Part shown: positions 1 through 64,000 of the stretch, one piece after another
Layout: every line of letters begins with the position of its first letter
Numbering within the stretch: the stretch's first letter is position 1
Assembly (NCBI GenBank): GCA_963969395.1
Contig: OZ017801.1
Coordinates: 436,501 to 500,500, forward strand
DNA from: Pseudoscleropodium purum
Lineage: Eukaryota > Streptophyta > Bryopsida > Hypnales > Brachytheciaceae
Direction: 5' to 3'
DNA length: 64,000 nt
Made by a program: the position numbers and the translations under genes
Notes under the pieces: generated by a model
What the model was told of the DNA's origin: nothing
What the model saw: the letters and a program-made list of their open reading frames with translations, nothing else
Database searches by the model: none

Positions 1-133
1 TCTACCCAATGAAAACTTAGTGTTTTATGTTGTAGTTTTAGCGCGGATCGCGCTAATCTGTATCGTAGAAGAGTACCTATAGTTTTCATTTCAGATACAG
101 TGCTCATTTTTGATGTACTTCTAATCTGAATAG

Positions 134-1467
134 TGTCAACCAAAGTGGACGCATTTTCCAAATTGTAAATCTGTTGTTTGCGACAGTGTAATATATCACT
201 TACATGTATTCTTGCCTCCACTTGAAATCGTAGGCCTTCCAAATCTTAGAGAATTGCTTCCAAAGTCTGAGTATCTTGTTGATCACTGTCAGTTGCCAGC
301 GGAATCATCCCTCTCGATTGAGGACGCTGAACCTTTGAATCATTCGCTAACGCGTCGTGAAGGACATGAGAAGCCTTCACATTCTCAAGTACCGAAGGTA
401 TGACGGTTCTCTCATCTTCTCATGACTTCATTAGACACAGTCAGTCATGGTTTTGTCGGTCCTGTGGCATACTTTCTTGGTTGATTTTACGTAGTTCCCC
501 ATCTCGGCCAGTTTCACGATCGTAACTAGCCTCAAACTCCTACGTTTCTTATCAGGAATCCGATCCTACACTAGCTCGTGAGGAGGAATCCAAGGGAGTG
601 CGCCGTTCATTGAGGTCGGGGGTGGCAGACAAGTGGATTAACGTCGTCCTAGACCTCAATGGCGTTCTATGCCTCTGCGAGGATTGGAAGTCAAAGGGGT
701 CAAGGTTGCAATTTAACCGGGACTCAGAGCCTCACTCTGCCATAGTGGCTGTAGTAGTTGGGCCCAAAGCCGTCTATGTCCGTCGAGATTGCACTCACTT
801 CTTGAAGGAGTTAGAGAAAATAGCAATCATCTCCGTGTGGAGCTCCATGAAAAAGTCTACCACGGAGGAAATCTGTGTATACCTTTTCCGAGAAGGAAGC
901 CTCCCCTTCCTAGTTCTTGGGCAGGACTCATGTAAGACGGTCAAGTGTAAGGATAAGTTCGGAAGGATGACCACTTATAAGGAACCTGGATCCAATAAGG
1001 ACTTGTTCCTCAAAAATGTTGAATTCCTCACTGCTGGCTTCCAGGGATCCTTCTCGCTGGATAATACAATCATAGTCGACGACAATCCTCACAAGCGTGT
1101 CATGAATAGCCCAGAGAATGTCATATTAGTGGATCCTTGGAATAATCGAGGGAATGGTGACAGGGACACGTTTCTTCTAGGGGTCCTACTTCCCTGGTTC
1201 CGACAATTGCACGACAGCCGAGACGTGGGGCTCAAGTCCTTCCGCCAAAATGTAAAATGGAAGATTGGAAAAAAAATGTTGTGCGAGGAGAGGGGTCGTC
1301 GAGAGTACGACAAACTAATGGCACTGGTCTGGGGTCACCTAGTGTTCTTAATTAGTGTTGCTTCCCGAGGTATGCAGCTCATTTTTATTTCGGCGATTAT
1401 ACTACATGTGCAACAGTTATCAGGTCATATATATGCGGCAGTTGCACTTCAGCAGGGGTCGCGCTAA
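134..1467 (+). CDS. FCP1/TIM50-like HAD-family phosphatase gene, 5' end outside or unresolved
   Basis: Two exons are visible. Exon a is open from 134 and ends at 397 (AAG|GTATGA). Exon b starts at 556 after ATCAG, in the same phase, so the intron is 398-555. No in-frame ATG is seen in exon a, so the start lies upstream. Exon b shows the HAD order of the NLI-interacting-factor/FCP1 family: motif I VVLDLNGVL, motif II ISVWSSM, and the C-terminal motif IIIVDDNPHKRV followed by a VDPW segment. The second Asp of the usual DxDG is Asn (DLNG). I recall this variant as common in plant FCP1-like proteins, so activity is uncertain. Known relatives dephosphorylate Ser/Thr in nuclear proteins or act as scaffolds. 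The 3' end of exon b is unclear. Its frame stays open to a stop at 1467, but a donor between about 1326 and 1370 probably joins it to the exon at 1619. Family assignment is good; exon limits are approximate. Confidence 0.7.
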
Positions 1468-1618
1468 TGTGTAGCATGTTATAATCTTCGTTTCAGTAGT
1501 CCGGAGTCCCTTTATTCATGTGTTACTAGAAGCGGCATGCTCTTAGGTGTCTGTAGTGATTTTGGGTGATGCAATTGTGGAGTGTTTCTCATGCTAATTT
1601 GGTTTCTATTTCTGTTAG

Positions 1619-2260
1619 ATGCAGAATATCCCGAGTGAAACTAGGCTCAATGCGGACATGCCTTGTCAAGCGTCGGAGGACTCCATCCTTGACTATGGAC
1701 AGTACGTTATTCTGAGTACGGGAAATTTCCTTTGCTCGGCGCCTACGCTAAATTCGTCCATGGACTTCTCCATCAAGAACATTGAGGACGGAGTGGTAAA
1801 TAGTCCTCCCAACAAGAAGGTGCGCCTACCCGTGTCGTGCTCGCCGTCTCCATTGCGTTCTAGGGAGGTTCAGGAGAAGTCAATGTCGCCAACTGTTTCG
1901 GAGAAAGGGACGCAAAGGAAGCTGTATGAAGATGCTAATTATTTGGTATCCACACCAGAAGTAAAGAAATCTATGCCTGTTGGACAACATCCAAGAAATG
2001 ATGCTCTCCCTGTTGTTGCACTCGCACTCCCACGTTGCCGTGCTCAAACTCAGGCAGGAAGACTAAAGAGGAAAGTCCTTAAGCCATCGAGTAGTCATTC
2101 GTCGACTCGTACTTGGAACGCATGGGAGGAGAGGTCGTTAAGAGTACAGAGGTGGGAATTCATTCGACAATGTAGGACAATCAATAAAGGAGGGTATAGT
2201 CGCGGACTGGAAATTCTGAAGGCCTTGGAGAAGATGAAGAATTCATCTCGTAGTTGTTAG
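1619..2260 (+). CDS. Probable last exon of the FCP1-like gene (basic, low-complexity C-terminal tail)
   Basis: An open frame of 213 codons starts right after a good acceptor (pyrimidine tract then TTAG, ending at 1618) and ends with TAG at 2258-2260. It is on the same strand and about 150 bases after the phosphatase exon. The protein is Ser-rich with basic clusters (NKKVRLP near residue 65; GRLKRKVLK near 146), which suggests a nuclear protein, and has no catalytic motif. The first codon is ATG, so it could also be a separate small gene. I prefer a C-terminal exon because the acceptor is phase 0 and the spacing is short. A phase-0 donor in the previous exon was not identified with certainty. 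Confidence 0.5.
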   Translation: MQNIPSETRLNADMPCQASEDSILDYGQYVILSTGNFLCSAPTLNSSMDFSIKNIEDGVVNSPPNKKVRLPVSCSPSPLRSREVQEKSMSPTVSEKGTQRKLYEDANYLVSTPEVKKSMPVGQHPRNDALPVVALALPRCRAQTQAGRLKRKVLKPSSSHSSTRTWNAWEERSLRVQRWEFIRQCRTINKGGYSRGLEILKALEKMKNSSRSC

Positions 2261-2504
2261 GTCTTGATTCTAGATGTAAAAAAACATTTTGGATGGATTC
2301 ATCCTAGAGTTACATTTGTAAGTATTGAAGTAATTCTATTAATAGTAATACGTGCCTCATAAATGCATGGTATTTCTGAAATCTTTATGTGCGCACTTGT
2401 TTTGAATGTCATGGCATTGAATTCCTAGGTGATTGAAGGCCTAGAGGCCTCTTTGTTTGTCACTTGTGCGCGTCAAAAGTTGCAAAGTTCTGGAATAAAG
2501 ACTC

Positions 2505-4260
2505 TCATTTCCTTGGAAAACTCCCAAAATAGTGAATATAATGTTTGTAGAGAAAATGCCCGTGTATTGAGAATGTCCTTGCATTAACAAAGCCTTTGTA
2601 TTCAAAATTTCCTTGTAAGAAAAGTTCTCTTGTTATAAAAATTTCTAGGAGTGAAAATGGCCTTGTAGTGAAAATGCCTTCATACAAAAAATGGCCTTGT
2701 AGATGAATTGGATGTGTAGTCAAATTACTCTTGTAGAGAAAATGCCCTTACAATAAAAATGTATTTGTATAAAAGAAGCCCTCGTATTGGGAATACCCAT
2801 ACATTGAAAAAGCCGTTATAGTGAAATTGCCCGTATCATTGGGCATTCAAGGAGTGAAATTTCCCTCGTAGTGATATTGCTTTTGTGCTAAACATGCCCT
2901 TTTAGTAAAAGTGCTCTTGTAGTAAAAATGCCCTCGTATTCAAATTTTCCTTTTAGTGAAGTTGCCCTTGTAATAAACCTTTCTAGGAATGAAATTGCCC
3001 TTGTTGTCAAATTGCTCTTGTGGTAAGAATGCTCTCCAATTGAAAATGCCATTGTAGAAAAACTTACCCTTGTCAGGGTTGACAGGACGTCCGGACGCGG
3101 ACGCTGTATCCGTAGCGTCCGCTGACATTCGCGTCCCGGCGGACGCAGCATCCGCCTGTCCGCCCGATTACGGCCGTCCAATCGACGCGCGAACTGATCT
3201 GGTCCGCACGATCTGGGCATCCGCCTCGAGCGGTCGAGCCGTCCGCCCCGCCCGTCCGCTTTTCGACGGCAGTCGGGACGCTGCGTCCGCTAGCATCTGG
3301 ACGTCCGGACGCTATTTTGGGGCGGACGTTGAAATTCGTAAACCCTGGCCTTTGTTGATAAATTGCATGTGTAATAAAGTTGCTCTTGTAATGAAAAGAC
3401 CATTGTAGTGAAAATGCCCTTGTAGTAAAAGAGCTTTTGTATCAAAAATGCCCTTATTTTGAAAAGGCCTACATATTGAATAGCCCTTGAAGTGAAATTG
3501 CCCGTATAATAAAAAATTTGAGTAAAATTGCTCTTGTAGTCAAATGGCTCTTGTGGTGAAAATGCCCTTGTATTGTAAATGCTCGCATATGGAAAAAGCC
3601 CTTCTAGTGAAATTGGGCTTGTAATAAAATTTTGATGGAGTGAAATTGCCCTCGTAGTCAAATTGCACTTGTGGTGAAAATATCCTTGTTTAAGAAAAAT
3701 GCAATCGTATTGAAAATGCCCACATATTGAAAATGCCCACATATTGAAAGAGCCCTTGGAGTACAATTGCCCTTGTAATAAGAATTTCTATGAGTGAAAT
3801 TGGCCTTGTAGTCGAATTGCTCTCATGGTAAAAATGCCCTTGTAGTGAAAATGGCCTTGTTGATGAAAATGCTCTTGTAAGAAAAGTTTTTGGGAAAGCA
3901 ATTACCCTTGGAGTAAAATTGCTCTCGTCTTGCAATTGCTCTATGTAATAAACAATTGTACGAGTGAAATTGCCCTTGTGATAAAGTTGCTCACGTGGTG
4001 AAAATTCCCTTGTATTAAAAATGTTCTCATATTGAAAGTGCCCTTGTAGTGATAATGTCTTTATAATCAAAATATCTAGAAATGAAATCACCCTTGTAGT
4101 AAATAATTTCTTGAGGTGAAAATGCCTTTGTATTGAAAATGCCCTTGTAGTGAAATTGCCCATGTAGAGAAAATACCCTAGTTCATGAATTGTTTGGGTA
4201 GTAAAATTGCTCTTGTGGTGATAATGCCCTTGTATTGGAAATGCCCTTGTAATGATCACT
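2505..4260 (-). repeat. 17-bp minisatellite array, minus orientation
   Basis: The region is a diverged tandem array of a 17-bp unit, reading TACAAGGGCATTTTCAC on the minus strand. Variant units follow in a loose higher order: plain unit, CACAAGAGCAA type, TACAAGGGTGA type, then CTCCTAGAAATTTTTA type. The unit is not a multiple of 3 and has few stop codons, so it gives long meaningless open frames whose translation repeats every 17 residues. I do not annotate genes in it. A GC-rich miniature element interrupts it at 3074-3347. Confidence 0.9.
3074..3347 (+). mobile_element. hAT-type miniature element copy M1 (GC-rich, CGGACG motifs)
   Basis: A 274-bp GC-rich block sits in the AT-rich array. 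It begins CAGGGTTGACAGGACG and ends GTAAACCCTG, the inverted complement of CAGGGTTTAC, which gives terminal inverted repeats. The flanking 8-mers ACCCTTGT and GCCTTTGT agree at 6 of 8 positions, consistent with an 8-bp target duplication inside the GCCCTTGT unit. CAGGG ends and 8-bp duplications are the hAT signature. It has no coding capacity. Confidence 0.75.
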
Positions 4261-4795
4261 CTCCAAATTTTTTATTACAAAGGCAATTTAACTACAAGTA
4301 CGTTTCAATACAAGGGCATTTTCAACGCACAGGGATTTTCACCCCGAGAGTATGTTTAGTACAAGGGCCACTTCACTCCCAAAAATTTTAACTACAAGGG
4401 CAATTTCAATACAAGGGCATTATCACTACAAGGGAATTTTCACACGAGGATAATCTTACTATGAGGGCAATTTCAATACATGAGAATTTTGAAAACTAGG
4501 GCATTTTTAATACAAGGGTGTTTTCAGCATGGGAGAAGTTTTAATTCAAGTGTGATTTCACTCCTAGAAATTTTCATTATAAGGGCATTATTACCACAAG
4601 GGCATTTTCAGTACAAGGACAATTTTATTGCATAAGCAATTTATCAACAAGGGCATTTTCACTCCATGAGCATATTCACTACATTGGCATTTTTTCTACA
4701 ATGGAATTTTCACCATTAGAGCAATTTGACTACAAGGGCAATTTCACTCCTAGAAACTTTTATTACGAGGGCTTTTTCACTACAAGGTCTCCCTC
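4261..4795 (+). repeat. 17-bp minisatellite array, plus orientation, left segment
   Basis: This is the same 17-bp unit as at 2505-4260 but on the opposite strand (TACAAGGGCATTTTCA reads on +). The switch lies in about 15 bases near 4262. The array is broken at 4795 by the nested element pair and resumes at 8926 on the same strand, with CCCTC on both sides of the insertion. Confidence 0.85.
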
Positions 4796-5047
4796 TGTCG
4801 CAGCACAGGGCAGGTCAATTCCCCATTATACTCACAAAAATCACTCTAGAGTATAACTAAGTGACTCTAAAGATCGAACCCACGAGATCCTGTGAAGTAT
4901 CTAGCTCTATTAAGTAGTTAAGCTCAGTCTGTATGCCAATCTTACTTTCCGGTCCTAGATCTAGAACCAGAAATACCAACACACCGAATAACTACAGACC
5001 GGATTACTCCTTCTTCCGGTCCTACTAATTATCCGGTCCATACAAAT

Positions 5048-8000
5048 TGTCGCAGCACAGGGCAGGTCAATTCCCCATTATACTCACAAAAATCGCTCTA
5101 GAGTATAACTAAGTGACTCTAAAGATCGAACCCACGAGATCCTGTGAAGTATCTAGCTCTATTAAGCAGTTAAGCTCAGTCAGTATGCCAATCTTACTTT
5201 CCGGTCCTAGATCTAGAACCAGAAATACTACCACACCGGGTAACTACAGACCGGATTACTCCTTCTTCCGGTCCTACTAACTATCCGGTCCGTACAAACA
5301 CCCAAATCCCAGGATCTCACAACTTCCGATCCTAGAAATCCGTCCTGACCAATCCGGTCGGGATGGTCATCCTCTACTCGTAATCCTATCCGGTTTGGTT
5401 TTGCCTCTGTTTCACCATCAGAGGGGTCGTCGCTTAATTTTGAGAGTGGTAGGCCCACCACTCCTTCCGTGACTTATAGTGGCTGAAGACCCACTGTCCT
5501 ACTTCCTAAACTCCTAAGCTAATCCGGATCCGGTTTGGTCCTTCACAACAACCCAGATAGCAATCCGGGTCGTAGGTCACACAAAGACCCCACACTCGAC
5601 CCTCTCGTACTACAACGACCTTGATGCTACTTCCGATCCGTGCGAAGACAGGTGGTTACAAGTGCACCCGTCCGTTCCAACATCAACTAAAGTTCTTCCG
5701 TTACCCATACAGGTGGTGAGACCTCACAGGAGATCGGACACTCGACCGGATTTCCCACCCGGGAGTTCTAGCGCAGCTAAGGAATCCCTCCCTACCCGCC
5801 TAGCCTAACAACGGCTTTCTCACCCGGAATCTCAAACTCTAGACGTGCTGAGGAACTAAGTTCACTCCCAACTCTTCGGTACCTACTCACATGCACCTTG
5901 GATCGGAAAATAAACACCAAGGGGAGAAATCACTTACAAACTCACTCGTACTATCCTAACTCCACATCATACAATCCTGTCGCGCTGGAGAGAGACACAC
6001 AATGAAGAGAATAGAAAGGTACAAGAAATTTGTAAAATGAACAACTCCCAATTCCCATCTCAGGAACCGATTTATATACAAAGGGTCAAAACCCTAAAAG
6101 CACAAAAAGGAGCGAAAAACCCGTGGGGGTCCGCCGCCACCTAAATCTAACTTCCGGTCTAACCTAATACTGTTGAGCCGGATCCGGATCCGGATCCGCT
6201 CCTACTCCTAACTGAAATTAAAATCCTATCTACCCTACAACTCTAGATCCTATCGTCGGGCTTCCGACCTCCGGGACTAGCTCCTCGAAGACTTCGCTCA
6301 AATTCCGGACCCGTTCCCCCTCCGCAGGATTCGGTCCGGGTGGAGACTCCAGGTCGATGGTGATATCCGGTCTCGTGCCCGGAGTCCCAGTCCGTGCAGA
6401 CTTCTTGGACTCAGGAGTCCAATCCTTCCTGTCCTTCGCCATAGTTGCATCCGGAAAGAGGTCCGGTAGAGAGATGTCCGAAAGGTGAATACCTTTGTCG
6501 CACGTCGCTCCCGTCAGCTTCCAGCTGCTCTCCTCGATCCGGTCCGCTGCCTTCCGCCCCTCCACCATTGCCGTCTCCACCTGCTCGGCGAAGTCCGCGA
6601 GAATCCGGACCATCCGGGAACCGGATAGTTTCTTCTCTTCGTGGATCTTCTCATCGAAGAGCTTCGCCTTGGCCGCTGCCGTTCCGGTCTCTCCCAGGAC
6701 CGTCTTGATCTGCTCGGCCACCTTCCGAGTCTCCTCCGCCATCTCCCGAGCGGCCGTCACGTCTTCCTGATAGGCGAAAAGTGTTGCCTTCAGTTTATCT
6801 ACCTCCTCCTGCAACCGGCGGATCTCGGCTTCCTGCTTCCGGGTCTCTTCCGGATTCGTGATGCATTGCGCCACTTGTTCCGCCAAGTTGCTGTCCGGTG
6901 CAGCACCCACCAACTTGCCGATTGCCGCAAGCGTCCTGTGCTTCACCTCCCAATCCGCCCTGATGTTGCAGAGGACGTTGATCAGACCGTTGAACGGATC
7001 TTGCATATCCGGATCTCCCCCGGAATTGGTCTTCTCGGCTTCCGGTTTCTCCTCCGGGGCCGGTTTGTCTTGACCGGGAGGCGTCCCGCGCTTGTGTGGA
7101 GGCGTCAGCTTCTGTCGCTTGATCGGCGGCATCGGCTCCTCCTCTTCCTCGCTGGACTCCCGGTCTGACTCGGAATCGGATTCCGCTTCGTCATCCGTCT
7201 CCGACTCCCCATACTTTAGGAGCACTTCCTGCGTCTTCCACGCCTTCTCCTCTATGTTGGTGAGGACTTGGTTCTCCCGATAGAGGTGGAAGAGGTAAGG
7301 GCACACTGGAGTGGCCCTTTTCTTCCCAACCCTACTAACAAGCTGGGCCACGAGATCGGAAATGATCCGTGCCCAGTCCACTTTCCGGGTACCACTGAGG
7401 GCACCGAAAATGGTGTTGCCGAGGGTGATCGTCACCCTGGTCGGCTTTTCCGGGTGAAGAACCGGAACCAGGAATTGCAGGAGCCGACGGTGTCGGTCGT
7501 CCAAGCAATCCTCGACCGCGTATCCGTCCTTCGGGTTGACGGCTCCCTTGAACTTCCCTCGGACAAACTCATCCTTCCGGCTCGCCATTCCCAAACCTCC
7601 TGCCCGGAAACCGTAAACCGCTCTCCACATCCCCTCGTTCCAGCTGACGGGAGCTCCCCTCACGGTGTTGTCAAACTGGTTGGACAACTTTCCGAGGAGC
7701 TCCTTGACCATTCTCTCCTCCCTAAAACCCCAAGGTTTCTCGGCAAACCCTACGCAACCCATGGATTTGAGATCCTCCATGAGTTGAGATTTTTCCGGCT
7801 CTGTGGAGGGAATAACCGGAATGACTTTCCGGAGCTTCACCTCGCCTCCAGAGGGACTCGCTTGTCTCGACCTACGTAGCTGAGGCATTCCCACTCACAT
7901 CTACCTCACTCTCTCCTAGCCGCACGTCCCGTTCCTCACTTCCTCTCTCCGATCTCAACCGGAAGCAGAACAGACAAAACACAAACGCTCAGACGCACAA

Positions 8001-8332
8001 ACGACAAAAACTCAACCGCGCACGCTCAAGGTCGAGTTTCTAAAAGGGGGTGCAACAGTGAAAGCTCCTCCTTTTATAGTCCCTGGACCCTTTCCGGTTT
8101 ACCATCATAATCCGGTTCATCATCATCATCCATTCCTAGACCTAATCCGTGTTACATTCTGTTTCCGTCGTTAGTTACTCCTGACCGGATTAGATCCAAG
8201 AAGCCCACTACTTCACGTTCCGTGCTAATTCTGAGTTTTCCTTTCCCACCTAATCGGATCCGGTTAGCTAATGACTAGTTTCCGTTCCTATTTGGGTGTA
8301 TACTAAGAAAATCAAAATTCTAAGCTGCGACA
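5048..8332 (-). mobile_element. Family A element E2 (full length, 3285 bp, inside E1)
   Basis: A complete copy with 9-bp terminal inverted repeats TGTCGCAGC/GCTGCGACA, beginning TGT and ending ACA. The flanks are CAAAT on the left and CAAAC on the right (4 of 5 identical). On the minus strand the order is: 5' end (8332), TATA-type promoter, ORF (7888-6230), second TATA-like motif (TATATAAATCGG near 6075), about 1 kb of conserved non-coding sequence, 3' end (5048). Confidence 0.92.
6230..7888 (-). CDS. Family A element protein, intact 552-codon ORF (E2)
   Basis: The chosen start is the ATG at 7886-7888 (MPQLRRSRQ); the frame is open two codons further to a GTG, but ATG fits a eukaryote. Visible parts, in residues: a basic N-terminus; a compact region at about 30-215 ending in PVCPYLFHLYRENQV; an acidic tract at about 230-253; a basic NLS-like stretch PIKRQKLTPPHKR near 257-269; a heptad-rich coiled coil at about 345-400; and a Pro/Asp-rich tail with ITIDLESPP. 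There are no RT, integrase, RNase H, DDE transposase, zinc-knuckle or protease motifs. The 130-210 segment loosely recalls the 'putative plant transposon protein' / Athila ORF1-type domain, which is inference only. The function is unknown; nuclear localisation and self-association are plausible. Confidence 0.8.
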   Translation of the reverse strand: MPQLRRSRQASPSGGEVKLRKVIPVIPSTEPEKSQLMEDLKSMGCVGFAEKPWGFREERMVKELLGKLSNQFDNTVRGAPVSWNEGMWRAVYGFRAGGLGMASRKDEFVRGKFKGAVNPKDGYAVEDCLDDRHRRLLQFLVPVLHPEKPTRVTITLGNTIFGALSGTRKVDWARIISDLVAQLVSRVGKKRATPVCPYLFHLYRENQVLTNIEEKAWKTQEVLLKYGESETDDEAESDSESDRESSEEEEEPMPPIKRQKLTPPHKRGTPPGQDKPAPEEKPEAEKTNSGGDPDMQDPFNGLINVLCNIRADWEVKHRTLAAIGKLVGAAPDSNLAEQVAQCITNPEETRKQEAEIRRLQEEVDKLKATLFAYQEDVTAAREMAEETRKVAEQIKTVLGETGTAAAKAKLFDEKIHEEKKLSGSRMVRILADFAEQVETAMVEGRKAADRIEESSWKLTGATCDKGIHLSDISLPDLFPDATMAKDRKDWTPESKKSARTGTPGTRPDITIDLESPPGPNPAEGERVRNLSEVFEELVPEVGSPTIGSRVVG

Positions 8333-8925
8333 CAAACCCTAGGCAACCCATGGATTTGAGATCCTCCATGAGTTGAGACTTTTCCGGCTCTGTGGAGGGA
8401 ATAACCGGAATGACTTTCCGGAGTTTCACCTCGCCTCCAGAGGGACTCGCTGGTCTTGACCTACGTAGCGGCGGCATTCCCACTGCAATCTATCTCACTC
8501 TCTCCTAGCCGCATGTCCCGTTCCTCACGTTCTCTCTCTGATCTCAACCGGAATCGAAACAAGCAGAACACAAACACAAAAACTCAACCGCGCGCTCTCA
8601 AGGTCGAGTTTCTAAAAAGGGGGTGCAACAGTGAAAGCTCCTCCTTATATAGTCTCTGGACCCTTTCCGGTTTGATCATCATGAATCCGGTTCACCATCA
8701 TAATCCGGTTCATCATCATAATCCGGTCCTAGACCTAATCCGTGTTGCATTCCGTTTCCGTCGTTAGTTACTCCTGACTGGATTAGATCCAAGAGGCCCA
8801 CTACTTCACGTTCCGTGCTAATTTTGAGTTTTCCTTCTCCACCTTATCGGATCCGGTTCCCTAATGGCTAGTTTCCGTTCCTATTTTGGTGTATACTAAG
8901 AAAATCAAAATTTTAAGCTGCGACA

Positions 8926-9857
8926 CCCTCAATATGTGAACATTTTCATTACAAAGGCGTTTTCACTACACGGGCATCTTGACTACAAGGGCCTTTTCAC
9001 CACAAGAGCAAGTTTATTACAAGGGTGATTTCACTTCTAGAGATTTTTTATTACAAGGGCATTTTCAATACAAGTACAATTCACTACAAGGGGATTTTCA
9101 CCACGAGAGCAAGTTTAGTATGAGGGCCATTTCACTCCTTGAAAGTTTAATAACAAGCGCATTTTTGGTACAATGGCATATTTGGGATACATGGGCATTT
9201 TGGGAACTAAGGCATTTTCATTCCAAGGGCATTTTCACCACAAGAGCAATCTTACTACAAGGGTGATTTCACTCTTAGAAAATTTCATAATAAGGGCATT
9301 AGCACTACAAGGGCATCTTCAATCCAAGGGTATTTTCAATACAAAGGCGTTTTCACCACGTGAGCAATTTTACCACGAGGGCAATTTCACTTCCAGAAGT
9401 TTTTATTTCCAAGACATAATCACTATAAAGGCATTTTCAATACAAGGGCATTTTAGGCATGAAAGCAATTTGACCATGAGGGCAATTTTACTGCCAGAAA
9501 TTTCTATTACAAAAGCAATTCTACTACAAGGGATTTTTAAATACAAGGGCGGCTTAACTACAACAACATTTTGAATCTAAAGGCATTTTCAGTACAAAGG
9601 CAGTTTTAGTACAAGGGCATATTGACTCCTAGAACGTCTTTCCTACAATGGCATCTTTACTTTGTGGTCACTTTTAGCACAAGGGTATTTTAATTTTGAG
9701 GCCATTTGGACTCCAAGGGCATTTTAAGTCTATGGACATTTGGAGTCCAAGGTCATTTTCAATCCTAGGGCATTTTTACTATAGGAGCATTTTCACTACA
9801 AGGGCATTTTCACAAACAAGGCATTTTTACTGCAAGGGCGGTTTGACTTCCCGGCAT
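8926..9857 (+). repeat. 17-bp minisatellite array, plus orientation, right segment
   Basis: The array continues after the E1/E2 insertion with units such as TACAAGGGCATTTTCAC, in the same orientation as 4261-4795. It ends near 9857 at the edge of a diverged element fragment. The frames inside it are repeat artefacts. Confidence 0.88.
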
Positions 9858-10635
9858 TTAGAATGGAGCTCCTCGCACGATGTTATTGAACTCATTGGAC
9901 ACCTTGACCAAGAGTTCCTTCACCATCCATTCCTCCCTAAAGCCTCAGGATTTTTGCATAAACCCTTGACAACCCATAACGATGAGATTGTCCATGAGCT
10001 GGGACTTTTCCGGTTCCGTCAAGGGAATAACCGGAATGACTTTTTGGAGCTTCACCTCGTCTGTGGAACCGGTTGGTTTTGGCCTTGTCCTGCGTAGCTA
10101 CAGCATGGGCACAGATCTTTCCACTCTGAACCTTTCCGATCCTACCTCACTCTCTTCTAGTTCCTCTCTTTCTCTCTCTGATCTCAACTGGAAAATCCAA
10201 ACCTGCAACCCACACGTTTAAATACTATCGTGCCTTACACACTCATATGGAAGTTCACACACACAACACTATGTTGTGAAAGCGGGCAAAAAGCGCTCCA
10301 AGTCAACTCTAGAAATCGAGGAGAGAAAGGAGTGAAACTGGGAAGACCAACCCTTATATAGTCCCAAGATCCCAGATTTGTCATCATGACTTTTTCCGGT
10401 CCGGTCCTTTGCAATCCAATCATACCCTAATCCGATCTAGAAGAGGATCCGGATAGGATTCCGTTCCGGTCTAAATTCACTTTCTAACTGGCTAAGATCC
10501 AATTGGCCTACTACCTCATTTTTCTAGTTTATTTTTGGTTTTCTTCTGCTTCCTAATTGGATCCGGATTCCTAACCACTGGTTTCCATTCCAATTCCTAC
10601 ATAAATAAATAAAATCAGAAATTCACGTTGCGACA
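9858..10635 (-). mobile_element. Diverged family A relative (A'), 5' fragment
   Basis: On the minus strand it starts TGTCGCAACGTGAATTTC at 10635, close to the family A 5' end. It contains a TATA-like TATATAAGG (around 10355) and then an ORF start related to family A (VKLQKVIPVIP, FREEWMVKELL), with an in-frame stop. It stops abruptly at about 9858 against the minisatellite, so the 3' two thirds are missing and no target duplication can be seen. It is clearly more diverged than E1-E7 and so represents another subfamily. Confidence 0.75.
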
Positions 10636-12930
10636 ATTTGATTTTAACACATTCAAGTTGTTTATTGCAGCTTTTTAAGTCGTTTACAGATTAGGCAATG
10701 TGAAAGTAGCCCCTAATTAAGGAAAATAAACTTGTTAGGCCATAGAAGTAATGAAACAAGTTATTTACCTGCTTTCACATTACCGGACCTTGTTTAACAA
10801 TCCGATCGTGTTCAACCTTCTTCAATGATGATTGATCAAGGGTCACAAAAGAAAAGTATCATAACTTTGAAGCAGCTCTTAGTAACAAGAAATGACCTTG
10901 TACTTCTTATCCATTGGATGGCTATCACTTCTTAAGTTATAAGGTGCATTGACATTATGATATCACGCCTAGAGGAATTTGTTAGAAGATCGGCAAGGAT
11001 GAGGGTATGACTTTCACCTAGTACCTCAAGGGAAAGCTTTGCAATGGTGGTATTGTTGAATCCTATTGACAAACTCCAAGTAACTTAAGTTGTCATTAGA
11101 TTAGTTCACAAATTCAATATTAATGAACTTGAACAATTGGTCGGCTTTTACAAGTTCAAACAATTTGGTTATGCATATGGTTAAGAACAGAGGATTCAAG
11201 TAGATGAAGGAAATCTTACACATTTCAAGCCAAATATGCAGGCTGCACTAAAGATAAGTATGGATTGTAACCTAGTAGCAGACTTCTTAATAGCAAGTCA
11301 AAAATATTCTTCCACAAAAGGTTTTGATATTGCTAATGCTAATGAATCCTATAATTAATATACTATGAAGACTTTGCCTGCTCTACATCATCTCTAATTC
11401 ACTAGATGCTTAAATTTTGATTACATATGAATGCACAATTTGAAGATATATTTGTTGTCTAAGCTACATTCATCATTGTTAGGTGTGAAGACTACAACAA
11501 TTACATTCTCCTGATTGACTTTGTTTATTTTATTGCTTTGTCCTCTAAAGCATCAAAAAATAAGCTTGGAAAAATATCATCTTCATCCTCTTTGGCCATT
11601 TGGCCAAGTAAGAAGACAATCCCTTTCTTGGATTTGAAATTTTGTTTTTGTCAATTGATTCCATTTTTGCCTTGCATGAACTTTCTTGTGAAATTGCTTG
11701 TGTCTCTATCAATGACTTTGATAGCAAAGAACGCTTGTATACATAGATTCACGTTAGAGATTCTATTATAGATGGACCAAAGTTAATCAACAACCTAAAA
11801 ATTGAAGAGTACTAATTGATAGATAGCCATCATGTCCATTGGGCATGAATGAATATGTTGAGAGTTGGAAGACATAAAGAAATTGTTGTCTCACTCCATA
11901 TCTTCATTATCATTGCTTGAATTTTCATTTGAAACCTCCTCATTTGATGAGACCTTGAAGATTACAATGTTAGTAAATTTGAAATCAATACGAGAAATTC
12001 CTACTATGTTATCAACTAAAAATACAGGTTTAGGGTTGAAAACTCATCCATAAGTAACTTCTAAATCCTCAACCTAAACTTGTGTGTTCTAATGTTTCTT
12101 GTTGCACTTTATAACTAGAAGGCTTATATTGTATTGAGAGCACTCTCATTTTGCACCCCCTTCTTTACACCAATAGGATGTTTTTCTTATGGGGCTTTTT
12201 TTCTATAGTGTGAACATGTGTTGGCTTTAGTTGTTTTTTGCTTGGTTTGTGTTTGCTTGCATCATTATGCAGAGAAGAATTGAAAAAAAAGATTTAAAAA
12301 AAATTAAACTTTTTTCCATAATGACAAATCATGGAGAAATCGCAAACATAATAGTTTCCCACTTTAGTTGACTATGTTCTTAGAAAAAAAATTCTTTTTG
12401 TAATCAAGAAACAAGCACTACCAAAGTAGATAGGGGTTAGTTTATACTACCCTCCATATATGACAATTCTTTGTCATACAACTCTCACTTGGAAAATTGA
12501 TCTATGTACTTTAATTGGAATTGGCTAAACCTAAAGAAACTCTAAACAACGTGCAAAAGTTGAAAATTCAAAGATCTGCTATTATTCTTCCCATAATTCC
12601 CCCCTTTGGAGAATCTCTGTACTAGACTTTCTTGCAAGAGATAACACACATTTCACTCATAAGGGAGCCAAAATGGGTTCCTTGTGAAACGATTTCAATT
12701 CTAGCTTTCTGTTCTTGAGAACTAGGGCAAGCTAGTGCTGTGCTAAGTGTTTTTGTACCGTTTACCACTCTCCTTTGCTTTGTTAGGGCATGTCTTTCAA
12801 TGTTCATATTGTACTAGTATTGAACAATTATAGAAAACATACTGATGCAAGGATGTAGCACACTGTTTGGTGGATTTCCCTCACTATTTTCTACCTTTCA
12901 GAAACATTTGCCACATTGATTAATTAATTG
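10636..12930. other. Intergenic AT-rich DNA, no gene recognised
   Basis: No frame has convincing coding features. A short stretch near 11040 could be read as KALQWW, a word seen in Ty3 Gag proteins, but it is surrounded by stops. Some low-grade open frames on both strands at 11540-12050 are mirror images of each other. Nothing firm is seen. Confidence 0.5.
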
Positions 12931-12934
12931 AGTT

Positions 12935-13256
12935 TTGCAGAACAGTGCAGAAAGTAAAGGAGGCGGTCATGTCAATCCGCATTTTGGCTTACATATTAGA
13001 TGTTAGGTATTATCAGCAGTATGAAAAGACATCCTCAGCTTGGTGGGGTTGGCATTTCAAAGGCAAGTCCATGAGGTTTTTTAGTTTTGATTAAAATCAT
13101 TGTTCATAGTTCTATCTCCTCATAAAATGATGCACATATATGCATTTTTTATATCTTCTAGGCGAAACAAGTGTTGCCTCATGATGTGCTTACCAAGTAT
13201 AACCAACATCAAGCTGAGGATGCAGTTATATAGGCAAAAATTACAAGATTGGTAAG
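12935..13256 (+). pseudogene. Two exon-like blocks of an unrecognised, decayed gene
   Basis: Block 1 (about 12935-13062), after TTTTGCAG, reads GGHVNPHFGLHIRC then two in-frame stops among KDILSLVGLAFQRQVHE. Block 2 (about 13163-13251), after TTCTAG and before a GTAAGT donor, reads AKQVLPHDVLTKYNQHQAED followed by one stop. The splice signals and protein-like composition suggest former exons. The stops suggest a pseudogene. I do not recognise the family. Confidence 0.4.
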
Positions 13257-13799
13257 TCTGAGTTCTCTTGCAAAAATTTTCCTTTTTTGCTTATTATCAT
13301 TGTCCTAAACAGTACACATCTTCAATGTCCATTGTTGGGGTTTTTTCTATTGTGAAAGCTGCTATTAACTGTTGTTAATGATTATGTAGAGGTGTATTGT
13401 CCATTTTGCAATACGCCCTAAGAAATGTGTTGATATTTTTGTTCAAATTTTCCCTATTAGTCTCTAACTGCATGGCTAGCTTGGCCAAATTCATGTTTTT
13501 TCAATTAGGATTGATACTAAACAGAATTAGGATTGATACTAAACAGTGCACATTAGGCTGCCCAATAGGCATCTTGTGTTGAATGCAAAGAGCCAAGTCA
13601 CGATTTGAAAAGGTTGAAGATGTATGACATTGAACAATGTCTTCAAAGTTTCCCAACTTGTTGCAAAACTTATAATTGGCTGGATATGTTTAGAAATACT
13701 TGACCTCTGGACTTTGTGAGATTGCTTGAACTACTGTATCAGGCTCACATTCCACTAGGCCAGTATATGGATGTTTTTTACTTCCTTGAGATCTAGGTC

Positions 13800-16700
13800 T
13801 GTCGCAACACAGGGCAGGTCAATTCCCCATTATACTCACAAAAATCGCTCTAGAGTATAACTAAGTGACTCTAAAGATCGAACCCACGAGATCCTGTGAA
13901 GTATCTAGCTCTATTAAGCAGTTAAGCTCAGTCAGTATGCCAATCTTACTTTCCGGTCCTAGATCTAGAACCAGAAATACCAACACACCGGATAACTATA
14001 GAATGGATTTCCCTTCTTCCGGTCCTACTAACTATCCGGTCCATACAAATACCCAAATCCCAGGATCTCACAACTTCCGATCCTAGAAATCCGTCCTGAC
14101 CAATCCGGTCCGGATGGTCATCATGTATTCGTAATCCTATCCGGTTTAGTTTTGCCTCTGTTTCACCATCAGAGGGGTCGTCGCTTACATTTGAGAGTGG
14201 TAGGCCCACCACTCCTTCCATCACTTATAGTGGCTGAAGACCCACTGTCCTACTCCCAAAACTCCTAAGCTAATCCGGATCCGGTTTGGTCCTTCACAAC
14301 AACCCAGATAGCAATCCGGGTCGTAGGTCACACAAAGACCCCACACTCGACCCTCTCGTACTACAACGACCTTGATGCTACTTCCGATCCGTGCGAAGAC
14401 AGGTGGTTACAAGTGCACCCGTCCGTTCCAACATCAACTAAAGTTCTTCCGTTACCCATACGGGTGGTGAGACCTCACAGGAGATCGGACACTCAACCGG
14501 ATTTCCCACCCGGGAGTTCTAGCGCAGCTAAGGAATCCCTCCCTACCCGCCTAGCCTAACAACGGCTTTCTCACCCGGAATCTCAAACTCTAGACGTGCT
14601 GAGGAACTAAGTTCACTCCCAACTCTTCGGTACCTACTCACATGCACCTTGGATCGGAAAATAAACACCAAGGGGAGAAATCACTTGCAAACCAACTCGT
14701 ACTATCCTAACTCCACATCATACAATCCTGTCGCGCTGGAGAGAGACACACAATGAAGAGAATAGAAAAGTACAAGAAGTTTGCAAAATGAACAACTCCC
14801 AATTCCCATCGCGGGAACCGATTTCTATACAAAGGGTAAAAACCCTAAAAGCACAAAAAGGAGCGGAAAACCCGTCGGGGTCCGCCGCCACCCTAATCTA
14901 ACTTCCGGTCTAACCTAATACTGTTGAGTCGGATCCGCTCCTACTCCTAACTGAAATTAAAATCCTATCTACCCTACAACTCTGGATCCTATTGTCGGGC
15001 TTCCGATCTCCGGGACTAGTTCCTCGAAGACTTCACTCAAGTTCCGGATCCGTTCCCCCTTCGCAGGATTCGATCCGGGTGGAGACTCCAGGTCGATGGT
15101 GATATCCGGTCTCGTGCCCGAAGTCCCAGTCCGTGCAGACTTCTTGGACTCAGGAGTCCAATCCTTCCTATCCTTCGCAATAGTCACGTCCGGAAAGAGA
15201 TCCGGTAGCGAGATGTCCGAAAGATGAATCCCTTTGTCGCACGTTGCTCCAGTCAGCTTCCGGCTGCTCTCCTCGATCCGGTCCGCAGCCTTCCGCCCCT
15301 CCACCATTGCCGTCTCCACCTACTCAGCGAAGTCCGCGAGAATCCGGACCATCCGGGAATCGGATAGTTTCTTCTCTTCGTGGATCTTCTCGTCGAAGAG
15401 CTTCGCTTTGGCGGTGGCCGTTCCGGTCTCTCCCAGGACCGCCTTGATCTACTCAGCTATCTTCCGAGTCTCCTCCGCCATCTCCCGGGCGGCCGTCACG
15501 TCTTCCTGATAGGCAAAAAGAGTTGCCTTCAGTTTATCCAACTCCTCCTGCAACCGACGGATCTCTGCTTCCTGTTTCTAGGTCTCTTCCGGATTGGTGA
15601 TGCACTCCGCCACCTGTTCTGCCAACTTGCTGTCCGTTGGCGCACCTACCAACTTTCCGATCACCGCAAGCGTCCTGTGCTTGACCTCCCAATCCGCCCT
15701 GATGTTGCAAAGGACGTTGATAAGACCGTTGAACGGATCTTGCATTTCCGGGTCTCCCCTGGAAACGGTCTTCTCGGCTTCCGGTTTCTCTTCCGGGGCC
15801 GGTCTGTCTTGACCGGGAGGCGTCCCGCGCTTGTGTGGAGGCGTCAACTTCTGTCGCTTGATGGGCGGCATCGGCTCCTCCTCTTCCTCGCTCGACTCCC
15901 GTTCTGACCCGGAATTGGATTCGGCCTCGTCATCCGTTTCCGACTCCCCATACTTCAGGAGGACTTCCTGAGTCTTCCACACCTTCTCCTCCGTGTCGGT
16001 GAGGACTTGGTGTTCTCGATAGAGGTGGAAGAGGTAAGGGCACACTGGAGTGGCCCTTTTCTTCCCAACCCTACTAACAAGCTGGGCCACGAGATCGGAA
16101 ATGATCCGTGCCCAATCCACTTTCCGGGTACCACTGAGGGCACCGAAAATGGTGTTGCCGAGGGTGATCGTCACCCTGGTCAGCTTTTCCGGGTGAAGAA
16201 CCGGAACCAGAAATTGCAGGAGCCGACGGTGTCGGTCATCCACGCAATCCTCGACCGCGTATCCGTCCTTCGAGTTGATAGCCCCCTAGAACTTCCCTCG
16301 GACAAACTCATCCTTCCGGTTCGCCATCCCTAAACTTCCTGCCCGGAAACCGTAAACTGCTCTCCACATTCCCTCGTTCCAGCGGACGGGAGTTCCTCTC
16401 ACGGTGTTGTCAAACTGGTTGGACAGCTTTCCGAGGAGCTCCTTGACCATTCTCTCCTCCCTAAAACCCCAGGGTTTCTCGGCAAACCCTAGGCAACCCA
16501 TGGATTTGAGATCCTCCATGAGTTGAGACTTTTCCGGCTCTATGGAGGGAATAACCGGAATGACTTTCCGGAGTTTCACCTCGCCTCCAGAGGGACTCAC
16601 TGGTCTTGACCTACGTAGCGGCGGCATTCCCACTGCAATCTATCGCACTCTCTCCTAGCCGCATGTCCCGTTCCTCACGTTCTCTCTCTGATCTCAACCG

Positions 16701-17064
16701 GAATCAAAACAAACAGAACACAAACGCACAAACGCCAAAAACTCAACCGCGCATGCTCAAGGTCGAGTTTCTAAAAGGGGGTGCAACAGTGAAAGCTCCT
16801 CCTTTTATAGTCCCTGGACCCTTTCCGGTTTGTCATCATGAATCCGGTTTACCATCATAATCCGGTCCTAGACCTAATCCGTGTTGCATTCCGTTTCCGT
16901 CGTTAGTTACTCCTGACTGGATTAGATCCAAGACGCCCACTACTTCACGTTCCGTGCTAATTTTGAGTTTTCCTTCTCCACCTTATCGGATCCGGTTCCC
17001 TAATGGCTAGTTTCCGTTCCTATTTTGGTGTATACTAAGAAAATCAAAATTTTAAGCTGCGACA
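13800..17064 (-). mobile_element. Family A element E3 (3265 bp, decayed ORF)
   Basis: A full-length copy with ends TGTCGCAACACAGGG (one change in the 9-bp repeat) and AAGCTGCGACA. AGGTC is duplicated perfectly at 13795-13799 and 17065-17069. It has the MPPLRRSRP subgroup N-terminus and the variant TATAGAAATCGG instead of TATATAAATCGG in the second promoter-like motif. It interrupts an exon-like block. Confidence 0.92.
14969..16627 (-). pseudogene. Family A element ORF in E3, broken by in-frame stops
   Basis: The frame is colinear with the intact ORF of E2 from ATG (16627) to the terminal stop (14969) with no frameshift, but it holds at least four nonsense codons. These lie after RGKF, after NPEET, in AE*IKAV, and in AE*VETAM. 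The last two are CAG to TAG and the second is CGG to TAG, so transitions dominate. All other regions (acidic tract, KRQK stretch, coiled coil) remain. It is a dead copy. Confidence 0.85.
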
Positions 17065-17311
17065 AGGTCCCTTGCATTTTATGACAACATTCGCTTTTTA
17101 CAAGTATGAGAGATGCCTCAGATCTCTTCTTGAAGCTGCTGATCAAATTGCCTTGTCTTTGTTAGAATTTAAATCTGCTCTCTGTTTATACCTTCATACT
17201 GCCACAGCCACGCACCATAGTCCGCAAAGTGACAGAATCCTTCAAGATGAACTGAGCTTTCTGCACTTGATAGTACATCACACTTTCTATACAACCTTGA
17301 TCTTGGTAATG

Positions 17312-17671
17312 AAATTCTGTGATTTGCTATTTCTATCTACCTCTCTCTCTCATACATGCACATTACTTCCATACTTAGAGTGTGGTCAAAGGACCTCAGT
17401 TTCTCAAAAGCTGGTTTGACCTAGTTGACCTTTCTCTTGCACATTCTCAATCAAAATCATACTGCATCGATTATTTTATTGATGGGTGCACTTCAGATAA
17501 GAATCAAGATGCCCAGCAATCCATATCCCAGATTTTAAACCATGGATCAGTACAACTTAACCCCTCACCGCCCAAGAGGACGTTTTTGGCCCCGATTCCT
17601 GTCTTACTTGACAACCGCGGGGCAGTGAGGGGTTAACCGGATAACAAACAAAGTTCCTCACCTCAATGTAC
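17312..17671 (+). other. Spacer between E3 and E4 with an 80-bp inverted-repeat element
   Basis: A very short palindromic-ended unit at 17557-17636 starts TTAACCCCTCACCGCCC and ends GGGCAGTGAGGGGTTAA, giving 17-bp inverted ends with one mismatch around a 46-bp core. TTAA or TAA at both ends could be the target duplication (piggyBac- or Harbinger-like miniature element). The last bases (17662-17671) belong, on the minus strand, to a POLD1-like exon end with a GTGAGG donor. The rest shows nothing recognisable. Confidence 0.5.
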
Positions 17672-19354
17672 TGTCGCAGCACAGGGCAGGTCAATTCCCC
17701 ATTATACTCACAAAAATCGCTCTAGAGTATAACTAAGTGACTCTAAAGATCGAACCCACGAGATCCTGTGAAGTATCTAGCTCTATTAAGCAGTTAAGCT
17801 CAGTCAGTATGCCAATCTTACTTTCCGGTCCTAGATCTAGAACCAGAAATACCAACACATCGGATAACTACAGACCGGGTTACTCCTTCTTCCGGTCCTA
17901 CTAACTATCCGGTCCGTACAAATACCCAAATCCCAGGATCTCACAATTTCTGATCCTGGAAATCCGTCCTGACCAATCCGGTCCGGATGGTCATCCTGTA
18001 CCCGTAATCCTATCCGGTTTGGTTTTGCCTCTGTTTCACCATCAGAGGGGTCGTCGCTTACATTTGAGAGTGGTAGGCCCACCACTCCTTCCGTGACTTA
18101 TAGTGGCTGAAGACCCACTGTCCTACTTCCTAAACTCCTAAGCTAATCCGGATCCGGTTTGGTCCTTCACAACAACCTAGATAGCAATCCGGGTCGTAGG
18201 TCACACAAAGACCCCACACTCGACCCTCTCGTACTACAACGACCTTGATGCTACTTCCGATCCGTGCGAAGACAGGTGGTTACAAGTGCACCCGTCCGTT
18301 CCAACATCAACTAAAGTTCTTCCGTTACCCATACGGGTGGTGAGACCTCACAGGAGATCGGACACTCGACCGGATTTCCCACCCGGGAGTTCTAGCGCAG
18401 CTAAGGAATCCCTCCCTACCCGCCTAGCCTAACAACGGCTTTCTCACCCGGAATCTCAAACTCTAGACGTGCTGAGGAACTAAGTTCACTCCCAACTCTT
18501 CGGTACCTACTCACATGCACCTTGAATCGGAAAATAAACACCAAGGGGAGAATTCACTTGCCAACCAACTCGTACTATCCTAACTCCACATCATACAATC
18601 CTGTCGCGCTGGAGAGAGATACACAACGAAGAGAATGGAAAGGTACAAGAAGTTTGCAAAATGAAAAACTCCCAATTCCCATCGCAGGAACCGATTTCTA
18701 TACAAAGGGTCAAAACCCTAAAAGCACAAAAAGGAGCGGAAAACCCGTCGGGGTTCGCCGCCACCCTAATCTAACTTCCGGTCTAACCTAATACTGTTGA
18801 GCCGGATCCGGATCCGAATCCGCTCCTACTCCTAACTGAAATTAAAATCCTATCTACCCTACAACTCTAGATCCTATCGTCGGGCTTCCGGTCTCCGGGA
18901 CTAGCTCCTCGAAGACTTCACTCAAATTCCGGACCCGTTCCCCCTCCGCAGGATTCGGTCCGGGTGGAGACTCCAGGTCGATGGTAATATCCGGTCTCGT
19001 GCCCGGAGTCCCAGTCCGTGCAGACTTCTTGGACTCAGGAGTCCAATCCTTCCTGTCCTTCGCCATAGTTGCATCCGGAAAGAGGTCCGGTAGAGAGATG
19101 TCCGAAAGGTGAATACCTTTGTCGCACGTCGCTCCCGTCAGCTTCCAGCTGCTCTCCTCGATCCGGTCCGCTGCCTTCCGCCCCTCCACCATTGCCGTCT
19201 CCACCTGCTCGGCGAAGTCCGCGAGAATCCGGACCATCCGGGAACCGGATAGTTTCTTCTCTTCGTGGATCTTCTCGTCGAAGAGCTTCGCCTTGGCCGC
19301 TGCCGTTCCGGTCTCTCCCAGGACCGCCTTGATCTGCTCGGCCACCTTCCGAGT

Positions 19355-22300
19355 TGTCGCAGCACAGGGCAGGTCAATTCCCCATTATACTCACAAAAAT
19401 CGCTCTAGAGTATAACTAAGTGACTCTAAAGATCGAACCCACGAGATCCTGTGAAGTATCTAGCTCTATTAAGCAGTTAAGCTCAGTCAGTATGCCAATC
19501 TTACTTTCCGGTCCTAGATCTAGAACCAGAAATACTACCACACCGGGTAACTACAGACCGGATTACTCCTTCTTCCGGTTCTACTAACTATCCGGTCCGT
19601 ACAAATACCCAAATCCCAGGATCTCACAACTTCCGATCCTGGAAATCCGTCCTGACCAATCCGGTCGGGATGGTCATCCTCTACTCGTAATCCTATCCGG
19701 TTTGGTTTTGCCTCTGTTTCACCATCAGAGGGGTCGCCGCTTAATTTTGAGAGTGGTAGGCCCACCACTCCTTCCGTGACTTATAGTGGCTGAAGACCCA
19801 CTGTCCTACCTTCTAGACTCCTAAGCTAATCCGGATCCGGTTTGGTCCTTCACAACAACCCAGATAGCAATCCGGGTCGTAGGTCACACAAAGACCCCAC
19901 ACTCGACCCTCTCGTACTACAACGACCTTGATGCTACTTCCGATCCGTGCGAAGACAGGTGGTTACAAGTGCACCCGTCCGTTCCAACATCAACTAAAGT
20001 TCTTCCGTTACCCATACAGGTGGTGAGACCTCACAGGAGATCGGACACTCGACCGGATTTCCCACCCGGGAGTTCTAGCGCAGCTAAGGAATCCCTCCCT
20101 ACCCGCCTAGCCTAACAACGGCTTTCTCACCCGGAATCTCAAACTCTAGACGTGCTGAGGAACTAAGTTCACTCCCAACTCTTCGGTACCTACTCACATG
20201 CACCTTGGATCGGAAAATAAACACCAAGGGGAGAAATCACTTGCAAACCGACTCGTACTATCCTAACTCCACATCATACAATCCTGTCGCGCTGGAGAGA
20301 GATACACAACGAAGAGAATAGAAAGGTACAAGAAGTTTGCAAAATGAAAAACTCCCAATTCCCATCGCAGGAACCGATTTATATACAAAGGGTCAAAACC
20401 CTAAAAGCACAAAAAAGAGCGGAAAACCCGTGGGGGTCCGCCGCCACCTAAATCTAACTTCCGGTCTAACCTAATACTGTTGAGCCGGATCCGGATCCGG
20501 ATCCGCTCCTACTCCTAACTGAAATTAAAATCCTATCTACCCTACAACTCTAGATCCTATCGTCGGGCTTCCGACCTCCGGGACTAGCTCCTCGAAGACT
20601 TCGCTCAAATTCCGGACCCGTTCCCCCTCCGCAGGATTCGGTCCGGGTGGAGACTCCAGGTCGATGGTAATATCCGGTCTCGAGCCCGGAGTCCCAGTCC
20701 GTGCAGACTTCTTGGACTCAGGAGTCCAATCCTTCCTGTCCTTTGCCATAGTTGCATCCGGAAAGAGGTCCGGTAGAGAGATGTCCGAAAGGTGAATACC
20801 TTTGTCGCACGTCGCTCCCGTCAGCTTCCAGCTGCTCTCCTCGATCCGGTCCGCTGCCTTCCGCCCCTCCACCATTGCCGTCTCCACCTGCTCGGCGAAG
20901 TCCGCGAGAATCCGGACCATCCGGGAACCGGATAGTTTCTTCTCTTCGTGGATCTTCTCGTCGAAGAGCTTCGCCTTGGCCGCTGCCGTTCCGGTCTCTC
21001 CCAGGACCGTCTTGATCTGCTCGGCCACCTTCCGAGTCTCCTCCGCCATCTCCCGAGCGGCCGTCACGTCTTCCTGATAGGCAAAAAGTGTTGCCTTCAG
21101 TTTATCTACCTCCTCCTGCAACCGGCGGATCTCGGCTTCCTGCTTCCGGGTCTCTTCCGGATTCGTGATGCATTGCGCCACTTGTTCCGCCAAGTTGCTG
21201 TCCGGTGCAGCACCCACCAACTTGCCGATTGCCGCAAGCGTCCTGTGCTTCACCTCCCAATCCGCCCTGATGTTGCAGAGGACGTTGATCAGACCGTTGA
21301 ACGGATCTTGCATATCCGGATCTCCCCCGGAATTGGTCTTCTCGGCTTCCGGTTTCTCCTCCGGGGCCGGTTTGTCTTGACCGGGAGGCGTCCCGCGCTT
21401 GTGTGGAGGCGTCAGCTTCTGTCGCTTGATCGGCGGCATCGGCTCCTCCTCTTCCTCGCTGGACTCCCGGTCTGACTCGGAATCGGATTCCGCTTCGTCA
21501 TCCGTCTCCGACTCCCCATACTTTAGGAGCACTTCCTGCGTCTTCCACGCCTTCTCCTCTATGTTGGTGAGGACTTGGTTCTCCCGATAGAGGTGGAAGA
21601 GGTAAGGGCACACTGGAGTGGCCCTTTTCTTCCCAACCCTACTAACAAGCTGGGCCACGAGATCGGAAATGATCCGTGCCCAATCCACTTTCCGGGTACC
21701 ACTGAGGGCACCGAAAATGGTGTTGCCGAGGGTGATCGTCACCCTGGTCGGCTTTTCCGGGTGAAGAACCGGAACCAGGAATTGCAGGAGCCGACGGTGT
21801 CGGTCATCCACGCAATCCTCGACCGCGTATCCGTCCTTCGGGTTGACGGCTCCCTTGAACTTCCCTCGGACAAACTCATCCTTCCGGCTCGCCATTCCCA
21901 AACCTCCTGCCCGGAAACCGTAAACCGCTCTCCACATCCCCTCGTTCCAGCTGACGGGAGCTCCCCTCACGGTGTTGTCAAACTGGTTGGACAACTTTCC
22001 GAGGAGCTCCTTGACCATTCTCTCCTCCCTAAAACCCCAAGGTTTCTCGGCAAACCCTACGCAACCCATGGATTTGAGATCCTCCATGAGTTCAGCCTTT
22101 TCCGGCTCTGTGGAGGGAATAACCGGAATGACTTTCCGGAGCTTCACCTCGCCTCCAGAGGGACTCGCTTGCCTCGACCTACGTAGCTGAGGCATTCCCA
22201 CTCACATCTACCTCACTCTCTCCTAGCCGCACGTCCCGTTCCTCACTTCCTCTCTCCGATCTCAACCGGAAGTAGAACAGACAAAACACAAACGCTCAGA

Positions 22301-22658
22301 CGCACAAGCGACAAAAAGTCAACCGCGCACGCTCAAGGTCGAGTTTCTAAAAGGGGGTGCAATAGTGAAAGCTCCTCCTTTTATAGTCCCTGGACCCTTT
22401 CCGGTTTGTCATCATGAATCCGGTTTACCATCATAATCCGGTTCATCATCATCATCCGTTCCTAGACCTAATCCGGGTTACATTCCGTTTCCGTCGTTAG
22501 TTACTCCTGACCGGATTAGATCCAAGAAGCCCACTACTTCACGTTCCGTGCTAATTCTGAGTTTTCCTTTCCCACCTAATCGGATCCGGTTAGCTAATGA
22601 CTAGTTTCCGTTCCTATTTGGGTGTATACTAAGAAAATCAAAATTCTAAGCTGCGACA
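19355..22658 (-). mobile_element. Family A element E5 (full length, 3304 bp, inside E4)
   Basis: Perfect 9-bp ends TGTCGCAGC/GCTGCGACA and a perfect 5-bp duplication CGAGT (19350-19354 and 22659-22663), which lies in the coding sequence of E4. The ORF is intact. TATATAAATCGG is present in the second promoter-like motif. This is the clearest proof of target-site duplication, because the empty site is known from the sister copies. Confidence 0.95.
20537..22195 (-). CDS. Family A element protein, intact 552-codon ORF (E5)
   Basis: The ATG is at 22193-22195 and the stop at 20537-20539. It differs from the E2 protein at only a few residues (EKAEL for EKSQL near 35, CVDD for CLDD near 131, GSRP for GTRP near 507), so the copies are young or homogenised. 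It has the same order: conserved globular region, acidic tract, KRQK-type basic stretch, coiled coil and Pro/Asp-rich tail. A TATA box lies upstream on the minus strand (TATAAAAGGAGG around 22378). Function unknown. Confidence 0.8.
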   Translation of the reverse strand: MPQLRRSRQASPSGGEVKLRKVIPVIPSTEPEKAELMEDLKSMGCVGFAEKPWGFREERMVKELLGKLSNQFDNTVRGAPVSWNEGMWRAVYGFRAGGLGMASRKDEFVRGKFKGAVNPKDGYAVEDCVDDRHRRLLQFLVPVLHPEKPTRVTITLGNTIFGALSGTRKVDWARIISDLVAQLVSRVGKKRATPVCPYLFHLYRENQVLTNIEEKAWKTQEVLLKYGESETDDEAESDSESDRESSEEEEEPMPPIKRQKLTPPHKRGTPPGQDKPAPEEKPEAEKTNSGGDPDMQDPFNGLINVLCNIRADWEVKHRTLAAIGKLVGAAPDSNLAEQVAQCITNPEETRKQEAEIRRLQEEVDKLKATLFAYQEDVTAAREMAEETRKVAEQIKTVLGETGTAAAKAKLFDEKIHEEKKLSGSRMVRILADFAEQVETAMVEGRKAADRIEESSWKLTGATCDKGIHLSDISLPDLFPDATMAKDRKDWTPESKKSARTGTPGSRPDITIDLESPPGPNPAEGERVRNLSEVFEELVPEVGSPTIGSRVVG

Positions 22659-24389
22659 CGAGTCTCCTCCGCCATCTCCCGAGCGGCCGTCACGTCTTCC
22701 TGATAGGCGAAAAGTGTTGCCTTCAGTTTATCTACCTCCTCCTGCAACCGGCGGATCTCGGCTTCCTGCTTCCGGGTCTCTTCCGGATTCGTGATGCATT
22801 GCGCCACTTGTTCCGCCAAGTTGCTGTCCGGTGCAGCACCCACCAACTTGCCGATTGCCGCAAGCGTCCTGTGCTTCACCTCCCAATCCGCCCTGATGTT
22901 GCAGAGGACGTTGATCAGACCGTTGAACGGATCTTGCATATCTGGATCTCCCCCGGAATTGGTCTTCTCGGCTTCCGGTTTCTCCTCCGGGGCCGGTTTG
23001 TCTTGACCGGGAGGCGTCCCGCGCTTGTGTGGAGGCGTCAGCTTCTGTCGCTTGATCGGCGGCATCGGCTCCTCCTCTTCCTCGCTAGACTCCCGGTCTG
23101 ACCCGGAATCGGATTCCGCCTCGTCATCCGTCTTCGACTCCCCATACTTCAGGAGCACTTCCTGCGTCTTCCACGCCCTCTCCTCCGTATCGGTGAGGAC
23201 TTGGTTCTCCCGATAGAGGTGGAAGAGGTAAGGGCACACTAGAGTGGCCCTTTTCTTCCCAACCCTACTAACGAGCTGGGCCACGAGATCGGAAATGATC
23301 CGTGCCCAATCCACTTTCCGGGTACCACTGAGGGCACCGAAAATGGTGTTGCCGAGGGTGATCGTCACCCTGGTCGGCTTTTCCGGGTGAAGAACCGGAA
23401 CCAGGAATTGCAGGAGCCGACGGTGTCGGTCATCCAAGCAATCCTCGACCGCGTATCCGTCCTTCGGGTTGACGGCTCCCTTGAACTTCCCTCGGACAAA
23501 CTCATCCTTCCGGCTCGCCATTCCCAAACCTCCTGCCCGGAAACCGTAAACTGCTCTCCACATCCCCTCGTTCCAGCTGACGGGAGCTCCCCTCACGGTG
23601 TTGTCAAACTGGTTGGACAACTTTCCGAGGAGCTCCTTGACCATTCTCTCCTCCCTAAAACCCCAAGGTTTCTCGGCAAACCCTACGCAACCCATGGATT
23701 TGAGATCCTCCATGAGTTCAGCCTTTTCCGGCTCTGTGGAGGGAATAACCGGAATGACTTTTCGGAGCTTCACCTCGCCTCCAGAGGGACTCGCTTGTCT
23801 CGACCTACGTAGCTGAGGCATTCCCACTCACATCTACCTCACTCTCTCCTAGCCGCACGTCCCGTTCCTCACTTCCTCTCTCCGATCTCAACCGGAATCA
23901 AAACGAACAGAACACAAACGCACAGACGCACAAACGACAAAAACTCAACCGCGCGCTCTCAAGGTCGAGTTTCTAAAAGGGGGTGCAATAGTGAAAGCTC
24001 CTCCTTTTATAGTCCCTGGACCGTTTCCGGTTTGTCATCATGAATCCGATTTACCATCATAATCCGGTTCATCATCATCATCCAGTCCTAGACCTAATCC
24101 GTGTTGCATTCCGTTTCCGTCGTTAGTTACTCATAACCGGATTAGATCCAAGAAGCCCACTACTTCACGTTCCGTGCTAATTCTGAGTTTTCCTTTCCCA
24201 CCTAATCGGATCCGGTTAGCTAATGACTAGTTTCCGTTCCTATTTGGGTGTATACTAAGAAAATCAAAATTCTAAGCATCGACATGTACTTTGAAATTTA
24301 GGAACATCATCAGGCTCAATGCCATTGAGACAGCTGATGTAGAAATAGGGTTCAAATCCATGCACATTGCAACAAACGCTGTTTCCTAC

Positions 24390-25447
24390 ATCATTTCAGA
24401 CAATAGCAGCAATCGGGTGTCACGCTAAATTCAGAACAGTAGGTACACAGCAGTAATCTCGAACATTAGTCTGTGCCGAGATTTCTTGATTCCCACAACG
24501 ATGACACCTCCAGCAGCTTTCATGACAATCCGGTATCTATCAAGGGACATTTGTAAATGATGGTATCATCTTACAATTATATCATTCAAATTGGTACAGT
24601 ATGAATGTTAGTCTTAGAGAAAGTATCAGGAAATCAAAAGTCGACTAAACCTAAAACTAATTCATTAGAAGAAGGCGATTTTCATCTTCTTGTGTCGCTC
24701 CAAATATGCGAAGCAATGCAGCTAGTCCATTTCTGTAAGGACAGAGTTCCTTGTGGCTCTCCCAACAATGTAGTCAATCTCAAGCTGTTGAAACACTGAC
24801 AAGAAGCTCTACCAACTGATCACGTGAACTCCGTTCCGTGGAAAGAAGTCGGAAATCTTTCAACTACTTCCACGAAATCCTTCTCCGCAGTCATTTCACC
24901 CAACGAATAAGACCTCAGACAGGATTCTACTCATTCTGCTCAGTCTACTGCCTACTCTCTCAAACTTCACTCGCGCATGTAGCTAGAATGCATCAATTAA
25001 CTCAAACAAGGCAAGCTAATATTGAGCAGCGCGAAGGAAGAGTACACCTAAACTGCTCTTCTCAGCACCGAAGCTAGCTATGGCAGGGCGTCTCTATTGG
25101 GTAAAATGAGCAGCTACCGCAGCTCGGGACTCCTGCAACTTTTCATCACGCAAAGAGTCTCCTCAAAAACACATCCTCATCCTCTTCTTCCATGCCCTCC
25201 ATCGATGGCGCTATCGGTGGTGGCGGCATTCCTCGCCCATCCGCATGTAATTAGAGCCATCTCTTTCCCATCCAGCTCCTCTGTATCGTGTCCAAAACCT
25301 TTCCCTCAACTCATCCAGCTTACGACAATCCGGGTGATGCACAGTGACCTAGTTTTGGAGGCGGTGACATCCTTCGACACTAACCCTTTTTTAGTAAAGC
25401 CTCCGAAAATCTCAGTCTGCTCTTCCCCAATCATGAGCATGCCCATC
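24390..25447 (-). other. Introns and upstream region of the POLD1-like pseudogene
   Basis: Outside the three exon-like blocks of the pseudogene, this 1.1-kb stretch between E4 and E6 shows no other coding signal. The sequence continues past E6 at 28752, because CCATC is duplicated at 25443-25447 and 28752-28756, so E6 landed in the 5' flank of the same broken gene. Confidence 0.5.
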
Positions 25448-25720
25448 TGTCGCAGCTTAGAATTTTGATTTTCTTAGTATACACCCAAATAGGAACGGAA
25501 ACTAGTCATTAGCTAACCGGATCCGATTAGGTGGGAAAGGAAAACTCAGAATTAGCACGGAACGTGAAGTAGTGGGCTTCTTGGATCTAATCCGGTTATG
25601 AATAACTAACGACGGAAACGGAATGCAACACGGATTAGGTCTAGGACTGGATGATGATGATGAACCGGATTATGATGGTAAACCGGATTCATGATGACAA
25701 ACCGGAAAGGGTCCAGGGAC

Positions 25721-25729
25721 TATATAAGG
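25721..25729 (+). promoter_or_regulatory. TATA box of the E6 element
   Basis: TATATAAGG lies 190 bases before the ORF start and is followed by GAGCTTTCACTG. E7 has the same word at 50756-50764; the other copies carry it or TATAAAAGG at the equivalent place. It is a standard plant TATA motif at a sensible distance, so it probably drives the element ORF. Confidence 0.6.
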
Positions 25730-25910
25730 AGGAGCTTTCACTGTTGCACCCCCTTTTAGAAACTCGACCTTGAGAGCGCGCGGTTGAGTTTTTGTCGTTT
25801 GTGCGTCTGTGCGTTTGTGTTCTGTTCGTTTTGATTCCGGTTGAGATCGGAGAGAGGAAGTGAGGAACGGGACGTGCGGCTAGGAGAGAGTGAGGTAGAT
25901 GTGAGTGGGA

Positions 25911-27569
25911 ATGCCTCAGCTACGTAGGTCGAGACAAGCGAGTCCCTCTGGAGGCGAGGTGAAGCTCCGAAAAGTCATTCCGGTTATTCCCTCCACAGAG
26001 CCGGAAAAGGCTGAACTCATGGAGGATCTCAAATCCATGGGTTGCGTAGGGTTTGCCGAGAAACCTTGGGGTTTTAGGGAGGAGAGAATGGTCAAGGAGC
26101 TCCTCGGAAAGTTGTCCAACCAGTTTGACAACACCGTGAGGGGAGCTCCCGTCAGCTGGAACGAGGGGATGTGGAGAGCGGTTTACGGTTTCCGGGCAGG
26201 AGGTTTGGGAATGGCGAGCCGGAAGGATGAGTTTGTCCGAGGGAAGTTCAAGGGAGCCGTCAACCCGAAGGACGGATACGCGGTCGAGGATTGCGTGGAT
26301 GACCGACACCGTCGGCTCCTGCAATTCCTGGTTCCGGTTCTTCACCCGGAAAAGCCGACCAGGGTGACGATCACCCTCGGCAACACCATTTTCAGTGCCC
26401 TCAGGGGTACCCGGAAAGTGGATTGGGCACGGATCATTTCCGATCTCGTGGCCCAGCTCGTTAGTAGGGTTGGGAAGAAAAGGGCCACTCTAGTGTGCCC
26501 TTACCTCTTCCACCTCTATCGGGAGAACCAAGTCCTCACCGATACAGAGGAGAGGGCGTGGAAGACGCAAGAAGTGCTCCTGAAGTATGGGGAGTCGGAG
26601 ACGGATGACGAGGCGGAATCCGATTCCGGGTCAGACCGGGAGTCCAGCGAGGAAGAGGAGGAGCCGATGCCGCCGATCAAGCGACAGAAGCTGACGCCTC
26701 CACACAAGCGCGGGACGCCTCCCGGTCAAGACAAACCGGCCCCGGAGGAGAAACCGGAAGCCGAGAAGACCAATTCCGGGGGAGATCCGGATATGCAAGA
26801 TCCGTTCAACGGTCTGATCAACGTCCTCTGCAACATCAGGGCGGATTGGGAGGTGAAGCACAGGACGCTTGCGGCGATCGGCAAGTTGGTGGGTGCTGCA
26901 CCGGACAGCAAATTGGCGGAACAAGTGGCGGAGTGCATCACGAATCCGGAAGAGACCCGGAAGCAGGAAGCAGAGATCCGCCGGTTGCAGGAGGAGGTGG
27001 ATAAACTGAAGGCAACTCTTTTTGCCTATCAGGAAGACGTGACGGCCGCACGGGAGATGGCGGAAGAGACTCGGAAGATAGCGAAGTAGATCAAGGCGGT
27101 CCTGGGAGAGACCGGAACGGCCGCCGCCAAAGCGAAGCTCTTCGACGAGAAGATCCACGAAGAGAAGAAACTATCCGGTTTCCGGATGGTCCGGATTCTC
27201 GCGGACTTCGCTGAGCAGGTGGAGACGACAATGGTGGAGGGGCGGAAGGCAGCGGACCGGATCGAGGAGAGCAGCCGGAAGCTGACGGGAGCGACGTGCG
27301 ACAAAGATATTCACCTTTCTGACATCTGGCTACCGGATCTCTTTCCGGACGCGACCATTCAGAAGGATAGGAAGGATTGGACTCCTGAGTCCAAGAAGTC
27401 TGCACGGACTGGGACTCCGGGCACGAGACCGGATATCACCATCGACCTGGAGTCTCCACCTGGACCGAATCCTGTTGAGGGGGAACGGGTCCGAAATTTG
27501 AGTGAAGTCTTCGAGGAGCTAGTCCCGGAGGTCGGAAGCCCGACGATAGGATCTAGAGTTGTAGGGTAG
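25911..27569 (+). pseudogene. Family A element ORF in E6, one in-frame stop
   Basis: The frame is colinear with the intact protein from ATG (25911) to the stop at 27567-27569. It holds one TAG (27087-27089) replacing CAG in the coiled coil (RKIAK*IKAV). Downstream the frame is open and keeps the Pro/Asp-rich tail. A CAG to TAG transition at the same codon is also seen in E3, either shared ancestry or a recurrent mutation. Truncation would remove the last third of the protein. Confidence 0.85.
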
Positions 27570-28751
27570 ATAGGATTTTAATTTCAGTTAGGAGTAGGAG
27601 CGGATCCGGATCCGGATCCGGCTCAACAGTATTAGGTTAGACCGGAAGTTAGATTAGGGTGGCGGCGGACCCCGACGGGTTTTCCGCTCCTTTTTGTGCT
27701 TTTAGGGTTTTTACCCTTTGTATAGAAATCGGTTCCCGCGATGGGAATTGGAAGTTGTTCATTTTGCAAACCTCTTGTACTTTTCTATTCTCTTCATTGT
27801 GTGTCTCTCTCCAGCGCGACAGGATTGTATGATGTGGAGTTAGGATAGTACGAGCCGGTTTGTGAGTGATTTCTCCCCTTGGTGTTTATTTTCCGATCCT
27901 AGGTGCATGTGAGTAGGTACCGAAGAGTTGGGAGTGAACTTAGTTCCTCAGCACGTCTAGAGTTTGAGATTCCGGGTGAGAAAGCCGTTGTTAGGCTAGG
28001 CGGATAGGGAGGGATTCCTTAGCTGCGCTAGAACTCCCGGGTGGGAAATCCGGTTGAGTGTCCGATCTCCTGTGAGGTCTCACCACCCGTATGGGTAACG
28101 GAAGAACTTTAGTTGATGTTGGAACGGACGGGTGCACTTGTAACCACTTGTCTTCGCACGGATCGGAAGTAGCATCAAGGTCGTTGTAGTACGAGAGGGT
28201 CGAGTGTGGGGTCTTTGTGTGACCTACGACCCGGATTGCTATCTAGGTTGTTGTGAAGGACCAAACCGGATCCGGATTAGCTTAGGAGTTTAGGAAGTAG
28301 GACAGTGGGTCTTCAGCCACTATAAGTCACGGAAGGAGTGGTGGGCCTACCACTCTCAAAATTAAGCGGCGACCCCTCTGATGGTGAAACAGAGGCAAAA
28401 CTAAATCGGATAGGATTACGGGTACAGGATGACCATCCCGACCGGATTGGTCAGGACGGATTTCCAGGATCGGAAGTTGTGAGATCCTGGGATTTGGATA
28501 TTTGTACGGACCGGATAGTTAGTAGGACCGGAAGAAGGAGTAATCCGGTCTATAGTTATCCGGTGTGGTGGTATTTCTGGTTCTAGATCTAGGACCGGAA
28601 AGTAAGATTGGGATACTAACTGAGCTTAACTGCTTAATAGAGCTAGATACTTCACAGGATCTCGTGGGTTCGATCTTTAGAGTCACTTAGTTATACTCTA
28701 GAGCAATTTTTGTGAGTATAATGGGGAATTGACCTGCCCTGTGCTGCGACA

Positions 28752-29094
28752 CCATCAATCATCCACCACGAGACCTGCAATCCTTATCGTCGTCTGACTA
28801 GATCCGGAAACGCCAACGTGGTCGTCCCAGTTAAAACCCTTAATGCTTTATGCCAATTCAGCATATCTTCCGAATGCATCTTAGCGGGGTGATGTTTCAT
28901 ATCCATCCTTTACTTGGGTCATGCAATTTACTGATAATCAAGACACCACCGCAAACTGTTCACAACGAGATCAATTGGCTGCAAAAGTGAAGAAGAAGAA
29001 AAAGTTATCTCAAACATAACCTAACTCTCCAAAAAAGCAATAAGAGGACTATTGCTAACTTACAGGACATCACCTTTGGCGGCGAATGCTCCTG
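28752..29094. other. Intergenic DNA between E6 and the CR-like kinase gene
   Basis: No ORF or motif is recognised. The left part is the continuation of the POLD1-like 5' flank. The right part is the 3' flank of the minus-strand kinase gene. Confidence 0.4.
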
Positions 29095-31650
29095 TCACTT
29101 GTATAAGGTGCCTTCGCAGACCATCCGCTCGAATTCAAATTTGACTTTTATATAGTCTGTATTCTGCGCTGCCTCCAAAATCGGGCACCAATACTGAATC
29201 CTTGCGAAACACTTCTCCCAAAACACTCGAAGGTCGCCAAAGCGCATTCGATCAATACCATGTAATTCATTGGAGTATGACTTGTATCTCAACGCAAATA
29301 TACTATGGACGAGGGCTTCAAGATCATCTTTCTCCTCGGCCAGGACTTCATAAGAACCACTGTCTAACTGACCTAAAATCCTGTCCGAGGCGTACGTGAC
29401 TCCTCCATTGAATGCACGAGGTTCACCCCTTGCAACAGCATAACCCCAATCTAGGATGTATAGCCTGCCTTCGGCACTCATAATGTTCTCAGGTCGCACG
29501 TCACGATTGATGACCGCAAGGTCATGCGCTTCTCGAAGGACATCCACTAGTCCGGGCACCATATCCGACCAACTAGAGATACTCTTGCAATTCAACTTCT
29601 GTCCTACTGGAGAGATTTTCAGGGACTTGCCATCATCAAACCATCCGAACATCTGTGGCACCCCATTAACACCTTGCAACTTACTCAGCACACTGTGATC
29701 AATTTGCAAGCTCTTTGTAGAGTGAGGAATTTTGGCGGCATAGGATCTGCCACCAACATCTTTGACCAACACAACGTTACTTGTAGCTCCACACCCAAGA
29801 TAATCTACTGTTTCATACCGGACCCCGGACATTTCTAGCACAGGGAGCTCCAGGAAAAGGTCGCACGGACTGCTCTTCAGTAGGGCACACAAGACCTCAC
29901 AAACGTTGGTCAACTCATGATGAATCGCATACCTAAACTGACCCTTTTGCTCTCTGATGACCTTGAAGAATTGCACCTTCTCCAAATCTGTGACGCCCAC
30001 CAGTACGCAGGACCTGAAGTCTCCTAAGGTCTCCAACATCTTTTCTCCATAATGTGCAGCTTTCCCAAGATTATACAGACTATTGTATACTCCAGAGCCT
30101 GAGTGAAGCTCAAGTATCACCGCAGTCGATATGGGGACTGGTCTCCCATGGTGGTTTGGTGTAGCTTTTTTGTAGATGAGAACATCCGGCTTGAAATCAG
30201 GGCCATAAACAGATCTATTATTTCCTGTAAATTCTATCTTCCAGGGTAGTGAATCACTGTCGATCAAATATTTCACCAGTTCTTTGAACCTCTTCTCTGG
30301 CGTCATCTTCATGGTCTTATCCCATTCAGCCGTCGGCCACAATGCCTCCACCTCCTCACATGCCAAAGAAGTAGGCAAATAAAAGTTATCGTCAGTGCTA
30401 TTTTGTATAATTCTACCTCTATCTTGAAAGGTGCTTGAAGATGGTACGTGCATTCTTAACTTTAGGTCTTTCATCTCCAAACTCAGTTGTTCCATGCGTC
30501 GTAGCATAGTGTCATTCATTTCGGGTTGCTCCTTCAGATTTGCTGCAATGGACCCATATGATCGAACACATTAGATAGTCGTCTGCGGCTGCGCACAACT
30601 GAGAAAGACCACCATTTCAGCATATCCGTGTCCGAAATGGTGTACGTATAAATCTAGGAGAAGGCAACAGAAAAATGGCTGAGGTAGCTGGGAAGCTTAC
30701 TGTATAGATAGAAAACCTACAGACCACATGATGACATCTGGAAAAGACCGTCAAGACTAACGGGTTTAAAATGGAATGCTACTTGGTAAAAAGGACGTTC
30801 TACGCAGAAGAAAAAAAGCCCAATTATGGCAGACAACTCTAAAATTGAAGTATCCACTATTTGAGCAACGAACGGATGGATTGAGCGAGCATATCCACTT
30901 AGGACTGCAAATTCCCATCGACCGAAAGAATGAAAATCTTCCCTCATGTCTTCTTGGCTGGGACAGCTGGGAGAATAAGTTTCTGGATAGAAAACCTAGA
31001 AACTTATGATGGTATTCAGCTTTCGCAAAAGACCAAAGTTCAGAATATGAATGATACTTGGAAAAGAGACCACACTACGTAAAAGGGGGTCCAGTTCATG
31101 ACCGAGAATTCCAAATATCCGAAACTCTCCAAATAAAACAGAGATCAAGCGTTGGCAAAAATGGATTGGGCGAGTATATCCAGAGAGGACTGTGAAACAC
31201 AGCCAACTACGGAAGTGCAAGCAGTAATTCTGAACCTCAACGCAAAGATCTCGCGCCTCACAAAAAGCTTCAAACCCTAATTTGAGACGGCAAGATCCTC
31301 TGGCACTTACCTCGCTTTTGCAGTTCCGCCACCTGAATCCGTAGCTGCGCTTTCTCATCCCCTAGTTGCTTTTTCCGATCCCCTAGTTGCTTTTCCCGAT
31401 CCCGTAGTTGCACTTTCTCACCCCATAATTTCTTTGCCTGATCCCGTAGAACCAAGAGTTTTTCTTCCAGTTTCCCTACTCGAGCTAGATCGTCTTGGGA
31501 TGCAAGGTCTTTCTCCTTAGAAGCTTCACCAATCTCTGCTTCCACTTTTTCCACTTTTACTCTTACACACTCAATCTGCCCTTGCACTCGCTCGATCTGC
31601 CCTTGTACTCGCTCGACCTCCCCTTGCACTCTTTGGCCATCGGTGTCCAT
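29095..31650 (-). CDS. Crinkler/CR-type protein: coiled coil + PD-(D/E)xK-like domain + kinase, two exons
   Basis: Exon 1 (31650-31311) ends at a canonical GTAAGT donor. Exon 2 (30542-29095) starts after CATTGCAG. Both are phase 1, giving 595 residues from MDTDGQRV. An upstream in-frame ATG (31797) would add 49 residues. Residues 7-113 are a coiled coil with VQGQIERVQGQIE repeats. Residues about 170-310 resemble a restriction-nuclease fold: KPDVLI with Asp233, then AVILELH, where the usual ExK Lys is His260, so cleavage is doubtful. Residues about 360-560 are a kinase: GCGATS loop, AAK Lys384, INRDVRPEN (Asp461, Asn466), LDWG Asp478, and EEKDDLEALV as in fungal FunK1-like and CR kinases. HRD is NRD and DFG is DWG, but the catalytic Lys and Asp residues remain. 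Nuclease plus kinase is the layout of eukaryotic CR/Crinkler proteins. It is probably intact; its role in this host is unknown. Confidence 0.75.
30543..31310 (-). other. Intron of the CR-type gene with an internal diverged duplication
   Basis: A 768-bp GT-AG intron. Two segments, about 30700-30920 and 30985-31195, share blocks in the same order: ATAGAAAACCTA, ACTTGGAAAA or ACTTGGTAAA, then GGATTGRGCGAG with TATCCA and GAGGACTG or TAGGACTG. This looks like an old tandem duplication of roughly 290 bp. No ORF of interest is seen. Confidence 0.55.
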
Positions 31651-32037
31651 TGTGGAAGACGCGCACGGATCAAAGGCCGGATAGATCGAAACTACTGCAC
31701 CAGAATTTGGGACAATCATCAGGTACAAGTCACAATACTCTGGACCAAACCCAGCAAAAACTAAGAGGGTTCCACAGAGCGAAGCCACCAATCCCATTGA
31801 AGATTCAAAAGAAAAGGCTCCATCTCAAAAAAAAAATTCTAGAGAAAACTTGGGCAACTCAGTCAGGAGCAACAACCCAGAAGGAAATGAACAAAAAAGC
31901 ATGTTAATACTTTGTAACACTGCACAATCAAACCCTAAAGCAGACCTTGTCTAAAGACATATGCTAAGAATATAAACCGCACAACCTGTTCAACACTAAC
32001 CGCACAAGCTGTTCGACCTAAAACTGAGGTTAACTAA

Positions 32038-32413
32038 GAGCATCCCCACTCCAGCTTCCCTATCTGTATCCCTATACATCTTTTTCCATCCGTGTTGCTT
32101 GCAATAGGGAACCCCACTTGCACTGGGCATTCCCTAAAATTCCCACTTTCTGTATAATATTAACCTCGAAGTTACTGATCACTCTGGAGTGGGGATGCTC
32201 TCTCTGGACATGGCTGGTGGGGGACGCCAATTTTTTCTATTTTCAGAATACAGGTTACCAGTACCCTCTTCCCCAAACGCGAGCCAGTTTACAGGATTGG
32301 GACCCCCTCTCCCCAAAATTTTACGGATACAGCACTCTAGTGGGGGGGTCCCTTCCCTATCCAGATGAAATACATCCGGATAGGGATACAGCAGCCCCCG
32401 AGTGGGGATGCTC
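32038..32413. mobile_element. Harbinger/Tourist-like miniature element
   Basis: A 376-bp unit bounded by GAGCATCCCCACTC and its inverted complement GAGTGGGGATGCTC, flanked by TAA on both sides (32035-32037, 32414-32416). The 3-bp TAA duplication and short G-rich ends fit PIF/Harbinger MITEs. A second copy of the inverted end (GGAGTGGGGATGCTCT) lies inside at about 32189-32204, as if a shorter element had been extended or two had fused. No coding capacity. Confidence 0.7.
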
Positions 32414-32416
32414 TAA

Positions 32417-35220
32417 AGAGGATAACTTAGAAGAAGCATGAGGCACGCGCACATCTCTATATCAGAGCAGAATTCCGCTGCCATTCTTGCTGGCAAGGAC
32501 AGGCGTGGTGCGTATTGCATAATTGTCGAGCGGCGGGAGCGGCGAAACGGGATTATACGAGACCCACATCCGTTTGGGCGCCCCGCCTAGATGATAGTCT
32601 GAGGGGGTTAGCACACGACAGGGAGTTTTCAAAAATAGACGTATCTGATTGGTCCATCCAAGCAAGTGGTTTACATGAGAAGAAGTTAAGGGAGTGTCAA
32701 CAATGACATGGAAAAACTTTTTGGGCTTGGAATCTACTTGGCATTGAAGGTAAGTGAGGTGGCATAGGAGAAGAAGTTTCAAAATATCAAGCAATAATGC
32801 TTGGAATTCCACCATTTGGGGAGAAAATTTTGGAAAAGTTCATGGTGGACCAATTGTTATACCAAGTTGGGAAGTTCTGAAATTGCCTTTGCTACTCGTG
32901 TGGCATGGGCCCAAGGTGAGTACTTCAAGGGTGAGTTGTCAAAAAATAGCCCTATTTACATGTTTTCTTAGCTATTTGTTGTTTTCTTATGTTGCTGTTT
33001 GCATTTGCTTATGCTTTGTTGAAAGCTTGTTAGAAATAACCAATTTAATTATTAAAAACTTCCATAGTTCCTATTGACTTTTTCCAAAAAAATTCCTTGT
33101 AAATCACTACATATTCTTATTCTTTACTCAAATTGCATGTAATAATTTATTCCTTGTATATGATAGTTACAATATGTTTATCTATATTTTTAAGATTTAT
33201 ATTTTGAATGTAAGAATGATATTAAATGTAGCTTAGGAAATTTAAAAATTAAAACAAAAAACAAAAGTAAATTAAAAATCAAAATTAAAAATCCACAAAA
33301 TCCATAAAACAAGTATATCTTATCTTTATTACACAAATGTAGTGTAGTGGATAATGTCTTTGATGTTGTAATGCAAATAATGTTGGCTTATTGAATATAA
33401 GTATGTTGAATTTTATACTTAATTTATATTTTAATAAATTATTCCTTTCCAAAGTTTCTTTAAAATAATTTGAATATAAATATTACTAAAATTATGAGTC
33501 ATATTTGAAAAATTAAAATGCTTTAATAACTTGATATTTTAAGAATTTTACGAGTTAAATTGTTTTTAAGACACTATATCTAATTAATAAATACATTAGT
33601 GGATTATAAATTGTTTATAATAATAGAATCAAATAAGACATACGTTTATCAAGTCTATGATAAAGACACTATATACATTAAATAAATTATTATATATTCA
33701 AAAATTATATAATTATTTGACATTAATAAAATATTTATTTTTGATATTGTAATAGATAATTTGCTAAATACAAATAATTGTAAATATATTTAGCATATAT
33801 TGCAAATATAACATAAAGTAGATGACATCAATCATTCATATGTTTTGTAGATTTGCAAAAATTAGTGGAATTGCAATTCAGTTAGTAAGTTACAATACAT
33901 ATTTTGATAACTAATTCATTAATAAAAAACACTTGATTTTTGGTTGGTTCCTTTGCAATTTATTGATTGAAGGTAGTCACAAAAATTAATTTTTGTAATT
34001 ATGATGTCATTCTTTTTTCTTAAGAACTATATATTCCTTGGTAGAACATGTCACTATTATTTTTCAAGTAATCTGCAACTTTTTTTAATTAAAAGATTAC
34101 AAAATGCCCTCTATGTTAGCGTATAAATGGAATATGCAAGACCAAATCTTGTAATGTTTCATCTACATTTACTAGGTTCATTAAAAAAACAAAAGTATTG
34201 TAACTAGGGTTGATTGTCTTGTAACCATTTTCTCTTCTATAATTGCTTTGCAAGCCTTTCTTGGAACTACTAGTTGCAAAATTCAATAACATTATAGTTC
34301 ACTATTCTAAAAGATAAAGTAACCAATGACACACCAAGCATTGGGAGGAAGCAACAAATGACATTTACATCCACGTATAGACGTCCAATGTCCACAAGTG
34401 CTGGTAACTTCCAAACTTTAGTAGGATAAACCTTGCAAGGTCTATGGTTCATAAAAACTATTGTTAGGCACTTCTGCCCTGCTGGTTTCATCATCACCAT
34501 CATGGGGTGTGGAGTTGTCCAAATTGTTGGAAATAAGATCCTAAATGTCCTATTATCATTGTATCAAAATCTTGGAATGATAAGACTTTTGAGTTGGAAA
34601 TATTGAAATAATTAGCAACTAGGTTTTGGGGCAACAGTGGTAGTAGTGGCATCAAAGTTGGTGTTGGGAGTTTTTGGCTATTAGATGAGTTAAAGGAAAA
34701 ATCTTCAAGTAAGATTTTGGAGAGATGTTTTAGACAAGACATGTAACAAGTATACAAAATTTGTAGTTCAAAATTTTAGACTGATTTTGGTTGCCTCTCC
34801 ATGCAGTCTTCTTGGGCATCACTATTGAGGCGCTGAAAGAGGCACTGGCGTAGATGGAGGCCTTGGTTGTGGACGCACCTAGCAATGGAAGCATTGGTGC
34901 AAATGAGGGTGCTATTGATGGAGGCACTGGTGTGTCTGCTTGGAGGCAACTGCGACCCTTTTGTGACGTCTTCTGACTAAGAGCAGGTACGTTGCTTTGG
35001 ACTTGCTGTTGTCCTGCTAGTGTCAAATTTGTTGTGGGGATGTTCATCGTCCTGTTTGCTCTCATCCACTTTGTGGCATGATTGTTCTACTCTACCAAAT
35101 CCATCGTCTATTCCCCCTAGGGTTATCATATCGGATGGGTTGAGATGATCAGATGGGACGGACGGACGGACAGTCTGAACACTCTGGACGCCTTTCATTT
35201 CTGAAGCCATAGAAATTTTC
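32417..35220. other. AT-rich intergenic DNA
   Basis: From about 33060 to 34260 the sequence is very AT-rich with homopolymer runs and no coding signal. At 35210-34480 on the minus strand short open frames (MASEMKGVQSVQ, PVPPSIAPSFAPM, MPKKTAWRGNQ) follow each other in different frames. They may be a decayed ORF, but I recognise no family. Confidence 0.35.
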
Positions 35221-35259
35221 CAAGTGACAAGTCGCTTTTTTTGTTGGTTGTCAACTTCG

Positions 35260-35560
35260 GAATCAGGGTGCGGACGTCAATGTAGGGCCCAGACATCATT
35301 GTCAGGGTGGGGACTGTACTAGGTGCGAACGGATTCGTTGGGGCGCGGACGTATTGGAAAGGGTGAGGATGCTGTAGTTCAATTGTTAATTGCCTCAGGC
35401 ACCTGTTAGGGGGCGCGGACATGGGGGGCGCAGACTTCCTATCAAGGCATGACGACAGGGTGCAAACCTCTTGTCAAGGCTTGGACTTCCCGTCAGGGCA
35501 CAGACGTCGGGCCGTAGACTTTTTGTCAAGGTATGGACGTCGGGGCACAAACGTTTTACT
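35260..35560 (+). repeat. Degenerate GC-rich minisatellite, unit near GTCAGGGCGCGGACGT
   Basis: About 15-18-bp imperfect units with the core GGCRCGGACGT recur (for example GGGTGCGGACGTC, GGGGCGCGGACGTATT, GGGCGCGGACATG, GTCAGGGCACAGACGTCGG). The same core recurs at 36470-36570 and, on the other strand, at about 38930-39080. No protein-coding meaning is seen. Confidence 0.6.
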
Positions 35561-36885
35561 CGTCAACCACGGTGTGGGGGGAAGTCAAATTTGCAGTGAA
35601 ATTGGCATAGGATTCTTCTTTTCCATAGAAGGGGGAACCCAATAATGCACCCAGCCCTTCATTTGAGTTTGGAGAATATTTTTAAGTCAATGGTTGTATT
35701 AAGAGGTCCAACTACTTTTTGAATTCAAAGACAATGTATGAAAACATGTTGCTCCTTTGTTGGGGCCGGACTTCTCCTTCTTGTCTTCATCAAGCACTTG
35801 AGAATTAGAAAAAATAAAATTTAGATCAAATGCTACTTAAGTTATTTTTGAATACAAGTTCAACGGTATATTTTAAAAATGAGCATATCAAACCGGTTTG
35901 GGATTGGAATTAAATACTACTCACATTATTTTTGAATTCCATCATTCCACTAGAAAAATTTATTTGTGTAATAGGATCCTAGAAGGGTTTGGGATTGAAA
36001 TCAAATGCTACTTAAGTTATTTTCGAATTCAAGTTCAATGGTACTTTTGGTAATGGAGATATCAAACCGGTTTAGGATTGAAAATAAATACTACTCACAT
36101 TATTTTTGAATTCCATCATTCCACTTAAAAACTTTATTTATATGATAGGATCCTATAGAGGTTTGGGATTGAAATCAAATACTACTTAAGTTATTTTTGA
36201 ATTCAAATGCAATGGTACTTTTTGGTAATGGGATTGTAGAAGGGTTTAGAATTGAGATGAAATACTTGTTAAGAGTTTTCTAGAATTTGACTTCAGCGGA
36301 TTCTTTTTGTAATGGGCTACTAGAGGATTTGGGATTGAAATGAAGTAATAGTGAAGATATTTGTGTGTTCAACTTTGTCATGGAGAGAGTACAAATTTGG
36401 CTTGGAGGGAGTTCAAGTCTGCCATTTGGATAAGTTTCCACACATGCCCAGGTTAGGGCACAAATGTTTGGACAGGGCGCGGACGTGCTGTCAAGGCGTG
36501 GATGTTTGGGTGCGGATGTTCTGGAGGGGTGCGGACGCTTGGGCAGGGCACGAACGTCGGGGCGCGGACGTTCAGCATGACAACAACGGGGGAGTGAAAT
36601 TCAGCTTGAACATTTGAAATTGGCATGGAATTCTTCCTTCCCATGGAGAGGGGGAACCTATTAATGCAGCTAGCCTTTCATTTGAGTTTAGGGAATATCT
36701 CCAAGTCAATGGCTACATTAAGAGGTCCAACCGCTTTTTGAGTTCAGGGAGTATTTCCAAGTCAATGGCTCCATTAAGAGGTCCAACCACTTTTTGAGTT
36801 CAAAGACAATGTATGGAAGCATGTCACTCCCTTGTTGGGGCCGGACTTCTCCTTTTTGCTTTCATCAAGCACTTGAGAACTAGCC
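35555..36885 (+). repeat. Direct segmental duplication of about 270 bp, copies about 1 kb apart
   Basis: 35560-35810 and 36590-36885 share the same succession of blocks: GAAATTGGCAT, GGGGGAACC, CCTTTCATTTGAGTTT or CCCTTCATTTGAGTTT, AAGTCAATGG, ATTAAGAGGTCCAAC, TTTTTGA, CAAAGACAATGTATG, TTGTTGGGGCCGGACTTCTC and CATCAAGCACTTGAGAA. The right copy has an extra internal tandem duplication of about 57 bp. GC-rich minisatellite precedes both copies, so a unit of about 1 kb was duplicated. Confidence 0.75.
35826..36350 (+). repeat. 175-bp tandem repeat, three units
   Basis: TCAAATGCTACTTAAG (third unit ATACTACTTAAG) recurs at 35826, 36001 and 36175, so the period is 174-175 bp. Each unit is itself two diverged halves of about 87 bp, both containing a TTATTTTTGAATTC-type core. 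Units 1 and 2 also share ATATCAAACCGGTTT. Looser relatives appear at 37120-37450. The nucleosome-scale period resembles plant satellites, but only three units are present. Confidence 0.75.
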
Positions 36886-39130
36886 CCCACCCTAAAAAAT
36901 GAAGAAATGGAGATTTCAGAAAATGAAACTTCACTTGCACACTTGAAGGAAAAAAGATTTGAAATTAGACACAAGATTTTTTTGGGTTTATAACAAAATA
37001 CAAGGTACACTTTTTTTTCAAATCAGGTTCAAGGATGCGTTTTTGAATTTTGTAATTAGCAATTATAAGTTATATTTTTTGTAATTGGAGGATAAAACTC
37101 CTGCAAGGATTTAGGAGTTGTCATCAATTTCAAGTTACTTGTTTTTTTGGATTTGAGTTCAAACGTTTAGTGGTTCATTTCGATAGCAAAAGTGTAATTA
37201 TGTTTGGATTTAGGAATTGAAATCAAATACCTCTTCTTTTATTTTTGGTTTTAGCTTGATTTAAAAAAAAAGAATTGGATACTAGAATTGTTTTGGAATG
37301 TAATTGAATACAATTTGTTTTATTTTCGGATTCAAGTTAAATGGTTCCTTTGATAATTGTAATCTAGACATGTACTTATGTTTGGAATTGAAGTAAAATA
37401 CAATCAATTTTGTGCTTGCATAAAAGTTCAATGGTTTTGAATTTGGTAATAGTATAGTACTTCAAGTTTTCAACCTCTAAAATCCTACCTTACTTTGAGC
37501 TGACCATGAACAATGGAACTCCTAAGCACTAATTCTAATTAACATATTTCATGATTCTCATGCGGGTTGTTGTACCTCCTACCATTTCATATGTATATAA
37601 TGAGCTCCTCTTTCTACTCTAAAATTCAAAACAAGATGATAAATTATTTTCAAATTTTTCTTAGATATTATACGTAATTGAATGTTTTTTTCTCCATATC
37701 TAGTTGCAGGATATTGTATTAGACTAGTACAAAAAAGTTTTGACAAAATTTCACAAAATTTGAGCAAGTACATTACAAGATAGTTATGTTCAACCCTTGA
37801 AGGCCTAACAAATTAACAATGTTTTGACAATGGAACTTTCCAATGAATCTTCCTACTTTGATATTTTTTTGTGTATTGGATGTATTTGAAATTTTTAATA
37901 GAATTGTACAAAAAAGAAGACTACTATATTTAGGATACTAGCATGTGTGGAATTAATTATAAAAAATATTGACCATTGGATTCTTAGGTTATAACAATGT
38001 TAGATGATCAATTGTGTAGGCCAAAAATGTAGCTTTTGGAGAAGAAAAATTATAAGAACATGAATAATGCTTTTTCTCCCTTGGGAAAAAACTGTTTTGG
38101 AGTCTAAAGAAAATGCAGTATTTTTTAATTTTTAAGAATGAGAAATAAAAATTTTTCTCAAATTTATACAAATTTAATTTGAAGTCAAATTTGACTATTA
38201 AACCAAATTTATCCTTTTATTTAATTGATGTGAAATTTTTTGATATCTTTTTCTAGTGAAAAATTTCATTTTCTATTCATATTTTATTTTATTTCATAAT
38301 GTTGATGAAAAAATCAAATTATTATGATTTTTGAAAGGCAATAGTTGAAATAAAATTGTATCAATTTTAATATGTATTAGAATAATCTGTAAATATCATC
38401 ATAAATGAAGGATAGAATGAGAAACACAATTTTGTAATTTAAATTTAAAACTCATTTTACAAAAATAAAATATGAATGAAGAACACACCATATTGTGTTA
38501 TTTGGAATTTAATACATGGAGCTTTCAATTGCAATAACTCTTTTAATTTTTAACAGTTTTCAAAATTTCAAAATGGAATAGAACCAAAACTTGTTAAGCT
38601 TCATTTTATTAGTTGAAATCAAATTCCAGAAATAGTTATTTTTTGGAGGTTGCAATCAAAGTTGACCAAGGCGCATCCACTTTCTTGAATGCGTGGACCC
38701 TAAAGGTTAATAGACAATGAATTAAATTCAATTGCTTACAAGGAAATACAGATGTACAAAGCAAGCTTCTTCTTCTTTTACTTTTAAATTCACAAGGAAT
38801 TAGTTCCTCTTGACCCTAATGAAAAAAATAATGGTTTAATTGTACAAGGACCCCCTTCATTCAAAAATAAATTAGTTCAATTTGGCTCCAATTTTAAAAA
38901 ATTGTCCGCGTCTCAACTACTTCCGTCCATGCCCTGACCCACTCTCGTCCTCGCCTTGACATTCATCTACGCCTCAACCCAATTCCGTCCGTGCCTTGAC
39001 TTCCGTCCGCGCCTTGGCAAGATTACGCCACGCCTTGACTAGAATCTGCACCCCTACCGGTGACGTCCGTGCCCTAGGTCTTGCTTGGCAGCCAAGTGGC
39101 ATCAAAGTGGCGGCCCATTAACCTGTTTTT
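36886..39130. other. AT-rich intergenic DNA
   Basis: Diverged relatives of the 87/175-bp unit lie at 37120-37450. From 37450 to 38890 there is only AT-rich sequence with long A or T runs and no coding signal. At about 38930-39080 the GC-rich minisatellite occurs inverted (TTCCGTCCGTGCCTTGAC and similar). Confidence 0.4.
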
Positions 39131-41480
39131 TCAATTTAAGAAAGTCAACTTAGTGTTGACTGCATTGGACGGGCGAACTAGACGTCCGTTTGGTATGACA
39201 ACCATGGTTCCTGCATACATTGCTTTGTGAGTCGGAGGAATGTAGCAGTTTCCAATGTTGGTACAGGAAATGTTTGAATGGCTTTGCACTAATTTGAGAG
39301 TTTGAGTGACAAAACTCCCGTAGGTGCTCTCTCCAGTGGTTTTGATGTTGTTGCTTGCCGTAGGAACTTTTGCATCAATAGACGTCTGCCTCCAAGTTCG
39401 TGCATTGCTGGAAGAGCCAAGCATCCTAAGCCACTTCCCCTCATGGGTCTCATGCTTGGCCTTAAATTCTCCAATTTTTGTTTCTGACTTGGTAGGATGT
39501 TCTCCTTGTCCATGTGTGTCAAAGCGCAGCTCTTGACCGCCATTGCAATCTGGCCACAGTACCTAACGGAGCTCCTTGTTAACAGCCAAATTGAATCCAG
39601 CAACATTGTCCTCTACTCACTTGCTTGTCCACCCAAGAATGGTTGCCTCTTGATGGCGGAAAAAATAATGAAATGAAGATGGTGATGGCTACTGAGGAAA
39701 TGAATGGCAATTCTAAGGTGACGGAAGGATTTTTAAGTGCTCACTATGCAAACAATTTAGAATTGCAAGAATTTGGTCCTCTCTAGCTCTTTGCTCTAAT
39801 CAGACCCACCTCTCTACTACTGTGACTGATTGCAATGTAGACATTGTATTGTGTGAACCTCTTTAGTATGGCCTTTTCAAAAGGAAGTGAGAGTTTGTCA
39901 CTCTCCTGAATTGGATCCACTGATTGGGTGCTCTTCTATTCCTTTGACATTGGTGCCCCTTTAGCTAGCAACTCAACAACTTCCTCCTTCAATTCCTTGA
40001 TTCATTTCTCCAAACTCTGCACATTGGATTGTTGGCGTACTACTATATCACTTTGCTACTCTTCCCTCTTCTTTGCCAAATCTATTTTTGATGTGGACAT
40101 CCTCAACTGATCCTTCAACATATGATTCTCTTCATCCACATTCTTCAATCTGTAGTTTTCTTCCTCCAGCGCCAACAAAGTTTTCAAGTGGTCCACCCTC
40201 TCATCGAGAAATAGCTCCAAAGATTCGGTGAATTGAAAAAAAGACAAGGCATCATTCAATAGTCTAGGTGACACTTGGAAAAACTCCTTAGCCATTTGCT
40301 TAACCATCGGGGTCATTTTCGTTACAAGTTGTGCGAAACATGCAAGACTGAAAGCTGTTTATACAAAATTTGCCATCCTAGTTCTACATTTGGGTGCATT
40401 AGAGCTTCCAGCTTTGTTGCCTTGACTATCAAGTTTGGATTCTTTCAATTTTCCCCTGCTACTTCCCATCATTGATGACATTCCAACATGCGCTCTATTT
40501 CTTTGGCATTGGGCATTTGACTGAGAAACTCTTGTTCTGCCTTACTCAAAATTGACAGATGGAGATATCTTCTCTCCATCTCACCGCCATCAAGGGTGGA
40601 ATTAATCAGCATGTCATTGACCTACATCTCACTTGTATGTGGCGGATGCTCTTCAATTGTAGGGCTTAATATTAGGCTCGACGTTGCTGTCAAATCACAA
40701 TTGGGCGCATCATACATCACGTTCTCCATGGCTTTGCTCTCTATAAGATTATCAATTGTAGCATAAGCCCTCGCAACTTTTTCTGATGTGACTTCTTCTT
40801 GTGACGTGGAAAGTGCCCCCCCTTTGTTCAAAAGGTTGTCCTCATTTAGAGCATTGCTTTCCTCAATCACAAACTGTCCCATTTGATAAGGACATCAAAG
40901 CCGTTGGAGGAGTTGAAAACACTTCTCCTTCCATACTTTCCAAGGAGGAATTTGACCCTTCTTAAGGAGGCATTATGGAACTTGGGCCTAATTGTATTCC
41001 AGCACTTGTGCCCTCCAAGACCTTCATTTTTTAAATTGTAGTATTTTTTGATACTTTTTTGGATTTGCTTGCCTCTTTTGGTTCCGCCAATGGATCAAAC
41101 AAATTCGGAATATCTTTTTGACCTCCTTCGAATGAAGGTGCACACCCCAGCATGGTTGGAAACATACTCCAATCCACTTTACGGGCCAATATGAATTCTG
41201 CATACACCATGGACACAAGGCTATAGTTTATTTTCCCCTTACACATTGGCCTTGTGCCAAATAGCCACCTCCACACTTCTATTGATTGATGGACAAAATG
41301 TTTGCTCTTGCAATTTCATGTCCTACACGCATAATCGTGATTGTGGGCTATATGGCAATCCCGAAGCCACAACTTCCCTATGTGGTACATTTTCACATAT
41401 TTCTTGCACATTGTAGAATTCTAGTACTCTGCGATCTCTATCTCCCAACCACTCTTTGCCTTGATGTTTGAGTCATCCAA
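39131..41480 (-). pseudogene. Decayed transposon-like ORF, coiled-coil region, minus strand
   Basis: On minus, blocks follow each other with stops between. At 41276 WRWLFGTRPMCKGKINYSLV with ARKVDWSMF; at 40882 MGQFVIEESNALNED; at 40316 FFQVSPRLLNDALSFFQ followed by a coiled coil (EEENYRLKNVDEENHMLKDQ); at 39606 a Pro/Leu-rich tail with a frame change. The ARKVDW block recalls the RKVDW block of the family A protein (residues 170-174), and both have a coiled coil further on. It is probably a decayed member of the plant 'putative transposon protein' group. This is inference, and no exact boundaries are seen. Confidence 0.4.
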
Positions 41481-44313
41481 AATCTCATAGTGTAGCCCGT
41501 GCATGCTCCCCCTTGCTTTATTCTTTTTTTTTTGGGCAGCTCCTAAAGTCGTTCCATCACGACCCACACCATCTTTTGCAGTCAAAATGTAGAATTCGAA
41601 TTTGTCTCCACCTCCAATTACATAATTGGTACAAGTGAGTGCTGTATAATGTGTGTGTTAGTGTGTGTGAGTGATATATGTCACCAAAGCTAAAGGACCC
41701 CAACTCTCTACCACATAGGAACAACTAGTGCTTGGAGCGATAGTTGCACATCTGACTTGGCACCAAAGGAAAGTTGAAGTGAGGAAAAATGAAGAGCCCG
41801 TCTGCCCTTATAAGCGTCCACCACCAAACCTAAGTGCATTTTAGACTCGAACCTACTCCGAACATGGAGAAGCGGCCCCAAACCTTTGGTCTGTCGTAAG
41901 AACCCGCGTCGGCCGCTTTGGCGATGGACGGCAGCTTGTCCATTGTGCCGTTCAATGTGTCCGACTTCCTCCCACCGTCCGATGTACGATCCATCCGCCA
42001 ATCCAATCTGGTGGTCTGAGTGTCCGCTGTCTGCCCACTGCCTGATTTGCCCATTTGCATCGTCCGCCGTCCGCCCAGTGTTCGTACCCTAAAACCGCCC
42101 TGAACATTGGATTCCTTGAACATTGGATTTCATAATACAAAGCTTTGCCTCCACTGACTGCTGTAAAATGCTTGAAGCATCCAATGTTCCAATAATGTAT
42201 GAGAGGGCAATGCAAGTGCACATTAAATTGCAAAATAATAAAATCAGAATCCCAAACTCTATGTAAATTTACATCAAAACCTGAAGGTTTGGTTCCAAAA
42301 TGCCTATGGTACAATAATTTGCTCTTTGGAAAACCTAAAAAATAAATCAAAGCTAACAAAGTGGATAATTTTAATAGCTAGGATTTTTGACACTTCCTCA
42401 TGAAGGTGTACTTCTAGCACCAAAAAATTGATCTTGAAAATGTAATTGATGCATTATAATTTCTACATTGAAGATTTTGTGCAAGCGTGTTCTTTGCAAT
42501 GTTGACATTCTGTAGTGTTCAAGGCTCCTGATAATGGGCCTCAAATAGACAAATACACTAAACCTCAAAAAAAGAATCGCATGAAAAAATTATTAACGGA
42601 AAGCGTAAAATAGATTTTGAGATAATATAAATTCAACGTGGTTGTGCATGTTAAGCCCTTGCACCTCATATTTGGGGGACCACCTCTTCACATTTAACCT
42701 AAGAAAACAGGATTTGCAAATTTCAACTTGTCTCTATAATTTTAACAAAAATGAACACAAATATTACTCCATATAATTTTTCAATCCATAAATGATATTG
42801 TTGTTTGTATTTTTCCTAAGGAATCTCTACCTTCTGATCTTCGAATTTGTAGAATTAACAAAATAAACAAAAGTTTTGAACCTATTAAAATCTTGGCTTT
42901 TTTGTTTAGTGTACAACAAATTTGTAGAAGCTATGAAAAGGCCTTGGGGAAGTATAGCCGCATAGGGGATAACAAATCTTGAAATAACTTTAAACCTTAC
43001 AGAAGTTACTACAAGCATTGTGGTAGTGTGTGAAATATGTTTGACACTTGGACCTTCAAATAAGATTCGCACATGTGTAATCCTATGATGTGGGACTTCT
43101 TCAATCTTCAATATGAGAATGTGTAGTATTGTAGTACATTTTTTGCAAACCTTGTTTATAATTTTACATATGCAATAACATATTAGAATTTTAAGTTTTA
43201 AGCCTTTCAATAATATAAGATACTTACTTTCACTCACCTTTGGAGTCCATATTGTAACTCTAAAACTCCTTAATTTAATATTTTTGCAATAATAGCATTA
43301 TAACATTGTTGGCTTAAAAGCTCAAATTTTTGGAGGCCAATGGTGCACTTGAGATGTAGGTGAAAAAATTCTTTGCGAAGTTGAGGACGCATGGAGATCA
43401 CTCAACAAAAAATAGAACATTACGGCAAGTAAACTGTAGTCTGCATTTATTTGTTGAAGGAAAAATTTATACATGGTTTGGAAGTACTTTAGCCTACATT
43501 TATTGATTTAATTTCCATAACATCACCACATCAGTGCGTATAATATAAATTATTGAAGAATGTCTTGATTTTAAATAGAAGTAGACATAAAATTATAATG
43601 AGTATGAATAAAAACAAAAAAGAAAAAAAAATTAGTTCTACAATTAATATAATCTCTAAACCTTCAAATAGAGGATACAAAAATAATGTGTTCTAACAAT
43701 TCAACATTTTGGATACTATACCTACATGTGCTAAATATTTGACACTTTACTTTCAAGAATCAAGACTGACATCAACAATAAAAATGGATTAAAATCAATA
43801 TTAAGTATAGAATTGTATTTTAAATTAGAGTAGGTCAATAGGTCAATAGGAGTATTTTGTCAAAATTAAAGAACCATTCTATGATAAAATTGAAAATCGG
43901 TATTGTATATTTGAACCAAATTAAATGATCAATTGCACCCAAAACTGAGATTTCTTACCAAGTGTGCTTGTTAGCTTGTAAAGTGAAATAGAAACTTCTT
44001 TGAAATTGAAAAATAAAAGTATCTTCGATAGATTTCTCTAAACTTGTAATGAATGTTTTGTACTGTTCAACACCCCCTTCAGTTATAATACATTTTGATT
44101 GTTGCATGTACCAAGTTTCAATGTTTGATGTTACTTGACGCAATTGCAACTGTCCATTGCAAATTTAAAATATATATAATGAGATGTAAAGAAGATTTGA
44201 TTGTTGACAAAGTTCTTATTAGAAGTTTCTACTAACACTACATTTAGAGAATGTGAAATATTGTACTAAAATGAGAACTTCATATTCATTGCAGCTATTA
44301 CAACTTAAGGTTG
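41481..44313. other. AT-rich intergenic DNA
   Basis: A GC-richer patch at 41880-42090 has scattered CGTCCG words but no inverted ends that I could find. The rest (42130-44310) is AT-rich with short spurious frames. Confidence 0.4.
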
Positions 44314-44355
44314 AGGGTTGTTAGGGTTTAGGGTTTGGGTTTAGGGGTTAGGGTT
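44314..44355 (+). repeat. Interstitial telomere-like tract (TTTAGGG)
   Basis: GGGTTGTTAGGGTTTAGGG continues into GTTTGGGTTTAGGGGTTAGGG, five to six degenerate copies of the plant telomere unit TTTAGGG. It abuts the GC-richer block next to the CACTA remnant. It supports a plant origin of the sequence and marks an old break repair or transposition of telomeric DNA. Confidence 0.75.
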
Positions 44356-44509
44356 CGAACGGTCCGTTGGGGCATCCATCCGTTTGCACGGTTTGCCGGT
44401 GCCTCCGCTATCGTCCGCTGCGTTTGGTCTTTGGTACGGTCCACCAACCAATTGGACAATGCGTCCGATCTCTTTGTCCAATTGGTCCGTCTACCTTTTG
44501 TCAATCTGT

Positions 44510-45380
44510 AGTTTGGGAATGATGGGGAAGTGCCGCGACACCTTCATTGGAAAACAACGCCGCTCCTTGTCCTAGTATCTGTGACCGCCACACTTGGAAC
44601 ACTGTAGGTCTTGCTCATAGGGCCCACAAAAAAGCACACAGCCTCGTTCACATGCATGGATGGTATTGTATGTCAAACCCAATTTCCTCGTCAAGACTTG
44701 CGCGGCGTAGTAATTTTGAGGTAAGTTATTGTTCCTTGGTAGGAAATGAGAATGCAAAATGCTGAACAATTTGTTGGCACGGTGTAGGGTTGACAAATCT
44801 CTACGTCCGCCCGAAAAAAGCGTCCGTAACCCAAACGTCCGGACGCACGGACGCCGGCGGACGCAGCGTCCCTTCGGCCCGTCGGAAAGCGGATGGGCGG
44901 GGCGGGGCGGACGGCCCGAGGCGGACGCCCAGATCGTGCGGACCACATCAGTCCGCGTGTCGATCGGACGGCCGTAACCGGGCGGACGGGGGACAGGCGG
45001 ATGGGGTGGACAAGCGGACGCGAATGTCAGCGGACGCTGCGAATACAGCATTCGCGTCCGAACGTCCTGTCAACCCTGTCTCCAAATGAGGTAATCTAGA
45101 TGCCTTCCATGACGTACAAGGTGAGCTTGAACGTTCTTCAGGAGAAGTCTTTTACGACCTTTGCACTTCATGCAAGGACAATGCAGCTTCTTCACATTGT
45201 ACTCTCTAGTTCATTGTAACTCCCTCAACCTGAGGCGCTCATCTCTAAGTCTCTGTCTGCCACTGTCGGACAATAGAAGCCTAGAAGGAATCATCTTCAC
45301 TAGTTTGGCAAATTTGTTACCATGTCATACAAAGAGTGGAAAGCGGGAGGGTAATGGATTGGAACTTGTAAAGGGACGGC
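44510..45380 (-). pseudogene. CACTA (En/Spm) TNP2-like transposase remnant, carrying element M2
   Basis: On minus, 45215-45079 reads REYNVKKLHCPCMKCKGRKR and then QAHLVRHGRHLDYLIW, the CPCxxC zinc-binding pattern of the transposase-associated domain at the start of plant TNP2 proteins. After M2, 44784-44515 reads LFSILHSHFLPRNNNLPQNY, LGLTYNTIHACERGC, CSKCGGHRY, then KVSRHFPIIPKLQ. This is the typical TNP2 succession (YY, LGL.Y..IHAC, C..CG..R, P.K...FP..P.LQ). TGA and TAG stops are present, and the roughly 100-200 residues normally between the two blocks are missing. It is dead. The similarity ends after PKLQ near 44515. Confidence 0.75.
44785..45078 (+). mobile_element. hAT-type miniature element copy M2
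   Basis: A GC-rich 294-bp block from TAGGGTTGACAAATC to GTCCTGTCAACCCTG. The terminal inverted repeats match M1 and M4, with T for C at the first base. The flanking 8-mers GCACGGTG and TCTCCAAA do not match. The host TNP2-like gene lacks sequence here too, so a deletion at one side probably removed the duplication. Confidence 0.65.
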
Positions 45381-45745
45381 CATAGGTGGACTTATTTAGC
45401 CTCCATCAGCAATACCTTCTATTTTCAAAAAATGTGAGTCGTAGTGCTACTTTCAACATTGACTGGCATATTTAGTAACTCTTGAATGACTCCACCAGTC
45501 ACTGCATAGTAAAAAAACTACAGAAGTAAATAACTGACATATGTCTACTAAATGTTGATTACTACTGTCAAAATCCTCAATTTAATGACAAGCCGCTGGT
45601 AATCGACGGCACTCATCATGAGAGAGCCTTGCATCACCTCCGCTCGTCAAGTTCTCCTGCTATCGCGACAATAGCTCATTTCTTCCTTCCAATTTCGCGA
45701 CTCCCATAGTGGCTCACTCTCTCTCTTTCTGCTACGATTGCTAAG

Positions 45746-45999
45746 ATGGAGGAGCTTCCGCCCTCAAACCAGAATGATAGTGAAGCGGCGGATTGGATGA
45801 TTGGGCAACTTGACGAGAGATCAGGGTTTATCATGAACCCAAGCGTGATGGGAGAACGTTCAGAAGACTTACACCGTACAATGGAAGCGCCGTCGGATAG
45901 TCCACCGCTTGAGAAGGAAATTTATGAAATGTTGCGTGATAAGAACGTCATCCGGGTGCAACAGATAGTTGCTCCAGCCTTGGCAGCGAGAGCGGAGCT
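45746..45999 (+). CDS. Probable first exon of an unrecognised gene
   Basis: An ATG follows CTCTCTCTCTTTCTGCTACG, which looks like a plant 5' leader. 84 codons (MEELPPSNQNDSEAADWMIG...) lead to GAGCT|GTAAGT, a canonical donor in phase 2; otherwise the frame would stop two codons later. The protein is acidic with a helical end (EKEIYEMLRDKNVIRVQQIV). I do not recognise it. It may be the 5' exon of the Transposase_24-like gene that follows, on the same strand. Confidence 0.45.
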
Positions 46000-47099
46000 G
46001 TAAGTTTTCGACCCCTTCCCCTCAACAAAGCTCTTTCAATTTCTTTAAGCCAGTACGCATACAATCCTTGATGGCGGAGTTCTTATTGCAAGTGTTATAA
46101 CTTGAGCTCTACGGATTTGCCATGTTGATGTGCTTATATATGGAAGAGTTCATAGTTTGTAGAGGGCTCCTGAGTATGAGCAAAAGTACCATTGTTGTCT
46201 GAACTTGTCCCTTGCACGTTTTTCGAAGCATAGAGGCGGCGCATTCATACAGTTTCCCACAGCCAACGTTGTGTCCCAATGATTCATTTGCCCACAAGTC
46301 ATAAGTCTGTTGTTCATGAGAACCTTCGGAATTGGATTTTATGTCTCTGGACTTGTTGGTAACACCATTAGAGTCACATGAAAGTCATTTGTGAGTCCTT
46401 AACTAGTCACATTCCAGAAACATTCTTGAAGAAGCCATATTCCCTACGTGGCCGCTATGTAGGAGCCGCTATGGTTGTCTTCTTCCCTTGAGAATTGTGT
46501 CCTGTGTTTTTGCAAACCCCCTGTCCAACCTTGCCTTCTTGCTTGGAGTGAGTGTGCGCCAGTGTCATGTGATTTGTCTCATACTTTGTCAACATCATTG
46601 CTAGTGTTCTCCTGTGGAGGCCGATTTTTTTGGATGTCGAGGTAGGGATAAAGCTAATGCCAAGGCCCAAGGTAGTAAACCGCCTCCCATTTCTGAAAAG
46701 AGAGGCGACAAAGTTGTACGGAGGAGTTTACGGTGGGCAGGCGTTCCAGTTAGGAAAGTAGGGGAGGCAGAGGGAGGCAAGCGAAGCCCTCAGATGAGGT
46801 CCACGAAAGACTCGTCTTCGGAGGCGACAAAATATGATGGCGATGCCATCGCGACGGGTATGATGCACCTCGTCATTGCTTGTACACATGTTGAGCGGCA
46901 ATCCAACAAGGAGAAAAAGTCCATAGTTAAATGCACATCTCTTATTGTTCCTCCAGGATCGGTTTAGTAGTTTTAGGGTTTTTGTGTCATTGAGGGCTTA
47001 GTGTCTTAGGGTTCTTCCTCGGAAATCAAAGGATTTGTCTTCCTTTGACGCTTGCATCTTTACTATTGGATTTAGGGTAGTGAATTTGTGAATCGTTTT
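46000..47099 (+). other. Probable intron plus a basic exon-like block (46614-46967)
   Basis: 46000-46610 is without coding signal. At 46614-46967 an open frame reads ANAKAQGSKPPPISEKRGDK and then VVRRSLRWAGVPV, Lys/Arg-rich, and ends SLIVPPGSV. It is on the same strand and lies between the first exon and the transposase-like block, so it could be a middle exon. Splice limits are unclear. Confidence 0.35.
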
Positions 47100-48230
47100 G
47101 AAAAGTAACAGCTTCTTTGGTAGGATCAGAGGAAGAGCTTATGGACTCTTCTAAAGACGACCTTGGGCTGGAGGACGAAGAATCTCTGCTTGATAAGAGG
47201 ACAAAGAGGAACAAGACAACGTCAAGCTAATGTGTGCCAGTGCACATTGCACCACCATCGCGTCCTCCTCCAGCAATTGAATCCAACCAATTGAACCTCG
47301 CGTGGGTGCCAGGGCACTACATACTAGTCCAACCGCAATCCCAAACTATGTGGACCTCAAGACTACCAGCAGTAATCCCAAATGTGTGGGTTGGACAGAA
47401 TGCACTTGCCCTTGCAGAAGGCATTGACAATCGCAATGCTCAAAGGAAGCGAAAAGCTCATTACGATTTGGTCAATCGCTAATGTGCCCTTGCGGGAGTG
47501 AAGCCAAATCGAGTGTTTGTGTTACCAAGGGGCGAGGTGGATACCACATGCGAAGGGAAAAACGCTTGGGATGAAGCTTTGCGCGACCTAGTCCTGAAAT
47601 GTCTAGACGTAAGTGTGGTGAATTGGTCCAAGCATAAGCCACACACGCTGCAAAAGTTTAGAGCCGCCTTGGACAACAAGTTTGAGTACTTCGGGAATCC
47701 ATTGAGTATGGTGGGATTTAGGTTGGCTGTGTTGAGGTACCTAGAAGCAGAAAGATGTTGCCTAAAGAATTGATATTTGAAAGGAATTGACACTCCTCCT
47801 CTTCATGTTGACAAACCGGAGTGGGACCGCTTGAAGGACTATTGGAACATAGACAAATAGAAAGAAAAGGCGGAGAAGATGGCTATTGCACGATAGAATG
47901 TGAAGAATCTGTCGTCTGTAGGGAGGAGAGGAAAATCCGGTCGCCTGTCCTCAAGAGTAAGTATCCAATATTCTTATTGAGTTTTGTTATTTAATTGTGA
48001 AATGCAAGTGTATGTAGGTTTCAGGGTCTGCGCAATGGTTTCTTTTCTTGTGCTTAGTGGACGAAGATGAAGTACAACTTTCTGTAATGTTGATAAGGAG
48101 GAGGACCCGAGACAAGCAATGGCGTAATGGACGATGGCGAGGGGAGTCTTTCAAGTGCACGGCCAAGACTAGCTTGCACTATGAGTTCCCCTTCTGGTTC
48201 AAAGGTAAATTGTTTTGTTTGCATGTGTGA
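47100..48230 (+). pseudogene. Transposase_24-like (plant En/Spm-associated) gene, decayed
   Basis: One continuous frame from about 47140 (SSKDDLGLEDEESLLDKRTK) to a donor-like GTAAGT near 47960 holds five stops (TAA near 47228, TAA at 47480-47482, TGA near 47771, TAG near 47859, TAG near 47895) but no clear frameshift. The end reads WDRLKDYWN, KEKAEKMAIAR and NVKNLSSVGRRG, the W..L..YW....K.KSEKN...R pattern of plant Transposase_24 (Ptta/En/Spm) proteins. A further exon-like piece at 48045-48205 (CLVDEDEVQLSVMLIRRRTR, LHYEFPFWFKG) follows an intron-like gap. All stops can come from single C-to-T or G-to-A changes. It is dead, and the family call is moderate. Confidence 0.5.
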
Positions 48231-48294
48231 GGATTAGGGCTATTTGATAAGTGGATTCAGTTGTCTGGTTGTTATGTAGTAGGGGACTTCTACC

Positions 48295-48445
48295 CAAGGT
48301 TGACATGATGTCCGGATGCGGACGCTGTGTCCGCAGCGTCCGCTGACATTTGCGGTCCCGGCGGATGCAGCTGATGCCGGGACCGCCCCGTCCGCCCCAT
48401 CCGCTTTGACGGCCCTATTTCCCCCGACCGCCCTACTCAAACTGC
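48295..48445. mobile_element. hAT-type miniature element copy M3, truncated
   Basis: CAAGGTTGACATGATGTCCGG resembles the CAGGGTTGACAGGACGTCCGG end of M1, and it is followed by the same GCTGTGTCCGCAGCGTCCGCTGACATT stretch in pieces. The other end is missing; similarity fades near 48445. Confidence 0.55.
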
Positions 48446-48886
48446 CCCGCGGTCACTCCTTTAATCTTTAAACAATTAAATGTTAAATGAAGTGCAATGG
48501 TTCGCAATTTGTTATTAAAACAAAGTCTCTTATAAGTTGAAAGATTATAAAGTTTGACCATGAGTCCATGATAGTCTTGAAACTATGAAAAAATTTCAAT
48601 TCATTTTCAGAAGGCAAACTAAAAAAGTTTGTGACTTCAAATATATATATATATATACTATTTAAAAAATCAAGATCAATACAAATACAAATATAATCAA
48701 TATGGGCAAAATGTATTCAATTTAATATAGAATACCATACATTGTGAACTCAAAAATTTACATATACCATATAATGTGCACATTTGGCTAATTGCACATA
48801 TAATTTTTTTCATTCCAACTCTATATTTCTAAACTAATTTTTAATGCCTATATAACCTATTCAACTACTACTTCTGTACTACCAAT
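48446..48886. other. AT-rich spacer with an (AT)8 microsatellite
   Basis: No gene is seen. An (AT)8 run lies at 48641-48656. This is the 3' flank of the minus-strand kinase-like pseudogene. Confidence 0.5.
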
Positions 48887-49861
48887 CTAATATAAATGGC
48901 GGAAATGTTCATCTGGCATCGGCCAACGATATGTATTAGAAAATCGCATAATCACATGGGCCAAACTAGTATTTTCATCGTCAATCTTCGAAGAAATGCG
49001 CTTCAAGTAAGCATAAAACACTTTTGCAAAGTCATGAAAGGCAAATTGTGTCGCACTAGGTGTTTTAAATAGCAAGTTGAAATACGAATTTGACATGCTG
49101 TTTTCATTCATCTTCCGAGCAATTTTTCGAATGGCATACTCTTCCGACTTACGTGAATATATCGGAATGACTTCCACATCTGCACCTGCTTTATGCAAAT
49201 ATGCAATACGTGGATCCATCCACCATCTCCTCTGCAAAGTCTGTTTCATTTCATCTGTTGATGTGAATGTGTACAAAGACTTCATTGGTTGAGAAGCTAA
49301 GGTGGTCATGCCCCAATCACAAACTCCAATGTACACACGTGACTCATCTTCTAAAAAATGCAACAAGATGTTGTTCGGAGAAAGATTATTGTGCAAATAT
49401 ACAACAAGATGCACTGCATACATTATATGCATAAAGGTCCATGTCAGCTCCGTGCGCTTCTTCCGATATCGCCCTAAACGATGAGCTTTTACAACCTCCT
49501 CTTCGGTTGGATTCGTATACATCAAACGGATTTGAATGTTGTTTGGATAGTTCTTATCCATATTCAACATTTGTCGAAGAGTTCCACCATTCTACCAATA
49601 CGCATAACCTTCATACGTCGTTCCGTGCACCGCAGCAAACTGTATCACATCCGCGTGTAGAATTCAAACAGCCATTGATTCATTTTGATGTTCTAACTTT
49701 GCAAGATCGGGTCGAGTTTGGTGGTGAATGGATTTCTTTACCGCAAACTCCCAATCAGGAAGTATTCCTGGACATCCTTCAATACGAACCTTTCGAATCG
49801 TTGCATATCCACCTCTCATCATTCTATCATCAACAGCAATCATGCGTGCTGTATCTGGAAG

Positions 49862-50160
49862 CAGGGTTGACGAATTTGAACGTCCTCCCCAAAATAGCGT
49901 CCGTTTTCCGGACGTCCGGACGCAGCGTCCCGACCGCCGTCGAAAAGCAGACGGGCGGGGCGGACGGACGGGGCGGACGGCCCGAGGCGGACGCCCAGAT
50001 CGTGCGGACCAGATCAGTCCGTGCGTCGATCGGACGGCCATAATCAAGCGGACGGACGGATGGGCGGACGGGGGACTGGCGGACGCTGCGTCCGCCAGGA
50101 CGTGAATGTCAGCGGACGCTGCGGACACAGCGTCCGCGTCTGGACGTCCTAACAACCCTG
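49862..50160 (+). mobile_element. hAT-type miniature element copy M4, perfect 8-bp duplication
   Basis: 299 bp from CAGGGTTGACGAATTTG to GGACGTCCTAACAACCCTG. TCTGGAAG is duplicated exactly at 49854-49861 and 50161-50168. The interior is a CpG-rich run of CGGACG words. The TIRs starting CAGGG and the 8-bp duplication define it as hAT-like. Its insertion split an otherwise continuous kinase frame. Confidence 0.9.
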
Positions 50161-50755
50161 TCTGGAAGTGCTATGAGGTGCTGTTTGTTCCTTTCCGCTT
50201 TAGCAACTCCATCATTGCTTTTCCACCAAGCAATTGAACCAACTCGATTGTGCTTTTTGGCGAATGGAACACATCGCCCCCTAAACAAGTCCGCTTTCAA
50301 AATCACTTCTTCAAACTGGGCGTCATTGGGTCGATATTCCTTGCCATATTTAACCAAAATGACTTTGGAATTCCACAAAGCGTCATGAACCTTCTTCTCC
50401 AAACATTTGGTGAAGTGCGTTTTGTGCATTTCGTCATGCCACTTCGGAACATTCAATGCATCCAACAACATCTATGTCATGTTGTCGCAGCTTAGAATTT
50501 TGATTTTCTTAGTATACACCCAAATAGGAACGGAAACTAGTCATTAGCTAACCGGATCCGATTAGGTGGGGAAGGAAAACTCAGAATTAGCACGGAACGT
50601 GAAGTAGTGGGCTTCTTGGATCTAATCCGGTCAGGAGTAACTAACGACGGAAACGGAATGTAACACGGATTAGGTCTAGGACCGGATGATGATGATGAAC
50701 CGGATTATGATGGTAACCCGGATTCATGATGACAAACCGGAAAGGGTCTAGGGAC

Positions 50756-50764
50756 TATATAAGG
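50756..50764 (+). promoter_or_regulatory. TATA box of E7, upstream of the element ORF
   Basis: TATATAAGG lies 190 bp before the ATG and 273 bp from the element 5' end. The same word in E6 at the same distance supports function. Confidence 0.6.
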
Positions 50765-50945
50765 AGGAGCTTTCACTGTTGCACCCCCTTTTAGAAACTC
50801 GACCTTGAGCGTGCGCGGTTGAGTTTTTGTCGTTTGTGCGTCTGTGCGTTTGCGTTCTGTTCATTTTGATTCCGGTTGAGATCGGAGAGAGGAAGTGAGG
50901 AACGGGACGTGCGGCTAGGAGAGAGTGAGGTAGATGTGAGTGGGA

Positions 50946-52604
50946 ATGCCTCAGCTACGTAGGTCGAGACAAGCGAGTCCCTCTGGAGGCGAGGTGAAGC
51001 TCCGAAAAGTCATTCCGGTTATTCCCTCCACAGAGCCGGAAAAGGCTGAACTCATGGAGGATCTCAAATCCATGGGTTGCATAGGGTTTGCCGAGAAACC
51101 TTGGGGTTTTAGGGAGGAGAGAATGGTCAAGGAGCTCCTCGGAAAGTTGTCCAACCAGTTTGACAACACCGTGAGGGGAGCTCCCGTCAGCTGGAACGAG
51201 GGGATGTGGAGAGCGGTTTACGGTTTCCGGGCAGGAGGTTTGGGAATGGCGAGCCGGAAGGATGAGTTTGTCCGAGGGAAGTTCAAGGGAGCCGTCAACC
51301 CGAAGGACGGATACGCGGTCGAGGATTGCTTGGATGACCGACACCGTCGGCTCCTGCAATTCCTGGTTCCGGTTCTTCACCCGGAAAAGCCGACCAGGGT
51401 GACGATCACCCTCGGCAACACCATTTTCGGTGCCCTCAGGGGTACCCGGAAAGTGGATTGGGCACGGATCATTTCCGATCTCGTGGCCCAGCTTGTTAGT
51501 AGGGTTGGGAAGAAAAGGGCCACTCTAGTGTGCCCTTATCTCTTCCACCTCTATCGGGAGAACCAAGTCCTCACCAACATAGAGGAGAAGGCGTGGAAGA
51601 CGCAGGAAGTGCTCCTGAAGTACGGGGAGTCGGAGATGGATGACGAAGCGGAATCCGATTCCGAGTCAGACCGGGAGTCCAACGAGGAAGAGGAGGAGCC
51701 GATGCCGCCGATCAAGCGACAGAAGCTGACGCCTCCACACAAGCGCGGGACGCCTCCCGGTCAAGACAAACCGGCCCCGGAGGAGAAACCGGAAGCCGAG
51801 AAGGCCAATTCCGGGGGAGATCCAGATATGCAAGATCCGTTCAACGGTCTGATCAACGTCCTCTGCAACATCAGGGCGGATTGGGAGGTCAAGCACAGGA
51901 CGCTTGCGGCAATCGGCAAGTTGGTGGGTGCTGCACCGGACAGCAACTTGGCGGAACAAGTGGCGCAATGCATCACGAATCCGGAAGAGACCCGGAAGCA
52001 GGAAGCCGAGATCCGCCGGTTGCAGGAGGAGGTAGATAAACTGAAGGCAACACTTTTTGCCTATCAGGAAGACGTGACGGCCGCTCGGGAGATGGCGGAG
52101 GAGACTCGGAAGGTGGCCGAGCAGATCAAGGCGGTCCTGGGAGAGACCGGAACGGCAGCGGCCAAGGCGAAGCTCTTCGACGAGAAGATCCACGAAGAGA
52201 AGAAACTATCCGGTTCCCGGATGGTCCGGATTCTCGCGGACTTCGCCGAGCAGGTGGAGACGGCAATGGTGGAGGGGCGGAAGGCAGCGGACCGGATCGA
52301 GGAGAGCAGCCGGAAGCTGACGGGAGCGACGTGCGACAAAGGTATTCACCTTTCGGACATCTCACTACCGGACCTCTTTCCGGATGCAACTATGGCGAAG
52401 GACAGGAAGGATTGGACTCCTGAGTCCAAGAAGTCTGCACGGACTGGGACTCCGGGCACGAGACCGGATATCACCATCAACCTGGAGTCCCCACCCGGAC
52501 CGAATCCTGCGGAGGGGGAACGGGTCCGGAATTTGAGCGAAGTCTTCGAGGAGCTAGTCCCGGAGGTCGGAAGCCCGACGATAGGATCTAGAGTTGTAGG
52601 GTAG
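50946..52604 (+). CDS. Family A element protein, intact 552-codon ORF (E7)
   Basis: The ATG at 50946 is chosen over the in-frame GTG two codons upstream. The protein matches those of E2 and E5 with scattered replacements: CIGF for CVGF near residue 48, ALRG for ALSG near 166, SEMDDE for SETDDE near 233, ESNEEEEE for ESSEEEEE near 249, ESSRKL for ESSWKL near 456. The acidic tract, KRQK-type basic stretch and coiled coil are kept. Replacements are conservative or lie in low-complexity parts, which hints at constraint, but a dN/dS calculation is needed. No catalytic motif is seen. Confidence 0.8.
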   Translation: MPQLRRSRQASPSGGEVKLRKVIPVIPSTEPEKAELMEDLKSMGCIGFAEKPWGFREERMVKELLGKLSNQFDNTVRGAPVSWNEGMWRAVYGFRAGGLGMASRKDEFVRGKFKGAVNPKDGYAVEDCLDDRHRRLLQFLVPVLHPEKPTRVTITLGNTIFGALRGTRKVDWARIISDLVAQLVSRVGKKRATLVCPYLFHLYRENQVLTNIEEKAWKTQEVLLKYGESEMDDEAESDSESDRESNEEEEEPMPPIKRQKLTPPHKRGTPPGQDKPAPEEKPEAEKANSGGDPDMQDPFNGLINVLCNIRADWEVKHRTLAAIGKLVGAAPDSNLAEQVAQCITNPEETRKQEAEIRRLQEEVDKLKATLFAYQEDVTAAREMAEETRKVAEQIKAVLGETGTAAAKAKLFDEKIHEEKKLSGSRMVRILADFAEQVETAMVEGRKAADRIEESSRKLTGATCDKGIHLSDISLPDLFPDATMAKDRKDWTPESKKSARTGTPGTRPDITINLESPPGPNPAEGERVRNLSEVFEELVPEVGSPTIGSRVVG

Positions 52605-52743
52605 ATAGGATTTTAATTTCAGTTAGGAGTAGGAGCGGATCCGGCTCAATAGTATTAGGTTAGACCGGAAGTTAGATTTAGGTGGCGGCGGACCCCCACG
52701 GGTTTTCCGCTCCTTTTTGTGCTTTTAGGGTTTTGACCCTTTG

Positions 52744-52755
52744 TATATAAATCGG
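52744..52755 (+). promoter_or_regulatory. Second TATA-like motif, 3' of the element ORF
   Basis: TATATAAATCGG lies about 140 bp after the ORF stop. E2 and E5 share it; E3, E4 and E6 have TATAGAAATCGG. If the element is an LTR, this would be the real LTR promoter and the remaining 1 kb would be R plus U5. It could also be chance. Confidence 0.4.
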
Positions 52756-53397
52756 TTCCTGCGATGGGAATTGGGAGTTGTTCATTTTGCAAACTTCTTA
52801 TACCTTTCTATTCTCTTCGTTGTGTATCTCTCTCCAACGCGACAGGATTGTATGATGTGGAGTTAGGATAGTACGAGTTGGTTGGCAAGTGAATTCTCCC
52901 CTTGGTGTTTATTTTCCGATCCAAGGTGCATGTGAGTAGGTACCGAAGAGTTGGGAGTGAACTTAGTTCCTCAGCACGTCTAGAGTTTGAGATTCCGGGT
53001 GAGAAAGCCGTTGTTAGGCTAGGCGGGTAGGGAGGGATTCCTTAGCTGCGCTAAAACTCCCGGGTGGGAAATCCGGTCGAGTGTCCGATCTCCTGTGAGG
53101 TCTCACCACCTGTATGGGTAACGGAAGAACTTTAGTTGATGTTGGAACGGACGGGTGCACTTGTAACCACCTGTCTTCGCACGGATCGGAAGTAGCATCA
53201 AGGTCGTTGTAGTACGAGAGGGTCGAGTGTGGGGTCTTTGTGTGACCTACGACCCGGATTGCTATCTGGGTTGTTGTGAAGGACCAAACCGGATCCGGAT
53301 TAGCTTAGGAGTCTAGAAGGTAGGACAATGGGTCTTCAGCCACTATAAGTCACGGAAGGAGTGGTGGGCCTACCACTCTCAAAATTAAGCGGCGACC

Positions 53398-53418
53398 CCT
53401 CTGATGGTGAAACAGAGG
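53398..53418 (+). other. Conserved small hairpin CCTCTG-loop-CAGAGG in element 3' region
   Basis: The 6-bp stem CCTCTG/CAGAGG encloses the loop ATGGTGAAA. It is present in all full A copies (for example 28375-28395 in E6; 5404-5424 in E2, minus strand). In family B the loop is ATGGTAAAA and the stem changes but mostly still pairs (60154-60174; 60875-60895 on minus). It lies about 250-370 bp from the 3' end in both families. Confidence 0.45.
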
Positions 53419-53984
53419 CAAAACCAAACCGGATAGGATTACGAGTACAGGATGACCATCCCGACCGGATTGGTCAGGACGGATTTCCAGGATCGGAAGT
53501 TGTGAGATCCTGGGATTTGGGTATTTGTACGGACCGGATAGTTAGTAGGACCGGAAGAAGGAGTAATCCGGTCTGTAGTTATCCGGTGTGGTAGTATTTC
53601 TGGTTCTAGATCTAGGACCGGAAAGTAAGATTGGCATACTGACTGAGCTTAACTGCTTAATAGAGCTAGATACTTCACAGGATCTCGTGGGTTCGATCTT
53701 TAGAGTCACTTAGTTATACTCTAGAGCGATTTTTGTGAGTATAATGGGGAATTGACCTGCCCTGTGCTGCGACACATGTCTACCTTGAATTTAGACACGC
53801 ACTCCTCTTGATATCTGATGTACTTATTGTTTAAAGACAATGTTGTTTCCGATTCATAAAATTGAACGATGCGCTCGATCATGAATTTCTTGCATTCTTC
53901 CGAAGGACTTTGGCGAGGTACCTCCAAGTTTGATGGTCCCTCTCCATGTTTTAGCTTCGCAACCTTCTTCTTCCCGTTCGGCAT

Positions 53985-54714
53985 CGTGACAAATGAAATT
54001 GATATAGGTCAAATTTTTTAATTTGAAATTGAATTCACGTGCAAGTGTCCAAAAAATTGGCAACAACGGGGCCCCTAATAAACCACTCTTCCCTTGCTTC
54101 GGAAAGGAGCCAATGGAGGATGAACCACCAAGTTCTCCGCTCCACCTTGCATTCACAAGGGGCAAAGCAAAAGTGAATATGCGGATGGACCCAAACCGTC
54201 CGCCCGATCGGACGGGCCAGGGGGGGCGGACGCATCGACTGTCCGTCTCCCCGAAACCCTCGAGCCCCGTCCGCCCGATCGGACAGCCACGGGCGGACAA
54301 ATCTGGCGTCCGTCCGATCCAACAGGTAGGGGCGGACGGATTAGGTGTCTGCCCGATCCAACGGCCATGGGCGGAGAAATCTGGTGTAAACCAATCGGAC
54401 GGCAAAGGACGGATTGTTCTAATATATATATTTTTTATATGAGTTTCAAATTTGATTTTGTTTTGAAGTCTTAAGGCAAGCTCGGAGTCTCAAAAATGGT
54501 GCATCTGAGAGCTGATCCGCTTTTTTCATGTATTTCTTTGGATGAGAATATTTTTTTCTCATTTTTCAGACAAAGAGAAATTGATGAGGAATTAAAATCA
54601 AGTGGTTTTGTATTTTTCCAAAGATTTATAATTTATTTATAAATTTTCAAATGACTTGTATCATAGGTCCCTATTGTGACCCTAGGTCTTTCATAAATGA
54701 TGCACTTGCAATTT
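53985..54714 (-). repeat. 39-bp GC-rich tandem repeat (about 54195-54400) and AT-rich flank
   Basis: Three to four imperfect 39-bp units contain CGTCCGCCCGATCGGACAG-like and GGGCGGACAAATCTGG blocks. Because 39 is a multiple of 3, the minus frame repeats 13 residues (WIGQTPNPSA, WIGRTPDLSA, PIGRTGLEG). A minus-strand open frame through 54405-53854 crosses the repeat but has no other protein signature. The repeat shares CGGACG words with the miniature elements but has no inverted ends. 54430-54714 is AT-rich with no signal. Confidence 0.55.
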
Positions 54715-55595
54715 TAAATAAAAACTTTAAAAATTGCCTCCTATTCTTATAGTCACTAATGGCAAAACCTTTCTTTAAATGGGCCTGACTCCAGAACTTT
54801 CCAACTACGTACTTATCCGCTCTTTTAACTAGTCTAAGTCCATTCTTTTTAAACAAATAGACATCTGCCCAAATGTCTTCTATCTAAGCTACGGGTCGAT
54901 CTCTCATTGTCAATTCGTACTGATTCAAAACTCTATAAATGAGTTTATTAATCATCTCTTTATTTTTCATATTCCACGGCCTATTTAACAATCCGACACA
55001 CCCGATACACATGAGATCCTCCTCTAACTGAGCTCAGTGAGCTGGATCGGAAGGGATAACTGGACAAACCATCCGGGCTACAACTCCAGACTTTCGTGCA
55101 ACCGGGTCGGCAATCGCTGCTTTGAATCACAGACAATTGATAACCTATTTCGATATTGATCTATCCGTTCTCTTTCTATCTTGATCACTAATTCACTACT
55201 CTTTCTCTCAACTATATGTTCACCAAGTTTAGCAAGTAGAAAGGGAGAGAAAAAGAAGTAGCAATGGGTTTAAATACCCAACGCATGGCTAATAGTTCAC
55301 GGTGGAGAATGGGTAGAAGACCATTCCCCTAATGGTCTCCTAGTTTCCTAGCCCGGAAGTCTAGAACATAGGTTTTAGGAATCCGGTATTTTTCTAAATC
55401 CCGGATCTGTATCGGATTCATTTTCGTAACGTTACTAATGGTTTTAGCAATATGAAAATTGACTATTTCTATTATAGTCATAGTGTAGCGGAAATCTCCA
55501 GGGGTTACCAAAAAAATAAAATTTACAAGTCTATCTAATCCTTATTCTAGACTAATTTATCCAGTTTGAATTTTCGTACTCCCATACCTCCAACA
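54715..55595 (-). mobile_element. Family B element B1, 5' fragment
   Basis: On minus it starts TGTTGGAGGTATGGGAGTACG (55595) and runs through the same leader as B2 (ATTAGTCTAGAATAAGG). It then has a decayed ORF start with PSDPAH-type and LVKRADKYVVGKFWSQAH blocks. It ends near 54715, so the 3' two thirds are missing. No target duplication can be tested. Confidence 0.7.
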
Positions 55596-57190
55596 AAAAT
55601 TTCATAAAAACTACCCAAGTTGCAGTAAAACCTCACTAAAGATTAAACTAGCTTGTTTTATGCTAATAATGTGCTCCACCTAATTTTGCAACATTTCAAT
55701 AGCGACAGGATTCCAATAGAGGCCAAATTCCTTGGAAATTAATCACAACGATTCTCTGCGAAGTTGACGAGCGCTCCGGGAGTGCATGATGGCGAAATGA
55801 AGTCAACAAAGGGACTTTTTTTACTACCTTGCACCTATTGGAGACCACAGACTAGTTACTTTTCTCAATTAGAGAAGCACCAAGATTTGGGAATTTACTC
55901 CAACTTGATTTTTAATCTATGCTAGCCTTTGTTGGATTTTTGGTCTTGGTATAGGGTATGTGGAGATTTTGATAATAAATAGTTTTCCGGAGTCAACAGT
56001 GCAATCTGTTTAGCATTTGGAGTGAATCTCCAAAAGTTAGGATGTTGGTCTAACATGTGGTAAATAGTTAAAAGTTTAGGACTAGGATGAAAATCCAAAT
56101 TGATAAGGTTACTAGTAGGAGTTTAGGGGAGAAGTGGTCCCTTGAAACCTATTTAAAGGCTCCATTTCCCTCTCTAAACTCACCCCCTTCATTTTTTTGT
56201 TGAGTTCATATTGTTTTGGATTGCTTTTGGCATTTGAAGCCAAAACTTCCTACGGTGTTTTTGGAGCACTTTTGGCTCCTTTGTTGTTTTATCTCAAGCT
56301 TTTGAAAGGTCCTGAAGGGCCCTTCTACCTTGCCTTACGTGCCTTTCTATGGTGGAGTTGGAGGTCTTGTCTTGCAAATTGTAAGTCATGTGTGTGATTT
56401 AAGAGGTCTTTTGGAGTCTTGTACTAATCCTAAAGCAACCCCCCACCATACCTTGGTGATGTTGCTTTGGGGGACTTTAGTGTGGGAGTGGTATTGTTAC
56501 GTAAGGAGTTCTATCGAACAATTGACCTTTGTTCTACCTTGGTGTGTTCTTTTTTTTTATAACTAACCTTTCCCTAAAAGTTGGCTTCTTGAAAGAAGTC
56601 AAAGAACCCTTCTTTGTGACAGTGAAACTTCAAATACATGTGGTGTGTCTTCCTTAGGAAACCCCTTATTCTTTTGTCTAACTGTCTCTTTGTTGAATGG
56701 CTCCTTCAAGGGACGGCAAAGCTTTGAACCCCTAATTAGAACCTAGTCCTACAATTGGTATTAAATCTAATTTCATAGCAAAGCTTTGAACCCTCTCAGC
56801 ACGTGGCTCCAAAATCTAGTTTTTAAGATATTCTTGGAAACATTCAAAGTTTAGCTTCCAAGATTAGTGGTAGAGTTAGAAAAATGTCATAGCATACCTA
56901 GTGGTTTGGGTCCATTAGTTCCCCTAATTAATTTGGGCTTAGGGCCTTAGACGGCAAAGTTCTAGCTTAACATCAGCTTTTCCATCCAAGAATCTAATTT
57001 AGTTGATTAATTGGATTTCCTTGAGGTAGCCCAAGAAGCCGGGTTTAGATAGAGCTTTAATAACCCCAACCAACCCTAGCACGACCTAACACATCCTTAG
57101 AAGCGTCCTAGCACGACCCAGCACAACCTCAAGTAACCTTAGCTAGCTCTAGCACAACCCCGAATAGCCCTAGTATAGCCTAGTACAAGC
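55596..57190. other. Intergenic DNA between B1 and B2
   Basis: No gene is recognised. Near 57060-57190 there is a degenerate repeat of CCTAGCACRACCY words. Some open frames at 56197-56566 have Leu-rich hydrophobic translations without family features. Confidence 0.4.
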
Positions 57191-60100
57191 TGTAGGAGCA
57201 CGAAAACTCAAACCGGATGAAATTAGTCTAGAATAAGGTTAGAAAGAATTGCAATTTTTATTTTTTTGGTAACTTCTAGAGATTTTTGCTACACTACAAC
57301 TATGATAGAAATAGTCAATTTTTGGATTACTAAAACTGTTGATAATGTTAATTAAACAAATCCGATACGAATCCAAAATCTGGAAAAGTACCAGATTTGT
57401 TAAAATCTACATTCTAAACTTCCGGTCTAGGAAACTAGGAAATAGTTAGGGGAATGGTCTTCTATCTATTCTCCATCGAGAATTGTCGGCTACCCGTTGG
57501 ATATTTAAACCCACCGCCATTTTTCTTTCTCTCTTTCTTTGTTTGCTGAATTTTGTAAATGTATAGTTGACAAAAAGAGTGGTGAATTAGCGACCGAGAT
57601 AGAAAGAGGATAGAAAGATCAATACCATTTGCATCGGATTAGGTTATCGATTATCGGTGGTTCATGGCGGCGGTTGGCAATCCGGCTGCATAAAAGTCTA
57701 GAGTTGTAGCCCGGATGGTTTGTTCAGTTATCCCTTCCGATTTGGCTCACCAAGCGCAGTTAGAAGAGGACCTCATGTATATCAAATGTGTTGGATTGTT
57801 AGATAGACCGTGGAGTATAAAAAACGAGGAGATGATCTAAGAACTCATTTATGGAATTCCAAACCAGTACCAATTGATGGTGAGAGGTCAACCCGTAGCT
57901 TAAACAGAAGACATTTAGGTGGATGTCTATTCGTTTAAAAAGAATGGACTCAGACTAGTCAGAAGAGCGAATAAGTATATAGCCGGAAAGTTCCGAAGTC
58001 AGGCCCACTCGAAGGAGGGTTTTGCCATTAATGATTGTAGAAATGAGAGGCATAGACGAGTATTGAATTTTCTAATTCCAATATTATATCCGGAAAAGCC
58101 TACTTGAGTTACGGTCACGGTGGCCAATACCATTTTTAGGGCTTTCGAGGACCGGATTGTTCATTGGGGGAGAGTGATTCAAGGAGTAGCGAACAAACTG
58201 GCAAAGAACATGGGCCGGGCGAAGCACAGCTCTATCACCCTATATCTATTCCACCTCTATTACCACAAAAAGGTCTTGAGTGCTGAAGAGACAATTGAAT
58301 ACAACACCGAAGTCGAAATCCTGAAGGAAGAACAAATCTAGAAGTTGGAGGAAGAAAAAGATAACCTCAAGTTCCAACTCAAGTGGATGGAGGGGGAGTT
58401 GAACACGATGAGTAGGAAAGAGATGGAGGCTCTTCAACTCATTCACAATCTCAAAGAACTCATCATGATTCTGGAGCATACAGTGATCCAAGCTAACCTC
58501 TAGATCGCTTGGTTGGAGAAGGAACGACACATGACCAGATCAAAAATGGTAGAGATCTTGGTCAACTTCGAAGCCATGATGGGGATTGTTTTGAAGGACA
58601 TGCGCAAGTTACTAGGACACCTGGATTCGGAATGGGCCATCAACTTAGAAGGGTTTCCAAAAATCCCCATGAGCATATTTCGGGATACTTCGGTTTGATA
58701 GACTCTAATCCGATAGGCTTTTAGTAGTCTGATTCAGCCACAATCGGAGGGACTGAAGTCTATTCTCACTCTAGTTGTGGGTCCATCAAATAGTCAAGTA
58801 CAGACTCCATTAAAACCAATAGTACTTGAGTTAGAGAAAGGAGCAAGTGAAAAACCCGTTTTGATAGAACAAAAAGTTTTCGTCCCAATCCTCCCACCAC
58901 CTAGGAAAATCACGGCCGGGAAGTTCATAATACCTAGATTGGCTATTTGCAGCAACCTCGATGTATGGATTGGAGTAATGACGAATTCGGCCCAATCTCA
59001 TCCGCAAAATTTCTCGCATATGCAATAGTCGACACCAAATCGAGATTGTACTAAGATTGAATTGAGTGAATTGCCGCAAGTCAACAATTTGGAGATTTAG
59101 GAGATCGAGAAATCGGAAGAAGAGACGTTGAAGTCCGGATCCAAGGAAGAGATGGAATCTGAAGACTCACTTCCAAAGGTTTTGTGTAAGCTTCAAACTT
59201 GGTCATCAGCAAAGAACACACCGGTGAAGGCTTCGGTAAAGACTCTGGGCAATCAAAATTAGAGCAGTTCAACGAAAGGACAGTGGGATAGATAGAACAT
59301 AGACAGTGGGGTAGGATTTTTCATTTTGGAATGGGATTTCTAAGCGTGGGCTCGGGTTTCGGATTGTTTTAGAGGTTCTAGATTTATAGGAATAGGTGGG
59401 CTGTAAATGTTTCGAATACCTAAGGTTGTTCATTGGTTAGTTGCCTTAATTTCTAGGGTGCCTTTTTGGCTTTTTAGGTGTTGACTTTGGTTTTGGTTTT
59501 TAATGGCAGGCAAGTTTATTGCCCTCTTATTCCATCCTAGCAATTATTTTGTGTATTTCATTCCCTTCTTTAATTTGACCCATTTGGTGGACATTCTAGC
59601 TCCAATCTTGTATTTAGATTGTGTTGGTTTGTTGCTTAGAGTGTTGAGATGTGAGAAGGACGGATGAGGATGAATCCGGATTTTAGATAACTAGATTCAA
59701 TTGAGGGAGTACGATTGTAATGATGTTAGATTCATGACAAAGGAGCTGTGTGTGGTGCCTTTGAACTACCAAAACGATAATTCAGTTTTTAGTAAAGAAT
59801 AGTGTGAGGGTAGATCTGGAATTAGAAATGATTATATGTGGAGATTAGCGACTATCAGAGGAAACTTCTACTCATCGGAAGGTCTGTAAACCTTAGCATC
59901 CGTCTTACATCTAGAAAGATTACCCTACTTATTAGGTCCAGATGCTTGAGATTTGTTGTTGTAGTAAGGAGGAGTGAATGCAATCTTGAGTGACCTGAAT
60001 TCTAGATCAGCCATCTGGAATGTTGTGAGGATTCAGATCTACTTTCCGTGTTACAACAACTGAAGTACTTGAGTGTTTGTTTGTTTGTTTTTGCTTGTGT

Positions 60101-60415
60101 AGTGAATAGACTAGAGTGGTGAAGTCCCTACCCTCGAAAGATCAATAGCAAACCCTCTGATGGTAAAATAGAAGAATTGAAAACTAGTATATTGAAAGAT
60201 GTAATTGAAAACCGGGTGAAACCGGATCCGATTTGAAATCTGGATAGTAGTTGGTTCCGAAAAAAGAGTGAAAGAAATTAGTCAAAAGAGGAGAAAATGA
60301 TCATTTGGATATTGAAGTTTGGGAAAACATCTAAAATTCCCTAGGACGATAATTTGTGTCATCTTATTACGTTTTTGTATGTAATGATACTTATGCCTAG
60401 ATTGCGTGTGCAACA
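57191..60415 (+). mobile_element. Family B element B2 (full length, 3225 bp)
   Basis: It begins TGTAGGAGCACG and ends GCGTGTGCAACA, with CAAGC duplicated perfectly (57186-57190 and 60416-60420). Its overall plan equals family A: a leader, an ORF region (about 57660-59272), then about 1.1 kb of non-coding sequence with the CCTCTGATGGT-type hairpin near the end. It has almost no nucleotide identity to A apart from short motifs, so it is an older sister family. Confidence 0.85.
57660..59272 (+). pseudogene. Family B element ORF, decayed homologue of the family A protein
   Basis: Blocks in order: SVIPSDLAHQAQLEEDLMY; SFKKNGLRLVRRANKYIAGK; HRRVLNFLIPILYPEKPT, matching RRLLQFLVPVLHPEKPT of family A; TVANTIFRAFEDRIVHWGRV, matching TLGNTIFGALSGTRKVDWAR; LYLFHLYYHKKVLS, matching PYLFHLYRENQVLT; then a Glu/Lys-rich helical part and a Pro-rich tail. 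At least eight stops break it. The order and spacing prove homology to the family A protein, and the conserved core lies at family A residues 130-210. Dead copy. Confidence 0.75.
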
Positions 60416-60632
60416 CAAGCTTAAATGACTTATCTGGTACAACACAATTCTGAATGAACCCAACCAACCGGTCAAGTATCACCCAAGTGCCCCAAGCTGA
60501 ATGTAGCCACCCCTACATAGCCCCAATACAAGCAGCCAAGTATCATCGGGTATCGTAAGCTAGCAGCAACCCCCCCATTAGTAGCACAATCTAGCACAAC
60601 CAATTGGATATCATCAGATATTGCAAGGATAT
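60416..60632. other. Spacer between B2 and B3
   Basis: About 200 bp, including degenerate AAGTATCA and AGCACAA words similar to the repeat before B2. No gene. Confidence 0.4.
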
Positions 60633-62233
60633 TGTCGCACACGTAGTCTAGACGTAAGTATCTTTATATATGAAAACGTAATAAGATGACACAAATTATT
60701 GTCCTGGGGATTTTCAAATGTGTTTCCAAACTTCAGTATCTAGATGGTCGTTTTTCTCTTCTACCAACTACTCTCTTCTACCTTTTTTCTGGAATTAACT
60801 TTAATCCGGATTCTAATCCGAATCTGGTATCACTTGATTTTTGGTTATGTCTCTCAATACACTAGTTTTCAATTCCTCTATTTTACCATCAAAGGGTCCA
60901 CTCTTGATCTTTCAAGGGGTAGGGACTTCACTACATAGACAAAAACAAACAAACAACAAACACCCAAGTACTCAAAATGTTGTAGTGCAAAAGGTAGATT
61001 AGAATCCTCATAACATTCAAGATGGCCAATCTTGAATGTAGGTCACCTAGGACTTCGTTCAGTCTTCCTTACTACAACAACAGATTTTAGGCACCCAAAA
61101 TTAACAAAGGGATAATCTTTTTAGGTATAAGACGGAGCCCAAGGTTGGCAAACCTTCCGATGAGTGGGAGTTTCCTCTGACGGTCACTAATCTCTATACA
61201 GAATTGTTTCCAATTCCGAACCTGCACTCACACCACTCTTTACTAAAAACCGGATTATTGTTTCGGTAGTTCAAAGGCACCATGTGAAACTCCTTCGTCT
61301 CATATCTAACATCATTACGATAGTACTCCCTCAATCCAATCAAGTTATCTGAAATCTGGATTCCTCCTCACCCGTCCTTCTCATATCTCAATACTTAAAC
61401 AACAAATCAATACAATCCGAATACATGGTTAGAGCCAAAATGTTCACTAAATGACTCAAATTAAAGAAGGGAATGGAATACAATAAAATAATTGCTAAGA
61501 TAGAATGAGAGGGCAACAAACTTACCCACCTTTAAAAACCAAAACCAAAGTCAACACCTAAAAAGCCCAGAAGGCATCCCAAAAATCAAGGCAACCAATC
61601 AGTGAACAACCCAGGATATCTAGAACATTCACAACCCAACTATTCCTACAAATCCAGAACCCCTAAAAATCCGAAATCTAGGCCCACACTTGGAAAACCC
61701 ATTTTGGAACTTAAAAAAAGTCCTAACTAAGTGGAGATAGCCTATGAGCTACTTCTTCTAACGTGCCTTCTTCAAACTACTCCTACTACTTGACTCCCTC
61801 GTGTCTTCGCAGAAGCCTTCATTGGAGTTGTCCGAGTTGCTACTCAAGTTTGAATCTTTTGTCTCTAATCATTTTCTGAATTCCGAAATCTAAATATTTT
61901 TTGATTCTAGATCCAATCCAGATTTGAAACATTTCCGAATTTTGGATCCCACACATTTCCAAATAATTTCTGAATCCAGTTCTAATATTGCCGAAAGTCT
62001 TTGAAAATACTTATTGGACAACTATTCAATTTCTAGTTTTTGGTTAGAACGAAAAGTGTGAATGTCCCCTTTAACCACTTTATCTCAAATAAGAGCCCCT
62101 ATGATTTGCTCATCCATGCTTCTAGTAATTTTTTTGTTTCTAACTAATAGAATTAAAAAAATATACTGAAAATGGATTTCTTACTTCAAATTCTACTAGA
62201 AATATCTAAAATCAGTTTCTCTAGGTTTTTACA
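60633..62233 (-). mobile_element. Family B element B3, short 1.6-kb form without ORF
   Basis: On + the left end is TGTCGCACACG and the right end CTAGGTTTTTACA. The flanks are GATAT and AATAT (4 of 5). Read on minus, the 3' half is colinear with the B2 3' non-coding region. The ORF core is absent, replaced by a different leader. It is a smaller, non-coding derivative. Confidence 0.65.
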
Positions 62234-62603
62234 AATATTGCAAAGGAAGGCTCGGTAGTTGGGAGGATACTGCAAGGGAGGGTCCAATTAAAGACAAACT
62301 CAAAAGGGCAACCAAAAAAGGAGAGGGGGAGTATAAATCAAGAGGGGGTTAGATAAGAGGAAGGAAGGAGGAGTAGAGAGAAGGGCAACGCATTCACTAG
62401 CCACCTGCAGACAACCTCCCAACCTCACACTTGCCCACCAAAGAGCACTACAAAGAATGGAAAGAAGCTAGAAAGGGAGAGGTTAACTAGAGAGCAAAAA
62501 AGAAGAAGAAGATAAATAGTCAACTAGCTACTAGGTTGGGTAGACTTTAGAAAGATCTACAAGAGGCCTTCTTGATCATTAGAATTAGGATTGGTATGAC
62601 AGA
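62234..62603. other. Purine-rich spacer between the head-to-head elements B3 and B4
   Basis: 370 bp, purine-rich on + (GGAAGGAAGGAGGAGTAGAG) with a TATA-like GAGTATAAATC near 62330. No open frame of note. Confidence 0.4.
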
Positions 62604-62727
62604 TGTCAGAACCTAGAGAAACATATTTTTGTTATTTCAAGTAGAATTTGAAGTAAGAAGTTCATTTTTAGTATATTTTTTTACTTCGATGAGTTAGAAA
62701 CAAAGAAATTACTAGAAGTCTGGATTA

Positions 62728-63015
62728 CAGGGTTGACGAATCTCTACGTCCGCTCCAAAATAGCATCCGTAACTTGGACATCCGGACGCAGCGTCCTCTC
62801 GCCGTCGGAAGGCGGATGGGCAGACAGACACGGGCGGACGGGGGCGGACGGGGCAGACAAGCGGGGGCGGACGGGGGCGGTTAGGGCGGGGCAGACGGGT
62901 AGATAGACGGGGCGGACAGGGCGGGGGCAGACGGCGTCCGCGAATGTCACCCGACACTACGGACACAGGGTCCGCGTCCGGACATCCCGAACGTCCGACC
63001 GTCCTATCAACCCTG
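62728..63015 (+). mobile_element. hAT-type miniature element copy M5 (in B4)
   Basis: 288 bp from CAGGGTTGACGAATC to GTCCTATCAACCCTG. The flanking 8-mers CTGGATTA and ATAGATTA agree at 6 of 8 positions. The related B3 sequence shows the empty site, which supports insertion with an 8-bp duplication. Confidence 0.75.
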
Positions 63016-63859
63016 ATAGATTAGCAAACTATAGGATCTCTTAATTGAGATAAAATGGTTAAGGAGGAAATTTACACTTCTGGTCCCAACCAAAAACCGG
63101 AACCCGGATAGTTGTGCAACAAGTATTTTCAAAGACTTTCGGTAGTATCGAGACTAGATTCGAAATCAATCTAAAAATATTCTGGACTAAAAGATTTGGA
63201 ATCTGGAAATGTGTAGAATCCAAAATCCAAAAAAGTCTAGAATCTAGATCCGAAGTCAATCCGAAAATATTTAGAATCCAAAATCCAGAAAATGGTCTAG
63301 GACAGAGATTTAGACCTGAGTAGTAACCCGAACGACTTTGATGAAGGCTTCTATAAAGACACCAAGGAGTCAAAATGGGAGCACTTTGAAGAAAGCGCGT
63401 CGGGGGGAGGATAGCTTGTAGGTTGACTCTACTTAGTTAGGATTTTTTAGGTTCCAGAACGATTTTTCCAAGTGAGGGCCTAAATTTCAGATTTTTGGGG
63501 ACAACTAGTTTGTGATTTTCCGGATTTTTAAGGACAATGGGTTGTGAACTTTCTGGATATCTTGGAGTGTTCATTGAATGGTTGCCCTCGATTTTGGAGT
63601 GCTTTTTTTGGCTTTTTAGGCATTGATTTTGGTTTTGGTTTTGGTTTTAAAAGGCAAGTAAGTATGTTGCCCTTTCATTCCATCCTAGCAATTATTCCAT
63701 TGTATTTCATTCCTTTTTGTAATCTGGCCACTTAGTGGACATTTTGGCTCCGACTTTGTGGCCGGACTGTTTTAGTTTGTTGCTTGAAGTATTGCAATGT
63801 GACAAGAATAGGTGAAAAGGAATCTAGATTTTTGGATAACTAGCTCAGATTAAGGAAAT

Positions 63860-64000
63860 CAGGGCTGACAAATCTCTACACCCGTCCCAAAATAGCGTCC
63901 GTAACCCGGACATCCGGACGTCCGGACGCCAGTGGACGCAGCGTCCCTCCCGCCGTCGGAAGGCGGCCGGGCGGGGCGGCCGGACGGGGCGACTTAGAAA
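63860..64000 (+). mobile_element. hAT-type miniature element copy M6, cut by the window end
   Basis: CAGGGCTGACAAATCTCTAC starts the block and is followed by CCCAAAATAGCGTCCGTAACCCGGAC as in M5 and M2 (in pieces). The right end lies beyond the window. Confidence 0.65.

Follow-up and report, generated by a model that had tools for sequence, protein, structure and literature searches.

Solo Ty3/gypsy long terminal repeats that enclose a conserved gene in the moss Pseudoscleropodium purum

A 64-kb stretch of the Pseudoscleropodium purum genome (hereafter, the window) contains repeated insertions of a 3.3-kb unit with inverted ends, 5-bp target duplications, and one 552-codon open reading frame (ORF). 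An earlier note on this DNA had described the unit in these terms and left two options, i.e., an undescribed class of element or a giant long terminal repeat (LTR) with its own gene. The locus thus raises the question of what the repeat is and what its gene may do.

Copies of the repeat in the window

The description of the repeat held up. Matches to TGTCGCAGC with at most one mismatch numbered 16 in the window, versus a mean of 6.3 and a maximum of 12 in 100 shuffles; none of the shuffles reached 16, which rules out a chance origin of the ends. The window copies have TG...CA ends with a short inverted repeat, with small changes in E3 and E4 (the end of E3 is GTTGCGACA, and the start of E4 is TGTCGATGC), and the 5-bp duplications are exact in six of seven copies, E2 having one mismatch. 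All seven copies (E1 to E7) were confirmed as solo units, with unsplit lengths of 3265 to 3304 bp and, for E2, E3, E5, and E6, 93 to 98% identity to E7. E6 (25448-28751; 3304 bp; duplication CCATC, all duplications being written in element orientation) and E7 (50483-53774; 3292 bp; CATGT) lie on the forward strand. On the reverse strand, E2 (5048-8332; 3285 bp; GTTTG/ATTTG) lies within and splits E1 (4796-8925; GAGGG); E5 (19355-22658; 3304 bp; ACTCG) is inserted in the ORF of E4 (17672-24284; GTACA), which is thereby split into 17672-19354 and 22659-24284; and E3 (13800-17064; 3265 bp; GACCT) is an older copy.

Two features of the window were absent from the earlier note. The outer copy E1 consists of element positions 1-608 (8333-8925) and 3041-3292 (4796-5047); positions 609-3040 are absent, and the gap lies exactly at E2, at the edge of a deletion that may have arisen at TTTG microhomology. 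An additional older, truncated copy, E8 (9865-10635, reverse strand; 5' end TGTCGCAAC at 10635), retains TATATAAG, the short motif described below, and the ORF start; its two main stretches of alignment to E7 show 67% and 76% identity.

Complete elements and solo copies elsewhere in the genome

Seven single units with duplications on both sides might suggest a free-standing element or a DNA transposon. Neither the ORF of the repeat nor any of 52 other window ORFs matched gag, pol, or a transposase above the cut-off (by hand count, about 71 window ORFs of at least 90 aa lie outside the copies), in agreement with the earlier statement that the repeat holds no RT, integrase, or transposase; for a plant DNA transposon as well, the ORF showed no transposase match above the cut-off. 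A TRIM was ruled out, E7 having no internal direct terminal repeats.

Complete elements elsewhere in the genome settle the identity of the repeat. Two LTR pairs flanking gag-pol were read, and LTR ends were found on both sides of 25 of the 26 internal regions examined. In all 26 regions, a primer-binding-like site adjoins GCTGCGACA on its 3' side and a purine tract immediately precedes TGTCGCAGC or its position, two features that the earlier note had suggested looking for; an LTR start follows the tract in 25 (at the 3' junctions of 24 regions, inspection gave 23 with an LTR start). The internal regions are 5.9 kb long, and one complete copy has the order gag, RT-RNase H, integrase, with no match for a protease; Gag is encoded separately from the LTR ORF. 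The earlier observation that no copy has a second LTR or pol beside it is therefore correct for the window only, and of the two options, the complete gag-pol elements bear out the gene-holding giant LTR and dismiss the undescribed class. For this family in this genome, the LTR-flanked gag-pol regions refute a free-standing new class or DNA transposon, which we regard as extremely improbable, and the E copies are almost certainly solo LTRs of a Ty3/gypsy element.

Nor do nearly all copies occur in pairs, the outcome from which the earlier note would have concluded that they are simply LTRs: exact target duplications surround a lone unit in 25 of the 34 other full-length copies fetched. A first look gave 1131 candidates for the LTR and 134 for the internal region, which are not copy counts but may point to a several-fold excess of solo LTRs over complete elements; the 53 LTR matches listed are a subset, from which E2, E5, and E6 are missing.

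The enclosed gene, its product, and the motif arrays

The LTR is unusual in that it encloses its own conserved gene. The ORF (552 codons from ATG; 554 aa in the ORF listing) is open in E2 (6230-7888, reverse strand), E5 (20537-22195, reverse strand), and E7 (50946-52604, forward strand). That of E4 is free of stops but interrupted by E5, and those of E6 and E3 have one and four TAG stops, respectively. Outside the window set, at least 24 intact extra copies lie at known places, and selection on the ORF is seen in many copies, a feature that the earlier note did not cover, as it did not cover the motif arrays and the predicted fold described below.

One explanation of such a gene is that the LTR captured it from the host and has carried it along as a passenger. 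Stand-alone relatives of 685 to 700 aa that lack any precomputed Pfam domain would fit this explanation; these are the 10 proteins to which 657 longer candidates were reduced in a search that found no fusion of the domain to pol. However, some relatives fall in clusters with as many as 188 and 166 members, which is more like a mobile-element gene, and the ORF is under selection in many copies, so that we consider capture very improbable. No relatives with DNA context lie in viral contigs or prokaryote genome contigs.

The E7 product comprises an N-terminal domain (residues ~20-228), an acidic linker, and a coiled coil (~298-463). Sequence searches gave solely weak matches below the cut-off, mostly in the coiled coil, such as PF21804 (Transposase_29; E = 0.11 to 0.15). 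PF20167 (Transposase_32) was matched by 1 of 13 domain sequences (E = 0.035; 14.4 bits versus a curated cut-off of 45), and DUF1985 and DUF287 were absent among the three families that these 13 sequences matched at E ≤ 10. Sequence and profile searches with the N-terminal domain against PDB gave no match. With the whole ORF, Foldseek gave no match at E ≤ 0.001 in PDB or viral models; its VIA matches covered the coiled coil, and among the matches listed there was no capsid fold and no significant PDB match. The predicted fold of the domain is possibly similar to that of VANC, a DNA-binding anti-silencing protein, the match being modest.

Short-motif arrays flank the gene. In E7, an 18-bp tandem array with ACCGGAT-type cores (50681-50741, forward strand), whose unit number varies among copies, lies directly upstream of a first TATA box (50756-50761, forward strand; TATAWA in all eight window copies holding the region). 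Beyond the ORF lies a second TATA-like or poly(A)-like site (52744-52749, forward strand, in E7), which reads TATATAAA in E2, E5, and E7 and TATAGAAA in E3, E4, and E6. A CCGGAT hexamer array is found 3' of the E6 ORF (27601-27621, forward strand), in E2 (6178-6198), and in E5 (20485-20505); E7 and E3 have a version shorter by 12 bp. Motif bases show no clear excess conservation over their surroundings.

The product is probably a DNA-binding accessory protein; by analogy with VANC, it may also counteract silencing, for which we put the chances slightly below even. Taken together, we somewhat favor Ty3/gypsy solo LTRs enclosing a gene for a VANC-like, motif-binding, anti-silencing protein, where DNA binding, the motif as target, and anti-silencing are the parts that we infer. 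The 3.3-kb LTR holds the whole gene, with a conserved TATA box in front of it and the arrays on either side; in the proposed mechanism, the product, most likely nuclear, would bind ACCGGAT-type motifs in the element's own non-coding DNA and, acting like VANC, oppose host silencing of the element; and recombination to a solo LTR can leave one gene copy. A competing explanation keeps the same gene-enclosing solo LTRs and gives the product some other role, for example in the particle, in transport, in interaction with the host, or simply in activating transcription, with the motif as a mere enhancer. For most accessory ORFs of plant retrotransposons no function is known (PMC11963269, PMC11728184), an acidic linker and coiled coil are compatible with many functions, and the VANC match is modest; the varying unit number of the arrays and a fold matching a DNA-binding anti-silencing protein argue against this explanation, which we hold to be a realistic but less probable one.

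With the gene placed in the LTR, there are two copies of it in every complete element, and each solo LTR can keep one. A selected gene in an LTR, possibly with its own binding sites, means that a solo-LTR remnant can keep a working gene, which changes what recombination to a solo LTR signifies. Should the product indeed oppose silencing, sequence-specific anti-silencing of the VANC type would no longer be confined to the Mu-like DNA transposons from which it is known but would include LTR elements, and some of the unexplained accessory proteins of plant retrotransposons would gain a role. The intact extra copies at known places make this directly testable. More speculatively, and in our judgment unlikely, solo LTRs of this family would not be dead relics: dozens of them would remain intact selected genes, a scattered reserve from which an LTR-encoded anti-silencing factor acts in trans, via the arrays, on every copy.

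Comparison with known systems

The complete elements resemble other Ty3/gypsy elements in their order (LTR, primer site, gag, RT-RNase H, integrase, purine tract, LTR) and 5-bp duplications, and differ in the separate conserved gene, provided with its own TATA box, that lies within the 3.3-kb LTR. Genes lying wholly or partly in an LTR are familiar from MMTV sag and lentiviral nef, both in U3, whose animal-retrovirus products are unrelated to the present one. For plants, no LTR enclosing such a gene was among the matches listed in one open-access literature collection, mostly at the level of listings.

Among plant elements, rice Retrosat2, RIRE3, and RIRE8 are alike in having LTRs of ~3 kb and an extra ORF, and Retrosat2 and RIRE8 have 10-bp inverted LTR ends (TGTCACACCC-GGGCGTGACA); their ORF0, however, is described as lying upstream of gag-pol and outside the LTR, whereas the present ORF is inside it (PMC3485330). 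Athila is likewise a Gypsy element with an accessory protein (PF20167, PF03078), the former family showing the weak similarity noted above, but its accessory ORFs are placed in the internal region, 3' of gag-pol, and not inside the LTR (PMC11728184). Retand with antisense TRP28 ORFs shares an accessory protein predicted to bind DNA and thought to be regulatory; these ORFs are antisense and internal, and its LTRs are shorter in the table rows compared (PMC11963269). VANDALs are Mu-like DNA transposons, their motif is YAGTATTAY rather than of the ACCGGAT type, and the VANC domains DUF1985 and DUF287 were not found in the LTR ORF product; the likeness to VANDAL/VANC lies in a possibly similar fold and in non-coding tandem arrays of a short motif that gain and lose units (PMC5735166, PMC10398659).

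Solo copies in the window and complete elements in the genome

The window contains seven copies (E1 to E7) of one unit with the 9-bp inverted ends TGTCGCAGC/GCTGCGACA, as described in the earlier note, and the accompanying 5-bp duplications are exact in six of these (E1 and E3 to E7); E2 is one base off (GTTTG on one side, ATTTG on the other). Two copies are interrupted: E4 holds E5, and E1 holds E2, with element positions 609-3040 missing from the outer E1 exactly at the E2 site. An eighth, older copy (E8; start at 10635, minus strand, cut near 9865) is 67% and 76% identical to the reference copy E7 (50483-53774, plus strand) in two main aligned stretches. The ORF enclosed in the unit (the element ORF) and 52 other ORFs of the window yielded no gag, pol, or transposase domain above the cut-off.

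Other features of the window include tandem arrays with degenerate 17-bp units (TACAAGGGCATTTTCAC type and complement) flanking E1/E2 at 2534-4790 and 8941-9839; the strand of the array unit switches near 4260, and the end of E8 lies close to the right-hand array. GC-rich repeats resembling GGCGGACGG occur in about four places (3058-3441, 44572-45089, 49664-50105, and 62712-63020), several of which have chance ORFs with a common peptide like RPIDARTDLVRTIWASASGR (by eye). A 289-aa ORF (598-1467, plus strand) encodes an NLI-interacting-factor-like phosphatase domain (PF03031; E = 2.3e-17), a 474-aa ORF (29095-30519, minus strand) has a weak protein-kinase match below the cut-off (PF00069; E = 1e-5), and a piece at 48887-49591 (minus strand) is kinase-like by eye, with no match in a Pfam search.

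Searching the genome (313 Mb; 52 contigs) with E7 yielded at least 53 scored matches, a lower bound given that 39 of 1,131 first-look candidates were scored. Of the 40 full-length matches, four form two pairs, the members of each lying 5.9 kb apart in the same orientation. Pair 1, a complete element (C49:3878948-3891470, minus strand), consists of two LTRs around a 5.9-kb internal region and is flanked on both sides by the duplication TGATG; a primer-like site, TGGCGCCGCTGCCGGGGATC, stands 11 bp past the 5' LTR, and a purine tract, AGATGAGGAAGGGGTAA, directly precedes the 3' LTR. Its internal ORFs encode 537 and 1,372 aa. The former matched retroviral nucleocapsid zinc knuckles (1.2e-5). In PDB comparisons of the latter, the first third had no match, the second third matched the Ty3 reverse transcriptase-RNase H (8.8e-68), and the last third matched the integrases of PFV (6.1e-24) and Ty3. 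In pair 2 (C49:7329599-7342121), the internal region shares 99.0% identity with that of pair 1, and the flanks of this pair carry no matching duplication. The two LTRs differ at 16 of 3,305 bases in pair 1 and at 31 of 3,305 in pair 2.

Internal regions were found in at least 26 places (26 of 134 first-look candidates scored), every one full length over the query. The earlier note had proposed looking for a primer-binding site and a polypurine tract at the unit's ends: an LTR end is followed by the primer-like site in all 26 regions, and the purine tract adjoins an LTR start in 25, both pairs included; the sole exception (C44:8674993) has the tract followed by non-LTR sequence. The unit is thus identified as an LTR belonging to a Ty3/gypsy element approximately 12.5 kb long. 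Of the two readings offered earlier, the giant LTR with its own gene thus stands, with gag-pol regions between LTR ends, and the undescribed class falls. In the two internal regions L009 and L010, Gag and Pol share a reading phase and are parted by a single TGA, at nt 1756-1758 (element orientation) in both. At C46:9946661-9961756 and C1:327527-342622, two same-orientation internal regions are spaced just over 3.3 kb apart, as expected, judging by coordinates only, for tandem elements with one common LTR.

Solo LTRs and the gene that they enclose

Lone copies were counted against pairs, as also proposed earlier, among 34 full-length E7 matches (i.e., other than E3, E7, and the four paired LTRs). 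Twenty-five stand alone with exact 5-bp duplications. Two copies (L025 and L034) have the primer site directly after the LTR and one (L032) has the purine tract ahead of it, and they are therefore parts of longer elements; the other six have no exact duplication, primer site, or purine tract. Judged by the same duplication test, E1 to E7 are all solo LTRs, save that the duplication of E2 is imperfect by one base.

One 552-codon ORF occupies half of the LTR. The window copies E2, E5, and E7 have it intact, as do three of the four paired LTRs and 24 of the 34 fetched copies, including 18 of the 25 solos. Pairwise dN/dS among window copies is 0.13-0.32 in 19 of 20 comparisons and 0.65 in one short pair. 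In a sample of the 39 copies closest to E7, which possibly favours intact ORFs, dN/dS is 0.23 for variants present in at least two copies (91 synonymous, 65 nonsynonymous, and 3 stops) and 0.49 for singletons (72, 109, and 6, respectively), and 1 of 22 distinct indels lies inside the ORF. The singleton value below 1 could reflect selection on solo copies, or part of the singletons could simply predate the solo state. These data show that the giant LTR of this gypsy element surrounds a selected gene, which many solo LTRs keep intact. Among 7,995 candidates scored, 131 were relatives of the encoded protein (E <= 0.01), and none of the best 120 of these carries a precomputed Pfam domain.

Promoter-like signals, motif arrays, and possible traces of methylation

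A TATAWA box lies 190 bp ahead of the E7 ATG and is present in all eight window copies holding the region, including E8. A second site, TTTGTATATAAAT, lies approximately 140 bp past the ORF (TATAGAAA in E3, E4, and E6). This site could be the genomic-RNA promoter, placing the ORF in U3; given its likeness to a plant poly(A) signal, it may instead be the end of R, placing the ORF in R.

The commonest hexamers in E7 non-coding DNA are ACCGGA (16 occurrences; 14-fold) and CCGGAT/ATCCGG (16; 17-fold), which are also the top hexamers of E3; in E8, ATCCGG (4; 20-fold) is tied for first. They make up two arrays, one of 18-bp units upstream of the first TATA box and one of 6-bp units past the ORF. Across the 39 copies, the first array region has two to five cores (four in 27 copies) and the second has one to three units (three in 26 copies). 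CCGGA enrichment is present inside the ORF as well, and motif bases showed no clear extra conservation over other non-coding bases.

The window copies are mosaic (PHI, 0.313 versus 0.424; 0 of 2,000 permutations as low; 87 informative sites, 6 rows), as expected for LTRs that recombine or switch templates. With the direction of change assumed from four other copies, E3 carries C-to-T type changes at 20 of 363 CG, 14 of 285 CHG, and 22 of 849 CHH sites, versus 14 reverse transitions at 1,454 sites. Such a bias is what CG and CHG methylation would be expected to leave behind; the family therefore appears to have been targeted for silencing. CHG-type decay also suggests a plant, as do the two protein leads discussed below. 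Changes private to E3 (13800-17064, minus strand) comprise 41 G>A and 21 C>T versus 8 A>G and 6 T>C; on the coding strand, G>A exceeds C>T.

Comparison with VANC proteins and Athila

VANC21 acts against silencing via a 9-base motif in VANDAL21 (PMC5735166; PMC10398659). By analogy, the LTR-encoded protein may work like VANC: it would bind the motif arrays of its own element and would counteract silencing, as VANC21 does. Its sequence did not place it among the VANC proteins, and we therefore do not class it as one. As to origin, the LTR gene is possibly an Athila-like 3' accessory ORF that was taken into the LTR.
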